NCBI GenBank assembly: GCA_030407315.1
Contig: JALQPE010001682.1
Span: forward strand, 19,607 to 83,606
Direction: 5' to 3'
From: Asparagopsis taxiformis
Lineage: Eukaryota > Rhodophyta > Florideophyceae > Bonnemaisoniales > Bonnemaisoniaceae
DNA: 64,000 nt
Numbering within the stretch: the stretch's first letter is position 1; every line of letters begins with the position of its first letter. Below, one piece after another: positions 1-64,000 of the stretch. The notes under the pieces are model-generated. The model had not been told where the DNA came from. It did not search any database and saw nothing but the letters and a program-made list of their open reading frames with translations. The position numbers and the translations under genes are program-made.

Positions 1-1935
1 CATTCCTAGCACTAACCATTGATTCATCTATTCTTTTCCTTCCAGGTGCCAACAGAAATTTCTGGCTTCCCCTCATCTCTCTTTTCATGCCTATATGTAT
101 TTGTAGTTACTTTATGTAGAGCTAGTGTTTTGCCGTTTAGTATCTGCCATGGTGGCATAGTTCATAGTTCCGTAGTGCAGTGTACAGATGATGTTCATGT
201 CGTTAAACTTTTGGCGTTAGCTGCCCATTTACCTATTCCATATCCACTACACCATATCGTAAATCTTGCGTACCCGCTACTGGCTGCAACCTAGTCTAAT
301 TCATTGTCCCTATGCCGATTTCCATTCTACCTAGATATCGTTTCAGTCAGACCTATCCGTCCCGCAGTTTCTCCGCAAAAGTGCGATGTGCCGCCCGTTC
401 TACCTTTCAGTTTCTACCCAGAGCGCCCACCGGTGCAACCACTCTACCCAGTGGACATGGTCCACGCCCACCCGACGGTACAACTACTCTACCCAGTGGA
501 CATGGTCCACGCCCACCCGACGGTACAACTACTCTACCCAGTGGACATGGTCCACGCCCACCCGACGGTACAACTACTCTACCCAGTGAACATGGTCCAC
601 GCCAACCCGACGGTACAACCACTACATCCAGTGGAAGTGAACCGTACCCATTACAGTGCTCCACAGTGGAATAATACCAGTGTCACGAGCAGGTGTTATA
701 ATAGAATATATCCGGGCTTTACACAGTACTGTAGTTTGGAAACTAACCGCGCTTTGCCTTGGGCCGTACATGCCCAGTCAATGGTCCCTTTCCAAATTAT
801 CGTTTGGCCAGTTCCACAAGTCAGCTTGGTCACGTCCCATGAGCAAAAAGTCACCTACTCTGGAATTATTCCAATGAATACAATAATCATACTTTGGTCA
901 CCGTCCATTCAGCGAGTGCTGCTTACGCCTGGTTTCAGACACCGGACCGTCACGGTGTGCCCATTATATTTTATAGTTTATTTCTACGAATCGCTCTGCA
1001 CCTTCCACCACATATCGCAGTCACGGTGCACCCCATATCTAACTATACCCATATACAGTACTGGTTCCATTCCAACAGTCCGTGCCTGCGTGACTTGGCC
1101 CGTTCTAGTCAACCCGCCGTCCTGCTCATATATGGACGTGGTTCATTTCCATCCCTACGTGTCCTTCCGTACATGGTTCAGCCATCACCTCACGGCCACA
1201 CCATAGTTCTGCTTGGTTCCTGCCTACTGTAAAACGAAATCGCCGTGCTGGTCTCAGCCCATGATTTTTTACATTTTTTTCGATGGGCCTTATCCAAACG
1301 TTGGGGATGGGCGTTCCGCTAAAATATGGTGACTAGTTCTACTGTACAATACGGCATTTTCCATGGAATATTCTCTATTTTTGCTTATCCTGTGATGCTC
1401 GATGGACTCGACTCGGCTCATCCTTCCATGACTCAAAATCGAGTGCGGGCACTGGGAAAAGCATTACACGGTCAGATACTCAGTTCAGACATCCAAGCAC
1501 ATCGAATTACTCGCCCAACCCCATCTCCCAAATTTCACATCCCACACAAACACACATTGTGTTGACACTCACTGACTGACTCACTCACAGATAGATAGAT
1601 AGATACATGGGACATTTCTTTGCATCCACCCGTGATGCACCAAATTTTGCACCATATTTAGTGCATTGCATGGTATTTACAATCCAGTTTCAATTCCACC
1701 TCGCGCCCTCTCCACCATTTTTGCACTATCCCTGTCAAATTATTTCCCTCCCGTATCCATCCAGAATCACCACAACCTGACAAAAAACATAAATAGACCC
1801 CATCCGCCCGTTCATCCACCTTCTTCCCCATCATCCCACACCGAACGTACTCCAGCATACCCCAACTCTCGACAGTCCGTCCCAATTGTCTCAAAGCCAG
1901 CGAAACAACCACCTCACGCGAAACATCCTGACAGC
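1..1935. other. Gene-poor left edge
   Basis: I recognise no gene here. A 300-codon open frame (304-1206) covers the 45-bp minisatellite but starts at TTG, has no recognisable domain, and is most simply explained by the in-frame repeat. A short ATAG microsatellite lies near 1590-1605. The sequence at 33-46 looks like a pyrimidine tract followed by an AG acceptor, so a terminal exon of a gene beyond the left edge cannot be excluded. Confidence 0.5.
433..657. repeat. 45-bp tandem minisatellite, five units
   Basis: Five head-to-tail 45-bp units begin at 433, 478, 523, 568 and 613. The first three are nearly identical, the fourth has a few substitutions and the fifth is clearly divergent. Because 45 is a multiple of three, every frame stays open through the array and encodes a 15-residue peptide repeat, so the long ORFs here are not evidence of a gene. 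Confidence 0.9.
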
Positions 1936-2406
1936 ATGGCCATCCTCACTTTCCCCAAAGTGCGCATTGAATATCCGATCGACATCGACCTTCCCCTTGA
2001 TGACATGATCCGCGAGCACCAGGAACGGGAGCGAAGCGAGAAAACGGTGAAACAGGAAGCTACCCAATCCGGGAAGGGAGGGTGCAAAAAAATAAAGCTG
2101 CGAAGCGAGCAAAACGAAGAAAGCCAGAACAAGAAACGAAAGATCCAGGGGGAAGGGGAGGGGGCGAAACGCGAAGTAGAAGGCCTGAAAGCGTCGCGGT
2201 CCCAGAGCAAGCGAAACAAGAAGCGAAAGCTTCGAAGCGAACCAAACAAAAAACGTCCATGCAAGAAAAGAAAGGTATGGGTGGGGCAGAACCAGGCTCC
2301 TCCTGTACCTTCCAGTAGTAACGCAGCTAAGAGGCGCCGCGCACCAGAGAACCTGTCCTCTCCAGCCACTCCGCATCGTCCGCAGAAAAGACCCAGACGC
2401 CAGTGA
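1936..2406 (+). CDS. Small Lys/Arg-rich, probably nuclear, protein of unknown function
   Basis: A 156-aa ORF. I chose the ATG at 1936 because it has a good context (gacagcATGG), whereas the longer upstream extension is low-complexity and lacks a convincing start. The first ~35 residues are mixed and acidic (PIDIDLPLDDM). The rest is dominated by K, R, E and Q with several nuclear-localisation-like clusters (KKRK, KRNKKRKLR, KKRPCKKRKVW, KRRR) and a Pro/Arg-rich tail. No domain is recognised. It could be a lineage-specific DNA- or RNA-binding protein, or a chance ORF in purine-rich DNA. The bias towards basic codons over the whole length slightly favours a real gene. Neighbours are non-coding on both sides. 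Confidence 0.4.
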   Translation: MAILTFPKVRIEYPIDIDLPLDDMIREHQERERSEKTVKQEATQSGKGGCKKIKLRSEQNEESQNKKRKIQGEGEGAKREVEGLKASRSQSKRNKKRKLRSEPNKKRPCKKRKVWVGQNQAPPVPSSSNAAKRRRAPENLSSPATPHRPQKRPRRQ

Positions 2407-5400
2407 CTCACCGAGCCCAGCGTATCGCAGTTAATCTCAGTCTCGTCCCGTACCGTCAAATGCATTACTAGCCAGCCCAGTTCCTAGAAGTCCAGTCCAG
2501 TCGGTCCAGTCCCATTCCGCCCTATCTAGTTCAGTTCAGCTCCTCCCAATCCAGTCTAGTCCGTCCCATCCCGTCCTACCCATCCCAGCCCAGCATAGAT
2601 CAGTCAGTTAACTGGCTAGCTGAACTGGATAGGACGGGACTGGAAGGAGCTCCCTAAGGAGTTCCTTCCAGTCCCGTTCTATACATTTCAGTACAGCACA
2701 GTTCTATCTTTTGTTACTTCCTCTAGTCTCCTTCCGTCTCATTTCTATCGTGATCATATACTCATTTATGAGCTCTCATCCATCCACACATCGGCGGAAA
2801 CTCACAATGCACAACAGAGACTTTCTCTCCAGCACAGAAACACATATGAACGACTGAACGCGTGGAAAAGTCTAGGTCGGCATTTGAAAGCTCGAATCAG
2901 TTCATTATCGTCCATGCTCTGCAGAATACTCTATGTTTTGTCTCAACCGAATGAAATTCGAGACTAGCAATGTTTCCCAACAGACATATCCAGAAGAAGA
3001 TATGGATGAGGCAGCTTGGCTGCGGGTGCAGAGTAGGAACAGTCAGATTGTAGTCCATTAGATTTTTATACGTCACAGTCGAGTAGTACGATGGAAGTGC
3101 GACACACGACCGAAGGGTTTCCGACAAGATGTTCTGCGATAAAGGGTGTTGATGAATTTCTAAAGGGGTGCAATGTAGCGTTCGGACCCAATTGCCTGTC
3201 TAAAATCCAGAATAAATCTTCCCAAAGCTGCAAGAAAGCGAAATTGGACGGATTGAGAAATCGTTGAGGTGATGTAAGATGAAAGGGTCTCTGTGAGAGA
3301 TTTGAAATCGATCAGGGATCATCTTTGCTCTGTTTCCACAGCAAAACCATTACATCCAGCGCAAAACAGGTCCTGCAGCTCTGTTGTGCCGGTTGTCAAA
3401 TGTTTAGAACACCCACAAAGAGTAAATATGTCGAACTATTTCAAATTATTGTTGAATCGTCGAATCAACATTGCTCATACCACGAGTGGCGTGAGATTGT
3501 GCGTGCATATCAAGCAGCAGCCAGGCGTCTCCGCCCTCCTGGTGTATCACTGGACGTGTTCGTGTCGCTGCACTCAAAACTTGCGGATCTCAGTTGGTGT
3601 TTGCCTGCTCCTACCTTATCTGACTGTGATGCGCGGCAATAGTCAATCCTTAGTCTTTCAGCTCTATCAGCGCCCCAGGTTCGCTGCCTCCCTGTACCAG
3701 TTTCCTCTTTTCCCTCACGGGTTCTGTTCCCTATACTTCCAAACTGTGTTCCATGTGCTCAATTACCCTTTCCTTCCCACGAGGGACCTTCAGATGCTTG
3801 TTGGATCACCATTCTTGTGGGACAAATGCACGAAACGGGCGGGCACTTACGACTAATCGAAAAAGCCAATGGGCTACTTGGGCTGTACGAGCAAAGAAGT
3901 TGCCGTAACGCGGTGACGTGACGACACACACTTGTCAGCTCACGCGACCATTCAATGCAATCGCCAGTGGTGACCGTTGCATCCCGGCGGTTTCCTTTTT
4001 ACATATTTCAAAATTGTGTACAACTGGCGGGTGCGCGAGCGAGCGTGGTATGCGTCACGTGTAGGGAGACTGGTAACTGTAAACGTATTTTAATACCATC
4101 GCGGCTGCCGGCGTAGACCGTCCGGTTGGATACCCCGGAACGGGCCATTCGGGCCCGACACGCTATTACAAGTAGTGACCAATCTCCAATGAGTAAAGAG
4201 CAAATTACCACTCTAGTGCTACGATCCAGGTCAAATCTAGAGGCGAAGCACTGTTTCCACGCCCGTGTCAATCGATCCGTCTTGTAAAGCGTTCCGTTGC
4301 GTACCGACAGTGTCGGTGCGTCACGTACCTTGGTCACCGGGTTTCCACGAAGCGTCAACACGAAGCCTGCACATGTGAGGCTGATCAAGGTTACAAGTGT
4401 CGCTCAAGCGTGATTATCTGTAGCAGACACAATCTGTGTGTCGCGACGCTCTTTCCAGGTTGACAATCCGTTACAGCACCTCCCCGTTCCCGTTATCCAA
4501 CCTAGCCACCGCCGGCTCGTCCACCGCACTGGTTGATATTCGTTTAGTAATGATCAAGACCCGTCTGATTCAACCACCCTACCACCTACCGATTCAAGAA
4601 CAGAGGGCGGTCTTCGGTAGTGTGAACGCACTTCACCGCTTCGGGATAATAGAATCAAGTCGTGCGACACCAGTCCCCCCCCCCGACGACTACTCGGGAC
4701 GTTTGAAATGATTCCCAAGCTTTTACGTCTAAGCGTCGATTTGAGCCCTACAGTTGTCACTGTATCCACAACAGCCAATCTTCTGTCCAGCAGCCAAGTT
4801 CTTCCACTACCTCTTGCTTCCCTATTCCACCACTGAGAACTCCCTTCACATACTGAGTGCCCGTTGTAAACTTTTTAGTGTATCACTCCCACCTTCAGTG
4901 TGTCACTGACCCAATGTTGGTTCTATCCCCTCTACCCATTCAGGATCTCAGGTCCTAAATACAACCTCTGAACTGTAACCCAGTATCAAATGAACCGACA
5001 TTCTCAATGTATCGCATCTGTCTTTTCAAAACATACAGCCAAGCAAGCGATCAGCCAAAAACTACTAACTGTACCTTCGAGCCTGAATACCGAGACAGGA
5101 TAGTTTGAACGCCTCTTGGTGCTTTCCTAAAACAGCTCACAAACCTGATTCGAATCGATATCAGAGTCATTGCACCACAAATCAAACCCATGGATGGAAA
5201 CCCTCCATGACTCGCTTTCATAGTCTCCTATATTCATCACCACAATGAAACCACCAAAGAAACGTTCAAGGTGTACGATAGATGCAGGATGAATCAATCG
5301 GAGGGAGCTTCAAATTGTTACTAGTAGTACAAGATGCACTCACGCACTCACCCATCAAGAGTAAGAAAGGTTACAGACATCCATACCAGCTCTGCAGTCG

Positions 5401-6250
5401 ACACAAGTGAGCCAGTTCAGCTACGAATGAACGTCACACCTGTCCTCAAACGGGAACAGCCTCCGACGATAGACAAGGGGATGTTTGTGGTGATGCTGCG
5501 TCAATCACTTCGATGTGCCTCTCTATGAGGCACTAGTAGGTGGTCCATTCGTTTCGTTGGTGTGGTTTCCCAAGCAAACGGGTCCCATTCCTAGTAAGCT
5601 CATGAGCTGCAGACTGTAGCAAGTGGTTCATGAAAATCCTCTACAACTACTTATTTGATGAAATTGGACTTGTACGAGTTGAGCGTGTGCTCCACAATTA
5701 ACTAACCGAAGAGAAGAGTCGGTACTGCGTCGTTATGTGCCTGGTGGATCACATACTGTGTCTGGACTGAGATTGCCGTAACTCTTTATTCTTCCTTACT
5801 TGATCACTGGACTCGGTTATTATAGTCCCGTTCCCCTCTCGGTGGACGGTGGTGCGCGTGTGACAGCCTGTCTCTACTTATCCTACTATCTGTAAGGTGT
5901 TTAGCGAGTTCGGTGTGTGTAGTGGCATGGACGGCACGACCAAAGGGGCCGGCTGTTCCATCCACCTGGCGTCTGTTCGGTATAACTGTCACAATGCAGC
6001 AGTGAATGACACGTTTATTTCCGCAAATTTGATTATCTTTTTGAAATAAATTTGGAAGCCAACCGCCCAGCGAAGTGAGCAGTGCAGTGCAGCGCAGCCA
6101 CGGCGCAGCAGAATCGCCACGGCGGCCACCGCCGTGAAACACCCATTGGCATCCGGCCACTGCTGTAAGTTACCCCATCTGCATCATACAAAATTTGTAT
6201 TCGTATTACAAATACACATTCACTCGCTGTGCACAGCCATGCGAGAGGAT
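2407..6250. other. 3.8-kb stretch without a recognisable gene
   Basis: It begins with a simple CCAGT/TCCAGT-rich tract (about 2460-2610) and a foldback hairpin (2629-2682). Short ORFs at 3293-3856 and 3325-3642 start at GTG or TTG and resemble no family. The rest has no long ORF, no repeat array and no RNA gene that I can support. Confidence 0.5.
2629..2682 (+). repeat. Foldback hairpin, 25-bp arms with 4-nt loop
   Basis: The arms at 2629-2653 and 2658-2682 are inverted copies with the loop CTAA. Only two positions differ, and both become G.U pairs in a plus-strand transcript, so the RNA hairpin would be continuous over 25 pairs. It could be a miniature foldback element or a small-RNA precursor. 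No TSD was resolved. Confidence 0.75.
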
Positions 6251-6621
6251 GTGCCTGTAGCTCAGTTGGAAGTAGCGCTCGTGTCATACCCTGGTCTCCC
6301 GAGCTGGAACCTGATGAACACACCCCGTTCGCGGTGAAACCTTTCCACGGGCCGCGGGGGAGCGTTCTGGTGCGCTCCAATCGGGTGCACACGGGCCACA
6401 GAGGGAGTCGGGGTGCCGCGGGCGCGCCGCATCGGCGGTCCTGCGGCCGGCGAACGGCTGTACACGCATTCCCTCGAGCCAGAGATCTCCCGAGGGCGCA
6501 GGAGATCCCGAGCTATGGGGAAATGCGCTGCTCGTCTGCCTCTGCGAGGTCATCGGTCCCCTGTGGCTCGTGGATTACCTGATTACACGAGAGGTACCGG
6601 GATCGAAGCCCGGTAGGCACA
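6251..6621 (+). tRNA. tRNA-Met(CAT) with a 297-nt anticodon-loop intron
   Basis: The cloverleaf closes only when 6289-6585 is removed. The acceptor stem is GTGCCTG (6251-6257) with TAGGCAC (6614-6620), with one G.U pair, and discriminator A6621. The D arm is at 6260-6276. The anticodon stem CTCGT (6278-6282) pairs with ACGAG (6587-6591) and the loop carries the anticodon CAT at 6285-6287. The T stem CCGGG/CCCGG is perfect, with loop ATCGAAG. The intron follows nucleotide 37, the canonical position for nuclear tRNA introns, but at 297 nt and GC-rich it is far longer than usual. The T-loop A54 is a feature of eukaryotic initiator tRNAs, yet the G1-C72 pair is not, so I leave elongator versus initiator open. 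A T6 run at 6635-6640 fits Pol III termination. Confidence 0.8.
6289..6585 (+). other. Intron of tRNA-Met
   Basis: A GC-rich 297-nt insert after tRNA position 37. I saw no convincing group II domain V and no group I core, so a protein-spliced tRNA intron is the default reading. Its size leaves room for a nested small RNA. Confidence 0.7.
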
Positions 6622-6634
6622 TCCGCTCGGAATA

Positions 6635-6640
6635 TTTTTT
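6635..6640 (+). terminator. Pol III T-run terminator of tRNA-Met
   Basis: Six consecutive T residues begin 14 nt after the discriminator base of the tRNA gene. Confidence 0.7.
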
Positions 6641-7741
6641 CTACCGAGGTCGGTCAGCTTGTAGCTCGAAAATTCTGAGCCAGGCATGCAGACAGTTAGA
6701 CATAGAGCAAACTGGCAGTGTCTGCGTGAGAATTGCGCGATGCGATAGATCCTGCCCTCGTATCAGATATATAGATACTTGACACTAAAACTATTCTGAA
6801 ACCATTCTATCGGTTCAGCAAGAATCGGATGCGTGTGGTAGGTGGTTGGTTGTGATGGAACTAAATTTTCTAATTTAGTTCCATCACACCCACCCACCAA
6901 ACTCTTACTGCTGACGTATAGTAGAAGGGAAAGAAGGGAGCACGCAATGACGAGATAATGGCATTCGGTCTGGTCTGGAGACCGGCACAGCACATGCTTA
7001 TTATCGTGGATGACGTTGGTGCAGGTTCGGAGTATAGGGGCTGCAACGGGGGTGTGAGGCAGTATGGTTGTTGTGATGCTGGGAAGAAATGAAAACAGTG
7101 AACGGGAGTGTTGATAGTGGTGTGGAGCTTTATGATTGTACAGTTTCAGTTATTTGCACATATTTCATTCGTGGTGTCGTGACGAAAGACGATGAGGTAT
7201 TGTGACAAGGTGCGGTGATGACAAAGAGAGAGGGAGCGCGCGCTCGTGGTTCAGTACAGATATGGTATGACTGCTAGGAGAGGTGCAAGGACGTTTGTTT
7301 CGGAGCTGTATCGCATGCGTGTGTAGCAAAAACATGATGTCCAGACCAATGCCTCCCGGTGTGTTCTGAATCTGGCGAGGCGGTTTGCAATCTCCAGCAC
7401 GGTGCGCTGTGCAGCCTCAATGGCATGATAGATATGCTGTTCGCTCTCTATTGCAGTATTCACTGTTGTATGAATTGAAGACCGCTTTCCACCCTTGCTC
7501 CGAGTATTGATCTACGTGTTCGTCCTCGCCCTTTTCGCCTCATCCATCTATTCTTTTCTTCGTTCGTTCGTTCGTTCGTCGGCCCATTCATTTATTGAAA
7601 GATTAGATTGCAATACATGGCACACGTCGCACGCACACCCACCGTCCCAAATCTCAAATCAAATCACTCCCCATAACCAACTCGTGCACATTCTCCATAC
7701 AACTACTATTGCTATTGCCCCGCACTGTCCAGCTCCTCGCG
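6641..7741. other. Intergenic region without a supported gene
   Basis: It contains the foldback at 6841-6898 and a (CGTT)n tract near 7560-7580. A minus-strand open frame at 7251-7463 has amphipathic, coiled-coil-like composition (QHIYHAIEAAQRTVLEIANR) and a possible AG acceptor just upstream, so it could be one exon of a spliced gene. I could not assemble partner exons. Confidence 0.4.
6841..6898. repeat. Foldback hairpin, 27-bp arms with 4-nt loop
   Basis: The arms at 6841-6867 and 6872-6898 pair at 25 of 27 positions around the loop TTCT. The geometry matches the hairpin at 2629-2682 but the sequence is unrelated. Confidence 0.75.
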
Positions 7742-8305
7742 TCACGAGCGAACATACGGCACATAGAACACTCTCCTGCGCGTTCGAATAGACTTGCACA
7801 ATCCCTTCCGCCCCTTCCTGATCCACGGCACAATTCGCTTCCTCGTCACCCGCCTGATACACATCAGCAACACCTTTCCAAACTTCTTTGCCAGCTTGGC
7901 AGCAACCTTCTTCGGTACGCACACATACCGCGGCTCGCATGTGCGACTCTTGCACTTGAAGCCCTTGCTCTTGAGAAAGTAATAGCACTTTCCAGGACGG
8001 GCCTTGACCTGTTTGCAGGGGCACGTTCTTGGGAATCGGGCCCCAAACGCTTTCTTCTTGCGAATAGTGACCGGCAATGAACCACCTACGTCGTCCATCT
8101 CCTCAATCGTCTCACCGGCCCCAACGTCATTGCCAGAGTCCTCCCGCTCCTGCTGCTGGGATTGATGGCCATTTTGTACATTTGCAATTCTTCTGGCGTT
8201 TGTCGCACCGGGTATCTCTCGGCCGCGCTCAGAAACACTGCTCGCGTGTACCGAGATTGTTGAGATGACTGAGAGCAGAAGCAGGGTGACGAACACGACC
8301 TTCAT
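7742..8305 (-). CDS. Secreted basic Cys-rich protein of unknown function
   Basis: A 187-aa protein. I chose the ATG at 8305 because it opens a textbook signal peptide (MKVVFVTLLLLSVISTISVH, cleavage likely after the HAS of VHAS). An acidic, Gln-rich propeptide-like segment follows (about residues 30-75), then a strongly basic C-terminal half with most of the cysteines packed within about 35 residues (CPCK, GKCYY, FKCK, RTCEP, YVCVP), then two more (LMC, LCK). The family is not recognised. The layout of signal, acidic spacer and basic Cys-rich domain resembles secreted defence or cell-wall proteins, but that is inference only. A TATA-like TATATAAA lies about 120 bp upstream at 8424-8431 on this strand. 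Confidence 0.75.
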   Translation of the reverse strand: MKVVFVTLLLLSVISTISVHASSVSERGREIPGATNARRIANVQNGHQSQQQEREDSGNDVGAGETIEEMDDVGGSLPVTIRKKKAFGARFPRTCPCKQVKARPGKCYYFLKSKGFKCKSRTCEPRYVCVPKKVAAKLAKKFGKVLLMCIRRVTRKRIVPWIRKGRKGLCKSIRTRRRVFYVPYVRS

Positions 8306-9210
8306 TTTCGAGATACACTGTCGTGTAGATGAGGGGTCGATGAATTGCCGATGCGTTGGGAGGACAGAGCGGGCAAGTGTGGGTGGCGTGTAATCGGCCG
8401 GTTGATCGATCGATGGATCAGTGTTTATATAGTGACTCCATGCGCTAGACCGTACGGCTCCAGCCCTCTCCTCCACTTCCACCATAATATTTAGTCCATG
8501 ATGACGGTGCAGAGTAGAACGGTGAAACGTAATCTTCTCGCCTACGCTACCAAGTAACCCCATCTCACCCTACCCGCGTGCACCCCCGCAGAGCTGTACG
8601 ACTGCCATGCAATCCCCACATCCTCTCCATTCACAACCACAACTGCTAAATAAAACATTGCAAACATAACACTGTGTTTCACCCGCGATTTCCAAATTCT
8701 GACCGATCCGCCATGGCCGCGTGATACCACAAACTGCGCCCAAGCACTACAAATTGTAGGAGGATGGAGGTACCGTATTTGCTCAGGTGCGATTCAGTTC
8801 GCATTATTTGCAACAACAGCCGAGCCGGGTGTTGCGCTGCAGGTAACCTCGACTCGCCGACCGCACAATCGCTTTTCACCTCGTCTGTATTCACAACCAA
8901 CCTCGATCGTGTCGTTGAGCTCGATATCCCCACCACCTTCAACGAATGTTCTCCCACCACCCACCCTGCTGCCCACATCTAGACATGAAAATACTGTTCG
9001 ATTGTTTCGCAGTCACGCCATTGTAGTTTTCCACACTATACCCAGACGGAAAGTTCAGTTGTCTCGTCTCGGCAGAATCTACAAACGCAGACGCACATAT
9101 TCAAAGTTGCTTGACCAGTAAAATAATAATATCATATCAATTTAAATTAATGACCCCCTCTTCAGTACGTGTTCCAAACTATGATCGTTCACCTCGCTCG
9201 CTACGACCGC
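8306..9210. other. Intergenic, promoter side of the secreted-protein gene
   Basis: A TATA-like element is present at 8424-8431 (minus strand). Nothing else is recognised up to the 3' end of the Sec10 gene. Small overlapping ORFs on both strands show no domain. Confidence 0.5.
8424..8431 (-). promoter_or_regulatory. TATA-box-like element
   Basis: TATATAAA on the minus strand, 119 bp upstream of the ATG of the secreted Cys-rich protein. It is one of few clear TATA-like boxes seen upstream of genes here. Confidence 0.45.
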
Positions 9211-12174
9211 TTACTCCACCTGCATCTCTTCCAAACTGGCACCCAGGGATTGACAAACCTTCACAACCCTTTCCACACCAAAGTCACTCCGTTTCATCAG
9301 TAGCTTCACCACAGTCCTCGCTTCAATGTCCGCAAGCGCCTTTGATTCAACGCATCTCCATAATCCATCGGCACTTTCTAGGAATAGCTGTCCAATAGCA
9401 GCCAGGCATTCTACGACTGCTCCTGAAGCTGGATACTTTTGAAACACTTGTCGAATCGCTCGTCCGTCTGCTACAACCTGTAGCGCTCCAGCTGTAGAGA
9501 ATGGCCCTTTGCATGAGCACCAGCAATTTAGAACAGCTTCTCTTGAAATCACACTCAGCTCCGAGATCACAAATTCTCTGTTGCCACCGTTGACGTTACA
9601 GAGTACAGAGTGTAGTTGCTGCTCAACAAATGATGCTGCTGCAGTAAATGCTGCTGATGGTTCAATTTCTTGACTTTCAGACAATTCAATTCCATCTCCT
9701 GTCTCTTCATCACCGCATATATTTCCGTTCACCATAATGTACGCAGCAGTTGCCGCAGGAGTAGTTAGCATACCAAACAGACGAGATCGCACAGACTCAA
9801 TTGCTGCCCTCACACCTGTCTGCGCTTCCGTGCCAAGGTCTGACAATCCACTCGTCAGCACTCCATGCAACAATTCTCGCGTTTCTCGAGGTACCAGTTG
9901 TGCCAGCTCGGCATCGGATGTGAGCGAAGGACCACAAAGTTCTGAAATATGATCACTCAGTTCCAACGTTAACAGAAATTCATCAAGAACCTCGTTGGAC
10001 TTTGCCAGCACTTCCACAGCTTCAACATATGTTGTCAGTGGTGAGGAACCGCTGGTCCAAAGCTCGGGGGTTTTGGCATCGCTTTCGCACACTGGCAATA
10101 AATGCGTCGCAGCTTGTAACGAGGTTTCTGCGTTGGCCAAGTAGGTCATGACCAATGAGTCCAGAATTTCTCGCATAACCATTCTACGATCAGCAGTAGT
10201 GCGTGGGTGCTTGACTGAGAATCCTGCGACAGACCCGTCTTCATCAGTTGAGAGCCGTTTACTCTGTCCTTGCGGAAGAGGTTTTGAGCGTGCGTGATTA
10301 GTTGAAGGCATTCCAGTAGTCATGACTTGAGGTGTATGTTCTTCCTGCGGCTCACGTGTTGTACCTTTGTCTTGGTTCGTTTCAAGCATTTCTTCAGCTA
10401 CTGTCGTGCTTGATAGAACTGCAGCTGCTCGACAGAGAGCTTCGTAAGTGCTTTCAATTGCACTGCGAGTCATCTTTTCAAAGTTTGCCGAAATTGGAGT
10501 ATAGAACGTTCGGTAACGATGGTACACGTCTGCACTGCTCTTTTCTCTCGGCGCTAGCCGCGGTGCCTCAACCTCAATCCGCGTAATATCTGCGAAAGCT
10601 GCGGCTAACTGCTCATTAATCCATAATCTTTCTGAGCGTAAGTAACGTGACAGGTATTGGGTTGAAAACGATACATACGGATTTTCAGATGATCTGAAGA
10701 TGGAGAGCACATCGTCAACACCAGGAATTCGACATAGATCAATAAATTCTCCCTGCAATTTGAACAGGGATCTGAAAATATCTGCGCAGGCAACAAGGTA
10801 TCTTCTTCTTTCCGCCGTGCTTTGACGTATGTTTTCACGCCATGATTCATTAGTACCCGAGAGGTGCATCATCTTGAAGCGTTCGAAAGTGGCGTTCGTA
10901 TTAGCAGCGTCACCTGCACTGTCAATCTTTGCTTTTGCAGAAGCATCCGGGCGACCATTGTCATTCATGCTTATACTCGACTGAACATTTTCTTCGAGAG
11001 ATACAAGTATACTTTCAAGAACAACAATAATCTTCTTCTCTGCCAATATTCTCAAAAGAGAAGCCAATGGTCTGGCGGGATTACGAAAAGACTCGCAAAC
11101 CTTGGGAGTGACGCCTCTGATAGCGTTAACCGTTTCCCGACGCACGACACGAAAATGTTCTAAAGCTTCAATTGCGTCGACATCATCATGCTTGTCCTTC
11201 ATCTTAGGAATGACAATACGCTCATCTTCATCAAAAGAAAAGAGATGAGATACGTACGACTCAATGAAGGAGTTTAAAATACCGAGTTGTTCTGCCGCTA
11301 ATGAGCAATCTCTGATGACTTGAATATTGTCAGCCTGGACAGCTTCGATCATCCAGGTCTCTACGGATGTAGCCAGCTCACTTTCACAACGCGCCATTTC
11401 TTCACGTGCGACAGTCATATCTTCTGGAGAAAGTACAGCAGCTAGAGAACCATCCTCGATAAGGATACGGGCGTTTGAGAGCAACTTGCTGACGTGAACG
11501 GCGTCCAATTCCCCACTCTCTAGAGTGAGTAGGCACACTAGATCACGTGCGTCCTGTAATGTGGTGAGGGTAGTTGCAGCTGTTTGGAGAGCAAGAACAT
11601 CATTCGTGAGGGCAGCTGAAGCATGGCGGCCTACATCGCCGAAGGTGGCGATATGGGATGAGACGGCATCGGCAGTACGCGCAAGTTGCTCACGCTTTTT
11701 CGCGGAGAGATGGAGAGCCTTTCGGAGGTCATCGCGAGCAATCTCTTCGTCTCTGCGAGAGATATCGCGCTTCTTACGGAGTGCCGATTCTACGGTATCG
11801 AGGGCAGCGAGAGCTGCGTCAGCATCGAAGGAGTCATCTAGTAACGGAAGGTGGGAGGGACGGGACGTGTTATCGGAACGATGTTTCAAAGCTCGCTGCA
11901 GGAAATGGTGAGCGCTAAAGGTTGGAGATGAGAGTTCTGGAGCGGCGAGCCATGAAGCGGGCTCGAATTGCGGATTTGGAGGTTGGCGAAATTGCGGAGG
12001 TTGGCGCGAGTAAACGGAAGGGAATGTAGGAGAAAAGGGTGTTGTGGTGTACTGCGGGTAGTTAGAATCACGTTGGGTGGGAGAAATGACGGAATCATGT
12101 ATTGACGGAGCCCGCGTTATACGAAAAGCATTAGGTTCTTCACCACTTGTTAGGTTTCGACGGCCACCCTTCAT
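9211..12174 (-). CDS. SEC10: Exocyst complex component Sec10-like
   Basis: A 987-aa protein. The start is the ATG at 12174, because the 17-codon extension upstream begins with TTG. The order matches Sec10/EXOC5: a low-complexity N-terminus, a coiled-coil region (about 120-200) with the Sec10-like phrase SSHIATFGDVGRHASAAL, then TTLQDARDLVCLL, and a helical repeat body containing SFIESYVSHLF. Sec10 is a core subunit of the octameric exocyst that tethers secretory vesicles to the plasma membrane. The protein is longer than the human (708 aa) and yeast (871 aa) forms, mainly through disordered N-terminal and central (about 615-665, Thr/Ser/Gln-rich) insertions. The family assignment rests on a few phrases and the architecture. 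Intronless, with a divergent promoter shared with the UTP17/WDR75 gene. Confidence 0.7.
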   Translation of the reverse strand: MKGGRRNLTSGEEPNAFRITRAPSIHDSVISPTQRDSNYPQYTTTPFSPTFPSVYSRQPPQFRQPPNPQFEPASWLAAPELSSPTFSAHHFLQRALKHRSDNTSRPSHLPLLDDSFDADAALAALDTVESALRKKRDISRRDEEIARDDLRKALHLSAKKREQLARTADAVSSHIATFGDVGRHASAALTNDVLALQTAATTLTTLQDARDLVCLLTLESGELDAVHVSKLLSNARILIEDGSLAAVLSPEDMTVAREEMARCESELATSVETWMIEAVQADNIQVIRDCSLAAEQLGILNSFIESYVSHLFSFDEDERIVIPKMKDKHDDVDAIEALEHFRVVRRETVNAIRGVTPKVCESFRNPARPLASLLRILAEKKIIVVLESILVSLEENVQSSISMNDNGRPDASAKAKIDSAGDAANTNATFERFKMMHLSGTNESWRENIRQSTAERRRYLVACADIFRSLFKLQGEFIDLCRIPGVDDVLSIFRSSENPYVSFSTQYLSRYLRSERLWINEQLAAAFADITRIEVEAPRLAPREKSSADVYHRYRTFYTPISANFEKMTRSAIESTYEALCRAAAVLSSTTVAEEMLETNQDKGTTREPQEEHTPQVMTTGMPSTNHARSKPLPQGQSKRLSTDEDGSVAGFSVKHPRTTADRRMVMREILDSLVMTYLANAETSLQAATHLLPVCESDAKTPELWTSGSSPLTTYVEAVEVLAKSNEVLDEFLLTLELSDHISELCGPSLTSDAELAQLVPRETRELLHGVLTSGLSDLGTEAQTGVRAAIESVRSRLFGMLTTPAATAAYIMVNGNICGDEETGDGIELSESQEIEPSAAFTAAASFVEQQLHSVLCNVNGGNREFVISELSVISREAVLNCWCSCKGPFSTAGALQVVADGRAIRQVFQKYPASGAVVECLAAIGQLFLESADGLWRCVESKALADIEARTVVKLLMKRSDFGVERVVKVCQSLGASLEEMQVE

Positions 12175-12528
12175 AGTTTGTAGAAGTTTCTGTGATGGTT
12201 TGAAGATGAAAGCATGTTTGTTCAACTTTGCGAGTATCTACGGCAAGCGCTTAGAAAGTGTAAACATCAACATGGTCAGTTGCGAAACCCTTGTGGCGTC
12301 AATGTTGCGATGGAATATTATTGGCTGTCAGAATTTATCATATCATTTCCGACAGCTTATGAGGAAGTGACACCTGTCTATGTATTGCATTGAGAACTTC
12401 GTACAACTTGGTGCTTTGTCCCGTGTGGGGTTCGGAGTTCATGCCCTACGCCGCCGCCGATGCGCAGAGAACACCTTTTTTCGACCATCGTCCACTTCAA
12501 TCTCTGCAAACTCGGACGCTACTAGAGA
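12175..12528. promoter_or_regulatory. Divergent promoter region, SEC10 / UTP17
   Basis: 354 bp between two head-to-head start codons. No TATA box is obvious. It is likely a shared bidirectional promoter in this compact genome. Confidence 0.45.
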
Positions 12529-15441
12529 ATGACCTCAACCCATATCGGAGGAATCATTGCCGCGACCCCCGCCGCATGGGTGTCGTCGCAGCAGCACATC
12601 GTAGTGCCATTCGGCCGCATCCTCCGCGTATTCCGCTACAATGACGGCAGCCTTCAAACAGCGACAACTCTACGCGGCCATTCCGCAGCAGTAGTAGCTG
12701 TCGTGCAGGCTGGTACTATGCGCATAGCGTCCGCATCCTTAGATGGAACTGTGCGTATATGGGATGCCGATGAAGGCACCTGTCTTCGTACTATCGATCT
12801 CGGCCAGCCTCTTTCCGATATGTCCTCCATTCACCCTGATCGTCTTGTATGTGTTGGATCTCGAAGTGTCGTTCTTCTTTCACTCGCTTTTATGGACAGT
12901 GCCGTGGATGTCACCAAACAAAAAATTCGAACAGCGTTGTTTTCCAATATGCCAATCGTTTCGACGTCTCCAAGAATTGCCGCTTCTTCCGCTGGTGAAA
13001 TTGTCGCGATGATCGACGCTAATATCCTCCACATAACTACAATCTCCGAAAACCCGCCCCCTATCGCTAGAGCCATTTTTCCGTTTCATCTTTCCGCAGT
13101 TGCAGTTAGCCGCGATGCTGCTTTGCTTGCATTGGCTGATCACAGCGGGAGAATTTATGTCGTGTCCAACCCTACGCACCATTTTGCTAATCGCCAAGGC
13201 AATGGCAGGATTAATCTGTCTATGTCAGATCTCAGCCCTTCAACCTTGCATTGGCATGCGTCTGCTGTACATGCACTCGCATTTTCGGAGGATAACGACC
13301 TCTTACTCTCTGGCGGAAATGAGGCGGTTCTTGTGTCTTGGAATATGACACACTCTCTCTTGGGTTCGCGTACTTTCCTTCCGCGCCTCTGTGCCCCTAT
13401 TCTCGGTATATCGTTTTCACCAGACCAGTTGATGTATACACTTACCCATTCTGATAATTCGGTTCGTCTTATCAATCAGGGCACCGGCGTTTTAGCTGCC
13501 ACAGTTCGCGGAATCTCAACTCCAATTCCAACTGCACGTATTCTGGATCCACTGACCCATATGACAGCAACAACAGTGCCAGAGTACATTCGCCATTTTC
13601 GCGTATCCACTGAACCTGGCTGCAATGGGAACATACTGGTCACTGGCAATGGGGGAGATGCCCAAGTTTTCAATGTATACAAAGGTCAACATGTTGGGGA
13701 TCTTCCAATTCTACTGCGAAACATGGTCTTCGAGGCACAAAAATCCACCCGGAGCAATAATACCCAACCAGCTAATGTCAGTCACGTAAGAATACATCCC
13801 TCTCGTAAATTCATGGCATCTGTGGATTTCCAGGCCTTCCGGACTACTTCTTCAAAACAATTTGGGATAGAGCGGTTTATAACAACGCTCCGTATCTGGG
13901 AGCGCGAGAACCTAGAGGACGAGTTCTCACAAGTTTCTGTGGAACCTCAGCCCCATGGCTTTGAAGGTAAAGTGTCTTGCATGTGTTTCCATCCGTTCCT
14001 ACCAATTTTGGCAACGGCCTCTCGAAAGGGAACGTTCAAGCTCTGGAGAGCTACGGTGTCTGAAAAGACTGGAGCGCGTTCCTGGAGATGTGAAGCAGAA
14101 CTAGGACACAAGCGTTTATCGTGCAATGCACTTTCGTTTTCACCGGACGGTTCTATTCTTGCCGTCGCTGCAGAAAACATTTTGACATTGTGGCATGTAG
14201 CCAATCTCCACAAGGAGAATATCGATTCGAATTCACGTGATTACGACGGCTTTCTCGGTCGGCCAAATGAAGTATCTGCGGCCTCATTGCGAGTGAGCCT
14301 CCTGCATACTCTTGTTCATCCCCCACTTGAAGAAAGTATCCAAGCTGTTTCATTTGCCTCAAGCAGAATGCCTTTGGTTATCGCTGCAACCGATTCAGGA
14401 GTCTATGTCTGGCATACCCTAACTCAAGGGATATGGTGGTCCTCGCGAGTTCGAATGAAAGCCCGACTCATGGTAACAGATGAACATACGGATCAATTTG
14501 CTATCACAGTAGAAGTACCCGCGCTTGATATGGACATTGAACAGGGAGGAAAGGATATCGAGAGTGATAAGCAATGTGAGGATATTGACCTGGAAACAAA
14601 GGGAAATCAGGACAATGATATGGGGGTCGAGAGTGAGTCAATGAAGGGCGCAAATGGCTTGAAAGTCGGAAGGAATAGTACACCTGTGAGACGTCGTTCG
14701 AAGCCGAGGATATCCACAGGTACAAGGAAAACTCCAAAGCCTTCCTTGAGCAGAAAGCAATCAGTCGATACAGCAATCGCCGTTTTTAATGCGGCTTCTC
14801 CCATTCCCACTGTTGTGGCTAGACTACCAGCCGGTGTGACTGTTGCTGCAATGGCTTTTGTTCCAACTCCCGGTAGCGCGGAGGGAACCCCCTCACCCCT
14901 TGTGTGCATTGATTCAAATATGGAAGTCAGCTTCTACAGTACTGGACAGAGTTCAGAAACATTGTCTTGCCTGACTGGTGAAACAGAAGTTGAAGCACTG
15001 AATTCTATCCAGTCGAATGATGACAATCTGGCAAGATTATTGGGAGCATCATGGGATCGCCAAGCAAAAACTTCAAGCACTATATCAGATGGCGATGAAC
15101 AGGAAGATGATAGGAGCGATCATTTGGAAATGGAATCGTCACTGATGTCGCAGGCATTTTCGAAAGTTTTCGATGGACCGGTTCACATCCAGGCTCCAGT
15201 ATCCTCAATAGCACTTGATTTTGTTCGCGAGCTGCTGCCTAGTGCTTCATCTGCAGAGCAAAGCGAAGATGCAGAGCAGACGGGATCTCTGGGTACAACT
15301 GAAGAGGACAAGCCAAAAGGTTTAGATCTCAGTAATGCCCCCGTACAAGCTCCTAGATTAGCACGGGATCCACGAGTAGAGAGAGAATACCGAGCCTGTA
15401 GTGAGCTTTGTGCAAAACTTGTTGAACCTTACCTAACGTGA
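12529..15441 (+). CDS. UTP17: UTP17/NAN1 (WDR75) small-subunit processome WD-repeat protein
   Basis: A 970-aa protein starting at ATG 12529. Two WD-repeat arrays are visible: the N-terminal one includes LRGHSAAVVAV and DGTVRIWDADEG (about 45-85), then WHASAVHALAFSEDNDLLLS and the diagnostic FLPRLCAPILGISFSPDQ / LTHSDNSVRLIN phrases (about 240-330). A second array runs to about residue 640. A charged tail with an SRKQ/RRRSKPR basic patch and a conserved-looking C-terminal helix follow. The WDR75 family belongs to the t-UTP subcomplex, which couples Pol I transcription to 18S pre-rRNA processing in the nucleolus. The length is close to yeast Nan1 (896 aa) and human WDR75 (830 aa). Intronless. 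Confidence 0.82.
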   Translation: MTSTHIGGIIAATPAAWVSSQQHIVVPFGRILRVFRYNDGSLQTATTLRGHSAAVVAVVQAGTMRIASASLDGTVRIWDADEGTCLRTIDLGQPLSDMSSIHPDRLVCVGSRSVVLLSLAFMDSAVDVTKQKIRTALFSNMPIVSTSPRIAASSAGEIVAMIDANILHITTISENPPPIARAIFPFHLSAVAVSRDAALLALADHSGRIYVVSNPTHHFANRQGNGRINLSMSDLSPSTLHWHASAVHALAFSEDNDLLLSGGNEAVLVSWNMTHSLLGSRTFLPRLCAPILGISFSPDQLMYTLTHSDNSVRLINQGTGVLAATVRGISTPIPTARILDPLTHMTATTVPEYIRHFRVSTEPGCNGNILVTGNGGDAQVFNVYKGQHVGDLPILLRNMVFEAQKSTRSNNTQPANVSHVRIHPSRKFMASVDFQAFRTTSSKQFGIERFITTLRIWERENLEDEFSQVSVEPQPHGFEGKVSCMCFHPFLPILATASRKGTFKLWRATVSEKTGARSWRCEAELGHKRLSCNALSFSPDGSILAVAAENILTLWHVANLHKENIDSNSRDYDGFLGRPNEVSAASLRVSLLHTLVHPPLEESIQAVSFASSRMPLVIAATDSGVYVWHTLTQGIWWSSRVRMKARLMVTDEHTDQFAITVEVPALDMDIEQGGKDIESDKQCEDIDLETKGNQDNDMGVESESMKGANGLKVGRNSTPVRRRSKPRISTGTRKTPKPSLSRKQSVDTAIAVFNAASPIPTVVARLPAGVTVAAMAFVPTPGSAEGTPSPLVCIDSNMEVSFYSTGQSSETLSCLTGETEVEALNSIQSNDDNLARLLGASWDRQAKTSSTISDGDEQEDDRSDHLEMESSLMSQAFSKVFDGPVHIQAPVSSIALDFVRELLPSASSAEQSEDAEQTGSLGTTEEDKPKGLDLSNAPVQAPRLARDPRVEREYRACSELCAKLVEPYLT

Positions 15442-15746
15442 ACGCGATGCGATCTGTAAATGGAATGTATATATCGGTTCTCGAGCAGTTGTTGCAAGAC
15501 CAAGAGTGAATAACATGGTGGTAAAGACATAAGTGTCGAAGACTTTATGCATTTGGCACATTTAGAACTTTGGTGCCAGCAACATGTGTTATGCTACTCT
15601 ACGATATGTAATAGCGGAGACATATTAATCTGGACGCATCACTTGCAGAAAGGGTGCCATGTTGCGTCGCGATCTCAACGACTGTGTTCTCATATCAAGT
15701 GCACATCACGCCATAGGTGTTCACAATTTCTGCAAGGGACATGACA
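15442..15746. other. Convergent 3' intergenic region
   Basis: 305 bp between the stop codons of the UTP17 gene and the Bub2-like gene. I see nothing distinctive. A small GGAAGGA/TCCTTCC hairpin lies inside the adjacent Bub2-like 3' end, near 15780-15800. Confidence 0.4.
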
Positions 15747-16853
15747 CTATGATGGAGATTTGTATTCGTCTTGTGATTGCTGGAAGGAACTACTCCTTCC
15801 TAACCGATCTTTCCGTGAGCCTAGGCGCCTTTTGTCAGGAAACTTTGACACATCCTTTAGATTCATTTCGACAGTTTCCAAGTCGACATTGTCAAACGGG
15901 TCTTGGTAGTTAGAGGGGTCTGAGTCATCTCTCGATGATAGAGTAGATGGGTGGTTCGCATGAGCTAGCAGCTCGCTGTACAAGTCTGGATCTAGCTGGT
16001 TTGTCAAGGGAACCGCTCTAGCAAGAACAGTTTCGGCATCTAGACCTAGGCCTTGCTCCATTTCACGAGTAGTGAGCGGCGCAGCGGCGGTCTTCTTTGC
16101 AGTTTCCAGAATATTGGGGCCGGAAATAAGCAGTCTTGCAAGAGTGAATAGTATGTGCATGTGAATACCGAATGCCAAGAGAATATCCCATAGACGAACG
16201 GTATCTGACATTGGTTGAACGCACGCTCCTAGTGAGGAAATGGAGGAAAAGGCATAGAGCTCCGACTTGAGGCCGTGGTTTGCCAGGACTTTGTGCAGAT
16301 CTGGCTCCGTGGCACTCAAACACTTATCGAGCAAAGCACAGCCTTCATGAGCGGCCGAGTAGCGTTTCACGTAGAGTGGCACTTTCTGCTGCAGAAAAAT
16401 GCGAAAGCAATGAAAGGCGTCCGGCTCCGGCATGACGTAGAGGAACGGGGCGGCCAGTAGACTCATGCTTTGGGCATAGACGCCTCTCTTATTTCCGCAA
16501 GCGCGCACATAGGCGTTCAACAGGCGTATGATCTTCTCGTTTGGCACGCGAGCGATAAAGTCTTCACTGTTGGAAAAGGTGCGTCGAGCGTCCTCGCGTA
16601 CGCGCGAATCATCGGACGAAGGACCCTGCTGCACAAAGGTGGCGTACTCGTCCACTTCGACGATGCCGACACCGAGGAGCGCCTTCCACACTAGGCCGCG
16701 TAGGGAGCATCGACCAAATTCTGCAGTACTGAGCGCGTTGGCATCGTGCGGCAAACCCTCCAGTAGCAGCAAGCGACACAGCGCGTCGCGACTTGTGTTG
16801 GTACTGAGAGCGATGCGATATCGCTCACGCAGCGCTGCATCACTAGAGCCCAT
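15747..16853 (-). CDS. BUB2: Bub2-like TBC-domain Rab-family GTPase-activating protein
   Basis: A 368-aa protein with ATG at 16853. The TBC domain shows both catalytic fingers: the arginine finger in VREDARRTF (Arg91, matching the IxxDxxR pattern) and the glutamine finger in GVYAQSMSLLAAPF (Gln128). LRGLVWKALLGV precedes them, as in Bub2/Cdc16. Size (yeast Bub2 is 306 aa) and the short N-terminus before LRGLVWK favour Bub2 over larger TBC1D proteins. Bub2 acts with Bfa1 as the GAP for the Tem1 GTPase in the mitotic-exit checkpoint; that pathway is inferred here, not seen. The C-terminal ~60 residues are a charged Ser/Asp-rich tail. Intronless. Confidence 0.7.
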   Translation of the reverse strand: MGSSDAALRERYRIALSTNTSRDALCRLLLLEGLPHDANALSTAEFGRCSLRGLVWKALLGVGIVEVDEYATFVQQGPSSDDSRVREDARRTFSNSEDFIARVPNEKIIRLLNAYVRACGNKRGVYAQSMSLLAAPFLYVMPEPDAFHCFRIFLQQKVPLYVKRYSAAHEGCALLDKCLSATEPDLHKVLANHGLKSELYAFSSISSLGACVQPMSDTVRLWDILLAFGIHMHILFTLARLLISGPNILETAKKTAAAPLTTREMEQGLGLDAETVLARAVPLTNQLDPDLYSELLAHANHPSTLSSRDDSDPSNYQDPFDNVDLETVEMNLKDVSKFPDKRRLGSRKDRLGRSSSFQQSQDEYKSPS

Positions 16854-17098
16854 GCTGGGCTTGGCAGTAAATTAGAACATTGCGCTCAGAAGATGATAGG
16901 CGCGTTTTGACATCGAGCGCATTGCGCGTGGCGGCGCAGGACAGCACTGCGAATAGGCTGCGATCGAGTCATTGGTGGCACGTACCGTTCCATTTTGACA
17001 TTTTATTTCTCTGCTCATTTCAATTTTCTCAACTCCATCCGCATCGTGCGCGACGCAACGCGACGCGACGCAACGCCTCTGCTATTTCTACTCTGACT

Positions 17099-19070
17099 TC
17101 ATCGACGACTTCGTCCACGCTTTTGCGCAATCTGTGCTTTCGCAAATTCCTTCTCCAATTCCGCCTCTCGTGCTAGTTCAGCTTCCAATTCTTCTAATTC
17201 TTTCAGGCTTGGCTTGATTTCCCAATACCGCTTGAACGCCCATTCAAATGCAATCCTTCTAAGCGTCTTTCCCCCTTCGCCAAGAGCCTCGTGAACCTCT
17301 CCCATCCAGTACGGTCGAGTTCGTTCGAAAAAGTCTTTTAGCGATTCGTTCACCAACGGAGTAAAGTGGTCCGTCTCCGGCTGCAAAACTCTCTCCTGTA
17401 AACGTCTACGACGCCCGCCCCGACGACGTTTTCTGTCCTCAGCTTCCTCCTCCTCTTCGCTTTCTTCAACCTCTTCTTCCTCCTCCTCCTCTTCTTCCTC
17501 CTCTTCATCATCAGACGCTACCCACTCCGCGCATTCTGCACTCATTTCCTTCAACATATGAAACTCCTCAAGCTTGTTCAGGTCAATAGACCAGATATCA
17601 TCCAGTGTGATTTCCTGATCACTTTTTTCTACGACGCCACCAACAATGTACATAACATTCCGTTGAATTACTGTCATTGCATTGAATCGGCCACAAGGAA
17701 GACATTCCTTTTCAGACATCAACTCAGCTTCTAATTCTGCTGTATCAATCTCAGTCTCATCGTCGTCCTCTTCCATATCATTATCAGCTTTTTGCACTGT
17801 CTGCACAACCTCCTCTTCCCCTTCTGCATCATTTTCTTTGTCCTTCTTTCTGCGACGACGTCCCTTCTTGCCTTTCTTCTTACGGAGAGTCATAGGGAAC
17901 CATTTCTTGCGTTCAAGGTTGAGTGCAAACATATCGTTATAGAATACAGACTCCAAATCCTCTTCTGTTTCGTCATCTTCAACACCACCAAACAATACAG
18001 CATTATTCTTATGCAGTACCATAGAAAACCCAGCGCGTCGCGAAGGCCCGTAGCCAGTTCTCTTAACTTTCTGCCATTTCATTGTTTGGGCAGAGAGTTT
18101 ATAGGAATCCTGGAGGACCACTCCACGGGCAACCATTGCTTCTTCAATGGCACTGCCGCCCTTCTTCTTACCCTTGTGAGTAACATTCTTTGCCTTGGCA
18201 GCAGCTTCACGACAATAGCCACCATATAAGTAGATATCAGGTCCAGTGACTACCCACTGGAAACCGGAACGTGGCGACGGCACAATATCAATAGCAGAAG
18301 TTTCTACCTTTGTCCACTTGAGATCATCCAAAGATAGGTCAACGTAGTACATATCGTTGAGATACTTATTTTCGAATCCATTGTCATAGAAACCACCAAA
18401 GACAATAAGCTTGTTCTCTGCTACGCACATGCGATGGCCTGATCTGGCAGAAGGACCACCGCGAATTTCAATGCGTTCCCAGCCCATGTCGTTGAGATCC
18501 AATCGCCAAAGATCACGGTAATGTCTGTACTGACTGAGACTAGGGTTACTGAATTCACCGCCGAATATGTACATGAATTCACGATGAAGGGCGGCAGCGT
18601 GAGAACTTCGAGGTGGAGGTCTATTAGGAGAGTCGTATCGCGTCCAAGAATTCTTTTCCACATTGTAGGTATACAACTCACTGAAGAAAGCGGCACGGTC
18701 CCCTGTGTATCGCTCCCCGCCGAACTGGATGAGCTCGGACTCATTGATAGGATTTGCGACAAGCGTAAAAGCAGCGCGGGGAGACGGAGGATCAACATTT
18801 GGTATTTCAGCTATGGCCACTGCTTCTGCTTCTTTGGCCAGGATCTCAGCTAAAATTGCTTCCACATCCTAAACAAAACGGAGACAAATATGTAAAGGAG
18901 TTGCAAGTTAGATTAGAATTGCCATGAGAAGGGACATGGAGGTGAAGCAGTCAGCGTACTTCTCCATCTGCAGCACGGGCCTTTTTGTCAGCCTTTTCTG
19001 CCTTCTTTGCAGCCTTTGCCTCTGTTTTGGCTTTACCGAGCCCCTTCTTCTTCTTGTCCTTCTTTCCCAT
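17099..19070 (-). CDS. KLHDC4: KLHDC4-type kelch-repeat protein (two exons)
   Basis: Exon 1 is 18960-19070 (37 codons, starting MGKKDKKKKGLGKAK) and exon 2 is 17099-18868 (589 codons plus stop), giving 626 aa. The exon 1 Lys/Ala-rich start matches the MGKKGKK-type N-terminus of animal KLHDC4, and the join A-D-G-E|D-V-E-A is in phase 0. Kelch repeats are clear from about residue 70: LIQFGGERYTG, FMYIFGGEF, RSGHRMCVAENKLIVFGGF, DIYLYGGY, NAVLFGGV and VMYIVGGV. An acidic poly-Glu stretch (about 500-530) and a C-terminal helical domain resembling DUF4110 follow. The family is conserved in eukaryotes; its molecular role is poorly defined. The 91-nt intron has a GTACGC donor and a TTTAG acceptor. 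Confidence 0.85.
18869..18959 (-). other. Intron of KLHDC4, 91 nt
   Basis: On the minus strand the donor GAA|GTACGC and acceptor TTTTGTTTAG|GAT keep phase 0. Without splicing, the downstream ORF would have to start at GTG. Confidence 0.8.
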
Positions 19071-19277
19071 GTCGAACCAAACAACTCGAATGAAATAAAA
19101 AAAACCAGGCGTAGATGCAGGAGTGACTGAAAACAGAAAAGTACGGCTCGGACTGTCGCGCCGTGTCACAATGCAGAAGTAGATACCGAATTAAGTCGAA
19201 ATTTGCGTATTTTATTTGGACCATCCTGAGATTATTGATGCCAAAGTCATTCTCGCTGCCTTTGCGTCTCCGGAGTC

Positions 19278-19622
19278 ATGACTTCGCCACTCACAACCCA
19301 TGTGCTAGACACTTCATCAGGTTCACCGGCATCTGGTATCAACTTGGTATTATATCGAGAGGAATCTGACGGCTCGCAAACTATTCTGCGAAACGCTACA
19401 TGCGATCGTGATGGAAGAGTGAAGGATCTCATCACAAAGCAGCATTGGGTTACTGGTACATATCGCATTCGTTTTATGGCGGAAGAATATTTTCAAGCAC
19501 AACAGAAACAATGCTTCTACCCTTACTGTGATATCACATTCAAAGTCGTTGAGACTTCTAGCCATTATCACGTTCCGTTATTGCTCAGCCCGTTCGGCTT
19601 CACGACTTACCGCGGTAGCTAA
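19278..19622 (+). CDS. uraH: 5-hydroxyisourate hydrolase (transthyretin-like)
   Basis: A 114-aa protein, the usual length of HIUase, starting at ATG 19278. It begins with the THVLDTSSGSPASG motif and ends with the family signature FTTYRGS; YRGS is the hallmark that separates HIUase from transthyretin. The active-site His (in THVLD), Arg (in GTYRIRF) and His (in SSHYHVPLLLSPFG) are present. It hydrolyses 5-hydroxyisourate to OHCU in urate degradation. No PTS2-like or other targeting extension is visible, so cytosolic localisation is inferred. It is divergent from KLHDC4 with 207 bp between the starts. Confidence 0.93.
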   Translation: MTSPLTTHVLDTSSGSPASGINLVLYREESDGSQTILRNATCDRDGRVKDLITKQHWVTGTYRIRFMAEEYFQAQQKQCFYPYCDITFKVVETSSHYHVPLLLSPFGFTTYRGS

Positions 19623-19793
19623 AGCGACCGATTGTTTACCATATGTGCAATGAAATCAAATTGGATAAACTGTACAAGTGTTGTATACATTTCTCGATCC
19701 GGCTGCTTTGAGCTTCAAACCATGTACTTTCCATGTCTCGTCGTGTCTACATCTGTTCCAAAGTGTGCGTCGGGTAAAACTTTGTGTTATTCA

Positions 19794-22352
19794 TCACTGT
19801 TCGGTTAATATTAAAACTTCTCCACAATCATCATACGGGCTGTCTGCGTCCACTTTTTCGGTATCCACCACCTGCATATGTACATCTGATGATTGTGCCG
19901 ATTCTTGCACATTTTCATAATCACCAACTTGTCCGTCTCCACTCCTATCGTAAGCTTCATGTGTCTGCATAGATTGCCTATGTGAATGACACTGCCCATC
20001 TGTATCAAACCCTGCCATATCCCTTTTCCAGTTGCCTGGCACGTGGACCGTCTTGCCGTCATACTCTGTGTCGCAATTCATTTCGTCTCTTTTATCGTAC
20101 GACGCATCCTCAGCATCAATCTGTTCATGGTGCCCGGTCCCTGACGCCTCGAGATGATGTCCAATTTCTGTTACGCGAATCTGACAAGAGAAAGTGCCTG
20201 TTTCCCTCGGACTGTTCGAATCTTCTTCATTGTGTATCTCTGGTTCCATGTCAACATCATTCGATTGTTGTGATACAATTGCTGCCTCTTTCCTTCTGTG
20301 AAATTTAATGCCGTCACAATTACCTTCAACCTCATCAATATTTTGTTCATCAGTTACCGTATAGTCCATTTTCGTTAGGTCACATACTTCCCCACCACCA
20401 ATATGGGCATGCTCGCTCGATTCGACGTCCATTGATGCATCTTGCTCGCCGTTTTCGCCTTCATTCACAACTAATGGTTCACTAGGTGCTTCCTGGGATG
20501 CCAAATTTCCATTCAGCTCACTTGCTTCTCCCTCATTTCTCGTATTTGCTGGCTCCTGGACGGCCTTATGTGGTGCTTTTGCTTCTAATGCGACTGGGCG
20601 GTTTTCGCTTTCACTGTTCTTGGTTGCCGAGGTCGCCAACCCTTTAGCAGGATGTTTCCGGGACCAGTCTCGTTCCAATGTGCATATGAGGTCAATCATG
20701 TCTTTCCGCAGGGCTTTCACTTCGCAATGATTGTATAATTTATAGAGATCTTTGACGCCAGAGAGCAGCTTGTTTCGAGCGTCTCCCTCGTTCGTTAAAA
20801 ATAATTTCAGGCTGAGCAGCAGATATAAACCACAATCGTACTCATTGGTCTGGACTGGTACATTGGGTTTGAGAAGTTCCAGTCTAGTAAAGTATCTGCG
20901 AACTGTCACCCTGGTGAGGTCAGTTTTGCCATCCTTCACTCTGCGATGGAACCATTCCTCCGCAAGGTATGCCTTTATCGCATCTGCAAAGGACGTCCCT
21001 CTTTTTGGATCTAGGGAGTCCAAATAGATAAGCTTTGGACGATCGTTGCTTGATACATCTGATGCTCGTTCGTTATCCAACCTTTCGGCTTCCTGTAAAC
21101 GCACCAAGTCAAATTTATCCATATTTGCCACGATCATCAAGCTCCAATGGTAGGAGTCACATATAGGAACGAATATGTATTTCATCTTAAACAGATCCTC
21201 CGACTTTGTCCAACCCTTTACACCTTCATAGTCAATGGGTGAAATGCTACGCAGTCTTCGGAAAAAGAAGGAACCGAAAAACTTTGCATTGAAACTGTTT
21301 TTAGGGTGACATCCGCGAACCAAACCCTCCAAGTATTTCATATAGAAGTCAATAAAACTGTCATTGAGGTATTTTCGCCGCTTCAGTCTTTCCCGTTCTT
21401 CCGCTGTAACTTCAATTTTACCACGCTCACCCGGTGGGTACTGAAAAATTAGTTCAGTCGGACCGTCGTATGGCGCGTCAACAGGAGACAAGGATTTCAC
21501 CTCATCTTGTACGTCTTTGTCTACAACGACGACTTGTGGAGATCTTTTCCTATTCGTTGGGGCAGTAGCGCCTCTCTTCTGTGGGGCTGATTCATTAGGG
21601 GGTGAAGAACTGTCAACATCACTTTCACCGTCCAGATCAACATTTATGGCTTCGTTCTGTGCTGTTTGTGGAGCAGCAGCTCTACCCAAACGTGTCGCAG
21701 CAGACCGTCTGGTTGTGGGTCGATTCTCGGAATTTGGCGCGGTCTTCTCTTTGTTAATATCGTCATTCTTTTGGGCAGGCTGCACCGATGTTGGCTGAGA
21801 TGGGTCTAACTTTCGTAGCCGCCTGGCTTTGTTGCGTGTCGGTAGACTACGGGAAATGGAAGCATTTTCGGTTTGCAATGGACTTTTCTGATCCTCAACA
21901 ACTTCAACCTCACAAGCGGCCGGTGGCGAGGACGGGGGAGGTTGAGAACGTACCGTAGGCGGAGGTTGATGAAAGTGAGGTTGGGGAGAGTCCACGGAGA
22001 GTACTTCAGCTCTGGTTCGCTTCAAATTGGTTTTTTTGCCGGGAACATTGAAGCTTTGATCGATGGAATCGTCAAGGTTGGAAGGGCTTTGTTGGCGGGT
22101 CGCATTGCGGTTTTGGTTGAGGATGTAATTTTCAGGATTAGGAGGGTGATAGGGCTGTCCATTTTCTTCGAGCTTGCGACTTTTCGAACGACTCATGCGA
22201 GAAAAGGGGATGCTTTTGATGTTGGAAGTGTGCTTATTTGGTTCCGAGAGACAAACAACCTCATTTTGCTCTTCACAGGGCTTTGCCTGTGCAACAGGCG
22301 ATTGGCTATTTGCAACTTCCTGTACCTCTTCCTCTGACGCTGAGGATACCAT
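19794..22352 (-). CDS. Ulp2/SENP6-7-like SUMO-specific cysteine protease
   Basis: An 852-aa protein with ATG at 22352. The N-terminal ~300 residues are disordered with several basic clusters. The C48 peptidase domain spans about 315-600 and contains the catalytic set: His in DSYHWSLMIV (about 400), Asp in LIYLDSLDP (about 445), Gln in PVQTNEYDCGLYLLL and Cys in the same phrase (about 507). The start of the domain, LNDSFIDFYMKYL, and the insertion between His and Cys are typical of Ulp2/SENP6-7 rather than Ulp1/SENP1. These enzymes remove SUMO chains in the nucleus. The C-terminal ~250 residues are acidic and disordered. Intronless, convergent with the uraH gene. Confidence 0.88.
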   Translation of the reverse strand: MVSSASEEEVQEVANSQSPVAQAKPCEEQNEVVCLSEPNKHTSNIKSIPFSRMSRSKSRKLEENGQPYHPPNPENYILNQNRNATRQQSPSNLDDSIDQSFNVPGKKTNLKRTRAEVLSVDSPQPHFHQPPPTVRSQPPPSSPPAACEVEVVEDQKSPLQTENASISRSLPTRNKARRLRKLDPSQPTSVQPAQKNDDINKEKTAPNSENRPTTRRSAATRLGRAAAPQTAQNEAINVDLDGESDVDSSSPPNESAPQKRGATAPTNRKRSPQVVVVDKDVQDEVKSLSPVDAPYDGPTELIFQYPPGERGKIEVTAEERERLKRRKYLNDSFIDFYMKYLEGLVRGCHPKNSFNAKFFGSFFFRRLRSISPIDYEGVKGWTKSEDLFKMKYIFVPICDSYHWSLMIVANMDKFDLVRLQEAERLDNERASDVSSNDRPKLIYLDSLDPKRGTSFADAIKAYLAEEWFHRRVKDGKTDLTRVTVRRYFTRLELLKPNVPVQTNEYDCGLYLLLSLKLFLTNEGDARNKLLSGVKDLYKLYNHCEVKALRKDMIDLICTLERDWSRKHPAKGLATSATKNSESENRPVALEAKAPHKAVQEPANTRNEGEASELNGNLASQEAPSEPLVVNEGENGEQDASMDVESSEHAHIGGGEVCDLTKMDYTVTDEQNIDEVEGNCDGIKFHRRKEAAIVSQQSNDVDMEPEIHNEEDSNSPRETGTFSCQIRVTEIGHHLEASGTGHHEQIDAEDASYDKRDEMNCDTEYDGKTVHVPGNWKRDMAGFDTDGQCHSHRQSMQTHEAYDRSGDGQVGDYENVQESAQSSDVHMQVVDTEKVDADSPYDDCGEVLILTEQ

Positions 22353-22647
22353 TACGAGCGGGCAGAGGGTTTCGAAACGGGTTTTAGCGAGCGGGAATGA
22401 ACAGAGGGTCGTGAGGGAAACAAAAAATTATTACTATCAACAACAACCAAACTTAACTTACTCAAACCGCGATCGCGATGCAAACTCGAGCTGAATCGCA
22501 AAATTGCTTTCAAAACAATGCAAACGTGTCACATTTTCATTGGCACAATTTATTGGAGATCGATCTTCTCCAATACCTTCGTTATCGAGATGATTCTAAC
22601 CAGAGCACTCAACCTTGCCGTCCTCGTCAACACATTCGAATCTCTCA

Positions 22648-23886
22648 ATGCAATCGACAATGCCGCACACTCCCCAGACCTGCGCCTTTGCGCCCTTCTC
22701 CCCATTGAAGAAGATTCCAGCATTTGCGGTTCCCAGCAATGTACGTCCATGTATCTGCATGAACGCAAAGAGAAATTCGGGCAAGCGCGTATCGAAAGGT
22801 AAAAGAGCCACCAGTGGCAGTGGTTTTGGGTCCGAATCCACGAAAAAGTCATCTAATAATCGCTCTGATGCAACTTCAGATGCTTCACGTGGCGTGCTGA
22901 AAGAGACTGCATCGGGCGCAGAGGGAGATGCCACTCCTCACAGAGCTGTCATACCGGATAAGGGTGCAAGTTTAGAAAATCCCCAAGAAGACCTAACAGA
23001 GCAATCGCAGCCTCTTTTAAAGCTTCCTATTCTCACTAGTGAACAGGCTGCGGCACGCAGATTTAGCTTTAAGCTTGATCTTGATGCAATTATCGAAGCA
23101 TTTGCAGACGTGCAGAATACCGATGAGTTTGCCTCTACAATTGTGGCAAATCGCGACTTTGTTTCGGAGGCCTTGCTATATAGATTTACGAGTGCTATAC
23201 TGCAGGTTGAATCAAGGACCGCCAACGTGGAAACTCGTGATGAAGAGGTGAGAAACATGAGAGCGTTGAGAAAGGACTTAATTGCTCATTGCTGGAGTTA
23301 CGACTATCCATTGAAGGTGGCGCTTTTGGCAGCAGAGAAGCGAGTATTGGCTGTGCTGCAAAGTTCGAATGTGAAGAAGGAAGTTGTCAGAAGTTGTGGT
23401 TCAACTCGATTAGATGTGAACGCGTTCTGGATTGTCATTTTTGCAGCGGTTTGCGCCTGGGAGGAACGGGGACAAGAAAATCCAGAGCTAGTGGATGTGG
23501 ATGTACAGAAGAGTCTCACTGAAGCAGCGGAGGCATGCGGCACGTCAGACGTTGTGACTTCGCTTCTAAGTCCGGCACTCGGGTTGGCGCAGAAAATCCT
23601 GACGTCAGGTGATCAAGAAGTACAAAGTGATTTAGTTGCTGACATCGACGATGATAGTTTAGCACAGATTGGTGTGTTTACGGAACAAGTAAGGCTCTTC
23701 CCTACTGCTGCCTACGGAGGCTTATGTACTCGTTTAGATGCGATTGTGAGCTATATTCTCGCGGCCAAGTACAACGTGGACAGGAGTAATGTCGAGCCGT
23801 TTCGATTTGAGTTATCGGCAATCGAGAGGTCGTCACGGCTTGTGAAGTTTTCGAAGAAGAGTGCTACTGTTAAGCGTCAGGAGTGA
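22648..23886 (+). CDS. Unknown protein with plastid-transit-like N-terminus
   Basis: A 412-aa protein. I chose the ATG at 22648; an upstream in-frame start would be non-ATG. The first ~60 residues lack acidic residues and are rich in Ser, Pro, Ala, Lys and Arg (MQSTMPHTPQTCAFAPF, then NAKRNSGKRVSKGKR), as expected of a plastid transit peptide. From about residue 125 the protein is mostly helical with Leu/Ala/Glu-rich segments. I recognise no family or catalytic motif. The codon pattern and uninterrupted length support a real gene. It converges on STN1, with only 28 bp between the stop codons. Confidence 0.7.
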   Translation: MQSTMPHTPQTCAFAPFSPLKKIPAFAVPSNVRPCICMNAKRNSGKRVSKGKRATSGSGFGSESTKKSSNNRSDATSDASRGVLKETASGAEGDATPHRAVIPDKGASLENPQEDLTEQSQPLLKLPILTSEQAAARRFSFKLDLDAIIEAFADVQNTDEFASTIVANRDFVSEALLYRFTSAILQVESRTANVETRDEEVRNMRALRKDLIAHCWSYDYPLKVALLAAEKRVLAVLQSSNVKKEVVRSCGSTRLDVNAFWIVIFAAVCAWEERGQENPELVDVDVQKSLTEAAEACGTSDVVTSLLSPALGLAQKILTSGDQEVQSDLVADIDDDSLAQIGVFTEQVRLFPTAAYGGLCTRLDAIVSYILAAKYNVDRSNVEPFRFELSAIERSSRLVKFSKKSATVKRQE

Positions 23887-23914
23887 TAGTGTATGATGAA
23901 AATATGTGAGGGCG

Positions 23915-24482
23915 TTAGTTGGACATACAAGTTTTGTAGTCTTGGCGGTACACTTTTTCATGTACGCTCTTAACTTGCATCCACCAAATTAGTTCTGCAT
24001 GCGGATCGTTTGACATTTGCAACCATTGCACTACTAGAATGGGCAGGCCATCGCGCCATTCCAACCGCCCGCGCAACTCTATGTACGCTCCCAGGACGAG
24101 ATGAGTGGTGGAAAGATGTCGAGCGGGTTGATTTGTCCACACCATGCAAGGCGCGGTTCCTGTGCCGTCGTCAATAAGAAACTTTGTAAACTTTGAATGG
24201 ACAGGAAATTAGTGTGTGTGTATTCGGAAGTTGGAGTGGTGGGATGGGTGGTTTGCAACTCACCTTTTGATGATGGACTAGATATACGACGATTCCAGCC
24301 ATCCTGACGAGTCTAATTGGGCGCGGCTGTTGATTTTTGGCAAATGTGTAGAAGTAGAGGGCCCCTCCATCGCGCCATTGTCCTGGAACCATATGGGTGA
24401 GCATGGCAGCACAAATCTTGACGTGTACACTGAAAAGGGGATCAAGTCCCCAGAGCATTGGTTTCTTGAGGATATCATTCAT
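23915..24482 (-). CDS. STN1: STN1, OB-fold subunit of the telomeric CST complex (two exons)
   Basis: Exon 1 is 24264-24482 (73 codons) and exon 2 is 23915-24181 (88 codons plus stop), giving 161 aa, almost the length of plant STN1 (160 aa). Exon 1 carries the family start LWGLDPLFSVHVKI followed by PIRLVRMAGIVVYL. Exon 2 opens with FLIDDGTGTAPCMVW, the OB-fold strand that follows in human and plant STN1, and ends with KVYRQ, as in the family. The donor AAG|GTGAGT and acceptor AAAG|TTT are in phase 0. With CTC1 and TEN1, STN1 protects telomeres and helps fill-in synthesis by Pol alpha-primase. No other in-frame ATG lies upstream before a stop. Confidence 0.88.
24182..24263 (-). other. Intron of STN1, 82 nt
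   Basis: A perfect donor GTGAGT and an AG acceptor interrupt the STN1 OB-fold between VHHQK and FLIDD. The join restores the conserved phase-0 reading frame. Confidence 0.85.
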
Positions 24483-24605
24483 GAGCGTTGTGACGATGTG
24501 ATGGAGGTGCAGGGGTGTTGCGTCGATGTGTCCACGTCACTCTCCAGCACGTGCAAAGCGTTGAGAAGGGTTGAGGCGCAGCGATAGATGGTGGGCGCGC
24601 ATATG

Positions 24606-25100
24606 TTATACTTTTTTCTTTTTCGAAACGTTGGGCACAGGTGCAGGATCAAACATGTCTCTGGTTAAACCAATGGATTTGGCGCGATTAGAGATCATTT
24701 TGGTAGTGTATTCGCTCGGTAGTTTGCCAGCTGCAGCAATACGCGACCAGGATCCCCACCCAAATTTTCTCAACAACTTGCGTAGCGCTTTGTCCATTTC
24801 CGGAGTCCAATGGGCCACCACCCGTTTGCTTCGCTTGGCTGCTGCTGCTGCTGCTGCTGCCGCCGCCGCTGCTGCTGCGGCTTGTGCTGCTGCGGCTTTG
24901 GAAACGCTGCCATCTTTGACGAGTGCAATGCTTTGTTCATTTTGATTGTCGGGCATGAAGAAGCCGCTATTTTCAAAGGCAAAAGTGTCCTGAAGAGGCT
25001 CCAAGGCATTGTGATGCGCGACGTCATCAGTGCCGAGTGGTGGAGCAGCAGACAGAACACGGCGTCTGGCTAGCAGCGCTTGCAGCGCAGCGCATTCCAT
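24606..25100 (-). CDS. SANT/Myb-like domain protein with poly-alanine tract
   Basis: A 164-aa protein. I chose the ATG at 25100 (MECAALQALLARRRV); the longer frame starts at TTG. A poly-Ala stretch (about residues 87-108, AAAAQ then 15 Ala) comes from a GCA/GCC trinucleotide repeat. The C-terminal part is one SANT/Myb-like helix-turn-helix (about 115-153): HWTPEMDKALRKLLRKFGWG, SWSRIA, then MISNRAKSIGL. The protein ends in KKKK. A single Myb-type domain suggests DNA or chromatin binding; the target is unknown. 123 bp separate it from STN1 on the same strand, and it is divergent from the Erv gene. Confidence 0.75.
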   Translation of the reverse strand: MECAALQALLARRRVLSAAPPLGTDDVAHHNALEPLQDTFAFENSGFFMPDNQNEQSIALVKDGSVSKAAAAQAAAAAAAAAAAAAAAKRSKRVVAHWTPEMDKALRKLLRKFGWGSWSRIAAAGKLPSEYTTKMISNRAKSIGLTRDMFDPAPVPNVSKKKKV

Positions 25101-25317
25101 CGTTGCGCCGACCGAGTGGGACGATGCGCGGTGACGTTGTCGAGCTGTAATTTGCCGTTTGAGGAGATATGGAAATTGAAGAAAATTAGTCAAACAGTTG
25201 CGGCAACACTTTCATTCCCTCCGCCGCCTCGTTCGCTCGTCACAGACGCGCACTTGCCAGCCGACCGCCTCGCCGCTTGCATCCCGAGCACAACTTACAA
25301 ACAGCGACATCACAAGC

Positions 25318-25884
25318 ATGGCGCAGAGAGTGCGGTTGAATCCTGCTGTGCGTTTGTTTAGACGTAGGAACGGTCCACTACTAGCCGTTTTGCTTACAGT
25401 AACCGCCACAGTTGCGTTCATACTGCTGTGCAATCTACATAAAGACTCCACGCTTCACCAGGTCCGTCAAGACGCTTGGTCTTTTACGAACACACAACTC
25501 CTTTCCAGCTTTTTCACTCCCAATATGCCCAAGAAAGCACCAGGCAAGAAAGAACTCGGCAATGCTGGCTGGACTCTAATCCACTCTATCGCTGCAAACT
25601 ACCCTGAGAATCCTTCTGAAAGTGAACAATACCACGCCAAGGCCTTCCTTCGCAGTATTGCCAAACTCTACCCCTGCAAGACTTGTCGTCGTCACTTTGA
25701 AAAGTACTTAGCTTCTTCCCCACCAGAGCTTGCCAGCCGCGAACAATTCATGCTCTGGACATGCGCGGCGCATAACTCGGTCAACGAGCGGCAAGGTAAG
25801 GACGTATTTCCATGCGACATGACCGCTATGGAGGCTAGGTGGGGTGATTGCGGCTGTAAAAAGAGGTCCAAGTCTGTCAAGTAG
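25318..25884 (+). CDS. Erv2-like FAD-linked sulfhydryl oxidase, membrane-anchored
   Basis: A 188-aa protein with ATG at 25318 (MAQRVRLNPAVRLF). A basic N-terminus is followed by one transmembrane helix (about 20-42, GPLLAVLLTVTATVAFILLC). The Erv/ALR domain (about 75-170) has LGNAGWTLIHSIAANYP, the active-site CxxC in YPCKTC, and the C-X16-C pair from WTCAAHNS to FPCD. The C-terminus carries CGC (WGDCGCKK), the shuttle motif of the ER enzyme Erv2; Erv1/ALR shuttle cysteines are N-terminal. I therefore favour an ER-lumenal enzyme that passes disulfides to PDI with O2 as acceptor; plastid or mitochondrial placement is not excluded. Converges on RbfA with a 54-bp gap. Confidence 0.87.
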   Translation: MAQRVRLNPAVRLFRRRNGPLLAVLLTVTATVAFILLCNLHKDSTLHQVRQDAWSFTNTQLLSSFFTPNMPKKAPGKKELGNAGWTLIHSIAANYPENPSESEQYHAKAFLRSIAKLYPCKTCRRHFEKYLASSPPELASREQFMLWTCAAHNSVNERQGKDVFPCDMTAMEARWGDCGCKKRSKSVK

Positions 25885-25938
25885 TTGCACATGCGTGCAT
25901 GTAAAAGGTTGCCCTTTGTACACTTTTATCAATTGTTT

Positions 25939-26748
25939 CTATCGCGCAATGTCATCCTCGTTCAATGTCCTAAACAGCATTTCTCTCACCTCATCGTCGC
26001 TTAAGCTTTCCAAATCATCTTCTTCCGTCACATCGATTATATGCGCTTCCGAAGCATCATCTTCGTCCTCCAAATCGTCCAGTATAATTGCATCATCTGC
26101 TGAAGCATCCAAATCTAACCCTTGCTCAGACACAAGCGATGTGGAGCCCAAGCTGTCGCCCCCAGTACTGGCCTGTCTCAATTTGCGATCTTCTGCAAGC
26201 ATGTTGAGAATATTCACCGTTTTCACGGCTTGCGCAACTTCGCTCTCCGCAAACATCAATTCAGGTACGTATTTCAGATTCATACACTGAGCCAGCTCAT
26301 ACCGAATCTGCTTGCGAGATTCCCGCAACCACTGTATGGCGTCTTTCTTCTGCTCATCGGAGCCTAAAACCGACACGTTGACCCGAGCGTTACGCAAATC
26401 ATCTGAACATCGAACATCCACAACACTTACGAAAACTGGTGAGGTGTTCTCTGGTATAACGAATGTCCTCGCAAATGCCTCGTCAATAATAGAAGATATT
26501 TCTCGCCGTATTAGTTCTCCGACTCGGTTGGGGCGTCTGCCATCTCCTCGTCGTTTGTAGTCACGTCCGCCACGTCGTCCACAATACACAACCGCTCGCC
26601 TGCTCCAGTTTGCCTGATGCTGTTCCTCGTTGGTTACTCTTCGCTGAACCAGTTTGGTTGTGAAACCACCAAACGAACAAACTGCCAAGTTGGAGGCCGG
26701 GGATAATCCAAAGGCTAGCCTGCGGTGGCTCTCGGATTTTGCGCACAT
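25939..26748 (-). CDS. rbfA: Ribosome-binding factor A, plastid-targeted
   Basis: A 269-aa protein with ATG at 26748. Residues 1-70 resemble a transit peptide (few acidic residues, Ser/Arg/Gly-rich, containing SFGGFTTKLVQRR). The RbfA KH-like domain follows (about 75-185): RRPNRVGELIRREISSII, PVFVSVVDVRCSDDLRNARV, then IRYELAQCMNLKYVPEL, all typical of the bacterial family. The C-terminal ~80 residues form an acidic tail not found in bacterial RbfA. RbfA assists 30S maturation by acting on 16S rRNA helix 1, here presumably in the plastid. 366 bp separate it from the divergent TrhO fusion gene. Confidence 0.9.
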   Translation of the reverse strand: MCAKSESHRRLAFGLSPASNLAVCSFGGFTTKLVQRRVTNEEQHQANWSRRAVVYCGRRGGRDYKRRGDGRRPNRVGELIRREISSIIDEAFARTFVIPENTSPVFVSVVDVRCSDDLRNARVNVSVLGSDEQKKDAIQWLRESRKQIRYELAQCMNLKYVPELMFAESEVAQAVKTVNILNMLAEDRKLRQASTGGDSLGSTSLVSEQGLDLDASADDAIILDDLEDEDDASEAHIIDVTEEDDLESLSDDEVREMLFRTLNEDDIAR

Positions 26749-27114
26749 ATGGATAGAATTTGTTTGGATCTGGTAAAAAGCTGTCCCTCACTCACACGCA
26801 GCGAGATGCTGGGTTGAGTTGTTTCTTTTACGCTGACGCGAAGTCTGATCTCGACTGACTTGCTCGGCACGACACAAGTTGGATTTTGTCTGTCTCAAAC
26901 CTGCGCTGCAGTTGAGCTCCAAATTGCGTAGCGCGCGATTCAAAACAAAAAATCAATAGAAAATTGAGCCGCATCTCGTTTCAATAGATTCTCATATTGG
27001 GCGTAAAAACGTACGCAGACTCTACATGCCGGGCCGGGGAGGCAACAGCTGATTATCATCGACATTGGAATCATCTCCAGTCGTGAAGGCAAACCCTTCG
27101 CATGTGATCCCAAA
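26749..27114. promoter_or_regulatory. Divergent promoter region, rbfA / TrhO fusion
   Basis: 366 bp between two head-to-head genes, both predicted to act on plastid translation. No clear motif is seen. Co-regulation is plausible but inferred. Confidence 0.4.
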
Positions 27115-29449
27115 ATGCTCGCTGCCACATTCGTTCCCACTCGCGCGTTTCTAGGCACACGTATCATTTCTCGCTCTACTACTGCAATTTCCATTTCTCC
27201 TCCCGGTAGCCGCAGTCTGACATGTGCGACTTTGTCTGCGCGCGATCGCCGCAGAGCATTGGAACACGCGCGTACTCTTGCTCACAAGCAATTGAAGAGA
27301 GAATTGGATCACTCGTCCTCTCAACTCCTCAGTGCAGTTGTTTCAGTACCCAGTCATGTGCGTGAGAGATGTAAGTTGACTTCTCGAATGGCACGAGTCA
27401 AGGTGTTTCTAGAGAAGCATGACATTTCCGATATTTCAGTTTTCAGGGGCCGAGTCCGTTCAGGGCTGGTCCGTCTGTTTCCTGAACTCGAAGATCGTGC
27501 TCTATTACGTGCGGTTGACGGTTTCGATCTCAGAGTCGGCGGAGGCGCTGTTGTACAAGACTCTCAGACTTTGCAAAAAGGGTTGGAACGTTGCGAAAAA
27601 GCGGGAGCTGCGGTGTATGTTGAGGTCATTCCGCACAACGTCCCACCACCAAAACCACCATTATCGGAACGGGTCAGAGCAGTTCGTCAGAAAGCAATTC
27701 GTGCCGAAGCAGATCCTAGCTCCAAACTCCAAATGATCAGCTTTTATAAGTTTGTTGGTATCAGTCGGCCAGATATACTTGGCAGTATTCTAGAGAAGGT
27801 CTGGTCCCGAATGGGTGTCAAGGGCCGAGTCTATGTAGCAACTGAAGGTATCAATGCACAGCTAGCAGTTCCTGAAGTTGTTTTAGCCGATTTCCGGGAT
27901 GCCATGAATGGCACATGGATGGAGCGAGGAGAGTCATTGATTCCGGTCGAAGTTGTGAACGTATTTCTCAACATGGATAGTATTGTTCACTACAGTGAGC
28001 AACCTTTTGAGAAGCTAAGCGTTAAACGCCGTGATAAGATTCTTGCAGATGGTTTTGAGACACCGCTCGATTGGAACAAATCAGGACGGGAGGTACCACC
28101 TCAGGAATGGCATAATGCTTTGAAAGAAAATCCAGAAGATCTGATTGTCTTGGATTGTCGCAATAACTATGAAAGCAGTGTTGGAAAATTTGACGGAGCC
28201 GACCCTCTGGACACTACAACTTTTCGTGAGTCTTGGGACAAGCTTGATACGATGTTGCAAAATGAAAACCGTGAGAAGAGGATATTGACTTACTGTACAG
28301 GGGGGTATTCGCTGTGTCAAGGTAAATGCCTATTTGGAACAGAAGCTGGGATTCAAAAATACTGGACGGCTTCAAGGTGGAATAGTATCGTACGCTAGAG
28401 AGCTACGAAATGATGGCAAGTTGGATGAATCTTTGTTTAAAGGTGTCAATCATGTCTTCGATGGCCGAATGGGAGAGGTGATTACTGAAGACCTACTGGA
28501 ACGGTGTATCAATTGTAATCAACCTTGCAACGTCCAAACGGACTGTGCAAATATTGAGTGCCCTCGTCCCTTTGATAAGCGAATGTTTGTACAATGCGCA
28601 GAATGTGCAAAGCGAATGGACGGCGCGTGTTGTGCAGAGTGCCAGCAAGTTATTCGTTCCTCAGGAATACTACCGGAGATATCTAGCAAACCTGCTGAGA
28701 AGTCGACCAGTGTGAGAGACTACACTGACAATGATAGATATGCAGATTCATTTTCTAGTCCCGAGCCGCCACTGCTTCAAGACTTGAGAAAGAGAACAGA
28801 GGAGCTTTTCCCGAGTCGGTGTCATATGCTGAGCGGGCACTCTCAAGTTTCACTCTTACGACTGCTGATCCAGACTTTGGGCGGCACACGGGTTCTGGAG
28901 ATTGGGACGTTCACTGGGTACGCGACGTTGGGCATGGCTTCGGCGCTTCCGTCGAGCGGTCATTTGGATACTTGCGAGCTAGACGACGAGGTGGCTAGTG
29001 TTGCTGAGGAGTACTTCCGGCGGGATGAGAACAACGGCAGCAAGATTGTTCTCCATCGCGAGAAAGCTATTGACACATTGAAACGCATGATGGAACATGG
29101 GACAGCTCCGTACGACCTAGCGTTCGTCGATGCCGATAAGGGAGGGTATGAAAGGTACATGAACTTTTTGCTAGAAAACGGGCTAATTCGGGTAGGGGGC
29201 CTGATGGTTTTCGACAACGTACTCTTCCGAGGGGAGGTTTCGAAACTGTGGACAGACAGCTCATCGATCATGGATGAAGAAGTTCAGGACAGTGAGCTGG
29301 CTCGGAAGCGGCTGCGAAATCTACAGAACGTCCGCAGGACGGCGACGAAGCTTCACAAGTTCAACGGGATTGTATGTCGGGATCAAAGGGTCGAACAGGT
29401 GATGCTGCCGATGCGTGACGGACTAACCATAGCACGGCGAATCCAATGA
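27115..29449 (+). CDS. trhO: Fusion of TrhO (tRNA U34 hydroxylase) and TrmR-like O-methyltransferase, with an apparent +1 frameshift
   Basis: It reads as one 777-aa protein if one G of the G6 run at 28300-28305 is ignored. Residues 1-45 look like a plastid transit peptide. About 200-500 is a TrhO/YceA protein: SFYKFVGI, GRVYVATEGINAQLAVP, then the rhodanese domain with LIVLDCRNNYE and the catalytic Cys394 in YCTGG. The frame is lost right after this loop and resumes with IRCVKVNAYLEQKLGFKNTG and GRLQGGI. A Cys-rich zinc-like tail follows (CINCNQPC, CAECAKRMDGACCAEC). About 545-777 is a class I SAM O-methyltransferase: RVLEIGTFTGYATLG, AFVDADKGGYERYMNF, then GGLMVFDNVLF. TrhO makes 5-hydroxyuridine-34; bacterial TrmR, of the same OMT family, methylates it. 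The OMT substrate is inferred from the fusion. Confidence 0.83.
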
Positions 29450-29507
29450 ACAGATTGTATAGATAAGTAGTCGCCAAATCGGGCATGACAAGGATCATCG
29501 ACATCGC

Positions 29508-29523
29508 GGTGTAAATATACACC
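29508..29523 (-). promoter_or_regulatory. Histone mRNA 3' stem-loop of H2A
   Basis: On the minus strand, GGTGTA-TATT-TACACC: a 6-bp stem and a 4-nt UHUH-type loop, 15 nt after the H2A stop codon. It matches the size and position of the SLBP-binding element of replication-dependent histone mRNAs. Confidence 0.75.
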
Positions 29524-29537
29524 GAATGGGAGCGGGC

Positions 29538-29909
29538 TTAGACCTCTTCGGAGGCGTTAGATTTGCCTTTTTTCTTCGGAATGAGCACTTGGTTGATGTT
29601 AGGCAGGACACCTCCAGAGGCTATGGTGACACCGCCGAGTAGTTTGTTGAGTTCCTCATCGTTGCGAATGGCGAGTTGAATGTGTCGCGGGATGATTCGT
29701 GTCTTTTTGTTGTCGCGCGCAGCGTTGCCAGCGAGCTCGAGAACTTCGGCTGCAAGGTACTCCATGACTGAGGCCATGTAGACGGGGGCGCCTGCACCGA
29801 CTCTGTCGGCATAGCGTCCTTTGCGGAGGAAACGGCTGATTCGACCTACTGGGAATTGAAGGCCGGCCTTGCTAGAACGGCTCTGATGGGATTTCTTGAC
29901 CTGAACCAT
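29538..29909 (-). CDS. H2A: Histone H2A
   Basis: A 123-aa protein with ATG at 29909. The histone fold is unmistakable: [20 protein letters not shown], then [40 protein letters not shown] and [16 protein letters not shown]. The N-terminus is short, and the C-terminus (GKSNASEEV) lacks the SQE/D motif of H2A.X, so this is canonical H2A. It is divergent from H2B across a 363-bp promoter and ends in an animal-type 3' stem-loop. It converges on the TrhO fusion gene with 88 bp between stops. Confidence 0.97.
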
Positions 29910-30272
29910 GTCGGAGCTGGTGTGGCGGGGGTTGGATGAGGCGGTAGGAGGATAGAGAGCTGCAGCACTAGGGTGTTAAAATGGGACATCGGCGCTGTGG
30001 CGGTTTGGTGTTGGCCATGAAAATTGGCGGCAAACTGTTGTGCGCAACAGAGAACGTTTTGGCGGCTTTTTGGTAGTGTAATATTATTGGTAGATTCGGA
30101 TGTCACAAACCAGTCGTCGGAGCCAATGAAAAACGTTGAAATTGGGCAAGGCGGGAAAATTCGTGAAACACTTGAGGAAACGGAAGAGTACATATAGACG
30201 GAGTGGCTGGGCGATCTATCTCCAGACTTTCATCTGCTCGTGTTCTCCAGAATCGAACTGAATTGAATCGCA
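29910..30272. promoter_or_regulatory. Bidirectional H2A/H2B promoter with E2F-like sites
   Basis: 363 bp between the start codons. Three E2F-like motifs are visible: TTGGCGGCAAA (30024-30034), TTTTGGCGGCTTTT (30057-30070) and GGCGGGAAAA (30150-30159). A CCAAT box lies at 30123-30127, and CATATAGA at 30191-30198 could serve as a TATA-like element for H2B. Together they suggest S-phase control. Confidence 0.6.
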
Positions 30273-30647
30273 ATGGCTCCCAAAGGTAAGAGTGTACCAG
30301 TCGCCGAAAAGAAGGTTGCCAAGAAGGGCATGGCCGGCGCGGCGGAAAAAGTATCGCGAAAGAAGAAGAGGAGCGAGTCGTATTCCATCTACATCTACAA
30401 GGTATTGAAACAAGTGCATCCCGACACGGGTATTTCGTCCAAGGCGATGAGCATCATGAACTCGTTTGTCGCGGATCTGTTTGAACGTATCGCGTCGGAA
30501 GCGTCCAAGCTGGCGACGTACAACAACACCAAGACCATGACGTCGCGAGAGATCCAGACGGCGGTAAGACTACTACTACCGGGTGAGCTGGCAAAGCACG
30601 CCGTGTCGGAAGGCACCAAGGCTGTCACCAAATACAGCTCGAGCTAA
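30273..30647 (+). CDS. H2B: Histone H2B
   Basis: A 124-aa protein with ATG at 30273. A Lys/Ala-rich tail ([19 protein letters not shown]) leads into the conserved fold: [60 protein letters not shown] and the C-terminal [12 protein letters not shown]. The Lys in AVTKYSS is the usual ubiquitination site. It is a canonical, replication-dependent type, paired with H2A and followed by a 3' stem-loop 17 nt after the stop codon. Confidence 0.97.
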
Positions 30648-31033
30648 CTTGGCGTCGACAAAAAGGTGTATCTCTACACCTCCAAACGCGGGAGTTTGTC
30701 TTGTAAATTTGTGTATCATAGCGCGAGTAAATCTCGTCAAATCTGTGTGTGCGCACCGTGGATTGCATCTCAAGTAGGGTAGACACTTGGCCTATCCCCG
30801 TTGGCTTTTATCAAATCGCATGCGCGCCTGTGCACTGCATTGCGCTGCACTGCACTGTCCGTTTTCGTAAACTATGTAAAACTTGAGCTTGGTCTGGCCA
30901 CAAATCGCTTAGCTGCAACGCGCACAGTCGCTTCTCTCCCGTTCATTCCAACCTCTCACCCCCCCGCCGCTTACCATTGCCTCGCAAATTTTCCTCCCCC
31001 ACCCCTCCAGCCAACCATCGTGATGCGGCTTCA
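30648..31033. other. Intergenic, H2B 3' end to phosphatase start
   Basis: It contains the H2B stem-loop (30665-30680). The rest, including pyrimidine-rich DNA upstream of the phosphatase gene, shows nothing distinctive. Confidence 0.45.
30665..30680 (+). promoter_or_regulatory. Histone mRNA 3' stem-loop of H2B
   Basis: GGTGTA-TCTC-TACACC, preceded by AAAA and followed by TCCAAACG. The stem is identical to that of the H2A element on the other strand, with a different loop that still fits UHUH. Confidence 0.75.
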
Positions 31034-32200
31034 ATGCAGACGCCGACATCGCTGACTCAGACATACATGTCTCCCATAGCAACCGTCTCTTCCCGCTCCA
31101 CTCCTCACTATTACTTACTACCTCTACTCTTGGCTCTCGCGATTCTCGCATGTATTTCTGTGGCCCTGCTCACACTCCGCAGACGCCTCACAACCTCTTC
31201 GCAACTCTGCAAATCTCTCCATATGCAGCAATCATCACGTAACAGACGCACCAAACCGTCCGTCTCCGAAATTTCCGCCGCCGCTATTGCCTCCCACTCC
31301 TTTCACAACCCTCGCTCCCCGCTCATTCGACCCCTCGCAAAGTTTGTCCACTTTATCAAAAATCTACTCTGGGATTCCTTCCTCTTCCCCCTCCTCGCGT
31401 GGGCCTTGAATATCCTCTCAGTTCTCTTCGCTCTTCTGGTTTCATTCATTCCAGCCCTCATCTCTCTCAGGCAGAACAAGTTGAAAGTATGCGTCGCCAC
31501 CTCCCTGCCCGCAAATTCCACTTCGTGTCCCCCTCATGCCCATCAAGCTGAAGCGACCCAACTCAACAAAGGCAAGCCAACTCCTCCCCTCTCCCCTTGC
31601 TTCTCCGCTCTTATGGTTCCAGCCGCCCTATCTTGCAAGCAGTCGCGAAAAAGCCTCGTGCTCGACTTGGATGAAACCCTCGTTCACTCGCAATTCACAA
31701 ACACCCAGTATTGTGACTTGCGACTTGAAGTTCGAGTCGATGAATTCCCAGCTGTATTTTATGTCTCCAAACGACCTTATCTCGATGTCTTCCTGCGCAC
31801 AGTGGCTCAATGGTACGATGTTGTCATTTTTACCGCGTCTCTGCAGAAGTATGCCGATCCGCTCATTTCCGTCTTAGACACAGACCATGTTGTGAAGCGT
31901 CGCATCTTTCGTCAGGACTGCATCAGGAGGCACGGTTATTTTGTCAAGGATCTCACCATTGTCAATCCAAATCTTGCCAATGTCCTCATTGTGGATAACA
32001 GCCCTGCTGCCTATTCTATGCAACCTTCAAACGCTGTCCCCATTGAAGCGTGGTACCACGACCAGAACGACGAGGAGCTCCTCAATTTGCTCCCATTGCT
32101 GCACGCCATTGCATTTTTGAATGATGTTCGTTCTCTCCTTGACCTACGACTTACTGGTGGTGCACTAGCAGCTCGAAGAACACGTAGGACTACGCGGTAG
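31034..32200 (+). CDS. CTD-nuclear-envelope-phosphatase-like protein (Dullard/Nem1 family)
   Basis: A 388-aa protein with ATG at 31034. Two hydrophobic segments (about 26-48, YYLLPLLLALAILACISVAL, and about 113-140, LFPLLAWALNILSVLFALLV) anchor it to membranes. The HAD-type FCP1/SCP phosphatase domain starts near residue 205 with the catalytic DLDETL (SLVLDLDETLVHS), then VSKRPYLDVFLRTVAQWYDV, VIFTASLQKYADPLISVLD and VLIVDNSPAAYSMQPSNAVP. Dullard/Nem1 phosphatases activate lipin/Pah1 at the ER and nuclear envelope and so control phospholipid versus triacylglycerol synthesis. The double hydrophobic N-terminus fits Nem1/CTDNEP1 better than soluble SCPs. Intronless. Confidence 0.85.
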   Translation: MQTPTSLTQTYMSPIATVSSRSTPHYYLLPLLLALAILACISVALLTLRRRLTTSSQLCKSLHMQQSSRNRRTKPSVSEISAAAIASHSFHNPRSPLIRPLAKFVHFIKNLLWDSFLFPLLAWALNILSVLFALLVSFIPALISLRQNKLKVCVATSLPANSTSCPPHAHQAEATQLNKGKPTPPLSPCFSALMVPAALSCKQSRKSLVLDLDETLVHSQFTNTQYCDLRLEVRVDEFPAVFYVSKRPYLDVFLRTVAQWYDVVIFTASLQKYADPLISVLDTDHVVKRRIFRQDCIRRHGYFVKDLTIVNPNLANVLIVDNSPAAYSMQPSNAVPIEAWYHDQNDEELLNLLPLLHAIAFLNDVRSLLDLRLTGGALAARRTRRTTR

Positions 32201-32296
32201 AGAATAGTTGTACTAAGTAGCGTGAGTAATGTTTACCATAGTTATTGCAGACATGCAAATATTTTTCGACGTGCCGGTACCAAGTCAAAGCAATTG

Positions 32297-33457
32297 TTAC
32301 CATGCCATTCGCGTCTTGTTATCCCTCTTCTTTTTCACAATGGGCAAACTAGTTTGTCCGATACTGTGGACTGTACTGGACTTTTTCTTGCACTTCTTTC
32401 TTGTCCTATCGCTTGAATCTTTAAAAGAGTCTGGAAGAAAGAATTCAGTGCACGCTAGATTCATTGGAAGGGTTGAAGTGCGAGATTTTGCCGCAAACCA
32501 ACGATAAAATCTCTCCGTATATTCATTGCCGAGCCAACAATACCACAGCGTTACGAAAGGACTCGTTTTCAGCTGTCCAGACTTGACTTGCCTCATACCT
32601 GCTGGGGTTTCATACTTGTACTTGCGTGGCGTTGATGGTGTGAGAAAGAACGGGCGTGGCGGTTGAAGTAGTGTTGACGTGTATTTATCCCAGAATGGTT
32701 TCATGTAAACGTAATTTGGCTGGACAACGAACCACGGCTTGCTCTGGGAGCACAGTATTTTCACCAACTCATGGATATGATCCAAAGGCTCGGTAGAATA
32801 TGGCGGATTTGTAACAATACAGTCATGCTTTGGGGTGTTTCCTTCCTTTACAACTTTATAAAAGTCTTCACATTCGTTGTGCACGTTTGGGAAACCAAGA
32901 CGTGCAAAGTTTCGTTTAACTGCACCATCACAATAAAACGGATCCCAAATACGAAGAGATTGTCGCGTTTTCTGCAGAAACGATGCAAAACAGTCCAGGA
33001 AACAGGCAATATCTTCATAAGCAGAAAAGGGTGTTTCACAATGATCGTCCTGAGAGACTGGAAATGGGAATATAATCTTGTCAAATTGAGTTTCTGGAAG
33101 GGTGATATCGACTCTGTTCGTTCCGCTCTCAAGTCTTCCGACGCACTGCAGCTTTCCATTTTCAGTCCGCTCCTGCAAGAAAATCAGGTTCTTCGTTCTG
33201 GAAATTAGGTACAATTTACCGTCTGTGTGCACAAATCCGTCTAGGTGACCAATGGAATCATCATCTTCAACCAGGCAAGGAACAGCAATGGATTGTTTGC
33301 AAGTTGAATTGAGAGGAGCGCTATGGTTGACTTTGTTAGCTTGGTCTGCTAACCATGATTGCCAACATGTCCCACAATAAGCTTTTCCGCTATCCGAATC
33401 GAAAAGAGAATCGTTGTGGCTGCGCATCCATCGACAACAAGTGTTTCGTCGTCCCAT
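32297..33457 (-). CDS. NPPY-motif methyltransferase with N-terminal Cys cluster
   Basis: A 386-aa protein. I chose the ATG at 33457 (MGRRNTCCRWMRSH); the longer frame begins at TTG. The N-terminal ~45 residues hold a CC...CGTCW cluster that could bind zinc. The methyltransferase core has a SAM-loop-like LRIWDPFYCDGAVKRNFARL, then the catalytic motif IVTNPPYSTEPLDHIHELV, as in N6-adenine and related exocyclic-amine methyltransferases. FVVQPNYVYMKPFW and SPFVTLWYCWLG follow. The C-terminus is Lys/Arg-rich. I do not recognise the exact family; RNA adenine-N6 methylation is possible by analogy with other NPPY/DPPF eukaryotic enzymes, but the substrate is unknown. Converges on the phosphatase gene. 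Confidence 0.7.
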   Translation of the reverse strand: MGRRNTCCRWMRSHNDSLFDSDSGKAYCGTCWQSWLADQANKVNHSAPLNSTCKQSIAVPCLVEDDDSIGHLDGFVHTDGKLYLISRTKNLIFLQERTENGKLQCVGRLESGTNRVDITLPETQFDKIIFPFPVSQDDHCETPFSAYEDIACFLDCFASFLQKTRQSLRIWDPFYCDGAVKRNFARLGFPNVHNECEDFYKVVKEGNTPKHDCIVTNPPYSTEPLDHIHELVKILCSQSKPWFVVQPNYVYMKPFWDKYTSTLLQPPRPFFLTPSTPRKYKYETPAGMRQVKSGQLKTSPFVTLWYCWLGNEYTERFYRWFAAKSRTSTLPMNLACTEFFLPDSFKDSSDRTRKKCKKKSSTVHSIGQTSLPIVKKKRDNKTRMAW

Positions 33458-33678
33458 GAGTTGAAGGGTGCTAAAGCGAGAGCTGGTATTCGCAAAGTCA
33501 ACACGATAATATACGTGGATATTATTCAATTATTCAACCAATTCTTAAATGTTTCAGCACCTCAGATGCATCGATTCGTTCGAAAATAGCCAGCCACAGC
33601 ACACGTCTATCAGCTTCCAATTGCAACTCTTGTTTTGGAAGTAATTGATTCTCGCGAGTGAGTTGAATACTTGTTAAG

Positions 33679-34425
33679 ATGAAACTTGCCATCGTTGGTG
33701 GAACAAGCTTGCTGAAGAGCTCATTGTTTGCTGACTTCCAACCCGAAATCATTCAAACACCACACGGCAAAGCTGTTGTTCACGTCAGCAAGTCTAACTC
33801 ATCCCTATGTTTCGTTCAGCGCCATCATGCTGATGGAGAGGTGGGAGCGCACGTATATCGCCCGCCTCACCTAATCAACCATCGTGCAAATATAGCAGCG
33901 CTTAGTTCGTTGGGTGTGGATGCTATCATCGCCATCTGCTGTGTAGGATCGTTGAAAAGCTATATTCCTATTGGTACCCTTATCGTTCCTGACGATTACT
34001 TTTACCTCTTTGGACCATCCGTTTCGTATTATGATGACGATCGTGCGCACATTGTTCCAGGTTTCGATCTTGCATTGAGACAGAAAATCATTAAGGCGCT
34101 CCAAGAAGGCGGCGTGTGGCATGATCAGCAGAAGTGTTTGGACAAGGCCGTGTACGTGCAAACTGTAGGCCCGCGTTTTGAAACTAAAGCTGAAGTTCGC
34201 TTTCTCTCAGGCATTGGAGATATCGTTGGAATGACTGCTGCCAACGAGACAACCCTTGCTAAAGAAATAGGCATTCCGTATGCTGCCGTGGCCATGGTAG
34301 ACAACCTGGCGAACGGTCTTGACGGCTCTCAACTTACGCATGAACAGTTCAAAGCCAATGTGCTCGCCAATCAGAACACAGTTGAAAAAGCTGTCAAGGC
34401 TATATTAGATTATGTTCGTTGGTAG
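33679..34425 (+). CDS. MTAP/MTIP-like purine nucleoside phosphorylase
   Basis: A 248-aa protein with ATG at 33679. The PNP_UDP family 2 fold is clear: MKLAIVGGTSLL, then QRHHADGEVGAHVYRPPHLI, NHRANIAALSSLGVDAIIAI, QTVGPRFETKAEVRFL and DIVGMTAANETTLAKEIGIP. The RPPHLINHRAN block is the phosphate- and ribose-binding signature of MTAP-type enzymes. GPRFET plus VGMT and NLANG is closer to bacterial 5'-methylthioinosine phosphorylases than to animal MTAP (GPRFSS, INMT), so the base specificity is uncertain. The role is salvage of methylthioadenosine or methylthioinosine from polyamine and SAM metabolism. Intronless. Confidence 0.82.
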   Translation: MKLAIVGGTSLLKSSLFADFQPEIIQTPHGKAVVHVSKSNSSLCFVQRHHADGEVGAHVYRPPHLINHRANIAALSSLGVDAIIAICCVGSLKSYIPIGTLIVPDDYFYLFGPSVSYYDDDRAHIVPGFDLALRQKIIKALQEGGVWHDQQKCLDKAVYVQTVGPRFETKAEVRFLSGIGDIVGMTAANETTLAKEIGIPYAAVAMVDNLANGLDGSQLTHEQFKANVLANQNTVEKAVKAILDYVRW

Positions 34426-34664
34426 CTGGTCTTGCCTCTCATAGTCCACCGCATCAAATGCTTCATGATCTGCGTCCCGTTGTCACCCGCCGATGGCACT
34501 AGGCGCGGAGTTCGTTTCTGACGACCAAACTTTGCATCCAGTAGCTCTTGCTGTCCCGCCTTGTGAGATGCAAATCCGTTTACTTGTATCCCTTGTTTTG
34601 TAGGTCTTCCACTAAATCGGATTAGTGTGCTTATTGGCAGCACAAGTTTTGTCCATAAAGTGTT

Positions 34665-35186
34665 TCACAATACAAGTTTTCCCTGCTGTTCAGGCTGTCT
34701 CAATTGCATACTCTCCAAAATATCATCGCAAAACTCGAGGAAGGCAGCATCTTTCATTTCTCTTTCCAACATGGCGCGTCGATTTTTGGCGCCATCGATT
34801 CTTCTCACAATGGCCATGACACGCTCATCTCTTAACTTTCTTTGTACCTCATCGCTTCCATCTAGAAGATGCAACTGAGTTCCAGTCAGTTCGACATCGT
34901 CACCAAGGGTATCATCGCTGTATTCTACTCGATTTCGTGGTGTAGAGTCACAAATGACATCCTCTCTTTTCGGAACTGTGCAAGAGGTCTCCTTGTGTTT
35001 CTTATTACATAGAACAGAACAACTGGAAATAATATTGCGTGTGGAAAGCGGTTAGACTCATACTGTTGTTAGCATTAGTTTGGTGACTCCGGAAAAACGT
35101 TTTGGTTCTTACAATGGAAGCAAACAAATTGGGCATTTGTATTTCGACAAGTTTGACTTACAAACCAAACATTGAATGCCTTTCAT
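34665..35186 (-). CDS. ZNHIT3: ZNHIT3/Hit1 HIT-zinc-finger protein (two exons)
   Basis: Assembled by hand: exon 1 is 35113-35186 and exon 2 is 34665-35022, together 143 aa (human ZNHIT3 has 155). Exon 1 gives MKGIQCLVCKSNLSKYKCPI then CLLP, and the join supplies FCSVLCNKKHKETSC. The full HIT finger C-x2-C, YKCPxC, CSxxC, KKHKxxxC is therefore split across the intron. The C-terminal helix ERVMAIVRRIDGAKNRRAML and FLEFCDDILESM match the region that binds NUFIP/Rsa1. ZNHIT3/Hit1 assembles box C/D snoRNPs with Rsa1 and the R2TP complex, which fits the UTP17 neighbourhood functionally but not physically. The 90-nt intron has a GTAAGA donor and a TTTCCAG acceptor. Confidence 0.85.
35023..35112 (-). 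other. Intron of ZNHIT3, 90 nt
   Basis: The donor CCATT|GTAAGAACC and acceptor ATTTCCAG|TTGTTC interrupt the HIT zinc finger after codon 24 plus 2 nt. Splicing rebuilds the Cys/His ladder exactly. Confidence 0.85.
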
Positions 35187-36550
35187 CTCAAGTAGAAATA
35201 ACAAAGAGTGTACACCAGTTAATAATGACTTGTACACACAGTTGACAGTTGGGCAATAACCCTTTCAGATTTGACCGATTTCGTTCGATGGGATTCGCAT
35301 GAAATTAGAGTCGGGGGGCGGGAACGAAGGTGACAGAGCTGGGGTTCTGCTGCATATGACGACGATTCTTGTAGCGTGGGTGGTGGCGTTCTCATTATAC
35401 CCCGCCATCGGTCCTGCCCCGACGAAACCTTCAACATCCAAGCTGATGGAAGAAGCCAAGTGGCAGCCTTTCAATGGCTATAAAAATTCTGAACCTTGAG
35501 CTATTGGGGCGAGAGTAGTGGTGTTCACGGTCCTGGTTGACCGTGGTTCGGACCGGTCTGGACGTAAAAGACTGGTCCCCGTGACCGTCACTTCTATGCG
35601 AAAAGAAGTCCTGATCTATTTGTATTTGGATAGAGCTTTCAGTCAGTTATTGAAAATATGCTCAACTACATTAGTTTATTCATGAGAACAGGGAAAATTG
35701 ATCAAGAATATCCTTTTTCGTAGTAAATTAATGAAATCGTCAAAGATCCTGTGTTTGTGTCGTGAGCCTTAGTGTTTCCGAAATTATTTGGTCAATTCCA
35801 ATGATTGTTAATAGATTTCGTCCTGGTGTTGCACTGTTAATTCCAGAGTGGACGAGTATGGTTGAGAAAGGTCGGGTAAATTGGTGTTTCTTGGGTGAAA
35901 CAAATGATAACCGGTCAGAGCCTCGCGTTCGCGAATATGTCTGATCGAGGCAAACGCGGTTGCGTGTGATTTGCCAGTAGAATTGAGCTTGTGATCCTTT
36001 TATTGTGTTGCTGGGTGTGCTGTTCTCTATCTCCGAGTTGGCTCTACCTGGAGTTCTTTATATACTCTATCTGCCTTCACTCTACACCACAAACCTCCAC
36101 CCTTGCCGACACTTAGACGTTTAGAAATGATTTCTGCCATGAAGTCTGAGCTATTTGTTGTAGCGAGTATTAGTCCAGAAAATTTCATTACAGTAGCTTG
36201 AAGATTTTCTGACACTCCCAATTCTTTTTCGCTCAACAAATATTCGCAAAATATTTTCTCAATATCTAATGGGCTCTATCTACCCATTGTTCAATTGGGT
36301 GATCCAATTTTCCTAGTTGTTGTGGAAATGACTTTTACAAGAAAAATTCTACAGGTAATTTCTACCAGAATTTTAATTTAGGGTTAGATGGACGTCTGGA
36401 AGTTTCCAGCCGTCCAACCATAGGAAGCTAAATACAGCTCCCAGCGGTCGGAATAACCTAAGGGAGATAAGCTAGACTTAGTAAATTACATCTGTTCTAC
36501 ATTCCTACCTTTACACCGTTTTGGACTCCTCGTCCGTGTACACGCGTAAC
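35187..36550. other. Boundary between gene island and transposon island
   Basis: No gene is supported. A 66-codon ORF (35299-35499) with one hydrophobic stretch has no recognisable domain. A CACGGTC/GACCGTG hairpin lies near 35526-35545. The AT-rich 35.6-36.5 kb segment should contain the 5' LTR and leader of the gypsy element, but I could not match it by eye to a 3' LTR. Confidence 0.4.
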
Positions 36551-39500
36551 ATGGTACTCTTGTGGAGGGCCGACGACCCGAACCAGCAGGCGGGTCCATC
36601 CACTGCTAAGATGGACGGCTCTCTCTCTTCCGACGTCAAGAAGTTCTTCTTCTTCGAGAACGTCGCTATGCGCGCCAAGTCCGACGAGGAGAAAACGCTC
36701 GAGCTCCTCGCACACCTCGAGGGCGAGGCATTCGACTTCTACTACGAAACGTTCGCCAAGGATGGAGCGCTGACGGAAGAGGCTATGAACTACGCCCTCG
36801 TCAAGAAGGCCTTCATAGATCATTTCGGAGTCAAGACAGAGCCGAGTGACGATATCCGCAGTGCCATCAATGCGGTACTGGATCCCGAGGATCTTGTCGG
36901 ATCGCTCAAAACTATGGATCGTCTGTTCGAAAAGGCATCTTTCAATGATGAAGCTATGTTTGGCCTTCTGAGGAATGCACTCTCCCGCTTCCCAGAACTG
37001 GCCCAGTTCGCGATCTATCGCGGTGCCACGCACTACACCGACCTCAAGAAAGTGGTGCGTGACTTCGACCAGGGTCGAAAGGATTTCCTCTCTTCCGTCC
37101 CGTATCACGATACAGGGAAACAGCACCCGCTCGATTCCACCTTTGGATCTAAGCGGGTCCTGAACCGTCCCGACGCACGAACGTCACAGGTGGAGAACAA
37201 GGTGGACAAGCTAGCGGAGCAACTCGCTGAGCTCTCCCTCATCGTCCGCAAGCAGACAGGAGCATCCTCATCGGATAGACGCGAAACTCCTCGCCCTTGT
37301 TCCTTCTGTCAGAAGCCTGGGCACGGAGCTAACTCCTGCCCTGAAAATCCACACCGAGACACTCGTTGCTCCAAATGTGGTAGTCTGGGTCATTCTGTCG
37401 CGACTTGCTATAGTCGTCAGAAGGGCACGGAGAAGCAGAGGAGCCCCTCTACCGGTAGGGACGACACCTCCCGCGCGAATCAGGTTACCGTAGTAACCGC
37501 GACTCCCGATGTCGTTGGTACTACCAAACGTACCATGACGGGAGAAGCGGTTCCGAAGCAACATCGAGCTGAGGGGATCAATACGGACAACCTCATGCAT
37601 CCAGCACCGGGTCGTATTCTACCTCGCTTGCAACTGGAACCTCTTCCCATCCGAGGGAAGAAAAACCGCAAGGCGAAGAAAAAGAACACTTCCAAGAAGG
37701 TTCTTCAAGATCACGTCGGAAAGTACGACGTTGTTGGAGAGCTCGCTAATGCGTCTACAGGCCTCACGTTCGGCCAACTCCTCCGTGGAGACGCCGCCGA
37801 AGCCGCCAAAGAGATGCGACGTCTCTTCTCCCCCCTTAAGAATCGCCGACCGAGTAAGGCTGCGCCAGCCTTAAACGTTCAGAACAAACGAGTTCTGATG
37901 GTCGCGCCAGTTCGTATCTATGGTCGAGAGATTCGCGCGCTCCTGGATACTGGGGCTATACCCAATATCATCTCTGCTGATCTCGCCCGTCAGTTGTGCC
38001 TCCTGCCGAAGCGTACCAAGCAGAGGATTACGGTTGCAGATGGGTCGAGCGCCAACTGCATTGGTCGTGTCAAAGATGTGCCCATAACCTTTGGAAACCT
38101 CACAGCTTCCATGGATTTCCTCACCATCGAAAAGGCACCTATCGGCCTCATCATCGGCTTACCGGCCATGGAGGATCTTCAGGCTAAACTGGACATTGGG
38201 AGTCGAGTCGTCGAGATACAACTCGGCGAAGAATCGGCGCGGATTGGGCTAGAACCCGATAACGGCCTCCACTTCCTTCCACAGGGAGGTAGTGAAAGCG
38301 AAGACTTCACGTCTCTCAGCACCGATGAAGGAGCGTCGACGACTTCTTCAAGGGACGAAGACGAAGGTACGCTAATTGTCGCCCACGTTGACTTCTCCAA
38401 GCCGCAAGCAGCGGTAGAAGAGGAGAGCGACCGCTCTGAAACCGAAGAGCACGATAAACTCGTCGAAGAGAAGCTCGCACACCTGTCAGCATCGGACAGA
38501 CGCATTATATCGGAGTCGTTGAAGGACTATGGAATCGTCGCTTGGTCCTTTCACGATCTCCGGAAAGCCGACGTACCTGTTAAACACTCCTTTGAGCTAG
38601 AAGATGCCACCCCAGTCTACCACCAACCTCATCGGTTGTCACCGAAACACAACGAGGTAGTACGATCCGAAATCGATCGGATGCTAGAAGCGGGAATTAT
38701 CACTCCGGCCTCATCGGCATGGTCCTTCCCGGTGGTCATCGCTACGAAGAAGGACGGGAAACCACGTTTCTGCGTTGACTATCGCATCCTGAATCGTAAG
38801 ATCAAACCAGATCGTTGGCCTTTACCCAGGATCGAAGAGATTTTCGATGAACTGGGAGGGAATTCCCTCTTTACCACCGTCGATCTCTTCTCTGGGTATT
38901 GGCAGATTCGAATGGACACCGCTTGTAAGGAGATGACGACCTTTGTCACGCGGTACGGCACCTATAAGTTCGAAGTTATGCCTTTTGGATTAATGAATGC
39001 CCCGTCTACCTTCCAGAGAATGATGGATGAGATGGTCAAGGATCTGCCATTCGTCCGAGCGTATCTCGACGACGTTGTGGTATTCTCTAAAAACATGGAA
39101 GAACACGTCTCCCACCTTCGTATCCTCTTCGAGACCCTAAGTCAGAGGGGTTTGAAGCTGAAGATCGTCAAATGCTTCTTCGCTCAACCTAAAGTCGAGT
39201 TGCTTGGTCACATCGTTAGCCACAATGGGGTGTCAGTACACCCCGCCAAGATTTCTGCCATTAGAGACGTAGCTACGCCGAAAACTGCTTCCGAGCTCCG
39301 CAGCTTCCTCGGTTTGGCGGGCTACTATCGCCGGTTCATTAAGGGGTTTGCCGACATCTCGGCTTCTCTATTCCCATATACCTCTTCTGGACGTTCCTTC
39401 GAATGGACAGAGGAGATGAATCAGGCCTTCTGGACGCTGAAGGAAAAAAACTTCGGCTCCCGTCCTTTCCTTCCCTGACTTTGATACTACCTTCGTAGTA

Positions 39501-41150
39501 GAGACAGATGCCTCCTCCGTATCCGTCGGAGCTGTCCTCGCGCAGAAGAAAGAAGACGGGCGTATTCATCCTATTCAATTCGCGAGCAGGACAATGAATA
39601 CGGCTGAAAGAAAATATTCGGCATGCGAACGGGAAGCCCTAGCAGTTATCTTCGCACTAAAGAAGTTCCGACTCTACCTTCTCTCCACGCAGCCCTTCAA
39701 GCTGATGACGGATCACCAAGCGTTGCAATACGCCTTCCAGAAGAGGGATATACACGGACGACTTGCCCGTTGGCTCGACTTCCTCGCGGAATACGACTTC
39801 GTTATCTCGTTCAGGCCGGGAAGGCAGAACTCCGCTGCCGACTTTTTGTCCCGTCTAGAACAAGCCCAGACCGCTCCGGGGTCAGGAGAAGATGAGGGCG
39901 ACCTCGCCCTGCTTGCCATTCCAGAAGCCCTCCGCATAGAACCTGACCTAGTCGCAGTGTTCCAATACTTACGGGGTGGAGCTGAGCCCGAAGTAGAGGG
40001 TCTCGCTCGACAAAAGGTTCGACGGAGTTCCAAGGATTTCTTAGTCTGGGAAGACCAGCTCTTTCGCCGCACCGCGTTGGGACCCAAGGTAGTAGCACCG
40101 ATTCCGCTCCGAATCAAGATCCTGCAAATGTTCCACGACAACATCGGTCATTGGGACGCTGCCTCGACCCGCCAGTTTATCGTGGAACGTTACTGGTGGC
40201 CGCATATGGGCAAGGACATTCACGACTACGTTCGGAGTTGTGAGGGGTGTCAGAAGAATAAACCGGTACCCCGCTATCGGACTACCCTGAGTCAGCCGTT
40301 GACAGGCCTTTTCCACACGTTTTCCACCGAATTTGCGGGGCCGCTCCCGCGCACGGCCAAAGGTAACCGATTCCTTCTCATCGCCGTCGAACACCTCACT
40401 GGCTGGCCTATCGCCAGGGCCACCGCAGCTAGTACCACGGATGTCGTACTCAATTTCGTGAAGGATGAGATCATCTACTCGTTCGGTCCCCCGACTACCA
40501 TTGTATCCGACAATGCGGGGTGTTTCACAGCCGCGACACTCGCGAACTTCATGAGGAGTAACGGGATCGACTGGAAGACCGTGCTCGAATACTCCCCTAT
40601 GTCTAACGGGCGAGCCGAGCGGATGGTAGGGACTATCAAGAGGTCCTTAGCCAAAGTCAAAGGAAGGGACTCGGTCGAATGGGACACGCTTCTTCCGCAC
40701 GTTCTCTACGGTTATCGCCGTCGTTGCATGACAGGCGGAACCTCCCCCTTCGAACTGATGTACGGAGTAGTCCCGAGGGTAGTCGCCCACGACCCGTCAA
40801 CGCTTCTGGACCGTCCACTGGACCCTCAATCCCGACTGTTTGAAATGTTAGCTCTCCAGTCGCAACGAGCGAGCAGGGTAGAAATGCATCTACGCAATAC
40901 CCAAGCTCGAGCCCACCTCCCTGAACGCAGGTTCAAGGTAGGCGACGAGGTCCTGGTGGCGAAGGGGAAGGCTTTCGGAACGACGAATTTGTCGCTGTTC
41001 GAAACCAAATGGTACGGACCGTTTAAGGTCATCCACTCTAGCCACCCTCGGTACCTACTCGCTTCCGACCAAGCAAAGGTATCACGCCGCCCCATTCATG
41101 CTCGACGTCTATTGCTCTTCCGTAGGCGTCCACTACATCTACTGCATTAA
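36551..41150 (+). mobile_element. Ty3/gypsy LTR retrotransposon, internal gag-pol region
   Basis: Gag, protease, RT, RNase H and integrase lie in Ty3/gypsy order in one long reading frame, with a single frameshift at 39444-39450. Flanking LTRs must lie in 35.2-36.5 and 41.2-42.7 kb, but I did not find a convincing long direct repeat, so the ends are not placed. Confidence 0.85.
36551..41150 (+). pseudogene. Gag-pol polyprotein of Ty3/gypsy element (frameshifted)
   Basis: ATG at 36551 (MVLLWRADDPNQQ). Gag (to about 37480) ends in two zinc knuckles, CSFCQKPGHGANSC (37299-37340) and CSKCGSLGHSVATC (37369-37410). Protease has ALLDTGAIPNII (37941). RT has KKDGKPRFCVDYRILN, FGLMNAPSTFQR and YLDDVVVFS (39059-39088). 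An extra A in the A7 run (39444-39450) shifts the frame and gives a stop at 39478; the next frame continues at once with SAPVLSFPDFD and runs to 41150 through RNase H (TDASSVSVGAVLAQ) and integrase. The integrase zinc domain (GHWDA to CEGCQ) is present. The catalytic triad reads E (STEFAGPL), D (VSDNAGCF), E (NGRAERMVG): the first Asp is replaced by Glu. The element is recent but probably inactive as sequenced. Confidence 0.88.
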
Positions 41151-42687
41151 GTTTCCATTAGGGAAACCCTTCGCTTGCACACTCCCTTTTATGCATAACC
41201 CCTTTTTAATGATTCAACCCTTGTTCTACGCACACATTACAATTCTAGATCCTTCTATCCATTACTAGCTACTCTACTCAATACGATTCATTTCCCTCTC
41301 TGTCCAACTGTGAGATGCTACGACGACCCCGCACCACCAAGTTTCGCTTTTCGGACCTTCTCCCGCTTCCTCTGACGCTGACGTTTCGCGCGTTTCTCCT
41401 CTTGATTCAAGCCCAACCGCCGGACACGTCGAAGGTCATCGAATGCCAAGAAATCCGACGATTTGATGGTGCCGCAACATAAGAAGAATGCCCAAGACTC
41501 TAGACTGTAGCAGGTAGAAAATCCGCCAGAGCGGCAAACCACCCGACAGGTGTCCCGAGCCTCGGTAGAGGAAGTGGTAGAGCAGATGAACCTTATAAGT
41601 ACCCGGCGGGTAGTCTCGTGAGAGAGAAGGGGTCGCTACCCGGAGGAGGTTGTGCGATTATAGCGCTCACGCGAGATGCGTATTAATGGAGCAAGATGAC
41701 GTAATCCGTCGAGCTGTTGGCTAACCCTAAGGTTTTCCCGGAGAGGGGTTGAACAATAGGTATGCGAACACTGTTCCTGTGGGTCGTAATTCCACTTGAG
41801 TTTACGTTACTCTAGAAACCGTGCCTACTGGCTATTCCAGTGGCCGTTTTATACTAAGTCTACTGTAAGCTAGGGTTAGTGGTTAGGAATAAATATCCAG
41901 TTAGTGACCAATCAGAACCCGATTACTGGCGCTCGCCTACCCGCGAGGTCATTGCCAATAGGCTTACATTGTAATGTATGGCTGATCAGCCTAAGTTAAA
42001 ATTTGCCCCTTGTGGGGTCTTGGCCGGGGCCGATAGGCCCGGGTGGGGTTATTTGTCAGCCTTAGCTGGTCCTAAGTATAGGAAACACGCCAGTTGGCTG
42101 GTGCCTTCTGATTGGCACATCCCGTAAGTGGGTACCCAATAGGGAAGCGACACGGCTCGATCAGCGAGGTCCGCCAGGCGGTACGACACGGCCCCCTCCT
42201 GAGAGATTTGTCGTCCCGACAAAATTTGATCAAATAAAATTACAATTTTTGGCTGTGGCCGTTGCATTGTGAAATTCAAAATTTTCCCGCGCGCGGCGCG
42301 TGCACACTAAATGTGTTGTCCATCCGACTCTTCCCGAGTTCCGCCCGACCGTTTCCTATTGGAATCAATACCTGTTTCAGGTTCATCATCGTCCTAACGC
42401 AACACAGCGTATTCACCCCTTCGGTGTCCAACTGCGTCCACGCATTCGCGTCCTTTCCATTATCCCTCAAAGGGTTTTTGTGTCCATCTGCTAAATAATT
42501 AGCCGCGTGATCGCACGAGCGGTGCCAATTCGAGGCTTGCATTCGCCGTTTCGGCCCATTGCCTGGCGATCCCCATTCCTGGGTTGAATAGCGCAGCTCC
42601 CTCCCGGAGACTTAAGCCAATAGGCCACTTGTTCGTCCCGCTTCAGGGTTTTTATCAACGTCCGTCATCGCCTCTACTGGCTTTAGG
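41151..42687. other. Post-integrase region, probably LTR and leader sequences
   Basis: No protein gene is supported. Short antisense ORFs lack ATG starts and domains. It should include the 3' LTR of the gypsy element and perhaps the leader of a second element whose gag-like ORF opens at 42688. I could not delimit LTRs by eye. Confidence 0.4.
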
Positions 42688-42951
42688 ATGACCCCTCGTG
42701 CTCCGATTCAATTCGAATCCTCTGAAGAGGAAGGAGACAATATGGGTTCGCCCAACCGTCCTACCACACGCTCCAGCGTTCGCAGTCCCACGACGCGCCA
42801 CCAGGCTTCCTCCTCCCGCACCGGGGTTCCGCCTACACCGGCTAAGTCTTCGTCGACTTCAGCGCCACGCGTGCCGTCAGCCACCGCGGCTCAATCGCAA
42901 ACGCGAACGTCTGTGTTCTCGGAAATGGACGCGGACGTCCACAACCTCTAG
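42688..42951 (+). CDS. Short Ser/Thr/Pro-rich ORF, possible truncated gag N-terminus
   Basis: An 87-aa ORF with ATG at 42688. It starts with an acidic patch (FESSEEEGDN) and continues as Ser/Thr/Pro/Arg-rich disorder, then stops inside the 47-bp inverted repeat (42908-42954). The composition resembles disordered N-terminal extensions of algal gypsy gags, and a degenerate gypsy pol lies on the far side of the 20-kb element at 62837. A truncated gene cut by the insertion is possible but not shown. Confidence 0.3.
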   Translation: MTPRAPIQFESSEEEGDNMGSPNRPTTRSSVRSPTTRHQASSSRTGVPPTPAKSSSTSAPRVPSATAAQSQTRTSVFSEMDADVHNL

Positions 42952-42954
42952 TAC
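42908..42954 (+). repeat. Left 47-bp inverted repeat
   Basis: It runs from CGTCTGTGTT to CTCTAGTAC and includes the palindromic GCGGACGTCC. It is the inverted partner of 62784-62830, with six mismatches. Confidence 0.7.
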
Positions 42955-44544
42955 ACCTAGTATTACTAGGCGGACGTCCATGTTCTCCAGTATTTTTGGA
43001 TGTCCGCCTAGAACCGGACGTCCATGCGGTCTAGTACGTCTAGTATTACTAGGGCGACATTCATTGTTTCTAGTACCACGGATGTCCCCCTCGGGATGGA
43101 CTTCCGCCATGTCTATGTCCACCTAGGACGGGCGCCGGTTCAGAAATTCAAAAATTTCGACCCCAGAAATTTCTGCCGCCGTGCTCGACATGGATGTCCG
43201 CATCCATCACGGCGACCACTCTATTTTTCCTTGTCGGTCGACTCCAATTTCGTCTTTAATTTTTTCATCCTCTCGCTCACACCCCCTTCCAGTTGGTGCT
43301 CACCTCCCCCGTACTGTACCTCAAACACCCCCAATACCACTCTAGCACGCATTTTCAGCTACCTATCCCCGCTTCCACGGTGCACACCTCCATTCCATAC
43401 CTACTTTTCTGCTCTACCGTACAGATTTCGTATAACCAGTCCTCATACTACCTCAGAATAGCGAAAAACACCCCCTATCTCCTCGACCATGCTCTCCCCC
43501 ATCACCTTTGCAACGTATTGTTCTTCAATACCCTCTCTCCTCTACCTTCAACCCCTCTCCTTCGCCCTCTCCACAAACTTCCCCTGCAGCTTACTCTTCG
43601 AAAACCTCTCACTCCCCATCCCGTACCCAACCTGCTCCACCCCTCCCTCCCTCAGCTGCTCCATGCCCCCCACGCCATCCACATCTTCGATACCGTATAC
43701 AGCACCACCACCGGCCCACGCTCCCGCTCCCCCGCCGTCTCCCCAGAAACCCCCCCCGCTCTGAACCACATATGAACCCCCCACTTCGCACCCATCCTCT
43801 CACTCCCCTCCCTCCCCAAATACAATAACCCCTTCTTCTCCATCACATCCCCACTCACCATAGCCAGAACAGACGCCACCCCCCTTCCCGCCTCTTTTTC
43901 CTCACTTTCCTAAAAACCCCTTCCTCTCGGCGCCTTCAACCGCACCCTCCTACGGCCCCACCTAAACACCTCCTCCACTCTCACTACCCCAACACCCCGC
44001 AGCGTCTCCCCAATCCCCATAATATGCTCGTCGGCACTCCTCTCCGAATCACACTCCAATCTAAACCCGCACTCCGTACATTTCCACCTCCCCCTGTACC
44101 ATCCATAGATTCCATCCCCCCACAGAACACATCCTCATACCACAGAACAATTTTCTTCCTCTCATACCTCATCCTTAAAACCTCCATCTGCTCCATGTAA
44201 ATTTCGATGTAAATATTTTCTCCACTATGCAATCTCAAACATGTACGAGCCTATGACTTTCCGCTTTGTCAACCCTGAATATTGGTACTCATGTATTCAT
44301 AAAATAGGGCCACCCACATCCCTATCCCGTTCTGCAAGCTTTACAAACCACCAGACGCATACTCCACAACTATACAACAAACACTACTCGCTATTTCAGA
44401 CGACGCGGTACACAAGTAGCGTAGTCTCAACCTTCCGTGCAGCCTTCCCTGATGCGTACAAGTGCGAAACACGTCTAGACTACTACTACTACTACTACGA
44501 TATAGTATATCAGAAGTGACTGCGGGAATTTTCGGCACAGGAGA
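42955..44544. other. Left subterminal region of the element
   Basis: 42955-43140 holds repeated GGACGTCC-type and CTAGTATTACTAGG motifs, the same vocabulary as the right end. 43200-44240 is strongly C/T-rich on the plus strand. Open frames exist on both strands, including a minus-strand one at 43984-44238, but I recognise none and treat them as products of skewed composition or a decayed gene. Confidence 0.45.
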
Positions 44545-45490
44545 TGCTGGGTAACCAAATTGATTTTTCGGAAATTTTAGAATTTCTGGGCTGGCCAGCA
44601 GTGCAATCGAGCTGGACATCCACCGGACGTCCATTTCAGGTTGGTCGTGAGAGAGTGGGGCGGGACCATGATGAAACAAGGACCAAGACCTGTCCCTGGC
44701 GTATTGAGCCTGAAATCGACCCGTCGTGAGACGCGATTTTGCCTTACAGTTGGTGCTTATAGAAGCCAGTGATAGCCCCGATCGGGGCGGCGGCCGGTTC
44801 CGGCTTACAGTTGGTGCTTACAGACGCCAGTGATAGCCCCCGATCGGGGCGGCGGCTCCGGTTCCTGGGGCCGTTGTGGCCAAATTAGACACCCTGATTT
44901 GAATTAAAATTTGGGCTATTCTCAAAAACATGCACATGTGAACATGTTTTTGAGATGGGGGTGTGCCGTACGGCACAATCGACCCGCCCAAATCGATGTT
45001 TTGCAATATTTTTTTGTGCCCGAAATTTTAGAATTTCTGGGCTGGCCAGCAGTGCAATCGAGCTGAACATCCACCGGACGTCCATTTCAGGTTGGTCGTG
45101 AGAGAGTGAGGCGGGACCATGATGGAACAAGGACCAAGACCTGTCCCTGACGTGTTGAGCCTGAAATCGACCCGTCGTTAGGCGCCATTTAGCCTTACAG
45201 TTAGTGCTTACAGAAGCCAGTGACAACCCCACTCGGGGCGGCGGCCGGTGCCTGGGGCCGTTGTGGCCAAATTAGACACCTTGATTAGAATTAAAATTTG
45301 GGCTATTCTCAAAAACATGCACATGTGAACATGTTTTTGAGATGGGGGTGTGCCGTACGGCAGAATCGACCGCCCAAATCGATGTTTTTTGCAATGTTTT
45401 TTTGTGCCCGAAATTGTAGAATTTCTGGGCTGGCCAGCAATGCATCTGAGCTGGACATCCACCGGACGTCCATTTCAGGTTGATCGTGTA
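44545..45490 (+). repeat. Palindrome repeat cluster, one partial and two full copies
   Basis: Full copies start near 44891 and 45275, each ~200 bp, with the right half of another copy at 44560-44640. Each contains a 34-nt imperfect palindrome (44921-44954; 45308-45341) with arms CTCAAAAACATG / CATGTTTTTGAG around a CACATGTG core, then the 14-bp palindrome GTGCCGTACGGCAC (44963-44976; last base G in the copy at 45350-45363). Each ends in CCACCGGACGTCCATTTCAG. The spacer between copies is also repeated, giving a ~390-450-bp tandem period. Confidence 0.85.
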
Positions 45491-45756
45491 TCGTGCACGT
45501 CCACACATTACCGGAAGCAAGTAGGCGATGAAGCACGTACAAACCCAATTGTTCTGCTATTTCTACCATAGACCATCGAGTCTAGAGATGTGAGGGAATC
45601 GTCCTGGAAATCATGCTCCAACCCACGAGGGAATGGACAATCTAGTTTGAAAGCATGGAACGGAAGTACATTATACTAGGTTCATAGATTGAAAGTGATA
45701 AAGGAGATGATTATATTCTCGATAATTGTTTACCAAAGTAGTAGTTGTTAAGCTAT

Positions 45757-48700
45757 CTAGCCGTCGGAAAATTGTTCTTCGTCTTCGTCCTCATCATATT
45801 CAGGATCTCCCGGCAGAATAGGCGTTATCGGCAACCGTGGAGTTGATCTGCTCAAGATGAATTCTTCACCCAGTGTGAGGGTTCTCTTCTTGGGAGCTTC
45901 TGTCGTCTTCATCCGCATGATTCCGAGCTGCCCTGTCTTCGGCCTACGATCTTTCTTGACCGGGATGGGAACAACTGTCTTGTGGCGAACATTGACAGGT
46001 GCCGGTTGACTTTGCCTGGCAGACCGGCGCGGAGCATTGGGGATTACTTCTTCTTCGAATCCCAACCGCCTGATGAAACCAAACGAAACATTGTCGGGAA
46101 TCGGATACGACGCATTCCTGAAATACGTGTGATACCTCGTTGTCGTGTGTGACACAACTCTGTCGACATGCCCTGCCCCGGCATGTTGTACATGGCCGTG
46201 ACCGATGAAGACTGAACGTGGCGGAACGATTAACTTCTTCAGCTTCATCGTCTTGGCGTACATATCTAATTCCAGCGCTTTGGAAAAGACGTACTTGTGG
46301 GACCCTGGACACACCCAGATAGGGAATGGGTCATCTCCGTTGGCAATAACAAAGTAACCCGGAAGTTGATCTTTGCGGTCGCGAGGAGGAACTGGGAAAT
46401 CATTGTGTGGGACCTGCCGAGGACACCCCTTTCCCGTTATCAAAAACCGTCCCCCAGATGCCGGCATGACAAGTTTTTCTCCCGGTAAACCGCACTCCTC
46501 CAGCCCTATCAGCCGGACAAGGATTCCCAACCACACATCCAGCAGGGCTCGCCGCGTCACAAACTTGAACCGGTCGATATGCGTCTCATCGTTCTCGGCA
46601 TAGTCAACCAGGCAGTGGCGCGTAGACGTGAAGCGAGCCCTCCCCTCATTCCGGTTCTTCTCATCTGTTTCATCGTCCCCCGTATTGACAATGGGACTCC
46701 ACAGCTGCCGGTTCCCAGGGTCCTTGTGCACCTGCTCCCCCTCCCATGTTCCCAAGAAGTACCGAAACAATTCCTGGTTAGGAATTTCTTCCATGAGACC
46801 CAAGTCAAATGGGAACTTGTCCGACGCATCGAGGTAGCTTACATCCGCGAAATTGTGCATCACCGTATACCCTCGCTCGTTGATTTCCGTTCGGCAATTG
46901 TGGAAGTACGCCATACCAGTGCCGGCCTCATACGAATCCTTCCAGCTTGTAGACATTCGCGCAACCTGGGCGAAGTCCAGCCTCGAGGGTAGAAACGTCG
47001 ATGTAGGCTCACACATCGCCTTGGCAGCCATCTTCCACGCTGCGAAAAACATCGGATAGATGGTCTCGATCTCGAAAACAAGATGACGAGCCCGATGTTG
47101 TTCCGGAATATGCAGCCCCTCAAACACAGGGTCCATCGCCACTTGCTTCAAATACCTCACCTCTCTGCCCTCCTCATCGATTTCCACACTCTCCAATAAC
47201 AACCTGAGCTCAATCGGGGGCAGACAGCCAACCCTCACCGATGCGATGACGTCCGCGGGACGCTGCGCCAGATGATGCCCTTCGGCTCGGTCTTTGACTT
47301 CGAAATCGTCAGGAAGAGATGGCATACGGTCGTCGAACAGGAGGTCGTGTTCAGATGGAGAGTCACGAACGATGTAACCGTCTTCATCGACTTCGACTCC
47401 TTCCGGAACAGTGAGTGTAATTGTCACTTCGCGGACCCCCTTGCTTTTGACATGGCCCTCATCTGCACTGTTGTTTTCTTCCTCGTCCGAAGCGGTATGG
47501 ACAGATTCTTGGTTGGAGGGAGTCGCACCAGCACGTTGGTTATCTTGGGGGACAATCTCAACGGCAGAATCGGGGGAACGGGCGGAGTCTTCGTCACCCT
47601 CATCACCGGAAACAGTGGCTTGTTGTTGATCGGTGGGTTTATCAACAACGGCCTGCTCTTCTTCCCCGGCGGATTGTTGTACCACAACCGGCTCTTCTTC
47701 CTCGAGGCGTGTGCTCCCCGTCGAGCGAAGTCGCTGTGAACGGCGGCGGATGCCATGCGAAGCAGGCTCATGTTCGACATTCCGCTGCTTCTTGTGAGTG
47801 AGTCTCACATTGGCAGCAGAAGGGCGGCGTTTGCGTCGAGCCTTAGTCTTCTTCTTCAATGTCGGATTGAAAAACTCTTTCAAGTTCGTTTCCAAATCCT
47901 GTAAACGCGTGGTTCTCCGTCGCATTCGAACCTCACTGCTCCGGTCGTCCCCTCTATACATTGCAATGGCATTGGTGAGATGCCATTGCAACTCCTTCGG
48001 CTGCTTAACCGACCCAATTGCAATCTCTGTGCTCAGAAATGACTTGCGCATAATACTCTTTGGGCGCCCAAACGCAGCGTACAGAGAATTTGCTATTGCA
48101 GTCACGCGACGGACGTATGTATAGAAGTCGTTCACGTCAAAGCGTCCATCCGGACGTCCACCATGAGCAGGGTTCAAGTACTCCGAAAGACCACGCAAGA
48201 CGAAGACAAAGTTTTCTTCCAGCAACTCGCGCACTATCTTGTGGTCCAGGTGCGTTATCCCAATCTCGTTGCGGCGCTCGGAATTGTTCAGCTCACGCAA
48301 CACTTCGTCGAGAACAGGATGCTTCAGCGTTGCTATAGCCAAACGCGTCCACCGCCGAGCCGTGTTCGTCGAATTCATCATCCCCATGAACTGCGCCTCG
48401 AACAATGTTCGGATGACATCAGACTCACGCAAGTCGCCAGCGTTTTCCACGTTATTTGCAACAGCAATCGTACGGATGAACTGCTGGATGGACGACAAGA
48501 TTCGAACCAGGGAGCGCTCCGTCAGTTGCGTCCCAGTCGTATGGTTCGACTCTGCACTCTTGTGGATGATCTCATGAGGCTGAAGATCACTGTTGTCCTT
48601 GCGGCGAAGGTAGTACACATCCAGAGGCTGAGTAACCCAGCGCAAGCGGTTTGCGTCCTGTGGCAGCTTGGTTCTGTGCATACGGGTGAGGCGCGTGAAG

Positions 48701-49755
48701 TCATCGGCAATGCTATGCATAGCATTGAGACGATGCAGTCCGTCGATCACGGTCACGTTCGCATTGGCATGGAATTTGCCATTCTGGAACAGACGCGTGT
48801 CGGCGGACAGATGCGTGTTCTGCGACCTCAGCACCGTCACAGTGATACGCGAAGAGCTCACATACCCCACAGCCAACATATTGTTGCGCAGGTCCTCCAC
48901 GTGGTCTTCTTTCACATCCCGAAGGGTCACGGCCGGTTCCACTAGCTGCCTCACCAACACAGTCGCTCCTTCTCCGACGTAATCCGACGTCACAAACTTG
49001 GGCACCGTAATTTGCGTCCCCTGCTGCTCACGAATGCTTTCCGCCACCTCCGGTTCGTCGTCCACCTCGGTTACGTCCTGCGTAGTAGCTTCGGTGACGT
49101 TGGAGCGAGCAGGGTGCTTCGTGCCTCCACTGGAGGCTCTAGCAGAGCGAGCAGGGTGCTTCGTGCCTCCACTGGAGGCTCTGGCAGAGCGAGCAGGGCG
49201 CTTCGTGCCTCCCGAAACCGGGACGGAGCGTGCTGGATGCTTCGTACCCCCCGAACCAGTGATTTCGCCTGCCGGACCGGTACTGGGCATCCGTCCCGAG
49301 CTGGCCTGGTTCGTCGCTGCGTTGAAGTTTGACGCTGCAGCAGGGGTACGAATGTCGCTAGGGCCATCCTCCGCAGCGGGGCGCATCATCCGAGTATCCC
49401 AAGGGTAAAACGCCGCGGCGTATGCTCCACCCATCGTCTCCGGCGGTCCCTCGGCGCCATCAAACATGTACGGGAACGGGAGGTCCTTGAACTTGTCCTT
49501 AGTCGCAATGTTGCGCACGACGATATAGTCCGCCTCGTCGGTTTCCGGCAGCTTGTGGTTGTGCAGCGTGCGCGGAAGGCCAACATCGCCACCAGCAGTG
49601 CTCACCGAAGCCGTCCCAATATGCACAGCCGCACCGTCCACGTCCGCAAACAAGTCGACATCGACGCCGCGCTTGAGTCCGCGCGACTCCGCTGACGCGC
49701 TCACTTGATCGCCGCAAACCGTTGAAAACAAACTGCTGAAATGCGTATCCGCCAT
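45757..49755 (-). CDS. Gene A: ParB-like domain fused to 2OG-Fe(II) dioxygenase-like domain
   Basis: A 1332-aa protein. I chose the ATG at 49755 (MADTHFSSLF); the frame stays open upstream without an ATG that fits better. Residues ~180-235 hold four GGTKHPARS-type repeats. Residues ~265-390 are a ParB/Srx-type domain with the signature VIDGLHRLNAM (about 335-347), followed by a helical region. A bipartite NLS-like KKKTKARRKRR and a long acidic linker come next. The C-terminal third (about 1000-1250) resembles a double-stranded beta-helix dioxygenase: HxD in RQVPHNDFPVPP, a distal His in HGHVQHAGAGH, and a 2OG-binding Arg candidate in TTTRYHTYFR. ParB-like proteins occur with TET/JBP oxygenases in phage DNA-hypermodification systems, so DNA-base oxidation is a reasonable inference, not a demonstrated one. 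Intact ORF; divergent from gene B. Confidence 0.7.
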   Translation of the reverse strand: MADTHFSSLFSTVCGDQVSASAESRGLKRGVDVDLFADVDGAAVHIGTASVSTAGGDVGLPRTLHNHKLPETDEADYIVVRNIATKDKFKDLPFPYMFDGAEGPPETMGGAYAAAFYPWDTRMMRPAAEDGPSDIRTPAAASNFNAATNQASSGRMPSTGPAGEITGSGGTKHPARSVPVSGGTKRPARSARASSGGTKHPARSARASSGGTKHPARSNVTEATTQDVTEVDDEPEVAESIREQQGTQITVPKFVTSDYVGEGATVLVRQLVEPAVTLRDVKEDHVEDLRNNMLAVGYVSSSRITVTVLRSQNTHLSADTRLFQNGKFHANANVTVIDGLHRLNAMHSIADDFTRLTRMHRTKLPQDANRLRWVTQPLDVYYLRRKDNSDLQPHEIIHKSAESNHTTGTQLTERSLVRILSSIQQFIRTIAVANNVENAGDLRESDVIRTLFEAQFMGMMNSTNTARRWTRLAIATLKHPVLDEVLRELNNSERRNEIGITHLDHKIVRELLEENFVFVLRGLSEYLNPAHGGRPDGRFDVNDFYTYVRRVTAIANSLYAAFGRPKSIMRKSFLSTEIAIGSVKQPKELQWHLTNAIAMYRGDDRSSEVRMRRRTTRLQDLETNLKEFFNPTLKKKTKARRKRRPSAANVRLTHKKQRNVEHEPASHGIRRRSQRLRSTGSTRLEEEEPVVVQQSAGEEEQAVVDKPTDQQQATVSGDEGDEDSARSPDSAVEIVPQDNQRAGATPSNQESVHTASDEEENNSADEGHVKSKGVREVTITLTVPEGVEVDEDGYIVRDSPSEHDLLFDDRMPSLPDDFEVKDRAEGHHLAQRPADVIASVRVGCLPPIELRLLLESVEIDEEGREVRYLKQVAMDPVFEGLHIPEQHRARHLVFEIETIYPMFFAAWKMAAKAMCEPTSTFLPSRLDFAQVARMSTSWKDSYEAGTGMAYFHNCRTEINERGYTVMHNFADVSYLDASDKFPFDLGLMEEIPNQELFRYFLGTWEGEQVHKDPGNRQLWSPIVNTGDDETDEKNRNEGRARFTSTRHCLVDYAENDETHIDRFKFVTRRALLDVWLGILVRLIGLEECGLPGEKLVMPASGGRFLITGKGCPRQVPHNDFPVPPRDRKDQLPGYFVIANGDDPFPIWVCPGSHKYVFSKALELDMYAKTMKLKKLIVPPRSVFIGHGHVQHAGAGHVDRVVSHTTTRYHTYFRNASYPIPDNVSFGFIRRLGFEEEVIPNAPRRSARQSQPAPVNVRHKTVVPIPVKKDRRPKTGQLGIMRMKTTEAPKKRTLTLGEEFILSRSTPRLPITPILPGDPEYDEDEDEEQFSDG
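49100..49262 (-). repeat. 42-bp coding repeat inside gene A
   Basis: About four units, 42 bp each where best preserved, encode GGTKHPARSARASS-type 14-residue repeats near residue 200 of the ParB/dioxygenase protein. The basic composition (His, Lys, Arg) suggests nucleic-acid contact. Confidence 0.75.
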
Positions 49756-50032
49756 GGTTGTTGAGTTGGAAAGGAAAAGAGATGGTTGACGTTGACGTAT
49801 TCGAGTGATGTGGATGGTATGTTTCACGTTGAAGAATTGTCGTGAACGCCAATCGCTGGAAATAATAACACAATAGAAACGAAATTTTGTTAGGTACACA
49901 CCTATCGTGACCGCTGGAATGCAAGACAGGCAATCGAGATGTGAGTGTCCGTTCGGAACGGGCCCGAGTCGGGCTCTCGAAACCTGACGAGGTGGCGTGA
50001 AGCAGGCAGTGTCCTTGATGTGTAATGTGTTA

Positions 50033-50300
50033 AAATTACAGCTGTCAAGGTAGGCGGCTTTTGGGGCGGCTGCGAGCACCCCTTTATCCGGGGAACACCC
50101 TGATTTGAGTTAAAATTTGGGCTATTCTCAAAAACATGCACATGTGAACATGTTTTTGAGATGGGGGTGTGCCGTACGGCACAATCGACCCGCCCAAATC
50201 GTTGATTTTTGCAAGATTTTTTGTGCCCGAAATTTTAGAATTTCTGGGCTGGCCAGCAGTGCATCTGAGCTGGACATCCACCGGACGTCCATTTCAGGTG
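50033..50300 (+). repeat. Palindrome repeat copy 3 (extended form)
   Basis: It contains the 34-nt palindrome at 50127-50160 and GTGCCGTACGGCAC at 50169-50182. With 54588-54845 it forms an inverted pair of about 260 bp enclosing the methyltransferase-SET gene. Confidence 0.8.
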
Positions 50301-50579
50301 GTCGTGTGCTGCCTACATCCACGCATTGCAGCAACTAAGCAGGCGGGTTCACTACTAATATAAAGTGCACGGAATATGAGTAACGTGATGGGTGAGTATT
50401 GTTTGTGTTGAGGGAGTAAGGCGGGACCATTATGAAACACGGAAGAAGATTTCTCCCTAGCATAACTTAGGCTTGAAGCCTGGAATCGACCCATCTTTCG
50501 GTGCCATTTAGCCTCACAGTTCGTGCTTACAGAAGCCAGTGATGACCCCGCTCGGGGCGGTGGCCGGTGCCTGGGGCCG

Positions 50580-50782
50580 TTGTGGCCAAATTAGACACCC
50601 TGATTTGAATTAAAATTTGGGCTATTCTCAAAAACATGCACATGTGAACATGTTTTTGAGATGGGGGTGTGCCGTACGGCAGAATCGACCGCCCAAATCG
50701 ATGTTTTTTGCAATATTTTTTCTGCCCGAAATATTACAATTTCTGGGCTGGCCAGCAATGCATCTGAGCTGGACATCCCCAT
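50580..50782 (+). repeat. Palindrome repeat copy 4
   Basis: In the same orientation as copy 3. The 34-nt palindrome is at 50627-50660. The final GGACGTCC segment is lost: the copy breaks off after GCTGGACATCC. Confidence 0.8.
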
Positions 50783-51149
50783 GTCCAGTGGCCGTCCGGA
50801 TGTCGCTCACCTGGTAAGCGTGATGCACCTGTGACAACCTATGTGACTGCAGTCACAGCCGCCATGGCGGCCGTGCAGTACAACACTCAAAGACAGGGAA
50901 TCACAATTGTGATGTGTGAAAGATTAATCTTTTTAAACTTTTTCTCTACCACGTATCCGTCACAACTTATTACCTACACCGATTACGGGTTTCAAGACCT
51001 TTCCATTGCTGTGTACCCGTATACTCTGTTCCGTTCGATATCAACCAGTGTTCCTCACGAAAGAGTGCAAACGTCACGAGATACGTCGTCAAATTTGACT
51101 GTCTCGCCGAGCGGTCGCCATCCTGTACCGAATTTCCACTCATTCCATT

Positions 51150-54100
51150 ATGACGAATAAGCGCAGGCGCAACAGCAATCCGATCGTTGACGACGCAACC
51201 GTGCCAATTCTGCGCGAACCCGCTAGCCCTTGGGAGGATTCTAGTGACATGGGTACACGTCGAAACGTAGGTCGCGCCGCCCGCGAAACTACTCTCGCTG
51301 GCAAAGACTTCCTCCGCCTCTTGCTGGATTTATTCGCCCACTCAAGTTTCGCAGACTTGACGGACAAGCCGGGAGGTTTCACATACGCGGACCTTGGCGC
51401 TTGGGTTGCGCAGGGCACGGAAGAACAATTTGCGGCGCTGCAAGGTCGACTCAGCATGGCCTTCAGCGGTCGTTCGAAGAATGCTGGAGTCGAGGCGGAT
51501 GTTGCCGAAATCGTCATGGCAGAGATGAACGTTGAGCGAGCCAAGCAGATTGTTCGTCTGGCATTACCGATTGCCGAGTTTTCAAGACAGGATGAGCGTA
51601 TCGGGCAATGGGTTGAGCACTGCATCCTTTCTGGGATCGTGCCGCAGACCTTCCTTATTGGATGTAACATGCTTCCTTCGCCACTACAGGCGCCGCAGCG
51701 CGGGGAACCAAGCGCCTTCGTTCTTGCTCCACCGGAAACGTTCGAGGTATTGATGTATTTCCAAGCGTTGTCTATCATCCGAAATCACAACAAGAACCTG
51801 CCGCGTCGCCGAATAGGCGACGCGGCCGAAGAGGGGAACGAAGCCGCACGCGTCCCAGCCCATCGGAAAAGCACTAATCGAGCTTGTTACGTGGTTCAAG
51901 TTTTATACCATGCTTGGACCGATGTGGCCTTCGCCGCAAAGTTTTCCAGCTTCGAAGAGTTGATGGCGCCGTACATCATTTTCGACAGCAGTGAGCATTG
52001 GTTTGACGTGCTCGATGAAGGTCTATTCGCACCGATGGAGCAGAAGCTAGATCTCTACCACGACAAAGCTCCCCTATCTCATCCTGATGGATATGGTGGA
52101 AAAGTAGAGACAAGAACCAGTGCGCAGCACAGTGCATTTAGGGACCTTGTGAGGAAGTTCTTCGACCGGTTGCAGTTTCTTATCGTCAACCCGGACCTGT
52201 ACACCTGGCCGGAGTCCGACCGCTGGGGGGCGCTGGAAATATACTTGTCAAGCGGAAATCCGGACAAGCTGCCAGCGTACTTTGACACCCTCGACGAAGA
52301 CGTTATGGCTGTCCTCCGCCCGGCACCACAAGCCGCGGACGCAGAAAAGGTCCCCAAGCCGGTTGATGACACTCCCACTCGTCGCAACACAGGAGGGAGA
52401 GGTTTGGTTCCGTCGACAAGACACACAACCAGGCTTCAACTTGGACCTGGGAGGACCAGTCTTACTGCCCAAGGGCCGTCGTCTCCCCCGTCACCGTCAC
52501 CCCATGCGACAGAAGAGCAGGAAAGTGAAGGGCAGGCTCTCGCAAAGGACTTTCTTTCGAAAATGAGTCAGTATTGCCGGGTGTACGACGTCCCTTTCGA
52601 AGATTTGGTCAGTGCCGACGAGAGCCGAGAACACGTGCCCATCACGGGCAACGTTCAGCTCATTCTGACTGATCCGCCCTACAATGTTCGTCGTAAGAGG
52701 AACGATTCCAACTCTTCGTACGACAGGCTAACTGCAGAAGATATGCAGGCTAGCATCGAAGTGTTTGACGAGCTGTTGCGCCCCGGTGGCCACGGCATCG
52801 TGTTCTGCTCCGTTTTGCAGTTCTACGAATGGTTCCATTACTTGGAAACGTACAAAGGACCGCAGTCAGAAGGCCCAACCGATGCTGCTGCCAGTGATGA
52901 CGGGTCGGATGAAGAAGAGGTTACGTCCATGAATTCGGACTCCGAAGCATCGCAGCACAGTGGCGAAGAAAGTGCGGATGAGGAGGAGGACGAGGAGGAG
53001 GAGGACGTCGTTCGGAATTCAGTTTTCTTCGTTGACGAGGTACCTCTGTTGTTTGTCCGACTACCTGGGCACCTCTATCAAATGCCGGGGCGGAAGAGGT
53101 ACCAACGCATGAACATGGCAGAGGTCGCTATCCACTTCTGGAAGCGAGGTGTTCCGTTCAAGACTGAAGCGAGGTGACTGGAAGCGAGATGGTGGCCTAT
53201 AGGAACCACGGATACATGGACGGCACGTACCCGGCGTGGTGCAACGTCACCATCAATATGCCCGCCATCGATTCGAATGAGATGGTGTGGCGAACAAGGA
53301 GCACAACCGGTGCTACGGTCAGAGTTCGTGCAGAGCAGAAGAGCGTCGCTCTCATGATGGAGTTGATCAGCCAGCATTCACAGCCTGGTGATATTGTTGT
53401 CGATCCATTCTCTGGCACTTTCGCAACGGGAAAAGCAGCTATGAGCTTGCCTGAGCACCGTGTTTTCGTCGGCAGTGACATGGACAAATTGTGTGTGGCA
53501 CGATCGCTTCCAAAGCTGTGTGCAGTCATGTCACGTGTAATTCTTTCAAACAACACTGACATGAGGGTCACGACAGAAGCGAAACAGAGTGCTGAGAAGT
53601 TCTTGGCGTCCCCCTCTGTCACGATGCGTACGCAGAGGGAACGCAGGATCATCGAACCCCCACCTGGCCTTCCCCTGTACCAGAGGTTCCCGAAATATAT
53701 TCGGCAGTACCTCTGGCAGCTGTGCCCAGAGTCGATTGCGTCGCACGAGCACATGGAAAAACCGGTACATTATTGGCCACCTTCCCTGCGCCGCTGGTTG
53801 CAAACTGAAAACCCTCGCGTGATGCGGGCACACGATTGTGTTGCGAAAAAATTGAGCGTTCGACCATCGCTGATTAAGCATCCAAATGCAGGAAGAGGGC
53901 TCTTCGCTGAACAGACATTTAATGTTGGCGACGAAGTATGTGCATACTACGGAACTGTTGTGTACTCTGATATGAGCAAGGAGTCGATGAGGTTCGCGTA
54001 CGGAGAGGGTCACATGGCGATAACGAAGGAAACATTCTTGATGTATGCCATCAAGCTGTATGCAACAGCGGAGGACGACGAAAACATCGAGCATCCAATT

Positions 54101-54364
54101 TGGATTGTTCCGGCTCCGTTCTGTTCGGCGCAGTTCATCAACGACCCGCGGTATTTGCGAGGTGAGGACACTCCGGCGGAAGACACCAGGCGGATGGCCA
54201 ACGTCGAGTTTGTCGAGAACTACAGCAGCGGTTCGACGGGGAAGAAGCTCAAGGCGAAGGACCTAGAAAATCCGAAGATCATTGTAGTACGTGCAATCCG
54301 CGATATCTGTCCGAGGCAGGAGCTCTACGTTCATTATGGGACAGCGTTTAGAGCATGGAATTAG
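51150..54364 (+). pseudogene. Gene B: DNA amino-methyltransferase fused to SET domain, broken by one small duplication
   Basis: ATG at 51150. Residues 1-490 are a novel helical region plus disorder. The methyltransferase core has catalytic ILTDPPYNV (DPPY at 52671-52682, residue 508), LRPGGHGIVF, an acidic insert (EEEDEEEEDVV), then VVDPFSGTFATG (from 53402) as the SAM motif. DPPY before the SAM motif marks the beta-type order of N4-cytosine/N6-adenine enzymes. The C-terminal SET domain (about 53840-54364) shows NAGRGLFAEQTF, AQFINDPR, NVEF and QELYVHYGT. The frame breaks at 53165-53190, where GACTGAAGCGAGGT is followed by GACTGGAAGCGAGA: a ~14-bp tandem duplication that makes a stop at 53177. 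Reading resumes at once, so the damage looks recent or an assembly error. Likely roles: DNA and histone-lysine methylation in the nucleus. Confidence 0.75.
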
Positions 54365-55024
54365 GGTCACGAAAGATGTTTTCATTTCGACTACAAATAA
54401 AGCTACGTTCCAGAGTTGAAGTATATCATATAATGCAGCATGTCCAGCCACCATTAGTCCAGGGTGAAACCTATTGAGCAGTACTCGCCTGTCAAAAACC
54501 AATCGTTCACACTCTAGGTGCACTTCGTCCGAGCAGTGAACCTGACTGCTTGGTTGCTGTTATGCGTGCAGATGCAAAATACACGACCAAGTTGAAATGG
54601 ACGCCCGGTGGATGTCCAGCTCAGTTGCATTGCTGTCCAGCCCAGAAATTCTACAACTCAGGGCAGAAAAAAATATTGCGAAAAACATCGATTTCAGCGG
54701 GTCGATTGTGCCGTACGGCACACCCCCATCTCAAAAACATGTTCACATGTGCATGTTTTTGAGAATAGCCCAAATTTTAATTCAAATCAGGACGTCTTCC
54801 GGACATAGGGGTGCTCGCGGCCTAGCTCGACAGCTGTAATTGTACCTCATTAAATACTGTTGATGACTGCCTACCGTATACAATCTGGGCTGTTGGCGTA
54901 TTCTCCGGTACTTGACCTGACCTGAACGTTCATCGCAGACCGTTGTGGTTACCGACACTATACAGCAATCTTTTTTGTATCTCGTGCAACTCAATCCTTC
55001 CATCGCTTCCGGGAAGGCTTCATT
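54365..55024. other. Intergenic region between genes B and C
   Basis: It holds the inverted palindrome repeat (54588-54845) and presumably the promoter of gene C. I see no ORF of interest. Confidence 0.5.
54588..54845 (-). repeat. Palindrome repeat copy 5 (inverted)
   Basis: Reverse orientation relative to the other copies. The 34-nt palindrome is at 54730-54763. The outer flank (GACAGCTGTAATT, 54828-54840) matches the outer flank of copy 3 in reverse complement, so the two copies mirror each other around gene B. Confidence 0.8.
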
Positions 55025-57309
55025 ATGCCGCCGCGTATTGCGAAGAAAGCTCCAAAGCCTCCGGGCCTCCAGAAAAACCGGTCAGCAGCTGCTGTATCGA
55101 GTGCCCGACAATCCCGTGCGAAGAAGCGGTGTGGGCCTACCGGCAGCATTGAACCGCGGTCCGGTAGTCGCAAGACGGACCGGCGCAGAACTGGGGATCC
55201 GCAGCGAGAAAGTGAGGAAGGAGGAACGGCGCGGAGAGAGATGGGGCTTGACCGAGGCAAGCGTGCTCGCAGGGACAGTGAACATCATGATGATGACATG
55301 ATAGTGGCTCAAAACATGTTGGAATTGCGGCAGAGTGCTATGGCAAAGGTAGTTCCTCCCGGGTTGGCAGATGCGGAGGTGCTGCAGACGGAGTCCCAGC
55401 CGGGGGTTCGCGAGACACTGGAGGCTGTGACCCCCACTGCGCCAACTATGCCGAGTACATCAGCCCCAGCAGGTAATGCAGTCAGGGACCCGAGGATAGC
55501 GGCAAGGGATGTTGTTTCTGAGCAACGTTCACAGGATGCCAACTATCATCGGCGGTCAGGTGGTACTGAGGGGAGAGAGCAGCCGGAGTGCGGGCCTCGT
55601 CACAACAGACTGTCATTGGTGCCAAATATGCGCGTAACGCCCCCGCGACGTCAGGCTATTGCCGATGGAGGACATCATAATCCCGATAGCGTGGGAGATG
55701 GGGGGACGGTGAGGGCAGAGAGGTTGCATCCGCCGGAATCCATCGATTTAATGGCGAGTCGCATCAATGCGCAGAAGAAGAAGATCGCGGAGCTGGAAAA
55801 AAAGTGTTTAGCCAGGACATAGCAAACAAGGCGCTCACCACGGAGATAGTTGCGTTGGAGGCTAAGGTGAAAACTCTGCAGGCGGAAAATGCCAGCCTTA
55901 CTGCAATTGCGAGAACAGGTAGAATCAGTGATCACGGTGGCGGTAAGTCGAAAATACAGAAAGCCATTCCTGTGAAATACCTTGGAGTTCTTAGGGCGGT
56001 TGAGGAAAACCTGACAAAGTGGTGCAAGAACGAGACTATGGAGCTGGACCCTATAGCGGAACAAACGCAGAGACGTTGGACTGGACGTACCATCGAGGTA
56101 GAGCCGGTAGAAGGGACACTTTGGAGCGAAAACGGTGTAGGATATATTGCTACCCCTCCGGGCTATATCATCAAGAATCTGCAGTGGTATACACCTTCGT
56201 ACAGAGACGAGAGTGATCTGCTGAATGACTTGGTGCGACACGTACTGCGTCAAAGTCCGTGGTGTGATGTGTTTTCCGATGAGGAGCAGCGTGTGTGCTG
56301 TCAAGAGGCTGTGGCGGGGAGCAAGGAATTGAAAGTGAAGGTGACGCAGAAACTGTCCGACGTGATGAGTGCACGGAAGCGTAATGCGAGGGACAGATTG
56401 TTCGGTTCGCTGGGGTACACGAAATTAATGTCTAGATGCACGATGCTGACGACGCGAGCTGAGATGGACGAGCGAGAGGATCAAAAGCGCGAAGCGTCTG
56501 AGAAGCTTTTGAAACGGGAAAGCAACGGTGATTTGGATATGGGGAGGTGGCGAACGGCACCGTTCTCAGAGCTGCGATACAGCAAAGGCATGGTTCCTGA
56601 CAGCTTCGAAATGGAAGTGAATGGTGATGCATGGTTTAACAACCGAGTAGCTGTGAATGTGCTGGACATCTTCAGGGGTTATTCGATACGACCAGAACAA
56701 GTAATGGACATAGAGACGAGCATACTAACGCTGGCGCGCCTGGATGCTTGGCTAGTGACTACTGTGGAGTGTTTGGATGAACCGAAGGGGAAAGGAGGTG
56801 CACGGCAGAAGGAGTTTACAAGGCGGTACAGTCAATATGTGGGGGTAGCTTTTCAGCAATTAGTTGGTATGGTGGTGTACTGCATGTCTTGTCTCCAAGG
56901 CTCGCAAGCAAGGGAAGAAACGGACGTTGTCGAGAGCGAACAGCGGACTAGTGCACAGTCACGGCATGTGTTTGCAAGCCGTACTGTGACGAGAGAGGCT
57001 GTTGAAGTGTGGCAAAGCGGAGAGGGGTCTGGAATTGTTCATGTCGTTGATGATGTAAACCGCTGCTCATCACTTGTTCTAGTGTCCGAGGATTGGATTC
57101 AATCGCATATTACGTCAAACCTCGGTGCTGTAATGGATTGTGTGATTGCGCAAGGACTAATTGGCGCAGAACTTTTCGTCGTTGACCCATATGCTGGACA
57201 CCTGAGTGCAAACCTGAATGTAGAAATCAATGCCCCACAGTATGGGGGCATGGAGCGGCGCCATGCAGCAACTGCTGATAACGGTTTTGGCGTAATGGAG
57301 GATGGTTGA
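55025..57309 (+). CDS. Gene C: unknown coiled-coil protein in two ORFs with putative -1 frameshift
   Basis: ORF1 (55025-55822) starts MPPRIAKKAPKPPGLQKN, is basic and disordered for ~230 residues and ends in a coiled-coil (INAQKKKIAELEKK). ORF2 (55804-57309) lacks a good ATG and continues the same coiled-coil (DIANKALTTEIVALEAKVKT). The overlap contains A AAA AAG at 55798-55804, exactly in phase with the ORF1 codons GAA AAA AAG. A -1 slip would continue as GTG TTT AGC in ORF2 and give a 761-aa fusion, with ORF1 alone ending at 264 codons. The ORF2 globular region has no recognised domain (WYTPSYRDESDLLND, MDIETSILTLARLDAWLVTT). A simple indel is the alternative explanation. Convergent with the transposase gene, 77 bp apart. 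Confidence 0.6.
55798..55804 (+). promoter_or_regulatory. Candidate -1 ribosomal frameshift heptamer A AAA AAG
   Basis: The heptamer fits X XXY YYZ in the zero frame of ORF1, and the -1 frame is precisely the frame of ORF2. I did not identify a definite downstream pseudoknot. Confidence 0.4.
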
Positions 57310-57386
57310 AATTAGTGCAGTAAATGTGACGTTGACTAGAAGGCTTATCATGTAGTACATTATCAATAGAGTGCTGCGATTTAGAT

Positions 57387-60300
57387 TTATTCTTCTTCAT
57401 TATCATCTGTGAACTGGTAATCAGTGTTGGTGTAGAAGCGGTTGAGATAGAAACGGTGGTCCGACCAGTGCATTTGTTTCGTAAATGGCTTGACTGGAAA
57501 GTTACTTCGTACGATGTGCACGGTGCCAGATATAGTAGATGCAGGAATGAGGTCAAACCAAGGACCACCTGCACTGTGGGATGCAGTGTCATTGCTGTCA
57601 ACGGATCCGTTGTCCGGGTCCCATGTGGACCACTTTAAACAAATGCACCCAAGTGATTTTTCCACAGCGGTTTTTGGGGCAAAGCAGGTCATATACTGAA
57701 CGAAAGCGAGTTCTACAGGTTGAAACAGGTTTGGAGACTGCAGGCGTACCAGTGCCAGGACGCGCCCTACCCATATGGTTCTGTAGTCATCGGCAGTTCC
57801 GGAGATGACGACAAAGGAGTACTGCGATCTCTTTGCGGGGCCGAATGATGAAGTTGCAAAGACGCGCTGCTGCTTGTGCCTCGACACGTTTGTGGGGCGA
57901 AGCATGCCACTGTGCGGGTCAAAGTCGTCGGCATCTGGGACGTACCCTCCCATGACGTAGGCGGACTTTACCGCGGTGACGGAAATGTCCATGTCATGTA
58001 TTGGAGGGCCTTCTGCCGTGGCGCGCAGTCTAGCGAGGGTGAGGAACGCTTGTGCAGCTGTGTCACCGAGTTGCTGGAATAGCGTTATGGTGCCAGACGG
58101 GAACGAGGAGTTGTGCAGAGGCAAAAGAGTGGCAGGATCGGGCTGTCCGTCGATATCTGCAACGAGGAGGGTTGCATCGGGCAGCAGGGAGGCAAAGTCG
58201 TGCAGTGCAACGGTGAATCCGTCGCGAACGAGTACTGCACCGTCTGTGGGCGATATCATGCGTGCGTTTCCCAATGTGTTCGATGGGGTATGACCAGTTG
58301 GAGTGGCCAAGGAGAATTCCATGTGGCGAATAGTCTCTTCCATGGCTGTGGAGCGCCTTCGAGAGGTTTTCCTATAACTCTGTTTGAACAGAAGATGCGA
58401 GTGTTCGTAGGGGCCTGCATCAATGTGTTCCAGGGCGCCATATCTCTGCAAGTCACCGGGAAGATGGTCTAGAAGATGGAACTTGAAAGTTTTGAGACCT
58501 GTGGTGTGGAATGGGCCGAGGGTGGAGAGCATTGATTGTTTGAAATAGGAAATGGAGTTCTGGAGGCTTTCTAGTTCGGCGGCAGTCCAGTGCTTGATGC
58601 GACCGCGTTTCATGACCCATGCGACGAGGTCAGAGTATTGCGTGCAGATGGAAGTGAGGGGGCTGTCTCTACTTCGTCACAGCATGTGTCAATGAATGCT
58701 GCGATGAAAGGGAACACCATGTCGACATGGTGATAGTCTTTGGCTGCGAGCATGCCGCGTATGCCGTCCTCCGTGAAGAGGCCGTTCAAATTGGTGCCCT
58801 TCTCACCCTTGGAGAAGTCGACATGAAGACCGGTGATGTAGTAGTCGCGTTCGATAGCGGACAGAATGCTGTTTGAGCCGGCGAGGATGGATTTTTTCAC
58901 CTTCTTGAAGGTGCGAGGTGTCCCGGAATGGGAGGCAGTGGTGGTGGTGAGGTCTGGGGAGCTGAGGCGGTGGACAATGCACTGTTGATGAGCTTTGAGA
59001 TGCCGAGGTGGAGATTGTGCAGAGGCTCGAAGGAGAAAATGTTGTAGGGGTCTAGGGGACTGTTGGTGGGTAAAAGAGCGGTCGATTCGAGGACAGAGTG
59101 TTGTTCGAGGAGGGAGAGAGCTTCGAGCGGAGCAGTTGTATGCTCCTGAGCGCTCTCTTGGCGTGCAGAGCGTGTATCATCGAGGGAGCGGGGCTGGTGT
59201 GGCGCGCTGGATTCAAGTTGAGTGGCGGGGATGTAGCAGCGGTGGCAGGGATGTGTGGTGGTAGTGCTGTTGCGAGTGCATGAGAGCTCTTTGGCCTCTG
59301 GAAAGTCGCAGCAATAATTGGCTAGGATGGGAAAGCATTGGCGGGCAGTTGCAGTGGAGTCTGTGCAGGGGAACCCGGAAGAGAACGCGGTGGATAGGGA
59401 CGAAAACACTTTTTCGAGTGCTTTATGAAGAATATCAATTTTGCGAGCGCGACTAGCAGAACTAGAGGTTGTCGGCATTTCATCACCGAACAAGGCGTTG
59501 GACGAAGGGTTAACAATGTACGGAAGATACCCGACGATGGTGAGGCCGGTACGGATGCAGTGGCGACGGAGGGGGGCGGAGAAGTTGAGCAGTGTGACGT
59601 GTATGGGGTATGCGACGATTGCGGAGCTCTTGAGGCTTGTGCTGCTCTTGTCGGAGTACACTTGGAGGAGGCCGGCAAAGGAGGAAGGTGTGGGATCATT
59701 TTCCTCTGCCCATACGACCTGTGGATCTTCCGAGAGCTGCACGCGCTGTCTAGTAACCTGGTGCAGCGTTTTCGCGAATTCTGTGTGTAGGGGATGAGAA
59801 AATATTGCGGTGCCGTCTGGGGCGGTCTGTGGGGAGGGGTGGAAGAGAGTATTTTGGTCGTTAGCCAGTGCTAACTGCCTGCGGAGCATGTCGACTGGTC
59901 GCGGAGGTACAGCTGTGCCGAGTACTTACCAGTTTTGTCTGGAATGATGTGGCTCTTGTAACCTTCGGTGCGGAAATGTGTTTCGACCATGGAAGCGGTA
60001 ACGTGGCGACATTCTTCTACGGTGCGAACGGCGCTGTTGAACTTTTCTAGGGAGAATGCGGGGTCTTGTAGGATGGTGATGACTTCGCTCACGCGGCCAG
60101 CGCCGGCCTTGTACTCGAGGGTTGTGAGACTGGCGGCGAGGGATTGCACGAGGAGGTCTGCGCGGGAGGGGGTTGAGGTTGGTGGCAGTGGAGCGTCACA
60201 GGGTGAGTCGCTGGAGGAAGCACGACCAGATTCTGGGTCTGGGGAGCTGGGTTGCGGGGAATCATGGTCGCCGTTTCGAGCAGGCTCATGGGTGACGGCA

Positions 60301-60425
60301 GGGACACGAGCGTTGTTGAAATGTTGGGGAGAGGGGTTGAAACGGTAGCGACACGTTCGCTCATGCAGCGCGAGCGCATAAGCATCTACGCAGTAGTAGA
60401 AGCACCCTTCATACTTGCATTCCAT
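57387..60425 (-). pseudogene. Gene D: Plavaka/KDZ-like transposase, three frameshifts
   Basis: About 1010 codons in four overlapping ORFs (59871-60425, 58897-59889, 58610-58900, 57387-58613), ATG at 60425. The N-terminus is a C2H2-like finger (MECKYEGCFYYCVDAYALAL then HERTC). The first break falls in the phrase YLRD(P)VDMLRRQ. The core has VYSDKSSTSLKSSAIVAYPI, LTIVGYLPYIV, QCFPILANYCCDFPEAKELS, HPCHRCY and FSFEPLHNLHLGISK, as in transposases of the Plavaka/KDZ groups. Breaks two and three fall near 58900-58920 and 58660-58670 (a C5 run). The C-terminal part, with YSDLVAWVMKRGRIKHWT bridging a break and a BAH-like WFDLIPASTISGTVHIV, matches the tail of such transposases. As sequenced it cannot make a full protein. 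Confidence 0.7.
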
Positions 60426-61026
60426 GTCGAGTTTTGACGCAAAAGGGAGGATTGCGAGCTGAACAGGGGAGACTGTGCCGTCCAGATGCGACCAATTTTA
60501 TTTTTGTGGTGCTTTCGAGACTTGGAATGTAACGTGTTCGTTCGTAGTTTTGTGGGTAGTAGTTTTGTGCTCACTCCAGCTGACATCCCAACGGTGGAAT
60601 TTAACCGAGAGTTCAATCATTTCCAACTGTTACATCACATTGCGTGCTGGCAACGTGTGCATGGAAGGACGAACGACTGCCCTGGGAGATGAATTTTCAA
60701 TTAATTCATTAGTAATAATAAACTTTTTTATTTCCGAACTTCGTGGAATCTGAATGTGCTTTACAGCGGATATGCCACGGATCATGTAAGGAAAGCAAAT
60801 GGATTCTCATATATATGATTATATGTTTATATTCGTTGTTCTCGATCCGGATCTCATTGTTCGGGGAATCAGAGACCATGGCTTGGGCCATACTCAATCT
60901 CACTGCCGGCGATGATTTCGAGTATGCACAGCAAGACTTAAGCGGACGCAGAAAGCTGTCCGGTCGACGCCGCAGGCTCCACTCCGCCCTCATCACCGAC
61001 TGATATTCTTTGACCGACTTTGCTTT
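60426..61026. other. Upstream region of the transposase gene
   Basis: No ORF with recognisable features. It is presumably the transposase promoter. Confidence 0.4.
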
Positions 61027-61064
61027 GTACGTGCGCGAATCTTGATCAAGATTCGCGCACGTAC
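61027..61064. repeat. Perfect 38-bp palindrome
   Basis: 19-bp arms without any spacer, starting GTACGTGCGCG and centred on TTGATCAA. No mismatch. It lies just before the 230-bp repeat array. Confidence 0.9.
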
Positions 61065-61129
61065 CTTCGTTCCATCCTCTACCCTCGAGGGTATGCGTTG
61101 AGGGAAGCGTGGGTTTTGAGTCTGACTAT

Positions 61130-62010
61130 TTCCGTTGATGCGATATTTTTCATGGGAAGCCTGTTGACTGATGGTGTGTATTGAGCGGAGGATGGAAGAG
61201 AGGTACGTGAAGTTTTGAAAGTATGCTGTGAGGGAAGGTTGGTTTTGAGTCTGACTGTTGTGGTTGATTCCGATGTTGTGTAGATGATGCAGGAATGTTG
61301 ATGACGGAAGGTAAGTTTCATTGAGTGCCAAGATGTGCTTTGCGAAGATATGGACTGCTGACTATGATTATTATTCATTGCAAGGTTTTTGGATCATGGT
61401 TTGTATTGTGTGTAGGATGGATGAGAGGTACATTTGCGAGTTCTCAGGGTATGTAGCGAGGGAAACGTTGGTTTTCAATCTGACTGTTGCGATTGATTCC
61501 GATGTTGCGTAGGTGATGGAGGAATAGTGATGACGGAAGGTAAGTCACATTGGGCGCCCAGACCGGTTGTGCGAAGATGCGGAATGCTGACTACTTTTCT
61601 TGGCTACACGATTACGTGATTTATGGTTTTTATTGTGTGCAGGATGGAACAGGTAAGGTAAGTGTGCGAGTTTTGAAAGTAAGCAGCGAGGGAAGGTTGG
61701 TTTTGGGTCTGACTGTTGTGGTTGATTCCGATTTTTGTGTAGATGGTGCAGGAATGTTGATGACAGAAGGTAAGTTTCACTGAGCACCAAGACTTGTTTT
61801 GCGAAGATATGGACTGCTGACTTTGATTATTCATTGCAAGGTTTTTGGATCATGGTTTGTATTTTTGTGTAGGATGGATGATTCACTCATCCTCTCGGAG
61901 AGGTAAGTAAGGGAGTTTCTAGGATATCTGTCGTGGTAAGCGTTTGCTTTTGAATCTGACTGTTGGGGTTGATTCTGATGTTGTGTATGTGATGCAGGAG
62001 GGGTGAAGCA
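61130..62010 (+). repeat. ~230-bp tandem array with regularly spaced splice-like signals
   Basis: About 3.7 units with anchors (GTTGATTCCGATGTT-type) near 61263, 61494, 61720 and 61968. Each unit has two AG|exon|GT cassettes. Candidate micro-exons: 61191-61202 (12 nt), 61284-61310 (27), 61416-61427 (12), 61513-61539 (27), 61643-61657 (15, or 10), 61743-61769 (27), 61873-61902 (30). The gaps between them are 81-105 nt, about the size of the true introns in this window. Most candidate exons are multiples of three. Whether it is transcribed is unknown. Confidence 0.6.
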
Positions 62011-62359
62011 GGAACGGCAGGACTGAAGGAGAGTGAAGAAGGGATCTAGGAAGATGGGGAATGAAGCTGTGAGGTGTTTCTGGTATGTGTATATTTTCGG
62101 GCATACGATAGAAGTGAGAGTGGGTTTCAAGTGGTGTAAGATTTTGCTGACCATGTTCGTGTTTTGATGTCTTGATGATTTAATGGGCTGGGGTGGTGTC
62201 GAGGAAAGCGGGGATGGAATTGGGAAGGAGCGGATTTTTGTAATCTAGGTCGTGAGGGTTCTTGAAGTATGTGCGGATGGTGGTGCATGGCGTTCGGATG
62301 GTAGGGAGAACGCGATATTGAGGGAGATGGGTGATCGACGATATGCTGACAGGTATTTT

Positions 62360-62490
62360 GTATTCTGGCTGGATACGTATTTCGTATTCTGGCTGGATAC
62401 ATATTCCGTATTCTGGCTGGATACGTATTTCCTATTCTAACCGGGTATTTATTTCCTATTCTGACCAGATATGTATTCCCTATTCTAGAG
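62360..62490 (+). repeat. 24-bp minisatellite, about 5.4 units
   Basis: Units at 62360, 62384, 62408, 62432 and 62456 plus a partial unit, of the form GTATTCTGGCTGGATACGTA followed by TTTC. The first three are nearly identical and later ones diverge. Confidence 0.85.
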
Positions 62491-62610
62491 AGACGTATTG
62501 TATAAGAGCAGTTTCCTAAATGAGAGAATAAAATACGGTCCGATATGGGCCCTGAATTTACCATCTGCTGTAATTTCTTCCCTCCCGGTTTTCGCTGATA
62601 TATTGTATAC

Positions 62611-62697
62611 TGGATGTCGGGGTCCTAGTATTCCGCCATATGTACTAGAGAAAGTGGATGTCGGGCCCTAGTATTCCGCCATATGTACTAGAGAAAG
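62611..62697 (+). repeat. 44-bp tandem duplication in right subterminal region
   Basis: Two units (62611-62654 and 62655-62697) carry CCTAGTATTCCGCC and GTACTAGAGAAAG and are followed by GGACGTCC. The motifs mirror those next to the left inverted repeat. Confidence 0.8.
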
Positions 62698-62783
62698 TGG
62701 ACGTCCGCATCCAAAAATTTTTATTTTTTTTGGGACGCGGACGTTCATTTGTTCTAGTAAATCTCGGGGCCGACTAGGACCCG

Positions 62784-62830
62784 TACTAGAGAGACTGGAC
62801 GTCCGCGTCCACTTCCGAAAACACAGACGA
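62784..62830 (-). repeat. Right 47-bp inverted repeat
   Basis: Inverted partner of 42908-42954, 41/47 identical, containing the same GGACGTCCGC core. Confidence 0.7.
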
Positions 62831-64000
62831 CGCGGCCCATACGTCAATGCACTATCGTCAGGGTCCGGCTTTACGTACGATAGCCGAGGAGCAGATCACG
62901 AAGATGCTCAACGAAGGGTTATCGAACCCACGTCCAGCGAATGGGCGTCACTAATCGTGTTGGTGCCGAAGAAGGACGGATCCTTACGTTTCTGTGTCGA
63001 CTACAGGCGTTTGAAATGCGAAAACGATCGCTGATTTCGTACCCGCTTCTCGTCTGGGAAGATTGCCTCGATTCGCTTGGCGACGCCGCCATCTTCACGA
63101 CACTCGACTGTAACGCCGGTTACTGCAAGTGCCCGTCTCCGCGAGGACCGTGATAAGACAACGTTTACGTCTTTCATGGAAACGTATCGCTACGTGCGAA
63201 TGCCATTCGGGCTACGAAATGCCCCCGCTACGTTTCAGCGGACGTTGGACATAATCCTCTCCGGAGTACGTTGGCAATCGTGCCTTGTCACTTAGACGAA
63301 GTAATCGTCTTTCGAAAGACCTCGAGTCTCACCTGGGTCACGTTGACCAGGTGCTTTCCCTGCTACGCGCGCAGCGGGAGTAACGTTAAAGCTCGCGAAG
63401 TGCTCGTTCTTTCAACCACGAGTTGACTACCTGGGGCACGTGTCACCCCAGGGAAGCTGCACGTCGCAGCTCGGACAAGGAAGCCTTCGTACGGCTACGT
63501 TCCCGCGAGACAAGACGCAATGTCGATCGTTTTTTGGGAGCGGCCAACGTCTACCGCCGTTTCGTAAAGGCGTATGCCGAGATCGCTCGGCCACTCAAAC
63601 ACGATGTGAAGAAGGACGCTTCCCCCGATTGGACGAACCCAACGGACACGCAAACGAATGCGTTCGAAACGTTGAAGACAATACTGGTGTCGCCACCGGT
63701 ATTGCACCTTCCGAAGGCGGGGACGTCCGTTCATGATCGATACCGACGCGTCGGCGTAGTCAGCTGGGAGCTACGTTGCTCAGCAGCAGCAGAACGAAGA
63801 TAAACCCAACGAATGGGTGCCGATTGGGTACTGGTCGAAGACCCTTAACGAAACCGAACGTGGTTATTCGGCGACCCGAGCGCGAGTGCTACTCCGTCGT
63901 CTGGGCGATAACGTCGCTCCGACCCTACGTAGAGGGTCAGCGGTTCACCGTACGTACGGACACAAAGCCTTGCGTTGGCTAATGACGCTTACGGACGCGT
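62831..64000 (+). pseudogene. Degenerate Ty3/gypsy pol fragment (RT region)
   Basis: RT phrases appear in shifting frames: [20 protein letters not shown], then [54 protein letters not shown], a remnant of the YLDD region with a stop, FLGAANVYRRFVKAYAEIAR, and an RNase H-like stretch near the end. At least four frameshifts and stops occur within 1.2 kb. It is unrelated in sequence to the younger gypsy at 36.5-41.2 kb. It begins at once outside the right inverted repeat, so it was probably the target of the insertion or was truncated by it. Confidence 0.8.

Follow-up and report, generated by a model that had tools for sequence, protein, structure and literature searches.

We identified positions 42,908 to 62,829 of the 64,000-nucleotide stretch of Asparagopsis taxiformis DNA analyzed here (the window) as a copy of a very numerous 20- to 21-kb transposon, best read as a giant Plavaka-type element that was recently amplified. 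The ∼20-kb transposon proposed in the preliminary description is supported by its ends, its other copies, an empty site, and its Plavaka transposase. The window copy measures 19,922 bp and contains genes for a protein with ParB-like and oxygenase-like motifs (P1), a predicted DNA methyltransferase-SET fusion (P2), an orphan coiled-coil protein (P3), and the transposase (P4). The best explanation, to which we assign a probability of about 0.6, is a cut-and-paste transposon whose cargo would help it to avoid or reset silencing by marking its own chromatin.

The ends of the element are sharp and common to many copies. The left terminal inverted repeat (CGTCTGTGTTCTCGG..., positions 42,908 to 42,954, plus strand) and the right one (CGTCTGTGTTTTCGG... 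on the minus strand, positions 62,783 to 62,829) form, as originally claimed, an inverted repeat of 47 nt, with 87% complementarity over that length. A 25-mer from the left end occurred exactly 1245 times (627 + 618) in the 141 Mb assembly, and the reversed control gave 0 occurrences. Similarity was lost within 21 bases outside the left border in 36 of 40 scored left-end matches and continued into the flank in four, the window itself being one of these; at the right border it ended within 3 bases in 37 of 40 scored places and continued outward in three, again including the window. Two complete copies, C690 and C519, measuring 21,305 and 21,262 bp, possess both ends and carry all four genes; the ends are not a dispersed satellite unrelated to the genes, which sit between the same termini. 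The element runs from CGTCTGTG to CACAGACG, and the fetched copies were 98.1 to 99.5% identical to C690. If each of the 1245 ends marked a full-length copy, the element would account for 26.5 Mb, or 18.7% of the assembly, a figure that truncated copies would lower and copies with altered ends would raise.

Alignment of copies provided an empty site and evidence of target-site duplication. The C690 insertion exhibited a CT duplication when compared with its empty site (6 of 40 empty-site matches were read), and the flanks of C519 and C52 were TA/TA; matching duplications were present in these three of the six copies for which both flanks were read. The preferred reading of the C690 empty site is that 2 bp were duplicated and that the terminal CG is part of the element. 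An alternative for C690 alone, a 4-bp duplication with a one-sided CG, is less likely because the ends are symmetrical and other copies are flanked by TA. The dinucleotide CG directly preceded the left-end 25-mer at 1204 of the 1245 sites in the whole assembly, which suggested CG-directed insertion; this candidate was rejected, as the preferred reading of the C690 empty site assigns CG to the end of the element. The window copy, whose left flank is itself a repeat, is flanked by AA and AC with no matching duplication, and its joined flanks were spanned by none of 40 scored matches (38 covered the left flank only and two the right flank only). A segmental duplication, a satellite, or an integrated virus might account for the very high copy number and for a repetitive flank at the window copy, but the sharp ends with differing flanks, the duplications, and the empty site render such an origin highly improbable. 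Against a virus, P1 and P4 had no relatives in viral contigs (nor P1 in phages), and P2 had only two short methylase matches there.

P4 (positions 57,387 to 60,425, minus strand) is divided among three frames in the window copy and occupies a single frame of 1013 aa in copies C519, C1600, and C2809. It matched the Plavaka family PF18759 with an E-value of 2.8e-24 (86.4 bits; curated cut-off, 26.3). The gene had been called a Plavaka/KDZ-like transposase; the Plavaka assignment stands, and KDZ membership is not supported, since only Plavaka was matched and the duplication is 2 bp versus 8 bp for Zisupton. Fungal Plavaka transposons, as Kojima 2025 (PMC12730594) describes them, generate 2-bp (or 3-bp) duplications and have termini TGT..ACA (subgroup A) or CATCA..TGATG (subgroup B). 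Neither pair of termini was present in our element, which is Plavaka-type by its transposase and in neither fungal subgroup by its ends. In terms of that account, it shares with the fungal elements, TET/JBP-positive ones among them, the transposase, the 2-bp duplication, and a cargo gene for an oxygenase or oxygenase-like protein, and it differs in its termini and in the added methyltransferase-SET gene; its oxygenase-like part, unlike that of the fungal elements, is not recognisably TET/JBP and is joined to a ParB-like part. Large units flanked by a Plavaka transposase are likewise described in Amoebidium, where giant repeats of up to 50 kb lie in clusters, are heavily methylated, and include genes of which some have red-algal relatives; the genes named in that description, in contrast to those of our element, are tyrosine recombinases (PMC11244446).

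The frames of the four large genes reported initially are present and co-linear across copies, with order and orientation relative to P2 kept in 12 of 12 scored pairings for P1, 20 of 20 for P3, and 29 of 29 for P4, among the matches listed. Only P1 is one open frame in the window copy, where P2, P3, and P4 are frame-broken; this copy is defective and itself no longer autonomous. Long frames were present in other copies: 31 of 35 P1 matches lacked an internal stop, and 60 of 105 scored P2 matches and 82 of 118 P4 matches lay in long frames. Among copies, pN/pS was 0.35 to 0.41 for P1, P2, and P4, and the pooled minority codons comprised 99 nonsynonymous versus 74 synonymous changes (p = 1.4e-8; p = 4e-4 after a 1.3-fold inflation of synonymous sites), in tests that compare near-identical copies with few independent changes. 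With inflated synonymous sites, the constraint on P4 was no longer significant (p 0.11). That cargo frames are open, and that amino-acid change between copies is reduced, suggests that P1 and P2 are of importance to the element.

P3 (positions 55,025 to 57,309, plus strand) has its frame broken at a run of A near 55.80 kb in the window copy and forms a single 761-aa frame in C434 and C2809; its sole database relative was 99% identical, and no significant constraint on it was detected among copies (p 0.23). These properties bear on passive capture, by which P1 to P3 would be hitch-hikers of no benefit, with copies intact only since the burst is recent. The near-identity of the fetched copies, the result for P3, and the short frames in 45 of 105 P2 matches (under 1060 aa) and 71 of 85 P3 matches (under 790 aa) are consistent with such a history. 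The low pN/pS of P1, P2, and P4, their many long or stop-free frames, and the retention of the methyltransferase-SET fusion in distant relatives argue against it, however, and we consider it rather unlikely.

P2 (positions 51,150 to 54,364, plus strand) has a frame change near 53.17 kb in the window copy and comprises 1067 aa in one frame in C690. The methyltransferase-SET fusion first suggested as cargo was upheld by domain matches above the curated cut-offs, to N6_N4_Mtase (PF01555; 3e-15, 57.2 bits, cut-off 26.7) and SET (PF00856; 9.8e-7, 29.6 bits, cut-off 22.4). Both domains occurred together in 10 of 15 database relatives, in which the motifs are largely kept, with the ND and YG boxes of SET kept in most. 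A DPPY box at 506 precedes an FSGT (FxGT) box at 748, an order known as the beta class and shared by the N6-adenine methyltransferases DpnA and CcrM, both bacterial. These two were the best matches in a PDB profile search, where the solved structures nearest to the methylase part included DpnA (5.7e-14), CcrM, RsrI, and MboIIA; unlike P2, DpnA and CcrM are not known to have a SET domain or a long N-terminal region. Prokaryotic genome contigs contained at least 43 loci matching P2, one a full-length relative and the others short or methylase-part matches. Judged from its sequence, P2 joins a DNA methyltransferase, whose closest kin are N6-adenine enzymes, to a SET domain, with the modified base and the histone activity being predicted. 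Depletion of GATC in the element (41 seen versus 76 expected) does not suit a putative GATC self-mark.

P1 (positions 45,757 to 49,755, minus strand; 1332 aa) displays a ParB-like DGLHR motif (48,718 to 48,747) and 2OG/Fe(II)-like HND (46,396 to 46,428), HAGAGH (46,168 to 46,209), and GSH boxes. The motifs are kept in two diverged relatives at 25 to 32% identity: DGxHR and HxD in all three sequences, and the distal HAG in the two that reach that far. P1 and these relatives matched no Pfam family at E ≤ 5, and so no ParB, TET/JBP, or other 2OG family; P1 also matched no NCBIfam family at E ≤ 1, and hhalign against the ParB of phage P1 (the one ParB tested) was negative. A PDB profile search yielded a sole dioxygenase at E 2.3, below unrelated bromodomains (E 0.15), and one of the three members matched one unnamed PHROG at E 0.02. 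The ParB-like/2OG-oxygenase fusion of the preliminary description is accordingly kept here as a partly supported, motif-based assignment, with neither putative domain confirmed by profiles.

The same protein had been proposed as an oxidative modifier or eraser. In a TET/JBP-like eraser scheme, of the kind suggested for fungal transposons, the P1 oxygenase would remove a host silencing mark and P2 would add an activating one. Some fungal Plavaka elements, and other transposons, carry TET/JBP enzymes according to Kojima 2025 (PMC12730594), P1 keeps the HxD...H motifs, and CpG transitions among copies, at 1.5 times the frequency at other C, are mildly raised and leave some room for 5mC. On the other hand, P1 matched neither TET/JBP nor any other 2OG family, the genome yielded no candidate C5-methylase (PF00145) in a search carried out exon by exon, such that the absence is not absolute, and the CpG o/e of about 0.97 indicates no depletion. 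We regard erasure of 5mC by TET/JBP as unsupported and an eraser system as improbable.

The matching subterminal motifs noted before were confirmed as clusters of GGACGTCC and CTAGTA near both ends (positions 42,926 to 43,110 and 62,611 to 62,813), with a 43-bp tandem unit containing the same motifs at the right. Internal repeat blocks with 36-bp near-palindromes lie downstream of P1 (44,575 to 45,524; palindromes at 44,920 and 45,307, with GGACGTCC motifs) and between the divergent P1 and P2 (50,023 to 50,778; palindromes at 50,126 and 50,626), and an inverted copy lies upstream of P3 (54,546 to 54,852; palindrome at 54,729). Counted with two one-base variants, GGACGTCC occurs 18 times in the window element and 19 times in either complete copy, close to the two ends and within the internal repeats beside the palindromes; 10 of the 12 exact sites in the window are inside the element. 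The near-palindrome occurred 8204 times genome-wide within 2 mismatches, versus 0 for the control. Transposition of IS10 and Ac/Ds is controlled by DNA methylation, and with this precedent the cargo might serve transposition rather than counter silencing: by binding DNA (P1) and methylating the ends (P2), it might help to assemble the complex, to couple transposition to replication, or to choose the target. The recurrence of GGACGTCC at both ends and beside the internal palindromes would fit such a role, but we find it doubtful: Plavaka need not have an oxygenase, because the fungal families described include some that lack a TET gene (PMC12730594).

In the preferred reading, self-marking of chromatin by the cargo, P4 would recognise the 47-bp inverted ends and the subterminal GGACGTCC motifs and insert the element with a 2-bp duplication; the ends, the mobility, and the duplication are seen by comparison of copies, and we infer the pairing of protein and motif. 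The cargo would travel with the element and most likely help it to avoid or reset silencing, P2 by placing a mark of the adenine type on DNA and another mark on histone lysine. The ParB-like part of P1 may, perhaps via the 36-bp near-palindromes beside the genes, bring the oxygenase to the chromatin of the element. A whole epigenetic kit, with P2 methylating the DNA and histones of the element, a ParB-like-steered oxygenase at its palindromes, and more than 1000 copies sharing a private chromatin state, is a tentative extension with the odds against it.

Several related systems have been described. Already in print are giant EnSpm elements that carry accessory genes in the red alga Bostrychia (Petroll et al. 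2025, via PMC12477816) and algal transposons combining ParB and a methylase. The Bostrychia elements are likewise giant, CMC-type, and equipped with several accessory genes, in a comparison by description only in which the gene sets may overlap. Sola1-1 of Ectocarpus (21.5 kb), for which self-marking was proposed, resembles our element as a giant algal transposon with a ParB-like domain and an amino-methyltransferase; there, as that source presents it, the ParB-like and N4C/N6A methyltransferase parts are fused and the transposase is of another superfamily, whereas here two genes join the ParB-like part to an oxygenase-like part and the methylase to SET (PMC12477816). HarbingerS and oomycete MuDR elements also carry SET genes, in other superfamilies and with no DNA methylase fusion mentioned in the account of them (PMC12730594). 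The methyltransferase-SET and ParB-oxygenase genes look new as transposon cargo, with the Bostrychia elements compared by description only. If the cargo works as read, a single polypeptide encoded on a mobile element would unite DNA adenine and lysine methylation, in a genome that yielded no cytosine-5 methylase, and the control by a transposon of its own chromatin would become directly testable.

The element (positions 42908-62829) was bounded by a 47-bp inverted repeat (42908-42954 and 62783-62829), as the preliminary description had held, and its left and right ends agreed at 41 of 47 positions in two complete copies found elsewhere in the assembly (C690, 21,305 bases; C519, 21,262 bases). 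In the genome assembly containing the window (141,494,207 bases, 3156 contigs), a 25-base word from the left end occurred exactly 1245 times (627 forward, 618 reverse) and its reversed control not at all. With a 251-base query for the left end, similarity was lost within 21 bases outside the border in 36 of 40 scored places (from 1392 candidates) and continued into the flank in four, one being the window itself; with a 301-base query for the right end, the match stopped within 3 bases of the border in 37 of 40 scored places (from 1690) and continued past it in three, again including the window. The dinucleotide CG adjoins the true ends and precedes 1204 of the 1245 left-end words, and this position had first suggested CG as the insertion target; the empty site of C690 was instead read with CG as the element end. 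The joined C690 flanks matched over their full length at 40 scored places (of 263 candidates), and all six empty sites that were read held a single CT, the filled site being CT, CG...CG, CT. We read CG as the putative terminus and CT as a 2-bp duplication. Taken alone, the C690 site would also fit a duplication of 4 bp in which just one side carries the CG, but CG is symmetrical at both ends of the element. Two further copies, C519 and C52, had TA on both flanks, and the flanks differed in the window copy (AA/AC), in C164 (TG/CG), and in C221 (TG/AA); matching flanks were thus seen in three of the six copies with both flanks read. None of 40 scored matches crossed the joined flanks of the window copy (38 covered the left flank only and two the right only); this copy may have been rearranged, may have recombined between copies, or may reflect an assembly join. 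A Ty3/gypsy-like retrotransposon gag-pol in two frames, named from its translation, lies just to its left (36485-41150, plus strand), and pol-like coding sequence is also present on its right.

The four genes co-occurred between the same ends elsewhere. Stretches of seven other copies were compared with the window copy; apart from C690 and C519, these were cut by a stretch or contig boundary or had parts missing. Both complete copies carried, in the window's order, the ParB-like/2OG-oxygenase-like protein P1 (45757-49755 in the window, minus), the DNA methyltransferase-SET fusion P2 (51150-54364, plus), the orphan coiled-coil protein P3 (55025-57309, plus), and the transposase P4 (57387-60425, minus). 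Among the best-scoring places only (P1, 35; P2, 105; P3, 85; P4, 118), the nearest scored neighbor within 16 kb of P2 had the same order and orientation for P1 in 12/12 cases (6.9-10.3 kb away), P3 in 20/20 (2.62-2.65 kb), and P4 in 29/29 (5.7-6.0 kb). In the window, P1 alone is a single open frame; P2 and P3 change frame near 53.17 and 55.80 kb, respectively, and P4 is spread over three frames. Elsewhere, P1 was free of internal stops in 31 of 35 scored matches, and frames of at least 1060 aa for P2 and at least 1030 aa for P4 were found in 60/105 and 82/118. For P3, only 14 of 85 reached at least 790 aa (rows 30-85 tallied by eye); the frame was short in most, many being 539 aa as in the window, and in C690 and C519 the long frame was 620 aa from the first ATG, not 761. 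At 55790-55810, two overlapping P3 frames meet at an A-run. The short or split frame may be an inherited state, a homopolymer error, or a programmed frameshift. P3 had one database relative (99% identical); around residues 240-300 it matched coiled-coil families weakly. To the right of P4, tandem units of about 229 bp (61211-61881, plus) bear GTAAGT and TGTGTAG-like signals and look like a series of small exons; a 24-bp array occupies 62353-62486.

To assess selection, we counted minority codons in sets of up to eight copies and took one-sided p values. Nonsynonymous to synonymous counts were 53:41 plus one stop for P1 (pN/pS 0.40, p = 1.5e-5), 17:14 for P2 (0.35, p = 0.0044), 12:6 for P3 (0.61, p = 0.23), and 17:13 for P4 (0.41, p = 0.015), with a pooled p of 1.4e-8. 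Inflating synonymous sites 1.3-fold gave p = 0.0055, 0.045, 0.49, and 0.11 for P1-P4, respectively (pooled, 3.9e-4). These values support constraint for P1 and P2; the support is weak for P4 and lacking for P3.

The single 1067-aa P2 frame of C690 matched PF01555 (57.2 bits, cut-off 26.7) and PF00856 (29.6 bits, cut-off 22.4). One of 15 relatives was 99% identical and the others 25-33%; 10 of the 15 had both methyltransferase and SET domains in precomputed annotation, and the DPPY, FxGT, and SET boxes were kept in most members of the 16-sequence alignment. The best solved structures for the methylase part of the P2 profile were adenine-type enzymes (DpnA, 5.7e-14; CcrM, 2.1e-8; RsrI, 5.4e-8), CcrM and RsrI being adenine methylases, and the SET part matched EZH2 (3.6e-6) and KMT2C and KMT5A (about 0.002-0.003). 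We read P2 as a putative double writer that would methylate both DNA, in the adenine manner, and lysine. A full-length relative (25% identical; WTKN01000331.1, 125-3151) occupies a contig of 3475 bases; although assigned to a MAG of the cyanobacterium Moorena, this contig is probably eukaryotic contamination. Outside the element, a single-frame gene (32297-33529, minus) has a TNPPYS box and may encode another host amino-methyltransferase-like protein.

P1 had two relatives (32% and 25% identical). Its DGxHR box, typical of ParB, the H1120-x-D1122 pair, and the GSH box were kept in all three sequences, and the distal HAG in both that extend so far. No family was matched in Pfam (E≤5) or NCBIfam (E≤1), nor any PDB sequence by the single protein (E≤5); the three-sequence profile gave ten weak PDB matches, led by bromodomains (E 0.15) and including one dioxygenase (swnH1, E 2.3), and hhalign found no match to phage P1 ParB. 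The proposed ParB-oxygenase fusion stands as a motif-level reading. The PGSH box may be closer to phytanoyl-CoA-hydroxylase-like enzymes than to TET/JBP.

A role for P1 as an eraser of 5mC has little basis. A six-frame search of the genome yielded no C5-methylase candidate (the ten positive control genomes were prokaryotic, and a split eukaryotic gene could escape), and CpG observed/expected was 0.97 in the first 36 kb of the window and 0.98 in the element. Transitions among the eight copies (CpG cytosines, 3.03 per kb; other cytosines, 2.01) showed a mild, 1.5-fold excess, present although no such candidate was found. GATC was rarer than expected in the C690 element (41 seen, 76 expected; 19 per 10 kb versus 34 in window 1-36000) and also mildly low in window 1-36000 (121 seen, 146 expected).

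A 36-bp near-palindrome (30/36 positions symmetrical) had five occurrences in the window element, which lie upstream of P3, in the P1-P2 interval, and downstream of P1, with GGACGTCC motifs alongside. It was absent from the rest of the window, present six times in each complete copy, and found 8204 times genome-wide within 2 mismatches (control, 0). Among the matches listed, those of C9 and C10 were situated about 1.98 kb inward of listed left ends. Our guess is that P1 may bind these candidate self-recognition sites.

P4 was assigned to Plavaka by Pfam (2.8e-24). In Kojima's account (PMC12730594), fungal Plavaka groups have TGT..ACA or CATCA..TGATG ends and 2-bp duplications; our element shares the duplications but fits neither group of ends. 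The same source places TET/JBP genes in many fungal transposons, Plavaka among them, and notes that HarbingerS and MuDR can carry SET genes; Plavaka giant repeats are described in Amoebidium (PMC11244446). Red algae appeared in no title among the literature matches listed for "Plavaka", and the literature searched, mostly at listing level, yielded no report of a methyltransferase-SET or ParB-oxygenase combination. The element may mark itself, as first proposed, and the P2 activities are predictions. We judge it to be a genuine giant transposon of the Plavaka type, amplified recently and carrying conserved cargo that resembles epigenetic enzymes.
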